64,000 nt of DNA, from the NCBI GenBank assembly GCA_963693285.1, contig OY848918.1, forward strand, positions 2,053,501-2,117,500. Direction: 5' to 3'. The DNA is from Xestospongia muta. Lineage: Eukaryota; Porifera; Demospongiae; Haplosclerida; Petrosiidae. A model generated the notes under the pieces. That model searched no databases, was not told the origin of the DNA, and was given only the letters and a program-made list of their open reading frames with translations. A program made the translations under genes and the position numbers. Of the stretch, positions 1-64,000 are shown piece by piece. Numbering within the stretch: position 1 is the first letter of the stretch; each line of letters begins with the position of its first letter.

Positions 1-1679
1 TTGCTCGACTGCTATTAATACCAAGGAATATTGTAGCTACTGATTTTTGTAGTAAGAGTCACTGATATAATAGTGGCATGTTTGATATGTTTGAGTGCTC
101 AATATAATATCATTAGTATTAGTATTTGGGGATTGATTTCTAACTATTGTATAATGACAATGCTGACACAATAGAATTGTAGTAATGAGACAATTGTTGC
201 CTGCACAAGACACAATCTAAGCACTAGTATATTTAACCTCTTGTAAGAATATCAAAAAGAATTTCAGTTTTCTGATTTTATTACTTACTGTGTGTAGTTT
301 GTGTGGGAGCTTACTACTATTTTATTATGACAACATTGTCACCATACATTTAAGTACGCTTCATAGCCAAACTCAGTTATACTGACATAATCAAGTGGTA
401 ACTAATCAAATTTATTATTATGATACTTGTATTACTACATAATACAAACTGCAGCCAAAAAAAAACAGGAAATAAAGTGTACCAGAAAATAAATTGTAAC
501 AGGAAATAAGTAAAATACTATGCTATGTATGCATGTGATTATTACTATAAAAGTAATTGTTAAACTGAGTTCTAGTAGTTATTAGTGAGATCTCTACTGG
601 ATTATATATGTGAGAATGCCTTGTTCTCAGAGTCCACTACATCTTATCTTCTTTGCTCTACTGCTATTAATACCAAGGAATATTGTAGCTACTGATTTTT
701 GTAGTAAGTGTCACTAAATATTAATATTGAAGTATATATGTCATAATATCCTATGTACACAGTTATACTATGATTACAACATTACATGTGTGTAATAATA
801 TCTGTTATTATAGATCCAATTCTTCATAGTCTACCTGATACAATTGTTGCTCTTATAAATGAGAAAGTCTTTCTCACCTGTGAAGTCTCCACAACAGGAT
901 CTGCGTGATAGTACTGACCTTATAATAGATACTATACATAGTGCTGGAACAAATAATGTGATTGATGCTATGTATAATGCTAGAAATATCAGTTGGACAT
1001 GTTTTAGTTCTGATCCTAATGATGATAAAACTAGATACAATATAACAATAATTGCTGGAGAAAATAACAATGATAATACATATCAATGTGGAGTTGACAA
1101 TTATGCCACAAAGAAAGCAAAGCTACTTGTTGTAAATGGTACAAACTTGTAACTTAGACTAATATAATGTCTACTTATTTTCTTTTTAGCTCTGCCATCT
1201 CTTCTTAATCCTTCCACTGTTCAGTTACTGAACACTACTGCTCTCTTCCTTTTCAAACTCCCCTCATTTATAAACACTCCTTCTTTATCAGATTATCCAG
1301 TAGTTTTTACTACCTCAATATCTTCACATACTACAAGTAATGAACACTGTACAACATAAACTGTGTTATCTCTCACTTCTCTTATATCAGTCTCTTCAGT
1401 TATTCCAACTCCAAATACAGCTGGTAATAATGCTGATTTATTTGTCTATATTTATGGATTGTCTGTTGGTATTGTTCTACTGATCATCATAATCATTATT
1501 GTTATAATATCAGTGATATATATTATCAAATACCATACTAAAAGTGAGTCCAATATATTGTCAATAGTGATGATAATGTATACTCTTTTAATTTATGCTA
1601 TGTCCTTTGTTTCATAGCCAAATCTACTACAGAAAAAAAAGAAATTAATATTTATTATCACGATTATAAAGTGTGTTGA
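1..1679 (+). pseudogene. Gene A1: Ig-domain membrane receptor with a frameshift
   Basis: Exons by comparison with intact copies A2 and A3: 1-51 (3' part of an upstream leader exon, cut by the window edge), 616-703 (signal peptide starting MPCSQSPLHL and ending ATDFC), 814-1138 (Ig domain), 1190-1336 (degenerate FN3 start plus Ser/Thr stalk), 1391-1543 (transmembrane), 1618-1679 (tail, stop TGA). The Ig exon is 325 bases where A2 and A3 have 324. The extra base lies in the GGATCTGCGTGATAG stretch near 900 and brings TGA into frame, so the Ig domain cannot be read through. All other splice sites and frames are kept. Either a recent pseudogene or a one-base sequence error. The tail lacks the SEYSNI motif of A2/A3. 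Confidence 0.7.
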
Positions 1680-2389
1680 AAGAAGTTTCCTCAACTAAAG
1701 ACAACTTTGTAATGCAAAATATTAATATTTTCAATTTTAACAAATTATTATATACCAATTGTCTGTTCATTTATATACTTTTTTATTTATAATTCAAGTA
1801 CTGATTATGAGACTATAATTTTTCTGTAGTGTTATACAATCAAAGGACAGTCTTTAAATATTAGTACATCATGTGCCAATTAATAGTAGTAGTGCATTTT
1901 TTTGTTGTTCTCACAAACAGTAAGTGAACTGAACACAATATTGTTTACAGTCAAAACTTTATTATGCATTGTTGACATTATATTGTGTAGTTCAAGAATC
2001 ATTTATACATAGCATTGTATTTCTTATTATGAACAATGTCATTGGATTAATGTATACATCTATTGACTTTGAAATCTGTATTAAAAAAGCCAATTATTGA
2101 CCAACAAGTCAAGCCATATCTGTAATTAAAGGAAAAAATGGTTATCTCAGTTATTATGGCTGTAACCAGGCAACCTTCTTCTGAATAACTGACCTTCACT
2201 ATTACCCAGTAGATGATGTAAATGTAGACTGCTGATAAGTCACTAACAATGAATATTAATTAGATCATTCCCACATAATGTTTTTTAAATATATCCATAT
2301 ATGTAACAGATGACTAGCTCAGCTACAAATAGAGATTCAATCATATGCAACTTGTAAGAGGCTCTAGTCTAAAGAAGAATACCAGAGAG
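1680..2389. other. 3' flank of A1 and 5' flank of B1
   Basis: I see no coding exon here. The first part (to about 1990) is the 3' flank shared by all A copies (13505-13870, 27426-27790) and, more distantly, by 6250-6720. The last 300 bases match the sequence upstream of the two decayed B genes (about 13,900-14,100 and 27,800-28,030), so this is duplicated promoter/UTR sequence. Confidence 0.55.
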
Positions 2390-4668
2390 ATGAAGGAATT
2401 ATACTTTCTCATTCTTTGGTTCCTAATATGGACTACAAGAGGGCAAGGTAATAAAGTACACAGTTTGTATATTCCTCTCAAAATTCCCATTCTTACTACT
2501 TTATAGTTATTGAGAGCCCACATTCACAGGTTGCTCTACCTGATACTAATGTGACATTTACTTGTAGAGGTAGAGGTAGTCACAGTATTCTTTACTTTGA
2601 GAAACCAGACACTAATCCTATGACTGATGATCCACCTCTTGTCAAAACCAACCTCAATAATTATAACATCTTCATTGAGTTAGCTCCTCCAGTCATTGAA
2701 AATGGGGCCAAATCATTTAATTGGACTATCAGAGTTCTTGCTACTCCTGAAAATAATCTTACAGAGTTTTTCTGTCGATTTGTTGGACTTGAAAAATCAT
2801 ATGACACTGACAGATCAGTACTGACTGTTGCTAATGGTAAGATATAATTTAAAACAAAATCATTATTGTAATATGATAAGTCTTATTCTCTGTATTGTGT
2901 ACATGTGATGTGATACTCTTTCATTTAGAAACTCTATCTTCTCCTGGTACACCTCAAGTGTTGATGAGTAACCTTACTTACATGTTGATATCTTGGTCTC
3001 CACCATGGGTTCATTCTGTTAATAACTACAATGTGTCTATTACTAATACTACTACTGGTATTACTACTATATACATCACTCATAATAATGTATTTATATT
3101 GTCTTGTGATGGACAACTACTGGATCAATGTCATACTCTGGAAATAGTAGTTACAGCTAATACTGATGTGGGTTCTACAACTAGTAACATATTTTATGGA
3201 GGGTTTCCTAAAAGTACATAGCAATTGTATATTATTATTCAATTATAATTAATTATTTCTATAGCCTTGTCACCAGTGGATGAAAACACATTTAGAATTG
3301 AGATATATCAAAGACAAAATGGCAGTATAAAGACAGAGATAACATTTACAGTATGAAATATTAAAGTGCACTGTTATAATTTGTACACTGAATTTTCTAG
3401 AAACCTAGTGTTTGTTCATATCAAGTACTAAAGTATAATTATTCTGTAAAAGAACAGAACAATACTAATACAACATGGAGGAACTATACAACTTCTATCC
3501 CTGCATTAAATATTGAGGGACTTAAGAAGAACTGGTACTATCAACTTGTTTTACAAGTATGGGATGTGAACATTCCAGATGTAGTTTATGAGACAAACAA
3601 ATCATTTTGTAAGTTATTTTATCAATCCTTGAATTCATACATGTTGTAAATGTTTATGAGATATTTTATATTGATCTTTGTGGCTTGTTACAATTCATAC
3701 TTACAATTTATACAAGTGTTCATGCTATGCTTTAAGATTAATTTTGACCTTTGTAATAATTTCAGGACTACAACAATGTATACTATAATAGTATTTATAT
3801 CAACAGCTAATAAGATGAACTAATGAAACTAGGCTATTTGATTTAATTTCCTTTTATTCATACAATAAGTTAGCATGAATACTGACATCATTGATAACTA
3901 ACTTTAATGTTATTAATAATAATGACTTTTCAACAAAAGTTTTAGCTTATGCTAGAAAGCAATAATAACATGTGAAGAGTCTTATATTTCTGGTCTTATA
4001 TCATTTAGCTACTTATTTAACTAGTGTTACTCCAACTTCAACAGGTAAGGAAGACTTACATAGTATATATACAATAATAATGTAACATGTAAATTCCTTT
4101 GTGTCTACATGACTTACAATGATTATTTGGTCATATAAACTAGTACATGCTAGAGAGAACATGTCTACACATTTGGAAGAAATTAGGCACAATTAATTAC
4201 ATGATAACAGAGAGAGTCTCTGGGTAGTCTGATTGTAAATTGATATATATTTGATTCACTAAAAAATTTTTATTATATATAACTAATTGTAGTATATCAT
4301 GTTACTATTCTACAAATACTGATGTAACTATCTGTCTTTTTCTCTCCCACACACACACACACGCGTGCGCACACACACTCATTCACACATTAGTTTCTGT
4401 ATCACTAGTTTTCATTTCATCATCCACTACAAGTAAAGAGTATTATAATATATCACACAATATTTAACTTAATTATCTCCTTCTCCATTAGTACCTTCAG
4501 TTACTCCAACTACACATACAGCTGGTATTAATGATACTTTATATATCATTATTTTTGGGGTGTCTGGTGCTGTTCTATTCTTCATAATAATTGTTATTGT
4601 TATCACATCAGTGATATGTGTTATTTATATGAAATATTATACAAGTAAGTCCAATAAGCATACACTAA

Positions 4669-4700
<32 letters not shown>

Positions 4701-4832
4701 CCTGTACTCTCTAAGTGACTGCATTGATTCTCTTATTTCCTTTAATTCATAGCCAAATATACTTCTGGAAAATGCGAAAATGAAGATTATACCAATATTC
4801 CTATGAAGCACAGTCCCATATATAAGAGCTAG
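2390..4832 (+). CDS. Gene B1: Ig-FN3-FN3 receptor with short cytoplasmic tail
   Basis: Nine exons give an uninterrupted 424-residue protein: 2390-2447, 2507-2836, 2929-3213, 3265-3350, 3401-3608, 4009-4044, 4394-4432, 4492-4644, 4753-4832. Residues 1-19 are a signal peptide (MKELYFLILW...). Residues 20-129 form an Ig-type domain (Cys in TFTC and EFFC). Residues 130-224 are an FN3 domain (ISWSPPW core, GFPK end) and 225-322 a second FN3 split by a phase 0 intron. A Ser/Thr stalk spans 323-362, a transmembrane helix about 364-393, and a 31-residue tail follows. The tail has NEDYTNIPM (a pYxN-type SH2 site) and SPIYKS. All ectodomain joints except the FN3-2 intron are phase 1. The ectodomain is nearly identical to B2, which carries a long ITIM tail, so the two look like paired receptors. 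The ligand is unknown; exon structure is inferred from splice consensus and from B2. Confidence 0.8.
4350..4380. repeat. CA/CG dinucleotide microsatellite
   Basis: A run of alternating CA with a few CG steps lies in the polypyrimidine region upstream of B1 exon 7. Similar CA/CT-rich tracts precede the stalk exons of C1 and its remnants (8790-8820, 9020-9035, 10000-10010, 23935-23945). Confidence 0.7.
4666..4696. repeat. TA dinucleotide microsatellite
   Basis: About fifteen consecutive AT steps in the last intron of B1. Confidence 0.8.
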
Positions 4833-5378
4833 GCACTCCCATAAAAGAAAACATTATAACTCACTAACTAATAGACAATAACATTATAACATAAGTGAAT
4901 GAAATATTTAACAATATAATTGTAGTTGATACAAAATATATATTATAATAATTTCTTATATATTATGTTTCTATTGTTACTATTCAAGTAGAAAATCTGG
5001 GATGATATCAAGTCATTGTTTATCTATTAAAAGATATTTGAACTCAGGAAAGTCTGGAAAATTGGAAGATAATGGTTGCATCAATATTCCTATGACGTCC
5101 TGTACCACAAATATATATATTTCCTGAGTAACAGCTAGACATTCTTCTAAAAGCAGTACCTAGTACCTTTTCCTCTACATACAGCCACTTTGCCTTTTTA
5201 AAGTTACTTTATAAATGGCTATTAAAATTTTTAGTTTATAATTAGCAATGGCCAGTTCCTTGTTGGCAGCAATATGTACTTTAGAGTACTATGTGTACAC
5301 AGTAACTCTAGTACTATTGTTATCTTTAACACAAGTAAATAATGCTCAGTTATAATGTAGTTATTGTTTTGTGTCTAG
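4833..5378 (+). other. 3' flank of B1 with decayed copy of its last exon
   Basis: Around 5048-5110 a stretch beginning AAGTCTGGAAAATTGGAAG aligns with the B1 tail exon (SGKCENEDYTNIPM region), but the tyrosine codon and frame are lost. It is a decayed duplicate of the tail exon. The remaining sequence to 5378 shows no exon I can support. Confidence 0.45.
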
Positions 5379-5731
5379 TTATGTTAATAGTAATCTAACT
5401 GTAAAGTGGACATTTATACATACTGGAGGTATTCCATTAAATAACATCAGTATATTTTGTAAAAGTGAAGAACTAAAAGAGAGTGGTTATTCTAGTGAAC
5501 TTACTAACACTTCATTATCTACTTCAATGACTAACTATATTGTACAGAGTATATCAGTAGGTCTGGTAACTGATGGTACAAACTACAATATTAGTGCAAC
5601 CACTAGTAAGTAGTAATATATATCAACTATATTATTATAGTATTATCATTATATAAACTTTAGGCATTCTATCACAATCTATTATTAGTTTAGTATCAGG
5701 AGACCCTCCAGGTCAATTTTTTGTCATTTGA
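5379..5731 (+). pseudogene. Orphan FN3 exon and start of a second FN3 exon
   Basis: After the acceptor GTGTCTAG, 5379-5605 is open for 75 codons (NSNLTVKWTF..., TDGTNYNISATTS) and ends at a GTAAGT donor. The pattern is FN3-like: a tryptophan strand near the start and a Y-x-I-x-A strand near the end. It is phase 2-1, unlike the phase 1-1 FN3 exons of the A-C genes. A second acceptor at 5663 opens an exon reading SGDPPGQF, a typical start of the next FN3 repeat, which hits TGA near 5730. No leader, transmembrane or tail exon is attached. I take it as a fragment of a different FN3 gene. Confidence 0.45.
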
Positions 5732-7312
5732 GTATATTGTGGTAAGATGTATAGCAGCTAGTCACATTGTTACACATATATTGCTGACTCACATTAGAGT
5801 GGCTTACACCTTATTACTACACATTATATATATATATATTGCATTATGGCCAAAAAAGCAGTTCAAAGAAAAGCTGGTAATTATATCAGTACACTAAGGT
5901 AATGGTCAGTAAACATCTACTACAAGTTAAGAAATTAAATGCTTTAATATTAAATTCAAGTTATGGAGTCTCATTAATTACTATATACCTATTGTTTATG
6001 ATCTGGAGTGTGCATGTAATTTATTCTACTGCTCTATATTATCAAATATGATCAACTATATGTAGTTTGTATTTGTATATATAAAATAATTAAAGACTAA
6101 ATGAATCAAGTTGCATAAAAATTAACAAACAATATAATTTTTTTATTATTCAGTAAATTTCACAATTGTTCAATATACAATACAAAGGATAATTAATGGT
6201 GAACAACAGTTGGTCCTTGTAGTGATTATATCAACAAGCTATTTTGTTATCATGATTATGTAAAAGGTATTGCGTCAAGTCTCCTCTACTAAAGACAACT
6301 CTCAGCATTACTATTTTAAACAAGTTATTGTATATCAAATATTGACATCAATTCATTTATTTGATTTTTGATTCATATAATGATATATAAAATTAAGGGA
6401 CAGTCATTAAATTTAGTGAATAATGTGGCAAATAAAGACAGTAATAGTTTATTACTTGTTCCACTAACAGTAAGTAAACTAAACACAATAATAATATTAC
6501 ATTATTATATGTAATGTTGATATCTTATATACTTACATAACTATGATGACTGTTGTATAATATGATATAGTTATTGTATCAACAGTCCTAGGAACAAACT
6601 AGAGATAGTGTTCCTTCATACATCTCACAATTCTTTAAGCCTTGAGTCTCTGTTCTATTACTGCTTATTATTTCAGTTTTAATAACAAGATTGATTATTA
6701 GTTGCTTCATTTATTTTTTTGTAGTCCAATAGCAATACAAATACATCCATTGTAAGTCTACTATAGAGTTATAAAGTTAAATTAGCACATCTATATTATG
6801 TTATTAATGAATTAATAATTTATAATTATAGACTATTACTATTGTTTGCTAGCAAATTTGATTTGTGATACAAAGTAATGTAGTTGTATTTAATTTGTAG
6901 ATAATATATATTAACATGTATCAGGACAACAGTAGCTCTTGATATCTTATATAATATATTGCAATTTCCATCTTCTTTTCTCTTAATAACGCTCTAAGAA
7001 TAATTACTTCCTATCTATCAATGTAATAGAATGATACTAACCATTCCTGACATGTATCCTTCAACATTGAATGATTGTCCTAGCAACATTAGCAGTATAG
7101 TGGGTGGATCTAATAGAGAGGACATTGTGACATGTTCCAACAAAGCACTGGCAAGTATTCAATGAGACAGAGATATCATAATGTATTGGGATAGGATAAT
7201 GAAAAGGAAGTGGGAGTAGCAAGTGGTATGAGTTCAATAGGTCATATATACCTAACTATTATCTTTTGTCATTAAGAGAGGAAATAATTCTAAACCACAA
7301 GGATATCTGGAT
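5732..7312. other. Intergenic region with relic of an A-type gene 3' end
   Basis: Around 6230-6720 the sequence follows the tail exon and 3' flank of gene A at low identity (TATCATGATTAT..., CTACTAAAGACAACT..., AAGGGACAGTC...). The block 6340-6720 recurs almost unchanged at about 15,885-16,265 and 28,845-29,235, downstream of the decayed B genes. A 45-codon open stretch at 7031-7165 has no recognisable domain. Otherwise I see nothing coding. Confidence 0.4.
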
Positions 7313-9227
7313 ATGTCGTACACAATTGTTGTGAGATATGGGTTCCTGGTGGTTATCTTAACAACATGTCTATCAGAAGTGGCTACTGAATGTGGTTAGT
7401 TAAAATTATATTATAGTAAGTAGGAACTGATAATAACTAGACCATATATGTATTGTTCCCTCTATCTCTCTAAGTAACACTTCATCCAAGGACAACAGTA
7501 GCTTTTGAATATACTACTGTTATTTTATTTTGTATGGCTAAAGATTCTGTTGTCAACCCTGAATTACAAGTTAATGGAACCTATACATCTGAACACAATA
7601 TAGACTATTTAAATAGTCGTGGTATATCATGGAATACAACAGATAATGGATTCTACATCTATATAAATGCATCATTGACAATCAGTGGTACTTCTGTCAG
7701 ATGTAAACTTGATACTTGTTTGAGCAATACTGCCTATCTTTATGTCACAAATGGTAAGTAAAATAGCAGTGTTCTTTTTAATGGATTATTTCTATTTTAG
7801 CTCCTCCCAATCCACCAGCACACAACCTCTTGTTTCAAAACTCAACACTACTGCTCTCAATGTCTCTTGGTCCTCACCATGGTCATATCCAGTTAACAGC
7901 TATACATTAACTATTAGTAGTCCAGATATCTCTCCACAGTACAATACTACTAACACATACTTCCTTGTATCAATGGAGACTCTACATGTTAGTGAATGTA
8001 GTCCAATAGTATTGAGTGTAGAAGCTAATACTGATGTAGGAGGTAGTGGTAACAGTGATAACACTACTACTGGCTTCCCTAAATGTAAGTTATCACACTG
8101 TCCGATATACATAGAGAAAAGATGAGTAAATTAATTATCAATATAGTACTCACTACTGTCAGCATATACTAATTGTTATAATGAATATCTTTTTGTATTA
8201 TTAGCACTAAATGACATTGACATAAAAGCTAATTTGACATGGACAACAAATGGAAGTGACAGATCACTGCTGGTTCAACTTATAGTAAGTTAACTACACA
8301 ACAGTGTATGTCTTTATTTAATTAACTAAGGAGTATTTTATTAATTGTGATAGATAAAAACAATTTTGCATCTTTATATCACAAATTAACTATTATCTAG
8401 CATCCTGCTGTATGTGATTATGATGTACTATATTATGAGTTTATTATCATCAATGAGAACACTGAAATGAACAGAACATATTCTCATCAAACCAATTCTA
8501 CTATCCTGTTAAATGTGGAGTCACTGTTCTCTCAACAAAAAGACATTGATTCTTTCACAGTTAATGTCACCATTACTAATGAAGTTAATGACACAAAAAT
8601 GAAAACATTAGTGGAAAACCTTAGTAAGTTAATGTATTGTTATTATTCAGTTAAAATATCAATATATTCATCATATTTGTATATGGTAAACTAAATTGTA
8701 AAGTGATATACTGTCTGGAACAATCCAGAAGTGGAAGTAATTATAACATTTTAATAATTCCCTCTATCTCTTTTCTTACATACTCTCTCTCTCTCTCTGT
8801 TTGTTCACTCACTCACACATCTATTTAACTAATCAGACTTTTTAGTAGTTGTTCCTACCTCAACGGATTTGATTTCATCTCTGACTTCAGGTAAAGAATA
8901 CATATATTACACCTCAACATTATTAACTAAAACTTTGTTTATTATATTACTTATGATGACCTACTGTAAGTACTAATATTTTGATCTACGACTTCGATTT
9001 TCTGTTTTCTACATACATGGACACACACTCACTCTTCATTTAACTATCCTTTAGTTGCTCCTAGTCCTACCTCAATAGTTTTAACCCCCACACCTACAAC
9101 AAGTAAGGACCAACATATGACACAAACTATAATTTTGTTATTAGTCTCTTTAGTTACTTCAACTACATCTACATTATCTATTATTTATGGAGTGACCAGT
9201 TTTACTCTATTGCTCATCATTATCTAA
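7313..9227 (+). CDS. Gene C1: Ig-FN3-FN3 protein with GPI-type C-terminus, one apparent frameshift
   Basis: Exons: 7313-7394 (signal peptide MSYTIVVRYG... to EVATEC), 7475-7753 (Ig domain, Cys in LFC and VRC, Trp in ISW), 7801-8084 (FN3, VSWSSPW core, GFPK end), 8205-8284 and 8401-8623 (second FN3 split at phase 0), 8846-8890 and 9055-9102 (Ser/Thr/Pro stalk), 9145-9227 (last exon). The exon plan is that of B1. The last exon ends in a hydrophobic run, GVTSFTLLLIII, directly followed by the stop. There is no basic or cytoplasmic stretch, which is the signature of a GPI-attachment signal rather than a type I membrane anchor. The first FN3 exon is 284 bases where the family has 285. The frame changes between the APPNPP start and the SKLNTTAL strand, so one base is missing, either by mutation or sequence error. 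Without that change the product would be about 374 residues. Confidence 0.65.
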
Positions 9228-9890
9228 ATATGACAAATTATAAGAATTACTTTGTCCATGTAATGATAATTACAATTATCATGTCTAACTTTAATAAGTT
9301 GTGAATGAAATAATGTTAAAACAAACTAAATAATGATATTCAATTGTTGTTAGTTTAATGATGAGTTAAGTGTATAAAGAAACTAATAAATTATTACTAT
9401 CTAATCAATTATTTCTTGATATGTATTGATATTAATGGAGAGTACCTTTTAGACATGGACCATTATGTGGTAGAGTTAATATATGTCACCTTTATCATTC
9501 CTTATTAATTTATAAGATCACATGACTATAATAGTGACATATTTGATATGTTTGACTGCACAATATAATAAAATTAGTAATTGTTGTTTGATCTCTAATT
9601 ATTTGTAATGTTGCCAAACTCAATTATACTGATAATAGAGTTAATATTGTTACCTATAGAGGATATTTTGATGATAACATTGAATAGTAACCAATCATGT
9701 ATATAATTACTATAGTATTTGTATTACCACAAAATACAAAGACCATCCACCAAAGTTGTTCCAAGAAATAAGTAAATTCTATGCAATATAAACTTATTTA
9801 GACATAGATACTCACTATTGAGTACTTGGTGGACATTGCTATAAATCTTATCATTAAAGTGACCTGTTGCAGTTATTAGTTAGATGAAGT
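9228..9890. repeat. 3' flank of C1 and plus-strand copy of repeat R1
   Basis: From about 9350 to 9600 lies a plus-strand copy of dispersed repeat R1 (recognisable by GGACCATTATGTGGTAGAG and GATCACATGACTATAATAG). The same sequence occurs inverted at about 10,560-10,830 and 24,470-24,760, and forward at 22,806-23,160 and 23,420-23,570. No exon is supported. Confidence 0.6.
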
Positions 9891-9895
9891 TTTTA

Positions 9896-10194
9896 GTACC
9901 TCAATATCTTCAGACACTACATGTAAGGAACAGTGATAATGACCTACTGCAAGTACTAATAATTTGATTTACAACTTTCATTTTCTGTTTTCTACACATG
10001 CACACACACACTCTTCATTTAACTATTCATTAGTTACTCCTATTCCTACCTTAATAGGTTTAACCCCCACACCTACAACAAGTAATGAAGAACATGCAAC
10101 ACAAACTACAATCTCTTCAGCTACTTCTACTACATCAACATTATCTATCATTTATGGAGTGACCAGTTTTACTCTATTGCTCATCATTATCTAA
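9896..10194 (+). pseudogene. C2: 3'-terminal remnant of a C-type gene
   Basis: Only the stalk and last exons of a C1-like gene survive: a short stalk exon near 9896-9923, 10034-10081 (stalk, LTPTPTT) and 10121-10194 (SIIYGVTSFTLLLIII then stop). They are open, in phase and very close to C1, but no leader, Ig or FN3 exon lies upstream. The GPI-type C-terminus is retained. Confidence 0.6.
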
Positions 10195-11779
10195 ATATGA
10201 CAAATTATAAAATTATGTTGTTTATGTAATGATAATTACAATGTTATGTTTAATTTTAAAATAATGAGTAGTGAATGAAATAGTGTTTAAACAAAATATA
10301 TATGATATTTATTCAAGAGTTGATAGTTCAATGATGAGTAGAATTTGTAAAGATAATAAATTTACAACATAATCAGTTATATCTTGATATATCATTGATG
10401 AGTACTTTTTAAATGTAAATCATTTTATGGTAGAATTAATATATGTTATCTTGGTCCTTTGTAATTAATTATGATCAAATGACTATAATATTGATAATTT
10501 ATATTATAGAAGATATATTGATGGTGTAGTCAAGTAGTGACTAATTATACTGAGTTGTAGGAGTTATTATTGAGATCTCTGTACACACAGTAAGTAAAAA
10601 GATCAAAGTAACTGAAATATTTCAAACACGTCGCTATTATAGTCATGTGATCACGATTAATCGGTAAGGATTTATCAAGATAACGTATATTAACTCTACC
10701 ACATAATGGTCCACATATAAAAGTTCTCTCCATTAATATGAATGACTTATCAAGAAATAACTGATTAGATAGTAATAATTTATTAGTTTCTCTACACTCG
10801 TAACTCATCATTGAACTAACAACACTTAAATATATATCATTTATTAGTTTGTTTAAACATTATTTCATTCACAACTCATTAAAGTTAAACATGATATTGT
10901 TATTATCATGTCAGAGATGAATTCAAATTTGTTGAGGTATAAACAACTACTGAATAGTTGAATGAAAAGGTGTTTGTGAGTGTGTAATATGGGAGGAACA
11001 GAGAATTAAATTATAAATTAAAATATTTATGTTAATAAACATTAACAGAATTAAGACTAATTCTTATGTATTATTAACCAAGTTATAATGTTTAGGTGTA
11101 ATAAATGTTCTACCTGTAACTCATCAATTCTGTTGTAGTTAAACAATTATTGGATAATCTAGAGAGAGTATATAAAAAATGTCGGTAAAAATATCTGTTG
11201 TCAACTATTTCATTTGTGATCTAAAGTTTTGTTTTGCTATCTTGTGCTATACATTGACTTACTAAGGTTTTTCATTATGTTTTCATTATTGTCTCATTAA
11301 CTTTATTAGTAATTGTGACATTAACTGTTAAAGAATTACTATCTGTTTGTTGGGAGAACAGTGAATCCACATTTAACGGGATAATAGAATTGGTTTGACA
11401 AGAATATGTTTTGTTGATTCCAGTGTTCTCATTGATGACAATACTTTGTGTGGGAGCTTACTACTCTTCTATTTTGACAATGTTGTTGTCACATATTTCA
11501 TTACACTCCGTAGCCAAACTCAGTTATACTGACAATCTGTAATATATAGAGTATATATTAATGATGTAATCAAGTGGTAACCAATCATGTATAATATTAT
11601 TATAATACTTGTATTACTACAAAATGCAAACAGTAGCCAACAAAACGTACCAAGAAAGTTGTAACAGGAAATAAGTAAAATACTATGCTATATATGTATA
11701 TGATTATTACCATAAATCTTATCATTAAACTAAGTTGTTGCAGTTATTAGTGAGATCTCTGGATTACATATATTTGAGA
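10195..11779 (-). repeat. Inverted R1 repeat and 5' flank of A2
   Basis: On the minus strand, 10545-10811 is the reverse complement of the 9350-9560 R1 copy, giving a large imperfect inverted repeat around the C2 remnant. This copy keeps an 88-codon open frame (starting MMSYECRETN). The frame is broken in the other copies, so I do not call it a gene. From about 10,850 to 11,780 is the A2 5' flank, repeated at about 24,780-25,704. Confidence 0.5.
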
Positions 11780-13504
11780 ATGTATTGTTCTCAGAGTCTA
11801 CTACATCTTATCTTCTTTGCTCGACTGCTATTAATACCAAGGAATATTGTAGCTACTGATTTTTGTAGTAAGAGTCACTGATATAATAGTGGCATGTTTG
11901 ATATGTTTGAGTGCTCAATATAATATCATTAGTATTAGTATTTGGGGATTGCTCTCTAACTATTGTATGATGACAATGCTGACATAATAGAATTGTAGTA
12001 ATAAGACAATTCTTGCCTGCACAAGACACAATGTAAGCACTAGTATATTTAACCTCTTGTAAGAATATCAAAAAGAATTTCAGTTTTCTGATTTTATTAC
12101 TTACTGTGTGTAGTTTGTGTGGGAGCTTACTACTATTTTATTATGGCAACATTGTCACCATACATTTAAGTACACTCCATAGCCAAACTCAGTTATACTG
12201 ACATAATCAAGTGGTAACTAATCAAATTTATTATTATAATACTTGTATTACTACATAATACAAACTGCAGCCAAAAAAAAACAGGAAATAAAGTGTATCA
12301 GAAAATAAATTGTAACAGGAAATAAGTAAAATACTATGGTATGTATGCATGTGATTATTACTATAAAAGTAATTGTTAAACTGAGTTCTAGCAGTTATTA
12401 GTGAGATCTCTACTGGATTATATATGTGAGAATGCCTTGTTCTCAGAGTCTACTACATCTTATTTTCTTTGCTCTACTGCTATTAATACCAAGGAATATT
12501 GTAGCTACTGATTTTTGTAGTAAGTGTCACTAAATATTAATATTGAAGTATATATGTCATAATATCCTATGTACACAGTTATACTATGATTACAACATTA
12601 CTTTAGTGTAATAATAATATTTTTTATTATAGATCCAATTCTTCATAATCTACCTGATACAATTGTTGCTCTTATAAATGAGAAAGTCTTTCTCACCTGT
12701 GAAGTGTCCACAACAGGATCTGGTGATAATACTGATCTTATAATAGATAATATACATAGTGCTGGAGCAAATAGTATGATTGATGCTATGTATCATGCTA
12801 GGAATATCACTTGGACATATTTTAGTTCTGATCCTAATGATGAAAAAACTGGATACAATATAACAATAATTGCTGGAGAAAATAACAATGGTACTACATT
12901 TCAATGTCGAGTTGACAATTGTGCCACAAAGAAAGCAACACTAATTGTTGTAAATGGTACAATATTTGTAACTTAGAATAATATGATGTTTATTTGTTTT
13001 CTTTTTAGCTCTGTCATCTACTCCTAATCCTTCCACTGTTCTGTTACTGAACACTACTGGTCTCTCCCTCTTCAAAATCACCTCATTTATAAACACTCCT
13101 TCTTTGTCAGACTATTCAGTAGTTTTTACTACCTCAATATCTTCACACACTACAAGTAATGAACACTGTACAACATAAACTGTGTTATCTCTCACTTCTC
13201 TTATATCAGTCCCTTCAGTTATTCCAACTTCAAATACAGCTGGTAATAATGCTGATTTATTTGTCTATATTTATGGATTGTCTGTTGGTATTGTTCTACT
13301 GATCATCATCATCATTATTGTAATAATATCAGTGATATATATTATAAAATGTCATACTAAAAGTGAGTCCAATATATTGTATATAGTGATGACAATGTAT
13401 ACTGTATTCATTTGTAAAGCTATCTCCTTCATTTCATAGCCGAACCTACTTCAGAAAAAAGTGAATATAGTAACATTTGTTATCATGATTATAAAGTGTG
13501 TTGA
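11780..13504 (+). CDS. Gene A2: Ig-domain receptor with ITIM-like short tail and two leader exons
   Basis: Two near-identical leader exons lie 652 bases apart, each with ATG and its own donor: 11780-11867 (MYCSQSLLHL...) and 12432-12519 (MPCSQSLLHL...). Both end phase 1 and either would splice to the shared exons 12633-12956 (Ig), 13009-13155 (truncated FN3 start fused to a Ser/Thr stalk), 13210-13362 (transmembrane) and 13440-13504 (tail). With the second leader the product is 258 residues and fully open. Residues 1-29 are signal peptide and 30-137 an Ig domain (Cys in LTC and FQC, Trp in ITW). The membrane helix spans about 206-232 and is very isoleucine-rich. The tail contains SEYSNI (residues 245-250), which matches the ITIM consensus S-x-Y-x-x-I and also pYxN. 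Probable type I cell-surface protein; a signalling role is inferred. Confidence 0.75.
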
Positions 13505-14104
13505 AACAAATATCTTCTACTAAAGACAACTTAGTAATGCAAAATATTAATATTTTCTACTTTAACAAGTTATTATATATCAATTGTCTATTTATTTACT
13601 TATTTTTTCATTTATGATTCAAGTAATGATTATAAGACTAAAATGTTTCCGTAGTGTCATAAAATCAAAGGACAGTCTTTAAATGTTAGCACACTATATG
13701 GGAATTAATGGTAGTAACAGATTGTTTGTTATTTCACTAACTGTAAGTGAACTGAACACAACTATTGCTTAGAGTCAAACCTTATTATACATTGTTGACA
13801 TTATATTGTGCAGTTCCAAGAATATTTTGTACATAACATTGTACTTTGTATTATTAACAATGTCATTGGTATAATACTAATTAATTTATGGATTCTTTGT
13901 CTTTGAAAAGTTAATTTGTTATATTAAAGAAGCCAATTATTGACTAACAACACAAGCCATATCTGTAATTAAAGGAAAATATGGTTACTTCATTTATTAT
14001 GGCTGTTACCAAGCAACCATCTTCTGAATAACTATTACCAAGTAAATGATGTAAATCTAGACTTCCACACAATGTTTATATCCATATATATAATAGCTCA
14101 GAAC
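13505..14104. other. 3' flank of A2 and 5' flank of the decayed B gene
   Basis: Same organisation as 1680-2389 (3' flank of A, then promoter region of B). No exon seen. Confidence 0.5.
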
Positions 14105-15890
14105 TCTAGTCTCAGAAGAATACACTAGAGAAGAAGGAATTATACTTTTTCGTTCTTTGGTTCCTAATATGGACTACAAGAGGGCAAGGCAATAAAGTAC
14201 ACAGTTTGTATATTCCCCTCAAAATTCCTACTCTTACTACTTCATAGTTATTGAGAGCCCACAATCACAGGTTGCTCTATCTGATACTAATGTGACATTT
14301 ACTTGTAGAGGTAGAGGAAGTTACAGTATTCTTTATTTTGTGAAACCAAACACTAATCCTGATCCACTCTTTGTCAAAAGTAACCTCAATGATCACAGTG
14401 TCTTCATTAAGTTGGGTCATCCAGTTATTTGGGTTTAATTATTTTCTATGGGCTATTCAAGTTCTTGGTACTCCTGAAAATAACATTACATAATTTTCTG
14501 CTGATTTGTTGGACTTGAAGAATCATATGACACTAACAGATCAGTACTGACTGTTGCTCATGATAAGTTAATTTAAAACAAAATTATAATTGTAAAGATA
14601 TCTTGAAACTTCAAGATTTATGTTCAGTATTGTGTACATGTAATGATCTCCTCTCATTTAGAAATTCTATCTTCTCCTGGTACACCTCAAGTGTCAATGA
14701 GTTCATTCTGTTAACAACTACAATGTCTCCATTACTAATACTACTATTGGTATTATTACTATAAATATCACTCATAATAATGTATTAATATTGCACAGCA
14801 AAAATGTATTGAAGACATTCATTGTTTTCATGATGTAAATGAAATGGTTCATATTATAAATACAATAATAAATATTCCACTCATTTTGTACCATGTATTT
14901 TATAGGTAATGAATGTATATATGATGGATTTATTACAATTGTAGTGTTATGTGTTTTATTGAATAAATTAATGAAAAAATGTTGTGTTGACCATCTCAGA
15001 GGTCAATTTAGATGCATCGCAGACGATGGTCCACAACACAACCTATCCAAGATTGTCTTGGCTTTTTATATATTTATCTACTTACGATTTTGCCTTCAGG
15101 GTCTTGTGGGGCGCGGGAGGAAGTACTATGAACTCATTAACAACTATTATGAAAATTACTGACATCCGTGAACAAAAGTTTGTTTAAATAACTAAAACTA
15201 AGGGCCAAGAATAAAACTGGTCCCATTTTGAGCAAACTAAAACAACACTACTAATTATATATATATATATTTATTTGACTTTTTTAGAGCAAGTAATAAA
15301 TAAATTAGTAAATAAATAAATAATTGAAGTCAAGTTAATATCTTAAAGTTCCAAGAGAGGACGGCCTGCATCATCCTCCATACCTATACCACTCTTCCAT
15401 TTCACTCTAGAACCTTTTAAACACAAGTCTGTTGTATAAATCAACAAGAAAGATAGTCTAGCTCTTGTAGGAAAAACAATGTATATATAATTTACATTAA
15501 TGGTACATCATTTTGTCATTATTATTACAATCATTGGATTAGTGTAAGTTAATAACCAACATGAAAACACAATAAAACAATTGTCTGTAAAACAAGTTAT
15601 TTTCTACATTGATTCTAATAAAGAGTGGTAAAGTATCAGCAATGAAACAACAATACTACATTAATTGGTAAGTTTTAACTAATGGAAATACTGCAACTAA
15701 TGTAAACCATCCATTTTCCAAACGTTAAAAAGTGAACTTTTTCCCTGTGTTATCTCGTGATGGACAACTACTGGATCAATGTGATACACTGGAAATAGTA
15801 GTTACAGCTAATACTGATGTGGGTTCTACAGCTAGTAGCATATTTCTGAATTTTCTAGAAACCTAATGTTTGTTCATATCAAGGTATGGT
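14105..15890 (+). pseudogene. B-type receptor pseudogene split by an insertion
   Basis: Homologous to B1 exons 1-5. The leader exon (about 14128-14188) has AAG in place of ATG and a GC instead of a GT donor. The Ig exon (about 14249-14574) has internal deletions and stops. The FN3 exon (14662-14793 and 15750-15843) lacks the ISWSPPW core and is split by a 956-base insertion. The start of exon 5 (near 15,860) ends in the repeat block shared with 6340-6720. The second duplication unit carries the same lesions without the insertion (28,040-28,850), so decay preceded the duplication and the insertion came later. Confidence 0.75.
14794..15749. mobile_element. 956-base insertion with short terminal inverted repeats
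   Basis: The paralogue at 28,690-28,750 runs straight across this point, which fixes the insertion. The left end reads CACAGCAAAAATG and the reverse complement of the right end reads CACAGGGAAAAAG, an imperfect 13-base terminal inverted repeat. Flanking triplets are TTG and TTA, possibly a diverged 3-base target duplication. Ends and target size are most like CACTA or PIF/Harbinger-type DNA transposons, but there is no transposase. Inside are two stretches less AT-rich than the surroundings (about 14,990-15,120 and 15,350-15,420). The second reads on the minus strand as an open run ending GRPLLEL-stop and could be captured gene sequence. Confidence 0.6.
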
Positions 15891-16479
15891 TATTTATTTA
15901 TTTGATTTTTGATTCAAATAATGATATATAAATTAAGGGACAGTCATAAAATCTAGTACATAATGTGGCAAATAAAGACAGTAATAGTTTATTACTTGTT
16001 CCATTAACAGTAAGTAAACTAAACACAATAATAATATTACATTATTATATGTAATGTTGATATCTTATATACTTATATAACTATGATGACTGTTGTATAA
16101 TATGATATAGTTATTGTATCAACAGTCCTAGGAACAAACTAGAGATAGTGTTCCTTCATACATCTCACAATTCTTTAAGCCTTGAGTCTCTGTTCTATTA
16201 CTGCTTATTATTTTAGTCTTAATAAACAAGATTGATTATTGGTTGCTTCATTTATTGTGCTGTAGTCCTACAAAGTCACACAATGTTCCAACACTGTAAT
16301 AAATAAGTGCCTTAGATATTATTTATTCACTTAGGTGTTTTTCTCCAATTATATTCATAGGTCTAGCTTGGCTAGAGTATTGTTATACCATAAGGAATAC
16401 AGTCATATTGACTATATGAAGTTATGCGTGTATCTGTAAACGATGAGTAGAATAAAACTGGTCACTATATAAAGTTTAT
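15885..16479. repeat. Repeat block shared with 6340-6720 and 28,845-29,235
   Basis: 15,885-16,265 repeats a block containing AAGGGACAGTC and GTATCAACAGTCCTAGG found three times in the window. The rest, to 16,479, is shared only with the second duplication unit (29,280-29,520). No exon is supported. Confidence 0.6.
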
Positions 16480-18086
16480 TGTTAATTAACCACAAAATGA
16501 CAATAACAACATGTGACAGTTCAGTATGAATTTGAATGGACAAAACAATGTTAAGACAAGGAATGAAACTGATATTTAATAATTATTGATAATATTATCA
16601 TTGTAATAGTATATGTTATGTTGATAATGAACTGCTGCTAGCTAATCTTGTTTCTCACTGTCTCATGATTAATGGAAAAGGAGTTCAGCTGTGGACAGCT
16701 ATCATCCTATATCTCATTTATCATAAGTTTATATTTCCATCCTTTCATTTATCCTTCCATTATCTATACAATTAATTCATCCATTCATCCGTAACATTAA
16801 AAATATACATATTCTAATTTACTTGCCATCTTCTACTCTTACACAGACACACTCCCATAACCACAGTCACCAGTATCAGACCAATCAATACTGTCACTAA
16901 TATACCAATATCTGCTTTAACACCATAGACCACTGAAATAAGCAATGAATATCATTTAAAACAGCATTCACTAAATTGCTTGTCTTTAGGAATTTCCTGT
17001 TTGCAAATTTATGTTTGCAGGCATTAATTAACATGCCAACACTTATTATTGTTTACACAGAATTATTGTCCAACTTAGAGAGTAGAACTTGTAACTGTTA
17101 TACTTCTCCTCTCTTTGTCAAATTATTGTAAACACTAAGTTAGCCTTGTGAAGTGAGCCTAAACTAATAAATGTGTTTGTATTATAATCGTATATAAAGT
17201 AGATGTATTTTATAGTATTAAGCCTATGATTTGTGTATTATATATATAGTAGTAGTAGTAGTATATGAGTTATTGTTTAAAGTGTGGACTTACCAGATTG
17301 AAATAAACTGATTATTGGAGATGTTATTTTTGGAGATAATGCTGGAACACTAGAGGAGCATACAATGTAGTTAGTGCTAGTGATTGTAGTAATGATGATA
17401 GAGGTTGTTGTATGAGGTAGTTGTGATGACACATTACATGATATAGAAAATGTATTTGAGTGATACAATTGATGTGCAAATGATATCATAACAACTAATA
17501 CAATCACATGTTGGTTCTATGTCATCATTGGTAAATAGTTCAGAAGAGCTGGGAAAGACTTCATGAATGGAACTGAATAACAGTCGTTACCATAGTAACA
17601 ATATTTGTGTTGATAATTGGCTTGGTGGATAGGACAGTACATTTTAGGACAGGCATAATGTCACATTATTTTACTAACAAGGTTAGTAGTTTCCTGAATA
17701 CAACTTGGTTTTAAACTTCTACAGGCAACAGTGTACATACATGAAGTTAAATTATATGCAGGTGGACATTTTAGATGGTCATAGGTTGTAATTGATCTGA
17801 ACTGCTCATACAAGTTTTAGTGACTACCTAATTTGTGATAATGCTAAATGTATTGCCACCATTAAGTAGTATAACTGGAAGAGCACACGACACTGTATAT
17901 GATATGTAGATACCATCATCAGTAGATGAACTATGACAAGAAGTATCTTACGTTATTTCCATGTAGCTATGATCAGTGATAATGAGCTTTACTAAATTAT
18001 ATCTACAATCACTGTAGTTGTTCTGGACATTCAGAAAATACCTCTATTGCAGTAATGGCCATCAGTAGTAGAAAGAACACAATCAT
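16480..18086 (-). pseudogene. D1: decayed Cys-rich/mucin receptor
   Basis: Minus-strand relative of D2. The leader (start 18086, MIVFFLLLMA... to SECP) has lost its donor: GTCCAGAACAAC replaces GTCCAGGTAATG. The ectodomain exon between about 17,290 and 17,990 has stops, for example in the stretch matching KECNNMPVPKC of D2. The stalk part (17,291-17,507) and the transmembrane exon (about 16,830-16,940, GILVTVLIGLILVTVVMG) remain readable. The tail exon is only a trace near 16,620-16,680. The copy at 29,520-31,127 shares these lesions. Confidence 0.7.
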
Positions 18087-18462
18087 TGTTAATCAACCTC
18101 TAAGATCTAACTGCAGATTGAGCCACACCTCTTTTTATAGTTGTAGTAACACATATGATGTCAGTATTCAAATAGTGAGTCTAATATACTTCTCTTATTA
18201 TGGTATGTATATAAGTTAATACATATTAAACACTTAATAACAAAACATGTAATATATATTTATATCTCCATTGAGTATATTGTCTAGCTCACATCAGACA
18301 AATTAAAGATCATTGTATAGTAATACTCAATATGCTATAATACAGTGACTGTTTCTAAAAGACAACTTTATGAACATATTAGTTATTAACTGACTGTTAT
18401 GCATTATTATGATGAGTTGTGAATAAAACATAAACTGATATTTAACATTTGTTGTTGTCATA

Positions 18463-20033
18463 TTACATTGATGATGAACTGCTATCACTTGGCATTGTCT
18501 CATGATCAATAACATAAGATGATTTATTTTGTGGGTAATTCTCATCATGTTGCTCTGGAGTTAAACAAGCATCTCTTGTTTGATTATTAACAAAGAATTG
18601 ACCAGCAGCATACTTAAAAAGAAAAAAATGTAATTTTGATAATCATTCATTGTAAATTATCTATTTTTATCCATTAGTCTATCTATACCTTAGAAACGTT
18701 TTCCTTGCCCATTTGTTGTTTTTTACTCCTACACAGACACACTCCCATAACTACAATCACCAGTATCAGACCAATCAATACTGTCACTAATATACCAATA
18801 CCAGCTTCAACACCATAGACCACTGAAATAAACAATAAATTTTATTAACACACAATCAATTATATCAAATAGCTGTATGGGTCATTTCCTATAGGGATAA
18901 TTTCTCAGCAATAAAAATAGCACTCTATTATATTCAAAAACATTTCATTCATTTTAATTTGTTTATCTAGTTATAACATACTGAGAGTAATGTTTGTTTT
19001 AGTACACTCCTCCTCAAATTGTTAAACTACTGAGCCATCAAGTTGACAACAGAGCTTTAAGTAATATATACCTAGTACTGTAGTATCTATTGATCGGGAT
19101 CAGTAAATGTGGCTGGTACTATAACAATACTTGATGTATATAGTGTATTAGTGATAATAGGCATTTATAGACTTACCAGATTGAGGCAAACTGATTGTAG
19201 GAAATGTTACTTCTGGAGATAATACTGGAATACTAGAGGAGTATATACTGTAGGTAGTGCTAGTGATTGTAGTGGTAATGGTAGGGGTTGTTGTATGAGG
19301 TGGTTGTGATGACATATTACATGATACAGAAGTAGGTATTAGTGATACAGTTGATGTACTAATGATATCATAAAATCTAGTACAGTCACATGTTGATTCT
19401 ATGTCATCACTGGTAAGTAGTTCAGAACAGCTGCAAGGAAGGACTTCAAGAATGGATGAAGTAACAGTTGTTGCCATGGTAACAGTAGTCGTATTGGAAA
19501 CTACCTTGGTGACAGTGGTGGATGGAACAGAGCATTTTGGGACAGGCATATTATTGCATTCTTTTAATAAGAAGGTTTTTTCTGTTTTTTGAGTACAACT
19601 TGGTTTTGAACTTTTGCAGGCAACAGTATATATACATGAAGTTAAGTTGTATGTAGGAATAAAGCCTTCTTTTTTAAAAGTGATATTAATAGATGGATCA
19701 GGAGTGACTGGACATGGTAGAATGTTACAGTTAGTATTCACATTAGAACTGTTCATACAAGTTTTAGTCTCTACCTCATTTGTGATAAAATTTAAAGTAT
19801 TTTTATCATTGAGTATTATAACTGGAAGTCCACATGATACTGTACATGATATTGATATGTAAGTACTATTGTTAGTGGAATTATGACAATCAGTTTCTGA
19901 TTTGATGTCTAGAACAGCTACAGAGATAGAGAGATAAAGTTTATTAAAGATCAACTGTAGTAACATTACCTGGACACTCAGAAGATACTTGTAGTACAGA
20001 AACAATTATCAGTAATAAAAGGAGTGCAGCCAT
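18463..20033 (-). CDS. Gene D2: Cys-rich, mucin-stalked type I membrane protein
   Basis: Four exons on the minus strand: 19970-20033 (signal peptide MAALLLLLIIVSVLQ..., ending SSECP), 19177-19917 (ectodomain), 18689-18822 (transmembrane), 18463-18612 (tail). They join in phase into 362 residues with no internal stop. The ectodomain (22-268) has about 16 cysteines, including ISCTVSCGLP, SCIYTVACKSS, PCSCSEL and TCDC. It has many N-glycosylation sequons and two Thr/Ser-rich segments, the second just before the membrane. I recognise no named domain. The membrane helix is about 275-298 (GILVTVLIGLILVIVVMGVCLC), followed by a basic RSKKQQ stop-transfer. The 60-residue tail has ENYPQN and SSYVID tyrosines and ends in a serine run. 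It is divergently placed from E1 across about 565 bases that contain a conserved promoter box. Function unknown; surface or adhesion role inferred. Confidence 0.8.
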
Positions 20034-20598
20034 AATTTAGGATCAACTTCTGTGCTCTAACAGTAGTTGCTAACTATAACTAACTGCAGACTCAGCCACA
20101 CCTAGTATACGGAATATCCATTTTATTATGTTTCAGTATACGATCGTTCACTATAACCACGCGTTGATGTTAGCAACAAAGAAACTATCATCTTTTAAGT
20201 AAATATGTGCAAAAACGTAATTTTGTATAAGAGCCACTAGTATTTTAACAAGCATATTATTTTTACTTTATTATGTATCACTGTTAAGTAAGTGTTAAAA
20301 TATCAGTGTTAAATAAGTGTTAAGATATCAGTGTTAAATCAATGTTAAGATATCAATGTTTAGAGAAATTGATTAAACATAATGTGTTTAACACACTCAA
20401 TAATATTGAATCTGTTTTATCACTGTTCCAAAACAAAATTAATTACTTTTGTTATTTAGACTCTAAAAGAATGAATAATAGATAGTATAAATTCACACGT
20501 TAACATTCGGTGATTATGTTGAAGCTGGTGATAACATTGATTCATTGAAGCTCAATTCAATTAACTTGTAAGAGAATAAAGTAATACAAGTCTTTAGA
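20034..20598. promoter_or_regulatory. Divergent D2/E1 promoter region with conserved box
   Basis: The box CGATCGTTCACTATAACCAC at 20141-20160 lies about 108 bases upstream of the D2 ATG and is kept at 33182-33201, 37175-37194 and 38673-38692, each next to a leader exon. Sequence around it is far more conserved than the rest of the intergenic DNA. Downstream, three near-repeats of AGTGTTAAxATATC (20,285-20,360) form a small direct repeat. Assignment as a promoter is from position and conservation only. Confidence 0.55.
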
Positions 20599-21175
20599 AT
20601 GAAAGAATTATGTCTATTATGTCTTCCTTTTCTTTCATTTCTAATAGTAACTACAACAGGGTAATTTAAAGTACACTGATTATACCAGTCAATAATAATA
20701 ATAATAATAGTTAATAGTAACTACAATAATAACAATTGCCTTTCTATAGTAATAGGTACAATTCTATTGTTGTTACTTCTCTTCATACTCCATCAAATGC
20801 AATGTAATCAACATTGTCAACCAAACCAAGCAAGTGATCAAGGACTACACCACATTGAGCTAGTGTATTTATTAATAGTTTGGTTTGGTTGACAATATGG
20901 ACCATCTTCAACTTGTACAGGATAACCATCAGTATAGTTGTTATATATATATATTAACAACTATGCTGATGGTTATCCTGTACAAGTTGAGGATGATCTA
21001 TATTATCAACCAATCCAAGCTATTGATCAAGGACTACACCACATTGAGCTAGTGTATATATAACAATTACACTGGTGGTTATCTTGTACGAGTGGAGGAT
21101 GATCCATATTGTTAACCAAACTAAACTACTGATCAAGGGTGATTATCCTGTACAAGTGAACAATAACAAAATCTA
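20599..21175 (+). pseudogene. E1: leader plus short transmembrane/repeat tail, broken
   Basis: The leader exon starts at 20599 (MKELCLLCLP..., ending VTTTG) and resembles the B leaders. About 110 bases downstream an exon reads GTILLLLLFILHQ (short hydrophobic segment), then the tail repeat QPNQASDQGLHHIELVY. The repeat array is interrupted by an inverted copy of one repeat unit (hairpin 20887-21011). The plus frame ends in LLIVWFG-stop just before it, and further repeat units at 21,010-21,140 end at TAA. The intact version is E3 (38,027-38,590). Confidence 0.55.
20887..21011. repeat. Long hairpin formed by an inverted copy of the E tail repeat
   Basis: Arms of about 55 bases with only a few mismatches are separated by a TA-rich loop. 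The inner arms read CAACTTGTACAGGATAACC and its complement. Each arm encodes part of the same tail repeat (DGYPVQVEDDLYYQP). An inverted duplication of a coding repeat unit is the simplest origin. Confidence 0.8.
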
Positions 21176-21559
21176 AACAATGATACTAACTATATTACTA
21201 TATATTATCTATAAGTTGTGTAGGTAATTAGTTATATTATTGTGTTTAAAGTAGAAATTACATGCCGTTTGTGTGCTATATGTATATACCTTAATTCAGC
21301 AACCTTTATTACAGTGTAATAGTCATGCTTTTAAATTTTAATTTAAAATTTACCAAATGTAAACAATCGCTGATGAAATAACTAGTACTGTTAAATATTC
21401 TGAAGTAATATCACTTGATTGTTGTTTCATTAGTACATCAACTGCATCACTAACACCTACTTCTATATCACAAAATGCTATTACCTAGATATTGATACTG
21501 TTACCTATAGTAGAATAATAATAAATAATAATATCATTAAAATTATTATTTATTGACAT
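21176..21559. other. Spacer between E1 and D4 remnant
   Basis: AT-rich, repeated in the second unit at 34,400-34,790. A short stretch near 21,430-21,480 (GTACATCAACTGCATC...) resembles stalk coding sequence but no exon can be supported. Confidence 0.4.
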
Positions 21560-21996
21560 GTTGGTTCTATGTCATCATTTGTAAATAGTTCAGCATAAAT
21601 TCAACTTCTATGCAGGAATAAATCTTTGTTTTATACAGTGATATAAATAGCTGGATCAGGAGTGTATCTGGACATTTTAGATAATCACAGGTTGTAATTG
21701 TACCTGAACTGTTTACACAAGTTTTGATGACTACCTCATTTGTGATAATGCTAAATGTATTTCCATCATCGAATAGTATAACTGGAAGAGCACATGATAC
21801 TGTACATGATATGATACGGATAAATACATTCCAAGTAGATAAATTATGACAGGAGTATCTGATTTGATTTTCAGAACAGCTACAGTAATTGTAGAGAATT
21901 TAGTAAAATTCATTACTACTAACAATACCTATCTGGACACTCAGGAGATACCTCTATTGCAGTAATGGCTATAAGTTGTAGAAACAACACAGTCAT
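21560..21996 (-). pseudogene. D4: fragment of a D receptor gene
   Basis: The leader starts at 21996 (MTVLFLQLIA..., ending PECP), but the donor is displaced by four bases to GTCCAGATAGGTATTG. The first part of the ectodomain exon follows from about 21,888 (AVLKIKSDT), then loses frame, and only patches match D2 down to about 21,560. The second unit has the same fragment at 34,790-35,229. Non-functional. Confidence 0.65.
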
Positions 21997-22229
21997 TGTT
22001 GATCAACCTCTAAGATCAAGATCTAACTGCAGATTGAGCCACACCTCTTTTTATAGTTGTAGTAACACGTGATGTCAGTATATTCAATATGCTATAATAC
22101 AGTGGTTGTTTCTAAAAGACAACTTTATGAACATATTAGTTATTAACTGACTGTTATACATTATTATGATGAGTTGTGAATGAACATAAACTGATATTTA
22201 ACACAATGTTATTTGTTGTTGTTATATTA

Positions 22230-22619
22230 TTAAATTGATGATGAACTGCTGGGTAATCTCTCATCACTTGTCTTGTGATCAATAATGTAGGATGATACTG
22301 GTTGAGGACTATTATTATCTTGTGGTATCATGCGTTCTAGAGTTAAACTAGTACCACTAGTTCGATCATTCTTTAAGAACTGACCTTTTGCAGCATACTT
22401 TTAAAAAGAAAAAATGTAACTTTAATAATCATTCATTGAACATTTATCTGTACATTCAGCCATTTATCCATCCATCTATCTATACCACAGAAATCTTTTT
22501 CTCATTCATTTGTTGTCTTTTACTCCTACACAGACACACTCCCATAACCACAATCACCAGTATCAAACCAATCAATACTGTCACTAATATACCAATACCA
22601 GCTTTAACACCATTGTCAA
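22230..22619 (-). pseudogene. Orphan transmembrane and tail exons of a D5-type gene
   Basis: 22486-22619 (transmembrane, GILVTVLIGLILVIVVMG) and 22230-22397 (tail, with SSYIID and a serine-rich end) are open and in phase. The leader and ectodomain exons that follow in the second unit (D5, 36,212-37,056) are absent. The duplication junction at about 22,797 cuts the gene. The tail here is longer than in D5 because it lacks D5's stop. Confidence 0.7.
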
Positions 22620-22796
22620 CTAAATAAACAATAAATTTTATTAACAAAAAATTAATTATATCAAATAGCTGTATGGGCCATCTCCCATAGTTTATCATCT
22701 ATAAAAATACAACTCTATTATATTCAAAAAATTGTAATAATTTTAATTTGTTTATAGATAGTTTAACATACTGAGAGTAATGTTTGTTTTAGTAAT

Positions 22797-23860
22797 GTGC
22801 TATTAGATATGTATTGATATTAATGGAGAGTACTTTTTAGACATAGACCATTATGTGGTTGAGTTAATATATGTCACATTTATCATTCCTTATTAATTAA
22901 TAAGATCACATGACTATAACAGTAACATATTTGCTATATTTGACTACACAATGTAATAAGTGTAGTATTTGTGGATTGATTTCTAACTATTGTAATAGTA
23001 AGAAGACAGCTATTCCTTGCACAAAATACAATGTAAGCACTAGTATATATTTAACCCCTTTTCCAGAAGTATGTCAGTTACTTCGATCTTATTACTTACT
23101 GTATGTAGCTTGTGTGGGAGCTTACTACTATCCTTTTATGACAACATTGTTATCATAATATACATATTTCATTACACTACATAGCCAAACTAAGTTATAT
23201 TGATAATCTGTAATATAGAGTATATGTTAATGATGTAATCAAGTAGTAACTAATCATGTATGTAATTATACGAATAGTACTATTACTACAAAGAGCAGCC
23301 AACAAAATGTACCAGGAAATAATTTGTGCCAGGAATGTTCTATGAGGAAATAATAAAAAATACTATGTTATATTTATATGTTATATATACATATGATTAT
23401 TATTGTATAGTTAATCTTCAAACATTATGTGATAGAGTTAATATATGTTACCTTGATCATTCCTTTTTAATTAATCATGATCACATAGTGACATATTTGA
23501 TATGTTTGACTGCACAATATAATAAGATTAGTATTTGTGGATTGATCTCTAATTATTTGTAATGTTGCCAAACTCAATTATACTGATAATTTGTAATACA
23601 GAGAATTATATTGATGATAATGTTCAGTAGTAACCAATCATGTATTTGTATTTGTATTACCACAAAATACAAACAGTAGCCAACGAAGTTGTTCCAAAAA
23701 ATAAGTAAAATTCTATGCTATATAAACTTGTTTAGACAAAAATACTCACTATTGAGTACTTGGTGGACATTGTTATAAATCTTATCATTAAAGTGACCTG
23801 TTGCAGTTATTAGTTAGATGAAGTTTTTAGTACCTCAATATCTTCAGACACTACATGTAA
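22797..23860 (+). repeat. Duplication junction and R1 repeats
   Basis: Up to TTTTAGTAATGT the sequence matches 36,020-36,035. It then switches to R1 (TGTATTGATATTAATGGAGAG...) as at 9420. This is the boundary between the two ~13-kb units. A second R1 fragment lies at 23,420-23,570. From about 23,640 the sequence runs parallel to 9690 onward. Confidence 0.65.
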
Positions 23861-24124
23861 GGAACAGTGATAATGACCTACTGCAAGTACTAATAATTTG
23901 ATTTACAACTTTCATTTTCTGTTTTCTACACATGCACACACACTCTTCATTTAACTATCCATTAGTTGGTCCTATTCCTACCTAAATAGTTTTAACCCCC
24001 ACACCTAAAACAAGTAAGGAACAACATGCAACGCAAACTACAATCTCTTCAGCTACTTCTACTACATCAACATTATCTATCATTTATGGAGTGATCAGTT
24101 TATTCTATTGCTCATTATTATCTA
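23820..24124 (+). pseudogene. C3: 3'-terminal remnant of a C-type gene
   Basis: Counterpart of C2: stalk exons near 23,820-23,850 and 23,967-24,012 and a last exon near 24,051-24,124. The stalk has TAA in the place of a coding triplet (CCTACCTAAATAG), and one base is lost in the hydrophobic end (AGTTTATTCTATTG against AGTTTTACTCTATTG). More decayed than C2. Confidence 0.6.
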
Positions 24125-25704
24125 AATATGACAAATTATAAAATTATGTTGTTCATGTAATGATAATTACAATGTTGTGTTTAATTTTTAAATAATGAGT
24201 AGTGATGAAATAATGTTTAAACAAAATATATATGATATTTATTCAAGAGTTGATAGTTCAATGATGAGTAGAATTTGTAAAGATAATAAATTTACAACAT
24301 AATCAGTTATATCTTGATATGTCATTGATGAGTACTTTTTAAATGTAAATTATTTATGGTAGAATTAATATATGTTATCTTGGTCCTTTGTAATTAATTA
24401 TGATCAAATGACTATAATATTGATAATTTGTATTATAGAAGATATATTGATGGTGAAGTCAAGTAGTGATTAATTATACTGAGTTGTAGGAGTTATTAGT
24501 GAGATCTCTGTACACACAGTAAGTAAAAAGATCAAAGTAACTGAAATATTTCAAACACGTCGCTATTATAGTCATGTGATCACGATTAATCGGTAAGGAT
24601 TTATCAAGATAACGTATATTAACTCTACCACATAATGGTCCACATATAAAAGTTCTCTCCATTAATATGAATGACTTATCAAGAAATAACTGATTAGATA
24701 GTAATAATTTATTAGTTTCTCTACACACGTAACTCATCATTGAACTAACAACACTTGAATATATATCATTTATTAGTTTGTTTAAACATTATTTCATTCA
24801 CAACTCATTAAAGTTAAACATGATATTGTTATTATCATGTCAGAGATAAATTCAAATTTGTTGAGGTATAAACAACTACTGGATAGTTGAATGAAAAGGT
24901 GTTTGTGAGTGTATAATATGGGAGGAACAGAGAATTAAGTTATAAATTAAAATATTTATGTTAATAAACATTAACAGAACTAAGACTAATTCTTATGTAT
25001 TATTAACAAAGTTATAATGTTTAGGTGTAATAAATGTTCTACCTGTAACTCATCAATTCTGTTGTAGTTAAACAATTATTGGATAATCTAGAGAGAGTAT
25101 ATAAAAAATGTCAGTAAAAATATTTGTTGTCAACTATTTCATTTGTGATCTAAAGTTTTGTTTTGCTATCTTGTGCTATACATTGACTTACTAAGGTTTT
25201 TCATTATGTTCTCATTATTGTCTCATTAACTTTATTAGTAATTGTGATATTAACTGTTAAAGAAGTACTATCTGTTGGTTGGGAGAACAGTGACTCCACA
25301 TTTAATGGGATAATAGAATTGGTTTGACGAGAACATGTTTGTTCATTCCAGCGTTCTCATTGATGACAATACTTTGTGTGGGAGCTTACTACTCTTCTAT
25401 TTTGACAATGTTGTTGTCACATATTTCATTACACTTCGTAGCCAAACTCAGTTATACTGACAATCTGTAATATATAGAGTATATATTAATGATGTAATCA
25501 AGTGGTAACCAATCATGTATAATATTATTATAATACTTGTATTACTACAAAATGCAAACAGTAGCCAACAAAACGTACCAAGAAAGTTGTAACAGGAATT
25601 AAGTAAAATACTATGATATATGTATATGATTATTACCATAAATCTTATCATTAACTAAGTTGTTGCAGTTATTAGTGAGATCTCTGGATTATATATATTT
25701 GAGA
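24125..25704 (-). repeat. Inverted R1 repeat and 5' flank of A3
   Basis: Second-unit copy of 10,195-11,779. The minus-strand R1 open stretch at 24,474-24,740 is nearly identical to 10,545-10,811. The remainder is A-gene 5' flank. No exon supported. Confidence 0.5.
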
Positions 25705-27425
25705 ATGTATTGTTCTCAGAGTCTACTACATCTTATCTTCTTTGCTCTACTGCTATTAATACCAAGGAATATTGTAGCTACTGATTTTTGTAGTAAGAGT
25801 CACTGATATAATAGTGGCATGTTTGATATGTTTGAGTGCTCAATATAATATCATTAGTATTAGTATTTGGGGATTCATCTCTAACTATTGTATGATGACA
25901 ACGCTGACATAATAGAATTGTAGTAATGAGACAATTCTTGCCTGCATAAGACACAATGTAAGCACTAGTATATTTAACCTCTTGTAAGAATATCAAAAAG
26001 AATTTTAGTTTTCTGATTTTATTACTTACTGTGTGTAGTTTGTGTGGGAGCTTACTACTATTTTATTATGACAACATTGTCATCATACATTCAAGTACGC
26101 TTCATAGCCAAACTCAGTTATACTGACATAATCAAGTGGTAACTAATCAAATTATTATTATAATACTTGTATTACTAGATAATACAAACTGCAGCCAAAA
26201 AAAAACAGGAAATAAAGTGTGCCAGAAAATAAATTGTAACAGGAAATAAGTAAAATACTATGCTATGTATGCATGTGATTATTACTATAAAAGTAATTGT
26301 TAAACTGAGTTCTAGCAGTTATTAGTAAGATCTCTACTGGATTATATATGTGAGAATGCCTTGTTCTCAGAGTCCACTACATCTTATTTTCTTTACTCTA
26401 CTGCTATTAATACCAAGGAATATTGTAGCTACTGATTTTTGTAGTAAGTGTCACTAAATATTAATATTGAAGTATATATGTCATAATATCCTATGTACAC
26501 AGTTATACTATGATTACAACATTACTTTAGTGTAATAATATCTTTTATTATAGATCCAATTCTTCATAATCTACCTGATACAATTGTTGCTTTTATAAAT
26601 GAGAAAGTCTTTCTCACCTGTGAAGTGTCCACAACAGGATCTGGTGATAATACTGATCTTATAATAGATAATATACATAGTGTTGGAGCAAATAGTATGA
26701 TTGATGCTATGTATCATGCTAGGAATATCACTTGGACATATTTTAGTTCTGATCCTAATGATGAAAAAACTGGATACAATATAACAATAATTGCTGGAGA
26801 AAATAACAATGGTACTACATTTCAATGTCGAGTTGACAATTGTGCCACAAAGAAAGCAACGCTAATTGTTGTAAATGGTACAATATTTGTAACTTAGAAT
26901 AATATGATGTTTATTTGTTTTCTTTTTAGCTCTGTCATCTACTCCTTATCCTTCCACTGTTCAGTTTCTCAACACTACTGCCATCTCCCTCTTCAAAATC
27001 ACCTCAATTATAAACACTCCTTCTTTGTCAGACTATTCAGTAGTTTTTACTACCTCAATATCTTCACACACTACAAGTAATGAACACTGTACAACATAAA
27101 CTGTGTTATCTCTCACTTCTCTTATATCAGTCCCTTCAGTTATTCCAACTCCAAATACAGCTGGTAATAATGCTGATTTATTTGTCTATATTTATGGATT
27201 GTCTGTTGGTATTGTTCTACTGATCATCATCATCATTATTGTAATAATATCAGTGATATATATTATAAAATGTCATACTAAAAGTGAGTCCAATATATTG
27301 TATATAGTGATGACAATGTATACTGTATTCATTTTTTAATCTATCTCCTTCATTTCATAGCCAAACCTACTTCAGAAACAAGTGAATATAGTAACATTTG
27401 TTATCATGATTATAAAGTGTGTTGA
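25705..27425 (+). CDS. Gene A3: Ig-domain receptor with ITIM-like short tail and two leader exons
   Basis: Near-identical to A2. Leader exons 25705-25792 and 26356-26443, then 26554-26877 (Ig, 324 bases), 26930-27076, 27131-27283 (transmembrane) and 27361-27425 (tail ending in TGA). All are in phase, giving 258 residues with the second leader. The Ig domain differs from A2 at very few residues. The FN3-stub exon differs more (NTTAISLFKI against NTTGLSLFKI). The tail keeps SEYSNI. Twin leader exons are conserved, so alternative promoters or leaders are possible. Confidence 0.75.
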
Positions 27426-28039
27426 AACAAATATCTTCTACTAAAGACAACTTAGTAATGCAAAATATTAATATTTTCTACTTTAACAAGTTATTATATA
27501 TCAATTGTCTATTTATTTACTTATTTTTTCATTTATGATTTAAGTAATGATTATAAGACTAAAATGTTTCCGTAGTGTCATAAAATCAAAGGACAGTCTT
27601 TAAATGTTAGTATACTATATGGGAATTAATGGTAGTAACAGATTGTTTGTTATTTCACTAACTGTAAGTGAACTGAACACAACTATTGCTTAGAGTCAAA
27701 CCTTATTATACATTGTTGACATTATATTGTGCAGTTCCAAGAATATTTTGTACATAACATTGTACTTTGTATTATTAACAATGCCATTGGTGTAATACTA
27801 ATTAATTTATGGATTCTTTGTCTTTGAAAAGTTAATTTGTTATATTAAAGAAGCCAATTATTGACTAACAACACAAGCCATATCTGTAATTAATGGAAAA
27901 TATGGTTACTTCATTTATTATGGCAGTTACCAGGCAACCATCTTCTGAATAACTATTACTAAGTAAATGATGTAAATCTAGACTTCCACACAATGTTTAT
28001 ATCCATATATATAATAGCTCAGAACTCTAGTCTCAGAAG
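27426..28039. other. 3' flank of A3
   Basis: Copy of 13,505-14,104. Nothing coding seen. Confidence 0.5.
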
Positions 28040-28850
28040 AATACACTAAAGAAGAAGGAATTATGCTTTCTCATTCTTTGGTTCCTAATATGGACTACAA
28101 GAGGGCAAGGTAATAAAGTACACAGTTTGTATATTCCTCTCAAAATTCCTACTCTTACTACTTCATAGTTATTGAGAGCCCACATTCACAGGTTGCTCTA
28201 CCTGATACTAATGTGACATTTACTTGTAGAGGTAGAAGTAGTTACAGTATTCTTTACTTTGAGAAACCAGACACTAATCCTGATCCATCTTTTGTCAAAA
28301 AATAACCTCAATGATCACAGTGTCTTCATTAAGTTGGGTCATCCAGTCATTTGGGTCCAATTATTTTCTATGGGCTATTCGAGTTCTTGGTACTCCTGAA
28401 AATAACATTACATAATTTTTCTGCTGATTTGTTGGACTTGAAGAATCATATGACACTGACAGATCAGTATTGACTGTTGCTCATGGTAAGTTATAATTTA
28501 AAACAAAATTATAATTGTAAAGATATCTTGAAACTTCAAGATTTATGCTCAGTATTGTGTACATGTAATGATCTCCTCTCATTTAGAAATTCTATCTTCT
28601 CCTGGTACACCTCAATTGTCAATGAGTTCATTCTGTTAACAACTACAATGTTTCCATTACTAATACTACTACTGGTATTACTACTATAAATATCACTCAT
28701 AATAATGTATTAATATTGTCTTGTGATGGACAACTACTGGATCAATGTGATACACTGGAAATAGTAGTTACAGCTAATACTGATGTGGGTTCTACAGCTA
28801 GTAGCATATTTCTGAATTCCCTAGAAACCTAATGTTTGTTCATATCAAGG
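28040..28850 (+). pseudogene. B-type receptor pseudogene, uninterrupted copy
   Basis: Same lesions as 14,105-15,890: leader without its ATG, an Ig exon with frame loss near 28,295 and stops, and an FN3 exon missing its middle. The 956-base insertion is absent. It keeps a normal GTAATA donor after the leader. It ends in the first codons of exon 5 (28,825-28,850). Confidence 0.75.
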
Positions 28851-29519
28851 TATGGTTATTTATTTATTTGATTTTTGATTCAAACAATGATATATAAATT
28901 AAGGGACAGTCATTAAATTTAGTACATCATGTGGCAAATAAAGACACTAATAGTTTATTACTTGTTCCACTAACAGTAAGTGAACTAAACATAATAATAA
29001 TATTACATTATTATATGTAATGTTGATATCTTATATACTTATATAACTATGATGACTGTTTTATAATATGATATAGTTATTGTATCAACAGTCCTAGGAA
29101 CAAACTAGAGATAGTGTTCCTTCATACATCTCACAATTCTTTAAGCCTTGAGTCTCTGTTTTATTACTGCTTATTATTTTAGTCTTAATAAAAAGATTGC
29201 TTATTAGTTGCTTTAAGTATTGTGTTGTAGTCCAATAGCAATACAAATACAAGTAGTCCAATAGCAATACAAGATTGATTATTGGTTGCTTCATTTATTG
29301 TGCTGTAGTCCTACAAAGTCACACAATGTTCCAACACTGTAATAAATAAGTGCCTTAGATATTATTTATTCACTTAGGTGTTTTTCTCCAATTATATTCA
29401 TAGGTCTAGCTTGGCTAGAGTATTGTTATACCATAAGGAATACAGTCATATTGACTATATGAAGTTATGTGTGTATCTGTAAATGATGAGTAGAATAAAA
29501 CTGGTCACTATATAAAGTT
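28845..29519. repeat. Repeat block and spacer
   Basis: Third copy of the 6340-6720 block. A short tandem duplication, GTCCAATAGCAATACAA, occurs twice at 29,230-29,272. No exon supported. Confidence 0.55.
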
Positions 29520-31127
29520 TATTGTTAATTAACCACAAAATGACAATAACAACATGTGACAGTTCAGTATGAATTTGAATGGACAAAACAATGTTAAGAC
29601 AAGGAATGAAACTGATATTCAATAATTATTGATAATATTATCATTGTAATAGTATATATTATGTTGATAATGAACTGCTGCTAGCTAATCTTGTTTCTCA
29701 CTGTCTCATGATTAATGGAAAAGGAGTTCAGCTGTGGACAGCTATCATCCTATATCTCATTTATCATAAGTTTATATTTCCATCCTTTCATCTATCCATC
29801 CATTATCTATACAATTAATTCATCCATTCATCCGTAACATTAAAAATATACATATTCTAATTTACTTGCCGTCTTCTACTCTTACACAGACACACTCCCA
29901 TAACCACAGTCACCAGTATCAGACCAATCAATACTGTCACTAATATACCAATATCTGCTTTAACACCATAGACCACTGAAATAAGCAATGAATATCATTT
30001 AAAACAGCATTCACTAAATTGCTTGTCTTTAGGAATTTCCTGTTTGCAAATTTATGTTTGCAGGCATTAATTAACATGCCAACACTTATTATTGTTTACA
30101 CAGAATTATTGTCCAACTTAGAGAGTAGAACTTGTAACTGTTATACTTCTCCTCTCTTTGTCAAATTATTGTAAACACTAAGTTAGCCTTGTGAAGTGAG
30201 CCTAAACTAATAAATGTGTTTGTATTATAATCGTATATAAAGTAGATGTATTTTATAGTATTAAGCCTATGATTTGTGTATTATATATATAGTAGTAGTA
30301 GTAGTATATGAGTTATTGTTTAAAGTGTGGACTTACCAGATTGAAATAAACTGATTATTGGAGATGTTATTTTTGGAGATAATGCTGGAACACTAGAGGA
30401 GCATACAATGTAGTTAGTGCTAGTGATTGTAGTAATGATGATAGAGGTTGTTGTATGAAGTAGTTGTGATGACACATTACATGATATAGAAAATGTATTT
30501 GAGTGATACAGTTGATGTGCAAATGATATCATAACAACTAATACAATCACATGTTGGTTCTATGTCATCATTGGTAAATAGTTCAGAAGAGCTGAGAAAG
30601 ACTTCATGAATGGAACTGAATAACAGTCGTTACCATAGTAACAATATTTGTGTTGATAATTGGCTTGGTGGATGGGACAGTACATTTTAGGACAGGCATA
30701 ATGTCACATTATTTTACTAACAAGGTTAGTAGTTTCCTGAATACAACTTGGTTCTGAACTTCTACAGGCAACAGTGTACATACATGAAGTTAAATTATAT
30801 GCAGGTAGACATTTTGGATGGTCACAGGTTGTTATTGATCTGAACTGCTCATACAAGTTTTAGTGACTACCTAATTTGTGATAATGCTAAATGTATTGCC
30901 ACCATTGAGTAGTATAACTGGAAGAGCACATGACACTGTATATGATATGTAGATACCATCATCAGTAGATGAACTATGACAAGAAGTATCTTACTTTATT
31001 TCCAATGTGCTATGATCAGTGATAATGAGCTTTACTAAATTACCTACAATCACTGTAGTTGTTCTGGACATTCAGAAAATACCTCTATTGCAGTAATGGC
31101 CATCAGTAGTAGAAAGAACACAATCAT
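29520..31127 (-). pseudogene. D1': second-unit copy of decayed D1
   Basis: Carries the lost donor after the leader and the ectodomain stops of D1. Stalk stretch 30,334-30,550 and transmembrane exon near 29,870-29,985 remain readable. Confidence 0.7.
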
Positions 31128-31503
31128 TGTTAATCAACCTCTAAGATCTAACTGCAGATTGAGCCACACCTCTTTTTATAGTTGTAGTAACACATATGAT
31201 GTCAGTATTCAAATAGTGAGTCTAATATACTTCTCTTATTATGGTATGCATATAAGTTAATACATATTAAACACTTAATAACAAAACATGTAATATATAT
31301 TTATATCTCCATTGAGTATATTGTCAAGCTTACATCAGACAAATTAAAGATCATTGTATAGTAATACTCAATATGCTATAATACAGTGACTGTTTCTAAA
31401 AGACAACTTTATGAACATATTAGTTATTAACTGACTGTTATGCATTATTATGATGAGTTGTGAATAAAACATAAACTGATATTTAACATTTGTTGTTGTC
31501 ATA

Positions 31504-33074
31504 TTACATTGATGATGAACTGCTATCACTTGGCATTGTCTCATGATCAATAACATAAGATGATTTATTTTGTGGGTAATTCTCATCATGTTGCTCTGGA
31601 GTTAAACAAGCATCTCTTGTTTGATTATTAACAAAGAATTGACCAGCAGCACACTTAAAAAGAAAAAAATGTAATTTTGATAATCATTCATTGAAAATTA
31701 TCTATTTTTATCCATTCGTCTATCTATACCTTAGAAACTTTTTCCTTGCCCATTTGTTGTTTTTTACTCCTACACAGACACACTCCCATAACTACAATCA
31801 CCAGTATCAGACCAATCAATACTGTCACTAATATACCAATACCAGCTTCAACACCATAGACCACTGAAATAAACAATAAATTTTATTAACACACAATTAA
31901 TTATATCAAATAGCCGTATGGGTCATTTCCTATAGGGATAATTTCTCAGCAATAAAAATAGCACTCTATTATATTCAAAAACATTTCATTCATTTTAATT
32001 TGTTTATCTAGTTATAACATACTGAGAGTAATGTTTGTTTTAATACACTCCTCCTCAAATTGTTAAACTACTGAGCCATCAAGTTGACAACAGAGCTTTA
32101 AGTAATATATACCTAGTACTGTAGTATCTATTGGTCATGATCAGTAAATGTGACTGGTACTATAACAATACTTGATGTATATAGCGTATTAGTAATATTG
32201 GGTAATTATGGGCTTACCAGATTGAGGCAAACTGATTGTGGGAAATGTTACTTCTGGAGATAATACTGGAATACTAGAGGAGTATATACTGTAGGTAGTG
32301 CTAGTGATTGTAGTAGTGATGATAGAGGTTGTTGTATGAGGTGATTGTGATGACATATTACATGATACAGAAGTAGGTATTAGAGATACAGTTGATGTAC
32401 TAACGATATCATAAAATCTAGTACAATCACATGTTGATTCTATGTCATCACTGGTAAGTAGTTCAGAACAGCTGCAAGGAAGGACTTCAAGAATGGATGA
32501 AGTAACAGTTGTTGCCATGGTAACAGTAGTCGTGTTGGAAAGTACCTTGGTGACAGTGGTGGATGGAACAGAACATTTTGGGACAGGCATATTATTGCAT
32601 TCTTTTAATAACAAGGTTTTTTCTGTTTTTTGAGTACAACTTGGTTTTGAACTTTTGCAAGCAACAGTGTATATACATGAAGTTAACTTGTATGTAGGAA
32701 TAAAGCCTTCTTTTTTAAAAGTGATATTAATAGATGGATCAGGAGTGACTGGACATGGTAGAATGTTACAGTTAGTATTCACATTAGAACTGTTCATACA
32801 AGTTTTAGTCTCTACCTCATTTGTGATAAAATTTAAAGTATTTTTATCATTGAGTATTATAACTGGAAGTCCACATGATACTGTACATGATATTGATATG
32901 TAAGTACTATTGTTAGTGGAATTATGACAATCAGTTTCTGATTTGATGTCTAGAACAGCTACAGAGATAGAGAGATAAAGTTTATTAAAGATCAACTGTA
33001 GTAACATTACCTGGACACTCAGAAGATACTTGTAGTACAGAAACAATTATCAGTAATAGAAGGAGTGCAGCCAT
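31504..33074 (-). CDS. Gene D2': Cys-rich, mucin-stalked type I membrane protein
   Basis: Exons 33011-33074, 32218-32958, 31730-31863 and 31504-31653, with the same lengths and phases as D2, give an intact 362-residue protein. Cysteine pattern, stalk, membrane helix and SSYVID tail are kept. Differences from D2 are scattered substitutions, for example in the stalk (SPHTTTSIITT against PPHTTTPTITT) and Cys for Tyr at the first tail residue. Retention of an open frame in both copies while neighbouring D1 and D4 have decayed suggests the D2 pair is functional. Confidence 0.8.
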
Positions 33075-33181
33075 AATTTAGGATCAACTTCTGTGCTCTA
33101 ACAGTAGTTGCTAACTATAACTAACTGCAGACTCAGCCACACCTAGTATACGGAATATGCATTTTATTATGTTTCAGTATA

Positions 33182-33201
33182 CGATCGTTCACTATAACCA
33201 C
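33182..33201. promoter_or_regulatory. Conserved divergent-promoter box, copy 2
   Basis: Same box as 20141-20160, followed here by CACGTG, an E-box palindrome. It lies between D2' (minus) and E2 (plus). Confidence 0.5.
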
Positions 33202-33927
33202 GTGTGGATGTTAGCAACAAAGAAACTATCATCTTTTAAGTAAATATGTGCAAAAACGTAATTTTGTATAAGAGCCACTAGTATTTTAACAAGCATATTA
33301 TTTTTACTTTATTATGTATCACTGTTAAGTAAGTGTTAAAATATCAGTGTTAAATAAGTGTTAAGATATCAGTGTTAAATCAATGTTAAGATATCAATGT
33401 TTAGAGAAATTGATTAAACATAATGTGTTTAACACACTCAATAATATTGAATCTGTTTTATCACTGTTCCAAAACAAAATTAATTACTTTTGTTATTTAG
33501 ACTCTAAAAGAATGAATAATAGATAGTATAAATTCACACGTTAACATTCGGTGATTATGTTGAAGCTGGTGATAACATTGATTCATTGAAGCTCAATTCA
33601 ATTAACTTGTAAGAGAATAAAGTAATACAAGTCTTTAGAATGAAAGAATTATGTCTATTATGTCTTCCTTTTCTTTCATTTCTAATAGTAACTACAACAG
33701 GGTAATTTAAAGTACACTGATTATACCAGTCAATAATAATAATAATAATAGTTAATAGTAACTACAATAATAACAATTGCCTTTCTATAATAATAGGTAC
33801 AATTCTATTGTTGTTACTTCTCTTCATACTCCATCAAATGTAATCTAATCAACATTGTCAACCAAACCAAGCAAGTGATCAAGGACTACACCACATTGAG
33901 CTAGTGTATTTATTAATAGTTTGGTTT

Positions 33928-34054
33928 GGTTGACAATATGGACCATCTTCAACTTGTACAGGATAACCATCAGTATAGTTGTTATATATATATATATTAA
34001 CAACTATGCTGATGGTTATCCTGTACAAGTTGAGGATGATCTATATTATCAACC
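33928..34054. repeat. Long hairpin, first copy in E2
   Basis: Same arms and TA-rich loop as 20887-21011. Confidence 0.8.
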
Positions 34055-34118
34055 AATCCAAGCTATTGATCAAGGACTATACCACATTGAGCTAGTGTAT
34101 TTATTAATAGTTTGGTTT

Positions 34119-34243
34119 GGTTGACAATATGGACCATCTTCAACTTGTACAGGATAACCATCAGTATAGTTGTTATATATATATATTAACAACTATGCTG
34201 ATGGTTATCCTGTACAAGTTGAGGATGATCTATATTATCAACC
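34119..34243. repeat. Long hairpin, second copy in E2
   Basis: Tandem duplicate of the preceding hairpin, nearly identical. Confidence 0.8.
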
Positions 34244-34789
34244 AATCCAAGCTATTGATCAAGGACTATACCACATTGAGCTAGTGTATATATAACAATT
34301 ACACTGGTGGTTATCTTGTACAAGTGGAGGATGATCCATATTGTTAACCAAACTAAACTATTGATCAAGGGTGATTATCCTGTACAAGTGAACAATAACA
34401 AAATATAAACAATGATACTAACTATATTACTATATATTATATATAAGTTGTGTAGGTAATTAGTTATATTATTGTGTTTAAAGTAGAAATTACATGCCGT
34501 TTGTGTGCTATATGTATATACCTTAATTCAGCAACCTTTATTACAGTGTAATAGTCATGCTTTTAAATTTTAATTAAAAATTTACTAAATCTAAACAATC
34601 GCTGATGTAATAACTAGTACTGTTAAATATTCTGAAGTAATATCACTTGATTGTTGTTTCATTAGTACATCAACTGCATCACTAACATCTACCTCTATAT
34701 CACAAAATGCTATTACCTAGATACTGATACTATTACCTATAGTAGGATAATAATAGATAATAATATCATTAAAATTATAATTTATTGAC

Positions 34790-35229
34790 ATGTTGGTTCT
34801 ATGTCATCATTTGTAAATAGTTCAGCATAAATTCAACTTGTATGCAGGAATAAATCTTTGTTTTTATACAGTGATATAAATAGCTGGATCAGGAGTGTAT
34901 CTGGACATTTTAGATAATCACAGGTTGTAATTGTACCTGAACTGTTTACACAAGTTTTGATGACTACCTCATTTGTGATAATGCTAAATGTATTTCCATC
35001 ATCGAATAGTATAACTGGAAGAGCACATGATACTGTACATGATATGATATGGATAAATACATTCCAAGTAGATAAATTATGACAGGAGTATCTGATTTGA
35101 TTTTCAGAACAGCTACAGTAATTGTAGAGAATTTAGTAAAATTCATTACTACTAACAATACCTATCTGGACACTCAGGAGATACCTCTATTGCAGTAATG
35201 GCTATAAGTTGTAGAAACAACACAGTCAT
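34790..35229 (-). pseudogene. D4': second-unit copy of the D4 fragment
   Basis: Leader start at 35229 with the same displaced donor and broken ectodomain as D4. Confidence 0.65.
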
Positions 35230-35525
35230 TGTTGATTAACCTCTAAGATCAAGATCTAACTGCAGATTGAGCCACACCTCTTTTTATAGTTGTAGTAACA
35301 CGTGATGTCAGTATATTCAATATGCTATAATACAGTGGTTGTTTCTAAAAGACAACTTTATGAACATATTAGTTATTAACTGACTGTTATACATTATTAT
35401 GATGAGTTGTGAATGAACATAAACTGATATTTAACACAATGTTATTTGTTGTTGTTATATTATTAAATTGATGATGAGCTGCTGGGTAATCTCTCATCAC
35501 TTGTCTTGTGATCAATAATGTAGGA

Positions 35526-37056
35526 TTATACTGGTTGTGGACTATTATTATCTTGTGGTATCAAGCGTTCTAGAGTTAAACTAGTACCACTAGTCTGATC
35601 ATTCTTAAAGAACTGACCTTTTGTAACAGCATACTTTTAAAAAGAAAAAATGTAATTTTAATAATCATTCATTGAACATTTATCTGTACATTCAGCCATT
35701 TATCCATCCATCTATCTATACCACAGAAATCTTTTTCTCATTCCTTTGTTGTCTTTTACTCCTACACAGACACACTCCCATAACCACAATCACCAGTATC
35801 AGACCAATCAATACTGTCACTAATATACCAATACCAGCTTTAACACCATTTTCAACTAAATAAACAATAAATTTTATTAACAAAAAATTAATTATATCAA
35901 ATAGTTGTATGGGCCATCTCCCATACTTTATCATCTATAAAAATACAATTCTATTATATTCAAAAAATTATATTAATTTTAATTTGTTATAGATAGTTTA
36001 ACATACTGAGAGTAATGTTTGTTTTAGTAATGTACTAACATTCCTCCTCAAATTGCTAAAATAGTGAGCCATCAAATTTAACAACAAAGCTTTAAGTAAT
36101 ATATACCTAGTACTATAGTATCTATTGATCATGATCAGTAAATGTGACTGGTACTATAACAATACTTAATGTATATAGTGTATTAGTAATAAAGGGTAAT
36201 TATGGGCTTACCAGATGAACTGATTGTTGGACATGTTATTTCTGGAGTTAATACTAGAACACTAGAGGAACACATACTGTAATTATTGCTAGTGATTGTA
36301 GTGGTAATGGTAGGGGTTGTTTTATGAGGTAGTTGTGATGACATATTACATGATAGCAAAGTAGGTATTAGTGATACAGTTGATGTACTAATGATATCAA
36401 AACAACTAGTACAATCACATGTTGATTCTATGTCATCACTGGTAAATTGTTCTGAACAGGGAAGGACTTCAAAAATGGATGAAGTAACAGTCGTTGCCAC
36501 AGTAACAATAGTTTTACTGAAAATTGGCTTGAAAGCAGTGGTAGGTTGAATAGTACATTTTGGGACAGGCATAATATCACATTCTTTTAATAAAAAGGCT
36601 TTTTCAGCTTTTTGAGTACAATTTGGTTCTGAACTTTTACAGGCAACAGTGTACACACATGAAGTTAACTTGTACATAGGAATAAATCCTTGTTTTAGTA
36701 CAGTGATGTTAATAGATGGATCAGGAATGACTGGACATTCTATATAGTTACAGTTTGTAACCACATTAGAACTGTTCATACAAGTTTTGATGACTACCTC
36801 CTTTGTGATAAAATTTAAAGTACTTTTACCATTGAGTATTATAACTGGAAGACCACATGATACTGTACATGAGATTGATACGTAAGTACTATTGTTAGTA
36901 GAATTATGACAACCAGTTTCTGATTTGATGTCTAGAACAGCTACAGAGATAGAGAGATAAAGTTTATTGAAGATCAACTGTAGTAACAATACCTGGACAC
37001 TCAGTAGATGGTTGCAGTACAGAAAAAGTTATAAGTAGTATAAAGAGGGCAGCCAT
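35526..37056 (-). CDS. Gene D5: Cys-rich, mucin-stalked membrane protein with truncated tail
   Basis: Exons 36993-37056 (leader MAALFILLIT..., ending STECP), 36212-36940 (ectodomain), 35722-35855 (transmembrane), 35526-35633 (tail) join in phase into 344 residues. The ectodomain follows D2 (ISCTVSCGLP, SCVYTVACKSS, STCDCTSCFD) but diverges in the stalk and lacks one CSC pair. The tail ends at TAA (...NNSPQPV), where the orphan copy at 22,230-22,397 reads on through SSYIID to a serine-rich end. D5 has therefore lost the C-terminal tyrosine motif. The divergent partner is the B/E chimera at 37,317; a conserved box at 37,175 lies between them. Confidence 0.75.
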
Positions 37057-37174
37057 ATTGTATGATCAACTTCTATGCTCTAAAGACGGTTGCAAACTAT
37101 AACCTAAGCCACACCTAATATACGGAGTATGCCAGTCATACCAGTATTATTTGTCAATATAATGTTTCAGTACA

Positions 37175-37194
37175 CGATCGTTCACTATAACCAC
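37175..37194. promoter_or_regulatory. Conserved divergent-promoter box, copy 3
   Basis: Box followed by CCACGTGG (E-box palindrome), 119 bases upstream of the D5 ATG and 123 upstream of the B-type leader at 37,317. A segment of about 200 bases around it is duplicated at 38,610-38,800. Confidence 0.55.
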
Positions 37195-37316
37195 GTGGGT
37201 TGATTTCAATGTTATATATATAATTAAGACAAATCAGTCTTCACGTAATAAACATTCTTTACTGAATCTATTTTATGATTGTTTTAGAAGCAAAATTGTG
37301 AAAGGCATCTTAAGAA

Positions 37317-37762
37317 ATGAAAGAATTATATCTTAACTTTCTTTGGTTCCTAATATGGACAACAACAGGGCAAGGTAAAAAAGTGGTATATTCCCTTCAG
37401 TTAAAAATTCCCACTTTTATTATTTATATAGTTATTGAGAGCCCACATTCACAGATTGCTCTACCTGATACTAATGTGACATTTACTTGTAGAGGTAAAG
37501 GTAGTCACAGTATTCTTTACTTTGAGAAACCAGACACTAATCCTATGACTGATGATCCACCTCTTGTCAAAACCAACCTCAATAATTATAACATCTTCAT
37601 TGAGTTAGCTCCTCCAGTCATTGAAAATGGGGCCAAATCATTTAATTGTACTATCAGAGTTCTTGCTACTCCTGAAAATAATCTTATAGAGTTTTTCTGT
37701 TGATTTGTTGGACTCAAAGAATCATATGACACTGACAGATCAGTACTGACTGTTGCTAATGG
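37317..37762 (+). pseudogene. B-type leader and Ig exons with a nonsense mutation
   Basis: Leader 37317-37374 (MKELYLNFLW..., ending TTGQ) and Ig exon 37433-37762 are nearly identical to B2. In the Ig exon CGA has become TGA right after EFFC, so the domain is cut at its second cysteine. The following FN3 exon begins near 37,852 and is replaced after a few codons by repeat R2. The leader ends phase 1 and the E3 exon starts phase 1, so a leader-to-E3 splice that skips the Ig exon would be in frame. Confidence 0.7.
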
Positions 37763-37867
37763 TGAGATATAATTTAAAACAAGATTATAATTGTAAAACA
37801 TCAAGATTTTTCCTTCATATTGTGTGCATGCAATGATCTTCTTTCGTTTAGAAACTCCATCTTCTCC

Positions 37868-38015
37868 ATCAAAGTTTGATTATAGTATGTCCCTTTTCCT
37901 TAGCAACAACATTAGCACATTTTTATTTGCTAATTACTAGGGTTATCCTCTATTTGGTATTATATATCCTTTATTTGTTATATAATTGACATCAAAATAT
38001 GTAAATATAATAGCA
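37868..38015 (+). repeat. Interspersed repeat R2
   Basis: An element of about 145 bases (GGGTTATCCTCTATTTGG... ATTGACATCAAAATATG) lying in the FN3 exon of the chimera. Related copies in either orientation occur repeatedly in the 42.7-62.4 kb array (for example about 42,960-43,080 forward; 43,545-43,655 and 44,860-44,990 reverse). Short, non-coding and dispersed, so MITE-like; I did not find clear terminal repeats. Confidence 0.55.
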
Positions 38016-38026
38016 GCTATATTATT

Positions 38027-38590
38027 TTGTCAATTAATGTTAAGAAAATAACAATTGCTTTCTATATAATAGGTACAGTTCTATTATTGTTACTTCTCTT
38101 CGTACTCTATCAATCTAATCAACATTGTCAACCGAACCAAGCTATTGATCAAGGACTACACCACACTGAACTAGTGTATAACAACTATTCTGGCAGCTCT
38201 CCTGCACAAGTCAAGGATGATTCATACCGTCAACCAAACCAAGCTATTGATCAAGGACTACACCACACTGAACTAGTGTATAACAACTATTCTGGCAGCT
38301 CTCTTGCACAAGTCAAGGATGATTCATACCGTCAACCGAACCAAGTTATTGATCAAGGACTACACCACACTGAACTAGTGTATAACAACTATACTAGCAC
38401 CTATCCTGTACAAGTCAAGGATGACCCATATTGTCAACCAAACCAAGCTATTGATCAAGGACTACACCACACTGAACTAGTGTGCACCAACTACACTTGT
38501 GGCTATCCGGTACAAGTCAATGATGACCCATATTATCTACTATTACTATTATACTATTCTTTTACTACTACTATTATACTATTCTTTTAA
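38027..38590 (+). CDS. E3: transmembrane segment with four 34-residue tyrosine repeats
   Basis: Open for 187 codons. The likely exon starts after the acceptor ATATAATAG at 38,071 and reads GTVLLLLLLFVLYQ (membrane helix). Four 102-base repeats follow, starting at about 38,129, 38,231, 38,333 and 38,435. Each repeat encodes QPNQAIDQGLHHTELVYNNY plus a QVKDD(S/P)Y segment, giving two or three tyrosines per unit. VYNN fits the pYxN (Grb2-type SH2) consensus. The protein ends in a second hydrophobic run (YYLLLLLYYS..., ILFF) derived from a TAC/TAT-rich microsatellite. The partner exon is probably the leader at 37,317, with or without the broken Ig exon. E1 and E2 are broken relatives. Function unknown; a multivalent SH2-docking tail is inferred. 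Confidence 0.6.
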   Translation: MSINVKKITIAFYIIGTVLLLLLLFVLYQSNQHCQPNQAIDQGLHHTELVYNNYSGSSPAQVKDDSYRQPNQAIDQGLHHTELVYNNYSGSSLAQVKDDSYRQPNQVIDQGLHHTELVYNNYTSTYPVQVKDDPYCQPNQAIDQGLHHTELVCTNYTCGYPVQVNDDPYYLLLLLYYSFTTTIILFF

Positions 38591-38672
38591 TAAAATTTAA
38601 AGTACTTTTACCTAATATACGGAGTATGCCAGTCATACCAGTATTATTTTGTCAATATAATGTTTCAGTACA

Positions 38673-38692
38673 CGATCGTTCACTATAACCAC
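38673..38692 (+). promoter_or_regulatory. Conserved promoter box, copy 4, upstream of B2
   Basis: Box plus CCACGTGG, in the duplicated segment 38,610-38,800. No D gene lies on its left here; a fragment of D5 ectodomain sequence (AAATTTAAAGTACTTTTACC) abuts it at 38,590-38,610, marking the duplication joint. Confidence 0.55.
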
Positions 38693-38955
38693 GTGGGTTC
38701 GTATCAATGTTATATATATAATTAAGACAAATCAGTCTTCATGTAATAAACATTCTTTACTGAATCTATTTTATGATTGTTTTAGAAGCAAAATTGTTTA
38801 CTTTTATTTATTGAACTTTCTAGGAATGAACAACAGCTGGTGTACGTTCAAAAGTAAATGATAATTCTCCATGTAGCAGAATACAATCAGTGGAGCTATC
38901 CAGAGAATCGGTCACTGCAGCTTGTAAGAGAATACAGTGAAAGGCATCTTAAGAA

Positions 38956-41900
38956 ATGAAAGAATTATATCTTAACTTTCTTTGGTTCCTAATATGGACA
39001 ACAACAGGGCAAGGTAAAAAAGTGGTATATTCCCTTCAGTTAAAAATTCCCACTTTTATTATTTATATAGTTATTGAGAGCCCACATTCACAGATTGCTC
39101 TACCTGATACTAATGTGACATTTATTTGTAGAGGTAGAGGTAGTCACAGTATTCTTTACTTTGAGAAACCAGACACTAATCCTATGACTGATGATCCACC
39201 CCTTGTCAAAACCAACCTCAATAATTATAACATCTTCATTGAGTTAGCTCCTCCAGTCATTGAAAATGGGGCCAAATCATTTCATTGGACTATCAGAGTT
39301 CTTGCTACTCCTGAAAATAATCTTACAGAGTTTTTCTGTCGATTTGTTGGACTTGAAGAATCATATGACACCGATAGATCAGTACTAACTGTTGCTAATG
39401 GTAAGATATAATTTAAAACAAAATTATAATTGTAAAACGATAAATCTTATCCTCTGTATTGTGTGCATGTAATGTGATCCTCTCTCATTTAGAAAGTCTA
39501 TCTTTTCCTGGTATACCTCAAGTGTTGATGAGTAACCTTACTTACATGTTGATATCTTGGTCTCCACCATGGGTTTATTCTGTTTATAACTACAATGTGT
39601 CCATTACTAATACTACTACTGGTATTACTACTATATACATCACTCATAATAATGTATTAATATTGTCTCGTAATGGACAACCACTGGATCAATGTCATAC
39701 TCTGGAAATAGTAGTTACAGCTAATACTGATGTGGGTTCTACAACTAATAACATTTTTTATGGAGGATTTCCTAAAAGTACATAACTATTGTATATTATT
39801 ATTAAATTATAATTAATTATTTCCATAGCCTTGTCACCAGTGAAAGAAGAAACAATTAGAATTGATATATATCAAAGACAAAATGGCAGCATAAGGACAG
39901 AGATAACATTTAGTGTACGTAATATAAAGTGCACTGTTATAAGTTGTACACTGAATTCTCTAGAAACCTGATGTTTGTTCATATCAAGTACTTAAGTATA
40001 GTTATTCTGTAAAAGAACAGAACAATACTAATACAACATGGAGGAATTATACAACTTCTATCCCTGCATTAAATATTGAGGGACTTAAGAAGAACTGGTA
40101 CTATCAACTTGTTTTACAAGTATGGGATGTGAACATTCCAGATATGGTTTATGAGACAAACAAAACATTTTGTAAGTACCATAATATCATTGTTGCTCTT
40201 ACATATGTTTTCGATTATTTTACAAGAAGTTTAAAGTTGCAAGTCTGTGTTGTTGTTACGCAAATCTTTTTTCTCTTTTCCTGTTAACACTGCAATGCTT
40301 TATATTGTATAGTCATTGTTCTAATATAACTCCAATATACTAATTATATAGTGTTTACACGAACAGTTAAGATGAGGCCAGTTGACAAACTAGACAATTG
40401 TATCTTTACACAATGTCATAACAAATGTTAATAGTTACCATACCACAGTTCAATTAACTTTTAGGATAAACATGTTTACTGCTTTTATTGTTTTTGACAA
40501 CAATGTCTTTCAAGAACAAAAACTTTCACTTCATGCACATAATCACAACTAGTGATTCAACAATAGGAAGATAAATTAAACTGTCAAACTTCCTAGAAGT
40601 TGTACATGTTGTTGATTATATAGTACAGTAACTAGAAGTTATGATATGTCTCTGTTATCTTTAGGCACATCTTTTGTTAGTTCTACGAAGGCAACAACAG
40701 GTAGATTTAATATTAATATAATGATATCACTATACAGTCCAGTAAAATGTGTCAACTCTTATAATTTGTCATTGTTTTTGTAGGTACTCATATAACAGAT
40801 ACTACTGCCACTAATACTAGTAGTAGTACTACTAATACTGCTGCTTCAACAGGTATAGTACACTATAATACTGATAGAGTACAGTATTTAACATAAATTA
40901 GCTAAGTCATGAAGTACTTTAAAAATGACTGACTTACTCTAAAAGGAAGAATGGAGAGTGTTAATATCTACATAGTATTTCTACAGTTGAAGAAATATTC
41001 TAGTTTATTTTATGACATCATACCATGCCTTTTCTAAATAAAATTTAATTAAATTAACTTTTGCAACAATATTTTCTTTCATTATCATTAATTTATTGAT
41101 ATAAGTAACAGATCAATGCCTAAAGTATTATTTCAAATGTTTTTTGCTTGTAATTAGAAGGTAAATATATCATTGATATAATGTTACAAAATATTAAGTA
41201 TACAATAATAAAAAAGACCATTACATTGTTAACTGTTAATTAACAAGTCATCTATGTATCTTTTTATTACTAGATAAAGATTTAGTTTTACTTATTGGAG
41301 GAGTAACAGGAGCAGGATTGTCTATTATAGTTATCATTGCTGTCCTGACATGTGCATTTATTATGTTATGTATTTTGGTCATAAGAATACACAAAAGATT
41401 GCAACAAAACAGTAAGATAAAGTATTTTGATAAAATATTAATCAAGTATTTCATTTATAGTTAATGTTAATGAAGACCCTGAGAAAGGAGATTTTAATAA
41501 AAAAGAAGAACTACAATTTTGTGAAGAAAAGAAAAACCGAGAAAGAAAATACATTGTCCCTCAAGTGATGGCCACAAATCCCATATATGAGGGTAACTCC
41601 TCTGTCTATGAATGTCTACCTGAAATGAGAGATCTGAAGAGTGTGTCTGAACAGCCAATACATCATCCTACTTCAATGTACTTAGAAATTCCCCCACAAG
41701 TTAGTTTGAAAAGATTATAAGTTTACACTTAAGGCAAGAGAATATAGTATAATTTATCATAACATTGATTATCTTATTTCAATTCTTATTAAACACAAAT
41801 CCTAAGATATCACAATAATCACTGTTGATATCAATAATAAGTGTTTTGACCAGAATTATAATATATAATATTATGAAGTATCACCTACATATCACATTGA

Positions 41901-42288
41901 TGTAATTGTATTCAAATTACAATAATAAGTACATGAATAGAAACTATGATATTATATGTTCATTGTTCATACATTTCTGTCATTTATCATCCATCTGTTA
42001 TTGCTTATTCATCCATCATAGGTACCTCCTCCTCGTAAGATGAGTATCGACAGTCCAGGTATCAAATCAGGCACTCAGCTGTCATTATCCAAGTTACCTG
42101 GCAATACCAGTGTGGGCGGTATTGATCATACTGATAATGAGGAGTACATGTACATGAAAGGAAGTAATGGACAACCTCGGTACCTCAAGTCTCCTGTGAT
42201 GAAGCTAAGAATGGAGGGGATGTCAGATGAGAAGAGACTTCAGATAAAGGCAGTGAGGAATGACAATAACAAAGAAGAGAAACAGTAA
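38956..42288 (+). CDS. Gene B2: Ig-FN3-FN3 receptor with long ITIM/NPxY/YxxM tail
   Basis: Ten exons join without a stop into 571 residues: 38956-39013, 39071-39400, 39493-39777, 39829-39914, 39964-40171, 40665-40700, 40784-40852, 41274-41411, 41461-41699, 42022-42288. Signal peptide 1-19, Ig 20-129 (Cys in FIC and EFFC), FN3 130-224 and 225-322, Thr/Ser stalk 323-357, membrane helix about 371-394. The 177-residue tail carries RKYIVPQV, NPIY (443-446, NPxY type), SVYECL (451-456) and SMYLEI (475-480). The last two match the ITIM consensus and their tyrosines are 24 residues apart. It also has a proline-rich IPPQVPPPRK junction and EYMYM (Y525-M528, YxxM, PI3-kinase type). In studied families ITIMs recruit SHP-type phosphatases; that role here is inferred. 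The ectodomain is almost that of B1, so B1/B2 resemble paired receptors. The stalk/TM/tail exons are re-duplicated three times downstream. Confidence 0.85.
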
Positions 42289-43057
42289 CTTATATTATTA
42301 ACAGTGTCACAGTCTTAACACAAAAAATATGTTTGCTGAAAACAGTTAAATATTGTGTGTTGTTATAGCAACAGATCATGTGTGGTAATTAGAACTGACT
42401 ATTATACTCAGGAGTCCATTGTGACATAAACTTTATGTGCTCCTGTTATATTAATTGTTTGATTTAATATTTTTTGTTGTTATTCATTAATTAACATATT
42501 TCATAATGATATCAACCATTGATGTACTTAGCCATCTCCTGCCCTAATTATTACTACTAATAATATTAGATCTCCTGCCCTAATTAATGATATCAGTTTA
42601 TATTTGACATATACTATAGCTTATTAACAAAAGTTCAATGCAAATAAATAAACAAACAATATGTTATATTAAATAATAAAGTAAATCATTAAACTACAAC
42701 AAAACAGGTGCTGTTATATTTACATATTTTGATGTCAACTGAGAGGACACACCCATTACTTCACCCATTTTAGGCCAATAGTAACAGGAAAGAGAAGAGG
42801 TCAACACGAAGTCCCAAAGTAAGAACCTCTAAGTTGTCACTCTCACATTTGTCTCTACAATTTTCTCTAGTCACCTGTTCCAATTAGTGATGACTCAGAT
42901 AATAATGGTGCCTTTTTATTTGGTAACAAGACATGTCCACACCCATCAGATCAAATCAAGGTTTGACAATATTATGTCCATGCTCCCTAGCAACAAAATA
43001 ACCACATTTTCATTTGCTAGTTATTAGGATTATCCTCTATTTGATGTTATATATCCT
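42289..43057. other. B2 3' flank and inverted F exon copy
   Basis: Contains duplicated TCTCCTGCCCTAATTA stretches (about 42,534 and 42,571). About 42,770-42,960 is an inverted copy of the F-side sequence at about 44,030-44,225, including a plus-strand exon-like stretch 42,872-42,960 (VPISDDSDNN..., SDQIK) with CTCTAG acceptor and GTTTGA donor. Recurs in every unit. Confidence 0.45.
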
Positions 43058-46000
43058 TTATTTGTTATAAATTACACATATACTTAATACCTTTTTTATA
43101 TTAACAGGGACCTCACTATAACCAGGTGTATCAAGAACATTCTCTAACTGAGGAGGTAGAGGGGAGGGTAAAGAAATGACATCGACAGCTGGTTTGGTTG
43201 TAACATAATTTGTATCAGGTAATGTCCTCTACAATATAAGTCCACATGTACTTATTACATTAAACAATACACATATTTATAATATATAATATATTGTACT
43301 ATAGGATGTGTCATTGATACAATAAATAGAATTACTCACCAGGTCAGTTAAGGGCTCAGCATATGTTGAAGTTGTTGAGACGTTGTCTTAAGAAAGGGTT
43401 TGAAATCTTTCTGGTGTCTGATAGGTTGAATCACCTTGAAGCTAAAAGAAGGAGATTAAACAATGTGGATTTAATCATGTAATAATATATGTTATATTAG
43501 ATAATAAAGTAAATCATTGTACAACAAACAACTGGTGTATATATTTACATATTTTGATGTCAACTCTATAACAAATAATGGGATATATAAACCAAATAGA
43601 GGATAACCCTATTAATTAGCAAATAACAATTGTGGCTATGTTGTCAGTAGTGAATATACAATATATTGTACTATAGAATGTGTCATTGATACAATAAGTA
43701 GAATCTGGTCATTCAATGGCTCAGCATATGCTGAAGTTGTTGGGTCATTGTCTTGAGGGAATGTTTAAAGTTTTTCTGGTGTCTGATAAGTTTGATCACC
43801 TTGAGGGATTAGGACATTGTAGAATGGAAAGATCATTAACTAATTACAAGAATTGATAACATAAATGTACTATCACATGTACATGTAGATAATACATGTA
43901 AAATATTACCTTCTTTTTTGCTGATCTTATCTCACTCATTTCAGTGTACAAACGAGTACTTGTATCATCTTTACTTTCATTCTGATAAAGTTATTATCAT
44001 TAAAAATATCATACTATAATCTAACCTTGACTTGATCTGATGGATCAAGATGTCTTGTTACCAAATAAAAAGGTACCATTATTATCTAAATCATAACTAA
44101 TTGGAAGAGATGGTAAAGGAGACTAGAAAAAATTGGGAGAGATAAATGTGAGAGTGACAACTTGTTATGTTCTTATTTTAGGATTTTATGTTGAGCCCTT
44201 CTCTTTCCTGTTACTATTGGTTTAAAATAGGTGAAGTAATAGGTGTGTCTTCTCATTACACATATACTCAATCTTTTTTATATTAACAGGTACCTCACTA
44301 TAATCAGGTATATCAACAACATTCTCTAACTGAGGAGAGTGTGCAGTAGTAGAAAATAGGGAGGGTAAAGAAATGACATCGACAGCTGGTTTGGTTGTGA
44401 CATAATTTGTATCAGGTAATATCCTCTACAAAAGAAGTCCACATCTACATATTACATTAAACAATACACGTATTTATAATATACAATATATTGTACTATA
44501 GGATATGTCATTGATACAATAAATAGAATTACTCACCTTGTCAGTTAAGGGCTCAACATATGCTGAAGTTGTTGGGACATTGTCTTGAGGGAATGTTTAA
44601 AGTTTTTCTGGTGTCTGATAAGTTTGATCACCTTGATGCATTAGGACATTATCTCGAGGAAGGGTTTGAAGTTTTTCTGACATCTGATAAAATGGATCAC
44701 CTTGAAGCTAAAAGAAGGAGAGTTCATAGTTTAGGCATCTGATAGGTTGGATCACCTTGAGACTAAGGGAAGGAAAGTAAATAGTGTGGATTTAATCATG
44801 TAATAATATATGCTATATTAGATAATAAAGTAAATCATTAGACTACAACAAACAGCTGTTATATTTACATATTTTGATGTCAAATAGATAACAAATAAAG
44901 AAAATATAACATTAAATAGAGGATAACCCTATTAATTAGCAAATAATAATTGTGGCTGTGTTGTCACTAGGGAACATGGACATTTTCAACATAACCAACA
45001 GTTTATACAACAAGAAAACAATATGTAAACATGTACTCGTGTTATCATATCTATAACTCCATGCTTTTGTGTATCCATTCATCCTAAACAACTGATATAT
45101 ATCTATCTATCCATAGTTACATAAACATGTTATAAATGTACAAATGTTGTTCTTTATATGGTATTGAGTAATTAGTTGTAGTTTCAGATACATGTTGTGA
45201 CGTATGATGTACTCATATAATTTATGACCAAATAAGGATATATTATATGTCACTAATTTACTATATATATAGTATCAGTGTCGATAGTAAAGAAGATTTA
45301 CTGTCATTTAAAATATGTCGGAGTGGAATATTAATTAATTAATGGTTATTACAATACATATTTATAACCTCACTGTGAGGTAGTCATAATAGTTAGAGTA
45401 GAGCAGTAATTTTGACAAATGACGAAAAAACCAAGAGCAGCTGTAAATATTAATTTAACAGCAAGTCATTGTCAAAGTTATAAGTATAATTTGTTAAAGT
45501 ACTATAATATTGAACACTACAATAACACATGTACAGTAACAAGACATACAATAGAGTAACAAGTAGTAGTAGGTACTATGTCTATCACATGTACAGCACA
45601 GGTCTATGTCTACCTCATTAGGTTGATAATACTGGTTAGCTATAATGTATTCATGTTGGATCTAAAATAAAAAGAATATTGATTGATAATAAGTAAGATA
45701 TGAACTATATATGTACATTGACTTTATGTATATAAACTTCCTATTAATTATTTAAGATAAACAGTCTCAGGACATACGATACTTAGGAACCTTTAAAACA
45801 AACATTAGGATTGTGTATATAATTAATGACATAAATTACGACACTATCTTAATATAAACACACATACATTATCAGTAAACATGATATCATATATAATATA
45901 TTAGAGTAACTAGGACAGATCTGCTGACTGTTAATATAATCTACTCTAGTCTTTGACATATCTTGATGAGTGAGATAGTCATCAACACACTATGTCAGTG

Positions 46001-46445
46001 AGGAGATATATAGTTAGTGTTTAATATATTGTACCTTAGGAACTGAACTGAACTCTGACCCTCTTTACTAAAATATATTGTTATTTAAAATAATGAATAA
46101 ACATTATTTACTTACTTTAAGTTTAAATTTTCTGTGGTAATGTCTATATAAACAGAACTATATATCAATGTACTAGTAATATATGTTATTAGTATGTAAT
46201 ATATGTCATTATGATGTAACGTAATGTTACAAGTACATTACTTATAACAACAAGTATTCTGTCAAAAATAACTCAAAGTACCTTTTAATTTATATGTATA
46301 CCATCTCTTTTTAAAGTACACAATACATAGTACACATAACAAGATACCAGTGATCAGTACTAGTCCAAGAACTCCACCTACTACTGCTACTATAGTGATC
46401 CTCTGAGTATTCATAATAATATCAGTAGTAGGTGTGGATTGAGTA
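43058..46445 (-). pseudogene. F1: minus-strand receptor TM and tyrosine-tail exons, no ectodomain
   Basis: From 5' to 3': 46282-46445 (membrane exon, VAVVGGVLGLVLITGILLC, then a basic stretch), 46116-46143, a 33-base exon near 46,035 that is five bases longer than in F3/F4 and so breaks the frame, an exon near 45,920-45,985 (DDYLTH, VDYINS) whose donor GT has become AT, an exon near 45,610-45,660 (HEYIIANQYYQPNE), tail exons with DPTYQTPE, SAYAEP and DTNYVTT motifs at 43,100-44,760 (several with stops), and a RLYTEM exon near 43,913-43,985. The terminal stretch reads PGYSEVPVNIKK and stops at 43,058-43,060, overlapping AATAAA. No leader or extracellular domain exists on this strand. Probably a decaying remnant of another receptor tail. 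Confidence 0.55.
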
Positions 46446-46494
46446 CTTAATTATTAGTACTGATCACTGGTATCCTACTTGATGATAATTACAT

Positions 46495-46521
46495 TATATC
46501 TTTTATTAAATAAAAGATATA
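46495..46521. repeat. 27-base palindrome at unit end
   Basis: TATATCTTTTATT followed by AAATAAAAGATATA is self-complementary except at the centre. The same palindrome is at about 52,474-52,500 and 63,890-63,917. About 40 bases to its left the segment ATTAGTACTGATCACTGGTATCC is an inverted copy of part of the F membrane exon. This looks like the rearrangement joint that removed the F ectodomain. Confidence 0.6.
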
Positions 46522-46649
46522 ATATATGCTGTTATATAATAAGAAACTAATAGTAATATTAATTTATAATATTATATATTATCTAGATTTAATATTATAA
46601 TATTATAGTACAGTAACTAGAAGTTATGATATGTCTCTGTTATCTTTAG

Positions 46650-48268
46650 GCACATCTTTTGTTAGTTCTACGAAGGCAACAACAGGTAGATTTAATATTA
46701 ATATAATGATATCACTATACAGTCCAGTAAAATGTGTCAACTCTTATAATTTGTTATTGTTTTTGTAGGTACTCATATAACAGATACTATTGCCACTAAT
46801 ACTAGTAGTAGTAGTACTAATACTGTTGCTTGAACAGGTATAGTACACTATAGTACAGATAGAGTACAACTTTAACATAAAATAGCTTAGCCATGAAGTA
46901 TTATAAAAATGACTGACTCATTCTGAAAGAAAGAATGGATAGTGTTAATATCTACATAGTATTTCCACAGTTGAAGAAATATTTAAGTTTATTTTATGAC
47001 ATCATATCACACCTTTTCTAAATAAAATTAATTAAATTAACTTTTGCAACAATATTTTCTTTCATTATCATTAATTTATTGATATAAGTATCAGATCAAT
47101 GCCCAAAGTATTATTTCAAATGTTGTTTTGCTTGTAATTAGAAGGTAAATATATTATTGATATAATGTTACAAAATATTAAGTATACAATAATATAAAGA
47201 CCATTACTTTGTTAACTGTTAATTAACAAGTCATCTATGTATCTTTTTATTACTAGATAAAGATTTAGTTTTACTTATTGGAGGAGTGACAGGAGCAGGA
47301 TTGTCTATTATAGTTATCATAGCTATCCTGACATGTGCATTTATTATGTTATGTATTTTGGTCATCAGAATACATAAAAAATTGCAACAAAACAGTAAGA
47401 TAAAGTATTTTGATAAAATATTAATCTGTTATTTTATTTATAGTTAATGTTAATGAAGACCCTGAGAAAGGAGACTTTAATAAAAAAGAGGAACTAGAAT
47501 TTTGTGAAGAAAAGAAAAACCAAGAAAGAAAATACACTGTCCCTCAAGTGATGGCCACAAATCCTATATATGAGAGTAACACTGTCTATGAATGTCTACC
47601 TGAAATGAAAGATCTGAAGAGCGTGTCTGAACAGCCAATACACCATCCTACTTCAATGTACTTAGAAATTCCCCCACAAGTTAGTTTGAAAAGATTATAA
47701 GTTTACACTTAAGGCAAGACAATATAGTATAATTTATCATAACATTCATTATCTTATTTCAATTCTTATTAAACACAAATCCTAAGATATCACAATAATC
47801 ACTGTTGATATCAATAATAACTGTTTTGACCAGAATTATAATATATAATATTATGAAGTATCATCTACATATTACATTGATGTGATTGTATTCAAATTTC
47901 AATAATAAGTACATGAATAGAAACTATGATATTATATGTTCATTGTTCATACATTTCTGTCATTTATAATCCATCTGTTGTTGCTTATTCATCCATCATA
48001 GGTACCTCCTCCTCGTAAGATGAGTATTGACAGTCCAGGTATCAAATCAGGCACTCAGCTGTCATTATCCAAGTTACCTGGCAATACCAGTGTGGGCGGT
48101 ATTGATCATACTGATAATGAAGAGTACATGTACATGAAAGGAAGTAATGGACAACCTCGGTACCTCAAGTCTCCTGTGATGAAGCTAAGAATGGAGGGGA
48201 TGTCAGATGAGAAGAGACTTCAGATAAAGGCAGTGAGGAATGACAATAACAAAGAAGAGAAACAGTAA
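46650..48268 (+). pseudogene. B2-type stalk/TM/tail cassette II, no ectodomain
   Basis: Exons 46650-46685, 46769-46837, 47257-47394, 47444-47679, 48002-48268 correspond to B2 exons 6-10 with splice sites and phases kept. The second stalk exon has TGA for TCA, but it is symmetric (phase 1-1) and could be skipped. The membrane and tail exons are fully open. The tail lacks one serine codon, changing SSVYECL to NTVYECL; SMYLEI, NPIY and EYMYM remain. There is no leader, Ig or FN3 exon. It is either dead or an alternative 3' cassette for the B2 ectodomain about 6 kb upstream. Confidence 0.6.
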
Positions 48269-49036
48269 CTTATATTATTAACAGTGTCACAGTCTTAACA
48301 CAAAAATATGTTTGCTGAAAACAGTTAAATATTGTGTGTTGTTATAGCAACAGATCATGTGTGGTAATTAGAACTGACTATTATACTCAGGAGTCCATTG
48401 TGACATAAACTTTATGTGCTCCTGTTATATTAATTGTTTGATTTAATATTTTTTGTTGTTATTCATTAATTAACATATTTCATAATGATATCAACCATTG
48501 ATGTACTTAGCCATCTCCTGCCCTAATTATTACTACTAATAATATTAGATCTCCTGCCCTAATTAATGATATCAGTTTATATTTGACATATACTATAGCT
48601 TATTAACAAAAGTTCAATGCAAATAAATAAACAAACAATATGTTATATTAAATAATAAAGTAAATCATTAAACTACAACAAAACAGGTGCTGTTATATTT
48701 ACATATTTTGATGTCAACTGAGAGGACACACCCATTACTTCACCCATTTTAGGCCAATAGTAACAGGAAAGAGAAGAGGTCAACACGAAGTCCCAAAGTA
48801 AGAACCTCTAAGTTGTCACTCTCACATTTGTCTCTACAATTTTCTCTAGTCACCTGTTCCAATTAGTGATGACTCAGATAATAATGGTGCCTTTTTATTT
48901 GGTAACAAGACATGTCCACACCCATCAGATCAAATCAAGGTTTGACAATATTATGTCCATGCTCCCTAGCAACAAAATAACCACATTTTCATTTGCTAGT
49001 TATTAGGATTATCCTCTATTTGATGTTATATATCCT

Positions 49037-52000
49037 TTATTTGTTATAAATTACACATATACTTAATACCTTTTTTATATTAACAGGGACCTCACTATAA
49101 CCAGGTGTATCAAGAACATTCTCTAACTGAGGAGGTAGAGGGGAGGGTAAAGAAATGACATCGACAGCTGGTTTGGTTGTAACATAATTTGTATCAGGTA
49201 ATGTCCTCTACAATATAAGTCCACATGTACTTATTACATTAAACAATACACATATTTATAATATATAATATATTGTACTATAGGATGTGTCATTGATACA
49301 ATAAATAGAATTACTCACCAGGTCAGTTAAGGGCTCAGCATATGTTGAAGTTGTTGAGACGTTGTCTTAAGAAAGGGTTTGAAATCTTTCTGGTGTCTGA
49401 TAGGTTGAATCACCTTGAAGCTAAAAGAAGGAGATTAAACAATGTGGATTTAATCATGTAATAATATATGTTATATTAGATAATAAAGTAAATCATTGTA
49501 CAACAAACAACTGGTGTATATATTTACATATTTTGATGTCAACTCTATAACAAATAATGGGATATATAAACCAAATAGAGGATAACCCTATTAATTAGCA
49601 AATAACAATTGTGGCTATGTTGTCAGTAGTGAATATACAATATATTGTACTATAGAATGTGTCATTGATACAATAAGTAGAATCTGGTCATTCAATGGCT
49701 CAGCATATGCTGAAGTTGTTGGGTCATTGTCTTGAGGGAATGTTTAAAGTTTTTCTGGTGTCTGATAAGTTTGATCACCTTGAGGGATTAGGACATTGTA
49801 GAATGGAAAGATCATTAACTAATTACAAGAATTGATAACATAAATGTACTATCACATGTACATGTAGATAATACATGTAAAATATTACCTTCTTTTTTGC
49901 TGATCTTATCTCACTCATTTCAGTGTACAAACGAGTACTTGTATCATCTTTACTTTCATTCTGATAAAGTTATTATCATTAAAAATATCATACTATAATC
50001 TAACCTTGACTTGATCTGATGGATCAAGATGTCTTGTTACCAAATAAAAAGGTACCATTATTATCTAAATCATAACTAATTGGAAGAGATGGTAAAGGAG
50101 ACTAGAAAAAATTGGGAGAGATAAATGTGAGAGTGACAACTTGTTATGTTCTTATTTTAGGATTTTATGTTGAGCCCTTCTCTTTCCTGTTACTATTGGT
50201 TTAAAATAGGTGAAGTAATAGGTGTGTCTTCTCATTACACATATACTCAATCTTTTTTATATTAACAGGTACCTCACTATAATCAGGTATATCAACAACA
50301 TTCTCTAACTGAGGAGAGTGTGCAGTAGTAGAAAATAGGGAGGGTAAAGAAATGACATCGACAGCTGGTTTGGTTGTGACATAATTTGTATCAGGTAATA
50401 TCCTCTACAAAAGAAGTCCACATCTACATATTACATTAAACAATACACGTATTTATAATATACAATATATTGTACTATAGGATATGTCATTGATACAATA
50501 AATAGAATTACTCACCTTGTCAGTTAAGGGCTCAACATATGCTGAAGTTGTTGGGACATTGTCTTGAGGGAATGTTTAAAGTTTTTCTGGTGTCTGATAA
50601 GTTTGATCACCTTGATGCATTAGGACATTATCTCGAGGAAGGGTTTGAAGTTTTTCTGACATCTGATAAAATGGATCACCTTGAAGCTAAAAGAAGGAGA
50701 GTTCATAGTTTAGGCATCTGATAGGTTGGATCACCTTGAGACTAAGGGAAGGAAAGTAAATAGTGTGGATTTAATCATGTAATAATATATGCTATATTAG
50801 ATAATAAAGTAAATCATTAGACTACAACAAACAGCTGTTATATTTACATATTTTGATGTCAAATAGATAACAAATAAAGAAAATATAACATTAAATAGAG
50901 GATAACCCTATTAATTAGCAAATAATAATTGTGGCTGTGTTGTCACTAGGGAACATGGACATTTTCAACATAACCAACAGTTTATACAACAAGAAAACAA
51001 TATGTAAACATGTACTCGTGTTATCATATCTATAACTCCATGCTTTTGTGTATCCATTCATCCTAAACAACTGATATATATCTATCTATCCATAGTTACA
51101 TAAACATGTTATAAATGTACAAATGTTGTTCTTTATATGGTATTGAGTAATTAGTTGTAGTTTCAGATACATGTTGTGACGTATGATGTACTCATATAAT
51201 TTATGACCAAATAAGGATATATTATATGTCACTAATTTACTATATATATAGTATCAGTGTCGATAGTAAAGAAGATTTACTGTCATTTAAAATATGTCGG
51301 AGTGGAATATTAATTAATTAATGGTTATTACAATACATATTTATAACCTCACTGTGAGGTAGTCATAATAGTTAGAGTAGAGCAGTAATTTTGACAAATG
51401 ACGAAAAAACCAAGAGCAGCTGTAAATATTAATTTAACAGCAAGTCATTGTCAAAGTTATAAGTATAATTTGTTAAAGTACTATAATATTGAACACTACA
51501 ATAACACATGTACAGTAACAAGACATACAATAGAGTAACAAGTAGTAGTAGGTACTATGTCTATCACATGTACAGCACAGGTCTATGTCTACCTCATTAG
51601 GTTGATAATACTGGTTAGCTATAATGTATTCATGTTGGATCTAAAATAAAAAGAATATTGATTGATAATAAGTAAGATATGAACTATATATGTACATTGA
51701 CTTTATGTATATAAACTTCCTATTAATTATTTAAGATAAACAGTCTCAGGACATACGATACTTAGGAACCTTTAAAACAAACATTAGGATTGTGTATATA
51801 ATTAATGACATAAATTACGACACTATCTTAATATAAACACACATACATTATCAGTAAACATGATATCATATATAATATATTAGAGTAACTAGGACAGATC
51901 TGCTGACTGTTAATATAATCTACTCTAGTCTTTGACATATCTTGATGAGTGAGATAGTCATCAACACACTATGTCAGTGAGGAGATATATAGTTAGTGTT

Positions 52001-52424
52001 TAATATATTGTACCTTAGGAACTGAACTGAACTCTGACCCTCTTTACTAAAATATATTGTTATTTAAAATAATGAATAAACATTATTTACTTACTTTAAG
52101 TTTAAATTTTCTGTGGTAATGTCTATATAAACAGAACTATATATCAATGTACTAGTAATATATGTTATTAGTATGTAATATATGTCATTATGATGTAACG
52201 TAATGTTACAAGTACATTACTTATAACAACAAGTATTCTGTCAAAAATAACTCAAAGTACCTTTTAATTTATATGTATACCATCTCTTTTTAAAGTACAC
52301 AATACATAGTACACATAACAAGATACCAGTGATCAGTACTAGTCCAAGAACTCCACCTACTACTGCTACTATAGTGATCCTCTGAGTATTCATAATAATA
52401 TCAGTAGTAGGTGTGGATTGAGTA
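49037..52424 (-). pseudogene. F2: copy of F1
   Basis: Essentially identical to F1, 5,979 bases further on, including the five-base expansion near 52,015 and the lost donor near 51,898. Confidence 0.55.
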
Positions 52425-52628
52425 CTTAATTATTAGTACTGATCACTGGTATCCTACTTGATGATAATTACATTATATCTTTTATTAAATAAAAGATATA
52501 ATATATGCTGTTATATAATAAGAAACTAATAGTAATATTAATTTATAATATTATATATTATCTAGATTTAATATTATAATATTATAGTACAGTAACTAGA
52601 AGTTATGATATGTCTCTGTTATCTTTAG

Positions 52629-54247
52629 GCACATCTTTTGTTAGTTCTACGAAGGCAACAACAGGTAGATTTAATATTAATATAATGATATCACTATACA
52701 GTCCAGTAAAATGTGTCAACTCTTATAATTTGTTATTGTTTTTGTAGGTACTCATATAACAGATACTATTGCCACTAATACTAGTAGTAGTAGTACTAAT
52801 ACTGTTGCTTGAACAGGTATAGTACACTATAGTACAGATAGAGTACAACTTTAACATAAAATAGCTTAGCCATGAAGTATTATAAAAATGACTGACTCAT
52901 TCTGAAAGAAAGAATGGATAGTGTTAATATCTACATAGTATTTCCACAGTTGAAGAAATATTTAAGTTTATTTTATGACATCATATCACACCTTTTCTAA
53001 ATAAAATTAATTAAATTAACTTTTGCAACAATATTTTCTTTCATTATCATTAATTTATTGATATAAGTATCAGATCAATGCCCAAAGTATTATTTCAAAT
53101 GTTGTTTTGCTTGTAATTAGAAGGTAAATATATTATTGATATAATGTTACAAAATATTAAGTATACAATAATATAAAGACCATTACTTTGTTAACTGTTA
53201 ATTAACAAGTCATCTATGTATCTTTTTATTACTAGATAAAGATTTAGTTTTACTTATTGGAGGAGTGACAGGAGCAGGATTGTCTATTATAGTTATCATA
53301 GCTATCCTGACATGTGCATTTATTATGTTATGTATTTTGGTCATCAGAATACATAAAAAATTGCAACAAAACAGTAAGATAAAGTATTTTGATAAAATAT
53401 TAATCAATTATTTTATTTATAGTTAATGTTAATGAAGACCCTGAGAAAGGAGACTTTAATAAAAAAGAGGAACTAGAATTTTGTGAAGAAAAGAAAAACC
53501 AAGAAAGAAAATACACTGTCCCTCAAGTGATGGCCACAAATCCTATATATGAGAGTAACACTGTCTATGAATGTCTACCTGAAATGAAAGATCTGAAGAG
53601 CGTGTCTGAACAGCCAATACACCATCCTACTTCAATGTACTTAGAAATTCCCCCACAAGTTAGTTTGAAAAGATTATAAGTTTACACTTAAGGCAAGACA
53701 ATATAGTATAATTTATCATAACATTCATTATCTTATTTCAATTCTTATTAAACACAAATCCTAAGATATCACAATAATCACTGTTGATATCAATAATAAC
53801 TGTTTTGACCAGAAATATAATATATAATATTATGAAGTATCATCTACATATCATATTGATGTAATTGTATTCAAATTACAATAATAAGTACATGAATAGA
53901 AAATATGATATTATATGTTCATTGTTCATACATTTCTGTCATTTATCATCCATCTGTTATTGCTTATTCATCCATCATAGGTACCTCCTCCTCGTAAGAT
54001 GAGTATTGACAGTCCAGGTATCAAATCAGGCACTCAGCTGTCATTATCCAAGTTACCTGGCAATACCAGTGTGGGCGGTACTGATCATACTGATAATGAA
54101 GAGTACGTGTACATGAAAGGAAGTAATGGACAACCTCGGTACCTCAAGTCTCCAGTGATGAAGCTAAGAATGGAGGGGATGTCAGATGAGAAGAGACTTC
54201 AGATAAAGGCAGTGAGGAATGACAATAACAAAGAAGAGAAACAGTAA
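52629..54247 (+). pseudogene. B2-type stalk/TM/tail cassette III
   Basis: Exons 52629-52664, 52748-52816 (with the same TGA as cassette II), 53236-53373, 53423-53658, 53981-54247. Membrane and tail exons are open, the tail has NTVYECL and SMYLEI, and the last exon reads EEYVYM (YxxM kept). No ectodomain exons. Confidence 0.6.
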
Positions 54248-55022
54248 CTTATATTGTTAACAGTGTCACAGTCTTAACACAAAAAATATGTTTGCTGAAA
54301 ACAGTTAAATATTGTGTGTTGTTATAGCAACAGATCATGTGTGGTAATTAGAACTGACTATTATACTCAGGAGTCCATGAACATTGTGACATAAACTTTA
54401 TGTGCTCCTATTATATTAATTGTTTGATTTAATATTTTTTGTTGTTATTCATTAATTAACATATTTCATAATGATATCAACGGTTGATGTACTTAGCCAT
54501 CTCCTGCCCTAATTATTACTACTAATAATATTAGATCTCCTGCCCTAATTAATGATATCAGTTTATATTTGACATATACTATAGCTTATTAACAAAAGTT
54601 CAATGCAAATAAATAAACAAACAATATGTTATATTAAATAATAAAGTAAATCATTAAACTACAACAAAACAGGTGCTGTTATATTTACATATTTTGATGT
54701 CAACTGAGAGGACACACCCATTACTTCACCCATTTTAGGCCAATAGTAACAGGAAAGAGAAGAGGTCAACACGAAGTCCCAAAGTAAGAACCTCTAAGTT
54801 GTCACTCTCACATTTGTCTCTACAATTTTCTCTAGTCACCTGTTCCAATTAGTGATGACTCAGATAATAATGGTGCCTTTTTATTTGGTAACAAGACATG
54901 TCCACACCCATCAGATCAAATCAAGGTTTGACAATATTATGTCCATGCTCCCTAGCAACAACATAACCACATTTTCATTTGCTAGTTATTAGGATTATCC
55001 TCTATTTGATGTTATATATCCT

Positions 55023-58000
55023 TTATTTGTTATAAATTACACATATACTTAATACCTTTTTTATATTAACAGGGACCTCACTATATCCAGGCATATCAAC
55101 AACATTCTCTAACTGAGGAGAGTGTGTAGTAGTAGGAGGTAGAGGGGAGGGTAAAGAAATGACATCGACAGCTGGTTTGGTTGTAACATAATTTGTATCA
55201 GGTAATGTCCTCTACAATATAAGTCCACATGTACTTATTACATTAAACAATACACATATTTATAATATATAATATATTGTACTATAGGATGTGTCATTGA
55301 TACAATAAATAGAATTACTCACCTGGTCAGTTAAGGGCTCAGCATATGCTGAAGTTGTTGGGACATTGTCTTGAGGGAGGGTTTGAAATCTTTCTGGTGT
55401 CTGATAAGTTGGATCACCTTGAAGCTAAAAGAAGGAGATTAAACAATGTGGATTTAATCATGTAATAATATATGTTATATTAGATAATAAAGTAAATCAT
55501 TGTACAACAAACAACTGGTGTATATATTTACATATTTTGATGTCAACTCTATAACAAATAATGGGATATATAAACCAAATAGAGGATAACCCTATTAATT
55601 AGCAAATAACAATTGTGCCTATGTTGTCAGTAGTGAATATACAATATATTGTACTATAGAATGTGTCATTGATACAATAAGTAGAATCTGGTCATTCAAT
55701 GGCTCAGCATATGCTGAAGTTGTTGGGTCATTGTCTTGAGGGAATGTTTAAAGTTTTTCTGGTGTCTGATAAGTTTGATCACCTTGAGGGATTAGGACAT
55801 TGTAGAATGGAAAGATCATTAACTAATTACAAGAATTGATAACATAAATGTACTATCACATGTACATGTAGATAATACATGTAAAATATTACCTTCTTTT
55901 TTGCTGATCTTATCTCACTCATTTCAGTGTACAAACGAGTACTTGTATCATCTTTACTTTCATTCTGATAAAGTTATTATCATTAAAAATATCATACTAT
56001 AATCTAACCTTGACTTGATCTGATGGATCAAGATGTCTTGTTACCAAATAAAAAGGTACCATTATTATCTAAATCATAACTAATTGGAAGAGATGGTAAA
56101 GGAGACTAGAAAAAATTGGGAGAGATAAATGTGAGAGTGACAACTTGTTATGTTCTTATTTTAGGATTTTATGTTGAGCCCTTCTCTTTCCTGTTACTAT
56201 TGGTTTAAAATAGGTGAAGTAATAGGTGTGTCTTCTCATTACACATATACTCAATCTTTTTTATATTAACAGGTACCTCACTATAATCAGGTATATCAAC
56301 AACATTCTCTAACTGAGAAGAGGGTGTAGTAGTAGGAGGTAGAGGGCAGGGTAAAGAAATGACCTGGCAGCTGGTTCAGGTGTGACATAATTTGTATCAG
56401 CTGACATCCTCTACAATAGAAGTACACATGTAGTCATGTACTTATTGTATCAATAACACATCCTATAGTACAATATATTGTACATTATAAACACATATAT
56501 TGTTTAATGTAATATGTAGAATTACTCACCTGGTCAGTTAAGAGTTCTGTGTATGTTGAAGTTGTTGGGACATTGTCTGACATTGTCTCAAGGGAGGGTT
56601 TGAAGTCTTTCTGGTGTCTGATAGGTTGGATCACCTTGAGACTAATAGAAGGAGAGTACATAGTGTGGATTTAATCATGTAATAATATATGTTATATTAG
56701 ATAATGAAGTAAATCATTAGTCTACAACAAACAGCTGCTGTTATATTTACATATTTTGATGTCAAGTAAATAACAAATAAAGAAAATATAACACCAAATA
56801 GAGGAAAACCCTATCAATTAGCAAATAATAATTATGGCTGTGTTGTCACTAGGGAACATGGACATTTTCAACATAACCAACAGTTTATACAACAAGAAAA
56901 CATGTTAACATGTGACTTATGTTATCATATCTATCTGTCCATGCATTCATGTATTCATTCATCCTGAACAGTTGATATACATTTATCCATAGTTATATAA
57001 ACAAGTTATAAATGTACAAATGTTGTTCTTTATATGGTATTGAGTAATTAGTTTTAGTTACAGATACATGTTGTGACGTATGATGTACTCATATAATTTA
57101 TGACCATATATGGATATATTATATGTCACTAATGTACTACATATATAGTATCAATGTTGATAGTAAAGAAGAATTACTGTCATTTAAAATATGTCACAGC
57201 GAAATACTAATTAATTAATGGTTATTACAATACATATTTATAACCTCACTGTGAGGTAGTCATAATAGTTAGAGTAGAGGTATGATTTTGACAAATGACG
57301 ACAAAACCAAGAGCAGCTGTAGATTAATTTAACAGCAAGTCATTGTCAAATTTACAAGTATAGTTTGTTAAAGTACTATATTACAGTTTATGGAACACTA
57401 TAATAACACACTATGTCTACTTCATTAGGTTGGTAATACTGGTTAACTATAATGATTGATAATAAATAAGATAGAAACTAATAATGGATCTAAAATAAAA
57501 AGAATATTGATTGATAATAAGTAAGACAGGAACTATATATGTACACTGACTATATGTATATAAACTTCCTTATTCAAGGTACACAGTCTCAGAACATACA
57601 ATAGTTAGGAACCTTTAAAACAAACATTAGGATTGTGTATATAATTAGTTATATAAATTACGACGCTATAATAATATTAAACACACATACATTATCAGTA
57701 AACATGATATCAAATAGAGATATACATTATATAGAACACACCTGTTGACTATTAATATAATCTGTTCTAGTCTTTGACATATCTTGAGGAGTGAGATAGT
57801 CATCAACACACTATATATGTCAGTGAGGAGATATATAGTTAGTGTTAAATATATTGTACCTTATGAACTGAACTCTTACCCTCTTCACTAAAACATATTG
57901 TTATTTAAAAAAGTGAATAAACATTACATACTTACTTTAAGTTTATATTTCCTGTAGCAGTGTCTAAATAAACAGAACTATATATCAATGTATTAATAAT

Positions 58001-58243
58001 ATGTTATTAGTATGTAATATATGTTATTATGATGTAATGTAAGTACATTACTTATAACAACAAGTATTCTGTCAAAAGTAACTAAAGTACCTTTTAATCT
58101 CTTCTTAAAGTACACAATACATAGTACACATAACAAGATAACAGTGATCAGTACTACTAGTCCAAGAACTCCACCTACTACTGCTACTATAGTGATCCTC
58201 AAAGTGGTCATAGTAATATCAGTAGTAGGTGTGGATTGAGTAC
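55023..58243 (-). pseudogene. F3: F remnant with the best-kept tail exons
   Basis: Membrane exon 58091-58243 (VAVVGGVLGLVVLITVILL, then FKKRLK; shorter than other copies because WYTYK is missing). Small exons follow near 57,950-57,975 and 57,863-57,890 (EEGKSSVHK, normal length), then 57,738-57,806 (DDYLTP, TDYINS). The HEYII exon is interrupted (57,410-57,500). A 34-codon exon near 55,323-55,425 is fully open here (LQGDPTYQTPERF..., SAYAEPLTDQ), unlike other units, and is followed by the DTNYVTT exon. A second, decayed pair of these exons lies at about 56,280-56,640, so the tail exons were themselves duplicated. Confidence 0.55.
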
Positions 58244-58309
58244 CTAATAAAAGATATAATATAATTATCATATGCTGTTATATACCATGTATAAGAGACT
58301 AATACTAAT

Positions 58310-59769
58310 ACAACTAATACTGCTGCTTCAACAGGTATAGTACACTATAATACAGATAGAGTACAGTATTTAACATAAATTAGCTAAGTCATGAAGTACT
58401 TTAAAAATGACTGACTTACTCTAAAAGGAAGAATGGAGAGTGTTAATATCTACATAGTATTTCTACAGTTGAAGAAATATTCTAGTTTATTTTATGACAT
58501 CATACCATGCCTTTTCTAAATAAAATTTAATTAAATTAACTTTTGCAACAATATTTTCTTTCATTATCATTAATTTATTGATATAAGTAACAGATCAATG
58601 CCTAAAGTATTATTTCAAATGTTTTTTGCTTGTAATTAGAAGGTAAATATATCATTGATATAATGTTACAAAATATTAAGTATACAATAATAAAAAAGAC
58701 CATTACATTGTTAACTGTTAATTAACAAGTCATCTATGTATCTTTTTATTACTAGATAAAGATTTAGTTTTACTTATTGGAGGAGTAACAGGAGCAGGAT
58801 TGTCTATTATAGTTATCATTGCTGTCCTGACATGTGCATTTATTATGTTATGTATTTTGGTCATAAGAATACACAAAAGATTGCAACAAAACAGTAAGAT
58901 AAAGTATTTTGATAAAATATTAATCAAGTATTTCATTTATAGTTAATGTTAATGAAGACCTGAGAAAGGAGATTTTAATAAAAAAGAGGAACTAGAATTT
59001 TGTGAAGAAAAGAAAAACCGAGAAAGAAAATACATCGTCCTTCAAGTGATGGCCACAAATCCCATATATGAGGGTAACTCCTCTGTCTATGAATGTCTAC
59101 CTGAAATGAGAGATCTGAAGAGTGTGTCTGAACAGCCAATACATCATCCTACTTCAATGTACTTAGAAATTCCCCCACAAGTTAGTTTGAAAAGATTATA
59201 AGTTTACACTTAAGGCAAGAGAATATAGTATAATTTATCATAACATTGATTATCTTATTTCAATTCTTATTAAACACAAATCCTAAGATATCACAATAAT
59301 CATTGTTGATATCAATAATAACTGTTTTGACCAGAATTATAATATATAATATTATGAAGTATCATCTACATATCACATTGATGTGATTGTATTCAAATTT
59401 CAATAATAAGTACATGAATAGAAAATATGATATTATATGTCTATTGTTCATACATTTCTGTCATTTATCATCCATCTGTTATTGCTTATTCATCCATCAT
59501 AGGTACCTCCTCCTCGTAAGATGAGTATTGACAGTCCAGGTATCAAATCAGGCACTCAGCTGTCATTATCCAAGTTACCTGGCAATACCAGTGTGGGCGG
59601 TACTGATCATACTGATAATGAAGAGTACGTGTACATGAAAGGAAGTAATGGACAACCTCGGTACCTCAAGTCTCCTGTGATGAAGCTAAGAATGGAGGGG
59701 ATGTCAGATGAGAAGAGACTTCAGATAAAGGCAGTGAGGAATGACAATAACAAAGAAGAGAAACAGTAA
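58310..59769 (+). pseudogene. B2-type TM/tail cassette IV with frameshift
   Basis: Starts inside the second stalk exon (to 58334). Membrane exon 58756-58893, tail exons 58943-59180 and 59503-59769. The first tail exon is 238 bases where B2 has 239 (GAAGACCTGAG against GAAGACCCTGAG), so the frame is lost before the tyrosine motifs. By its serine codon (NSSVYECL) it descends from B2 rather than from cassettes II/III. Confidence 0.65.
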
Positions 59770-60544
59770 CTTATATTGTTAACAGTGTCACAGTTTTAAC
59801 ACAAAAAATATGTTTGCTGAAAACAGTTAAATATTGTGTGTTGTTATAGCAACAGATCATGTGTGGTAATTAGAACTGACTATTATACTCAGGAGTCCAT
59901 GAACATTGTGACATAAACTTTATGTGCTCCTATTATATTAATTGTTTGATTTAATATTTTTTGTTGTTATTCATTAATTAACACATTTCATAATGATATC
60001 AACGGTTGATGTACTTAACCATCTCCTGCCCTAATTATTACTACTAATAATATTAGATCTCCTGCCCTAATTAATGATATCAGTTTATATTTGACATATA
60101 CTATAGCTTATTAACAAAAGTTCAATGCAAATAAATAAACAAACAATATGTTATATTAAATAATAAAGTAAATCATTAAACTACAACAAAACAGGTGCTG
60201 TTATATTTACATATTTTGATGTCAACTGAGAGGACACACCCATTACTTCACCCATTTTAGGCCAATAGTAACAGGAAAGAGAAGAGGTCAACACGAAGTC
60301 CCAAAGTAAGAACCTCTAAGTTGTCACTCTCACATTTGTCTCTACAATTTTCTCTAGTCACCTGTTCCAATTAGTGATGACTCAGATAATAATGGTGCCT
60401 TTTTATTTGGTAACAAGACATGTCCACACCCATCAGATCAAATCAAGGTTTGACAATATTATGTCCATGCTCCCTAGCAACAACATAACCACATTTTCAT
60501 TTGCTAGTTATTAGGATTATCCTCTATTTGATGTTATATATCCT

Positions 60545-63500
60545 TTATTTGTTATAAATTACACATATACTTAATACCTTTTTTATATTAACAGGGACCT
60601 CACTATATCCAGGCATATCAACAACATTCTCTAACTGAGGAGAGTGTGTAGTAGTAGGAGGTAGAGGGGAGGGTAAAGAAATGACATCGACAGCTGGTTT
60701 GGTTGTAACATAATTTGTATCAGGTAATGTCCTCTACAATATAAGTCCACATGTACTTATTACATTAAACAATACACATATTTATAATATATAATATATT
60801 GTGCTATAGGATGTGTCATTGATACAATAAATAGAATTACTCACCTGGTCAGTTAAGGGCTCAGCATATGTTGAAGTTGTTGAGACGTTGTCTTAAGGAA
60901 GGGTTTGAAATCTTTCTGGTGTCTGATAGGTTGAATCACCTTGAAGCTAAAAGAAGGAGATTAAACAATGTGGATTTAATCATGTAATAATATATGTTAT
61001 ATTAGAAAATAAAGTAAATCATTGTACAACAAACAACTGGTGTATATATTTACATATTTTGATGTCAACTCTATAACAAATAATGGGATATATAAACCAA
61101 ATAGAGGATAACCCTATTAATTAGCAAATAACAATTGTGGCTATGTTGTCAGTAGGGAATATACAATATATTGTACTATAAAATGTGTCATTGATACAAT
61201 AAGTAGAGTCTGGTCATTCAACGACTCAGCATATGCTAAAGTTTTTGGGTCATTGTCTCGAGGGAATGTTTAAAGTTTTTCTGGTGTCTGATAAGTTTGA
61301 TCACCTTGAGGGATTAGGACATTGTAGAATGGAAAGATCATTAACTAATTACAAGAATTGATAACATAAATGTACTATTACATGTACATGTAGATAATAC
61401 ATGTAAAATATTACCTTCTTTTTTGCTGATCTTATCTCACTCATTTCAGTGTACAAACGAGTACTTGTATCATCTTTACTTTCATTCTGATAAAGTTATT
61501 ATCATTAAAAATATCATACTATAATCTAACCTTGATTTGATCTGATGGATCAAGATGCCTTGTTACCAAATAAAAAGGTACCATTATTATTTAAATCATA
61601 ACTAATTGGAAGAGATGATAAAGGAGACTAGAGAAAATTAGGAGAGATAAATGTGAGAGTGACAACTTGTTATGTTCTTATTTTAGGATTTTATGTTGAG
61701 CCTTTCTTTTTCCTGTTACAAATGGTCTAAAATGGGCGGAGTAATGGGTGTGTCCTCTCATTACACATATATTCAATACCTTTTTTATATTAACAGGTAC
61801 CTCACTATAACCAGGCATATCAACAACATTCTCTAACTGAGGAGAGGGTGTAGTAGTAGGAGGTAGAGGGCAGAGTAAAGAAATGACATTGGCAGCTGGT
61901 TCAGGTATGGCATAATTTGAATCAGCTGACATTGTCTACAATAGAAGTACACATGTAGTCATGTACTTATTGTATCAATAACACATCCTATAGTACAATA
62001 TATTGTACATTATAAACACATATATTGTTTAATGTAATATGTAGAATTACTCACCTGGTCAGTTAAGAGTTCAGTGTATGTTGAAGTTGTTGGGACATTG
62101 TCTGACATTGTCTCAAGGGAGGGTTTGAAGTCTTTCTGGTGTCTGATAGGTTGGATCACCTTGAGACTAATAGAAGGAGAGTACATAGTGTGGATTTAAT
62201 CATGTAATAATATATGTTATATTAGATAATGAAGTAAATCATTAGTCTACAACAAACAGCTGCTGTTATATTTACATATTTTGATGTCAAGTAAATAACA
62301 AATAAAGAAAATATAACATCAAATAGAGGATAACCCTATTAATTAGCAAATAATAATTGTGGCTGTGTTGTCACTAGGGAAAATGGACATTTTCAACATA
62401 ACCAACAGTTTATACAACAAGAAAACCATATGTAAACATGTACTTGTGTTATCATATCTATCTGTCCATGCGTTTGTGTATCCATTCATCCTGAACAGCT
62501 GATATATATCTATCTATAGTTATATAAACAAGTTATAAATGTACATATGTTGTTCTTTATATGGTATTGAGTAATTAGTTCTAGTTACAGATACATGTTG
62601 TGATGTACAATGTACCCATATAATTTATGACCATGTAAAGATATATTATATGTCACTAATTTACTACATATATAGGATCAATGTCGATAGTAAAGAAGAA
62701 TTACTGTCATTTAAAATATGTTGCAGTGGAATACTTATTAATTAATGGTTATTACAATACATATTTATAACCTCACTGTGAGGTAGTCATAATAGTTAGA
62801 GTAAAGGTGTGATTTTGACAAATGACGACAAAACCTAAAGTAGCTGTAAATATTAATTTAACAGCAAGTCATTGTCAAAGTTACAAGTATAGTTTGTTAA
62901 AGTACTATAATATTGAACACTACAATAACACATGTATAGTAACAAGACATACAATAGAGTAACAAGTAGTAGTAATAGGTATTATGTCTATCACATGTAC
63001 AGCACAGGTCTATGTCTACCTCATTATGTTGATAATACTGGTTAGCTATAATGTATTCATGTTGGATGTAAAATAAAAAGAATATTGATTGATAATAAGT
63101 AAGATAGGAATGATATATGTACACTGACTATATGTATATAAACTTCCTATTAATTATTTAAGATAAACAGTCTCAGGACATACGATACTTAGGAACCTTT
63201 AAAACAAACATTAGGATTGTGTATATAATTAATGACATAAATTACGACACTATCTTAATATAAACACACATACATTATCAGTAAACATGATATCATATAT
63301 AATATATTAGAGTAACTAGGACAGACCTGTTGACTATTAATATAATCTGTTCTAGTCTTTGACATATCTTGAGGAGTGAGATAGTCATCAACACACTATA
63401 TATGTCAGTGAGGAGATATATAGTTAGTGTTTAATATATTGTACCTTAGGAACTGAACTCTGACCCTCTTCACTAAAACATATTGTTATTTAAAATAATG

Positions 63501-63851
63501 AATAAACATTGTTTACTTACTTTAAGTTTAAATTTTCTGTGGTAGTGTCTAAATAAACAGAACTATATATCGATGTACTAGTAATATATGTTATTAGTAT
63601 GTAATATATGTCATTATGATGTAATGTAATGTTACAAGTACATTACTTATAACAACAAGTATTCTGTCAAAAATAACTCAAAGTACCTTTTAATTTATAT
63701 GTATACCATCTCTTCTTAAAGTACACAATACATAGTACACATAACAAAATACCAGTGATCAGTACTAGTCCAACAACTCCACCTACTACTGCTACTATAG
63801 TGATCTTCTGAGTGGTCATAGTAATATCAGTAGTAGGTATGAATTGAGTAC
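60545..63851 (-). pseudogene. F4: F remnant with readable TM and small tail exons
   Basis: Exons with clean boundaries: 63687-63851 (membrane, then FKKRWYTYKLK), 63521-63548, 63445-63472, 63327-63395 (DDYLTP, TDYINS), 61801-61935 (ADSNYAIPEP to MPGYSE), 61415-61486 (RLYTEM, a YxxM site). Phases 1, 2 and 0 are consistent between neighbours. The HEYII exon near 63,020-63,067 has lost its acceptor (AC for AG), and both LQGD exons (about 62,062-62,168 and 60,850-60,950) contain a stop. The terminal stretch PGYSEVPVNIKK stops at 60,545-60,547, overlapping AATAAA. No ectodomain on either side. Confidence 0.55.
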
Positions 63852-64000
63852 CTAATTATTAGTACTGATCACTGGTATCCTACTTGATGATAATTATATT
63901 ATATCTTTTATTAAATAAAAGATATAATATATGCTGTTATATAATAAGAGACTAATAGTAATATTAATTTATAATATTATATCTTATCTAGATTTAATAT

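Follow-up and report, generated by a model that had tools for sequence, protein, structure and literature searches.

Receptor pairs that exchange ectodomain sequence are known above all from the vertebrate immune system. CEACAM paired receptors, as passages of PMC5112662 describe them, are encoded by clustered immunoglobulin superfamily (IgSF) genes, have similar ligand-binding domains and include a long-tailed member with ITIMs; in Xenopus, CEACAM conversion is limited to the shared exon and the flanking introns are poorly conserved. Siglec-11 and Siglec-16 are an inhibitory gene and its partner, their ectodomain region being alike through repeated gene conversion and the converted exons under relaxed constraint (parts of PMC5701461). 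Xenopus FcR-like paired receptors carry similar ectodomains on transmembrane (TM) segments of two types, one with charged residues and one without, and the same source states that receptor pairing apparently occurred in invertebrates too (sections of PMC2413239); pairing outside vertebrates is therefore no new idea. Among invertebrates, Botryllus FcoR and Hydractinia Alr are encoded by clustered IgSF genes and carry ITIM as well as hemITAM or ITAM motifs (excerpts of PMC12065747). We found no account of receptors of this kind in sponges in the open-licence literature, which does not prove that there are none.

The cluster described here, probably a sponge one, is like the CEACAMs in its clustered IgSF genes, its similar putative ligand-binding domains and its ITIM-type long tail. 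However, the partner receptors among the CEACAMs have ITAM or ITAM-like motifs, according to passages of PMC5112662, and the sponge short tails do not; the stretch shared between sponge genes comprises five exons and their introns, whereas the conversion described for Xenopus CEACAMs takes in the shared exon only. Like Siglec-11 and Siglec-16, the cluster combines an inhibitory-type gene with a partner whose ectodomain may be kept alike by conversion, but the Siglec partner is of activating character and glycan binding has been measured in that system (parts of PMC5701461), whereas the sponge receptors are read from sequence alone. Similar ectodomains on two TM types also recall the Xenopus FcR-like receptors, although the sponge short-tail TM cores are all uncharged. 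The likeness to FcoR and Alr, invertebrate clustered IgSF receptors with tyrosine motifs, is one of description and not of sequence comparison, and the Ig and sushi domain plan given for Botryllus FcoR in excerpts of PMC12065747 differs from the sponge Ig-FN3-FN3 plan.

In the window, the whole 64-kb stretch (64,000 nucleotides) that was analysed, the two genes B1 and B2 were modelled as follows.

2390..4832, + strand: gene B1, with splice sites, an open frame of 411 aa, motifs and a TM segment
2390-2447 and 2507-2836, + strand: B1 leader exon and Ig exon
2929-3213, and 3265-3350 with 3401-3608, + strand: B1 exons for FN3-1 and for FN3-2
4009-4044, 4492-4644 and 4753-4832, + strand: B1 exons for stalk, stalk plus TM, and short tail
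4409-4432, + strand: optional stalk exon of B1
2386..3614, + strand: B1 stretch homologous to B2 (92.8%)
38956..42288, + strand: gene B2
38956-39013 and 39071-39400, + strand: B2 leader exon and Ig exon
39493-39777, and 39829-39914 with 39964-40171, + strand: B2 exons for FN3-1 and for FN3-2
40665-40700 with 40784-40852, and 41274-41411, + strand: B2 exons for stalk and for TM
41461-41699 and 42022-42288, + strand: B2 tail exons, carrying NPIY, SVYECL, SMYLEI and YMYM
38952..40177, + strand: B2 stretch homologous to B1, to B0a (96.0%) and to B0b

The original prediction gave B1 and B2 the same exon lengths from leader to FN3-2, near-identical ectodomains and different C-termini. The gene models confirm the exon lengths, 279 of 303 mature ectodomain residues are identical, and a signal-poor B1 tail of about 30 residues stands against a B2 tail of 177 residues with two ITIM-consensus sites. 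Detectable DNA homology between the two genes is confined to the region from ATG-4 to exon-5 donor +6. The B2 splice from 41699 to 42022 is backed by the Amphimedon protein P0001 (PPQVPPPRKM). The first ectodomain exon scored as an Ig fold in an immunoglobulin superfamily test. For the two putative FN3 domains that follow it, a P0001 model (pLDDT 46) gave matches to FN3 tandems that covered some 200 columns (3e-7 to 2e-5) and had low TM-scores; Pfam fn3 was below the pass mark for C1 and absent from the listing for B1 and B2. No link between the sponge Ig-FN3-FN3 ectodomains and vertebrate families was detected from sequence, and the searches made gave none to CEACAMs. CEACAMs are not known to have FN3 domains.

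P0001 (Amphimedon queenslandica LOC109583760) is like B2 in ectodomain, TM and tail motifs, although it is only 34% identical over 95% of B2. Conserved in it are MATNPIYE, PPQVPPPRKMSxDSPGIKSGT, YMYM and a single ITIM-consensus site, SLYMDI; at the other of the two B2 sites it has PIYDIM, which is not an ITIM. Among the 7,998 scored candidates sharing most words, there was no short-tailed relative of P0001, which was used in tblastn against a 244-kb region and a 20-kb stretch around a relic on contig C1. That relic, near 15.95 Mb, has internal stops and is not an intact distant B gene. The early-animal origin foreseen for the locus fits, probably as a sponge, this nearest protein being what speaks for it. 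By consensus match, the predicted ITIM-type tail also holds: B2 qualifies as a long-tailed member with ITIM-consensus sites, and two such hits arise in 3.1% of B2-tail shuffles. Candidate partners are encoded in the same genome. SH2-SH2-PTP sets occur at five places, the one tested matching PTPN11 at 1.4e-196, and a tandem SH2 locus has kinase-like pieces, with the one SH2 segment tested matching ZAP-70 at 3e-39; by these matches, SHP-2-like and Syk-like genes are present. B2 would be the signalling member, its tail phosphorylated on ligand binding, with SVYECL and SMYLEI recruiting SHP-type phosphatases, YMYM PI3-kinase and NPIY a PTB protein. The YMYM motif suggests PI3-kinase and not an inhibitory partner.

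Beyond the 64-kb window lie two further open short-tailed genes, B0a and B0b, which brings the open B genes to four, with two kinds of tail, as neighbours in one cluster on contig C2. All three tandem short-tailed genes (B0a, B0b and B1) are open across 8 exons in units that differ by 5-8%. They match one another at 92-95% in blocks of 1.5-5.9 kb, flanks and tails included, whereas their match to B2 begins at ATG-4 and stops at about exon-5 donor +6. The 5' flank of B2 showed no homology to the short-tailed genes, and the short-tailed genes may for this reason be under other control than B2.

Opposite signalling tails, as originally proposed, are unsupported. The best 21-residue TM windows of B0a, B0b, B1 and C0 contain no D/E/K/R/H/N/Q and so no charged residue, and no ITAM was found in the short-tailed members. 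The sole ITAM-like candidate is EDYTNI, in B1 alone; its counterparts in B0a and B0b are EDSIKI/EDSINI, and the tyrosine is missing in B0a, B0b and C0. The short-tailed members look like silent receptors or decoys and not like activating partners. A comparison of dN/dS between ectodomain and tail, proposed with the original prediction, gave 0.68-0.87 for the ectodomain in four of six pairs, 0.40 for B0a-B2 and 1.85 for B0b-B1 (22.5 nonsynonymous against 3.5 synonymous changes, on which we base no claim of positive selection). For the stalk-TM-tail exons of the three short-tailed pairs, dN/dS was 0.030/0.066, 0.101/0.102 and 0.077/0.033. These values indicate no clear constraint, which fits a signal-free decoy and also decay.

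Decayed and partial copies surround the open genes.

37317..38590, + strand: X, a third copy of leader and Ig (94.2% to B2), its Ig exon interrupted by an in-frame stop
12632..13283, + strand: A-type gene, consisting of one Ig exon and one TM exon, the latter related to the B1 TM exon
26553-27204: second A-type copy
near 813-1140: third A-type copy, with Ig matches in two frames
14127..14793, + strand: D1, a decayed B-type ectodomain relic, 76-79% to B2/B1 DNA
28046..28811, + strand: D2, a decayed B-type ectodomain relic
40619..46603, + strand: tail-array unit 1, the B2 stalk, TM and tail exons plus 3' sequence
46604..52582, + strand: tail-only unit 2, without ectodomain, its frames for TM and tail open and its stalk exon 7 holding a stop
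52583..58297, + strand: tail-only unit 3, like unit 2 (TM and tail open, exon-7 stop, no ectodomain)
58298..64000, + strand: tail-only unit 4, with no match to exon 6 or to roughly half of exon 7 and with a frameshift in exon 9

Beyond its Ig, X has an open frame for TM and tail that holds roughly four repeats of 34 residues, three of them with TELVYNNY and the fourth with TELVCTNY; it is probably a decayed gene. The tail array goes on beyond the window with units 5 and 6, which are broken as well. Exons 8-10 of unit 1 differ from their counterparts in units 2, 3 and 5 at 19/641, 22/641 and 19/641 positions, against 40/1,285, 40/1,286 and 39/1,286 in non-coding sequence. Compared with the oldest unit, unit 6, the counts are 36/642 and 132/1,213, and this halved divergence in exons 8-10 points to an older constraint on the B2 tail. 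A role of the array as alternative-splice cassettes is not favoured, since in units 2, 3 and 5 the divergence of exons 8-10 is like that of non-coding sequence and units 4-6 are broken. In units 2 and 3, where TM and tail are open, the stop-bearing stalk exon 7 is 69 bases long and could be skipped.

The mature ectodomains of the B genes are identical at 275-297 of 303 residues over all six pairs, with B0a and B2 the closest (297/303). B0a is a mosaic: its tandem unit is B1-like, but its sequence is almost that of B2 from the late part of the Ig into FN3-2. Thirty sites between 39375 and 40047 are common to B2 and B0a alone. B0a and B2 differ at 2/285 positions in FN3-1, 2/92 in intron 2, 1/51 in intron 3 and 2/86 in FN3-2a, whereas B0a differs from B0b and B1 at 12-13/285, 10-11/92, 5/51 and 8-10/86; in intron 4, B0a is no nearer to B2 (4/49) than to the other two (4/50 and 4/50). 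We shuffled the 104 polymorphic columns of the four sequences, with columns gapped in any row removed and X and the relics excluded. The best B0a-B2 segment score was matched in 0/10,000 shuffles, although the longest run in the same test was not unusual (p 0.21). The segment score also stood out for B0a-B1 (0/10,000), B0a-B0b (3/10,000) and B0b-B1 (p 0.0105), but not for B0b-B2 (p 0.12) or B1-B2 (p 0.18); the longest run did so for B0a-B1 (0/10,000) and B0b-B1 (p 0.02), but not for B0a-B0b (0.16), B0b-B2 (0.11) or B1-B2 (0.39). Exchange among the short-tailed genes is therefore likely as well. At the tract sites that they cover, relics are mostly in the B0b/B1 state (D2 12/15; D1 8/11 and its second piece 4/4; X 5/7; R1 7/11; R2 8/11), so the B0a/B2 state looks derived. 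The B0a mosaic thus supplies one apparent event of gene conversion, in either direction, between the two tail types, in a repeat-rich region that could contain assembly errors.

The C family repeats, at sequence level, the theme of a shared ectodomain on different ends. C1 (7313..9227, + strand) has a leader-Ig-FN3-FN3 plan and an uncharged hydrophobic (GPI-type) end, as originally described, but its FN3-1 exon is frameshifted, which rules out this copy as a working GPI member. The combination is intact in its upstream sister Cb, whose open frame ends in the same uncharged hydrophobic stretch, a candidate GPI signal. C0 and Cb are identical at 273/289 ectodomain residues, C0 with a B1-type TM and tail and Cb with the hydrophobic end. 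Mammalian CEACAMs include GPI-anchored members.

Altogether, we favour, at a probability of roughly one in two, a reading of B2 as an inhibitory-type receptor with exchangeable, signal-poor look-alikes, in a paired- or decoy-like arrangement. The locus would be a birth-and-death cluster of membrane receptors that sets a common Ig-FN3-FN3 ectodomain on different membrane ends. If expressed, B0a, B0b and B1 would bind the ligand of B2 through a nearly identical ectodomain and dampen, divert or trap its signal, as a decoy or counterpart, and copying of ectodomains between short- and long-tailed genes would keep the binding faces matched. Of the paired-receptor role originally proposed, the clustered genes, shared ectodomain, differing tails and ITIM-consensus long tail stand, but the short-tailed genes show no sign of an activating partner. 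Ectodomain exchange across tail types, the B2-type Amphimedon protein and the SHP-2-like and Syk-like genes go beyond that prediction. If expressed as read, the cluster would place the same design, with ectodomain conversion and a SHP/PI3K-type tail, in a sponge, and a single versus a multiple origin of paired receptors would become testable. Only tentatively do we extend this to a sponge paired immune system (inhibitory receptor plus decoy or counter-receptor) with ectodomain conversion and a SHP/PI3K-type tail in two sponges, which would make the strategy far older than vertebrates or of independent origin at the animal base.

Ordinary recent duplication with no functional pairing, in which tandem copies of an adhesion receptor gene of the Ig-FN3 type drift apart and break down and chance unequal crossing-over sets one ectodomain on several 3' ends, would account for the many broken relics (X, D1, D2, C1 and tail units 4-6), for the non-coding rate of exons 8-10 in units 2, 3 and 5 and for the ectodomain dN/dS values. 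We nevertheless consider it unlikely, given the three tandem short-tailed genes still open despite their unit differences, the exchanged tract linking genes of different tail type, the conservation of B2 tail motifs to Amphimedon and the earlier tail constraint seen with unit 6. Classical pairing, with short-tailed members activating through an ITAM-type adaptor or B1 recruiting a Syk-type kinase through a hemITAM-like EDYTNI, would match the Syk/ZAP-70-like SH2 gene and a layout and ectodomain exchange resembling the CEACAM and Siglec pairs as described in the passages cited. The uncharged TM cores, the lack of an ITAM and the loss of the tyrosine from B0a, B0b and C0 make it quite improbable. 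A polymorphic allorecognition locus, whose ectodomains bind each other between individuals and whose exchange serves diversity, seems more improbable still: clustered, duplicated IgSF genes with tyrosine motifs do recall Hydractinia alr and Botryllus FcoR (excerpts of PMC12065747), but the B ectodomains are alike and not diverse in all six pairs. For sponge allorecognition, the candidate usually named is the aggregation factor. Passages in the literature mention this factor in connection with sponge reaggregation.

BLASTN aligned the DNA of the short-tailed gene B1 and the long-tailed gene B2 at 92.8% identity over 1,235 columns, from ATG-4 to position +6 of the exon-5 donor, and no further match between the two rose above the cut-offs used. 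As a control, the match between B1 and B0b, a short-tailed gene outside the window, was uninterrupted across both B1/B2 end points (94.3% over 5,887 columns). The near-identical ectodomains of the original prediction are thus upheld and confined to this stretch. What the two genes have in common is therefore the leader, the Ig and both FN3 segments, introns included; the 5' flank and everything downstream differ.

Using tblastn over 244 kb and whole-genome exon searches, the counts of which are lower bounds, we found the B ectodomains, the Ig exons of a second ectodomain type (C family, leader-Ig-FN3-FN3) and the B2-type tails grouped in one cluster on contig C2, which carries the window (at 2,053,501-2,117,500) within a 158-Mb, 28-contig genome. 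All C-type Ig matches (11/11, at least 11 in the genome) and all B2-type tail matches (14/14, at least 14) lie in this cluster. The B-Ig matches, at least 11, comprise four open genes (B0a, B0b, B1 and B2), a probably decayed leader-Ig copy with a stop, five relic pieces inside the cluster and one relic on contig C1. The B1-type TM gave at least 31 matches genome-wide, the best 17 in the cluster; the remaining 14 are weak, 12 of them on other contigs. The short-tailed genes B0a and B0b, which start 21.8 and 9.5 kb upstream of the window, match B1 in their 8-exon plan and in keeping open frames. Within the window, 9461-22802 and 23423-36037 form a large duplicated block (main pieces ~96-98% identical); either the DNA is genuinely duplicated or one haplotype was falsely assembled as a second copy.

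When the four open B genes are aligned, B0a groups with B1 and B0b over the leader and intron 1. Between late Ig and a point inside FN3-2 (B2 window positions 39375 to 40047, introns included), 30 sites are shared by B0a and B2 alone. By segment, B0a differs from B2 at 2/285 (FN3-1), 2/92 (intron 2), 1/51 (intron 3), 2/86 (FN3-2a) and 4/208 (FN3-2b) positions; the corresponding counts to B0b and B1 are 12-13/285, 10-11/92, 5/51, 8-10/86 and 8/208 (the last for each gene). In intron 4, B0a is no nearer B2 (4/49) than B0b or B1 (4/50 each). When the 104 polymorphic columns were shuffled, the best B0a-B2 segment was reached in 0/10,000 trials, as was the B0a-B1 segment (0/10,000). The longest identical B0a-B2 run is ordinary (p 0.21) because scattered differences interrupt it. 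The mature ectodomains of B0a and B2 differ at 6/303 residues. Together, the mosaic pattern and the shuffle result indicate that ectodomain sequence was transferred between a short-tailed gene and B2. Most relics carry the B0b/B1 state at the tract sites, so the common B0a/B2 state looks derived, with either gene as donor. Similar ectodomain exchange is reported for Siglec-11/16 (PMC5701461) and for Xenopus ceacam genes (PMC5112662).

The C family behaves alike. In C0 (window -39662..-36760), whose frame is open over 419 residues, a C ectodomain is followed by a TM and short tail of the B1 type, and this 3' part is 87-94% identical in DNA to B0a, B0b and B1 in pieces >200 bases. Cb (window -4558..-2645) joins a C-type ectodomain to an uncharged hydrophobic end. 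Because the C0 and Cb ectodomains agree at 273/289 residues while their ends differ, end-swapping is a habit of the locus, not restricted to B genes. Gene C1, originally predicted to have a GPI-type end, is frameshifted.

A B2 query against a 5.77-billion-protein database (7,571 candidates scored) gave a single match at E<=0.01: LOC109583760, a 556-residue protein of Amphimedon queenslandica that is uncharacterised and covers 95% of B2 (6e-71). Judged by this nearest protein, the organism is probably a sponge. The 177-residue B2 tail, an ITIM tail in the original prediction, contains two ITIM-consensus matches, SVYECL and SMYLEI, as well as NPIY and YMYM; NPxY fits PTB domains and YMxM fits PI3-kinase. 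Two ITIM matches occur in 3.1% of shuffled B2 tails, so the consensus by itself is weak evidence; conservation in the Amphimedon protein, which retains MATNPIYE, SLYMDI and YMYM and has PIYDIM as the SVYECL counterpart, is stronger. Candidate readers for such tails are present, since SH2-SH2-PTP arrangements occur at five places (one on contig C5, three on C3, one on C8) and a tandem SH2 locus on contig C7. The C5 set, the one compared with solved structures, matched PTPN11 (1.4e-196); the single C7 SH2 segment tested matched ZAP-70 (3e-39), then SYK, and kinase-like pieces there were spotted by eye in the ORF list. Four of the phosphatase sets are long open frames apparently without introns (G000 C3:11956215-11961741 and C5:8741067-8742560); the fifth (C8, 8076976-8078868) is divided among several frames.

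The tails of B0a, B0b and B1 are 30-40 residues long, depending on the TM window chosen. A motif scan found no ITIM or ITAM in them, their 21-residue TM windows hold no charged residue, and constraint on their stalk-TM-tail exons was not clearly seen; the hemITAM-like EDYTNI is present in B1 only. In this assembly both the paired layout and the exchange of ectodomain sequence are real; a paired-receptor role is putative. The predicted pairing of receptors stands in its layout. Because an activating feature was sought in the short-tailed members and not found, we favour a reading in which a putative inhibitory-type receptor is accompanied by short-tailed, decoy-like twins, and prefer it to classical pairs of activating and inhibitory receptors. 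The portion of the literature searched held no description of such a layout in sponges.

The B2 3' part recurs as ~6-kb units, unit 1 being B2's own, units 2-4 inside the window and 5-6 past it (40619-64000, continuing to about 74000); tblastn found no ectodomain in units 2-6. TM and tail frames are open in units 2 and 3, whereas units 4-6 are broken. In their 3' part, units 1 and 2 reach 100.0% identity across the ~4.2 kb of columns compared; they differ at 19/641 positions in exons 8-10 and 40/1,285 in surrounding non-coding DNA, and units 3 and 5 show similar exon/non-coding divergence. Unit 6 differs from unit 1 at 36/642 exon and 132/1,213 non-coding positions. From these patterns we read the array as a recent, roughly neutral duplication of a previously constrained tail.

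Other tail and open-frame features in the window
38054-38590: third tail type, in which ~4 repeats of 34 residues, almost identical to one another, come after the TM (three contain TELVYNNY); the leader and Ig ahead of it resemble those of B2 and carry an in-frame stop
20794-21139 and 33835-34371: relatives of the preceding feature
19148-20005, 32189-33046 and 36183-37028: open frames on the minus strand, 281-285 residues long and rich in cysteine

Further relatives of the feature at 38054-38590, on the minus strand, lie at distances of ~91 and ~116 kb, measured from where the window begins. The single cysteine-rich frame tested had no Pfam match; TM exons lie on the same strand as these frames, for example at 22480-22698.
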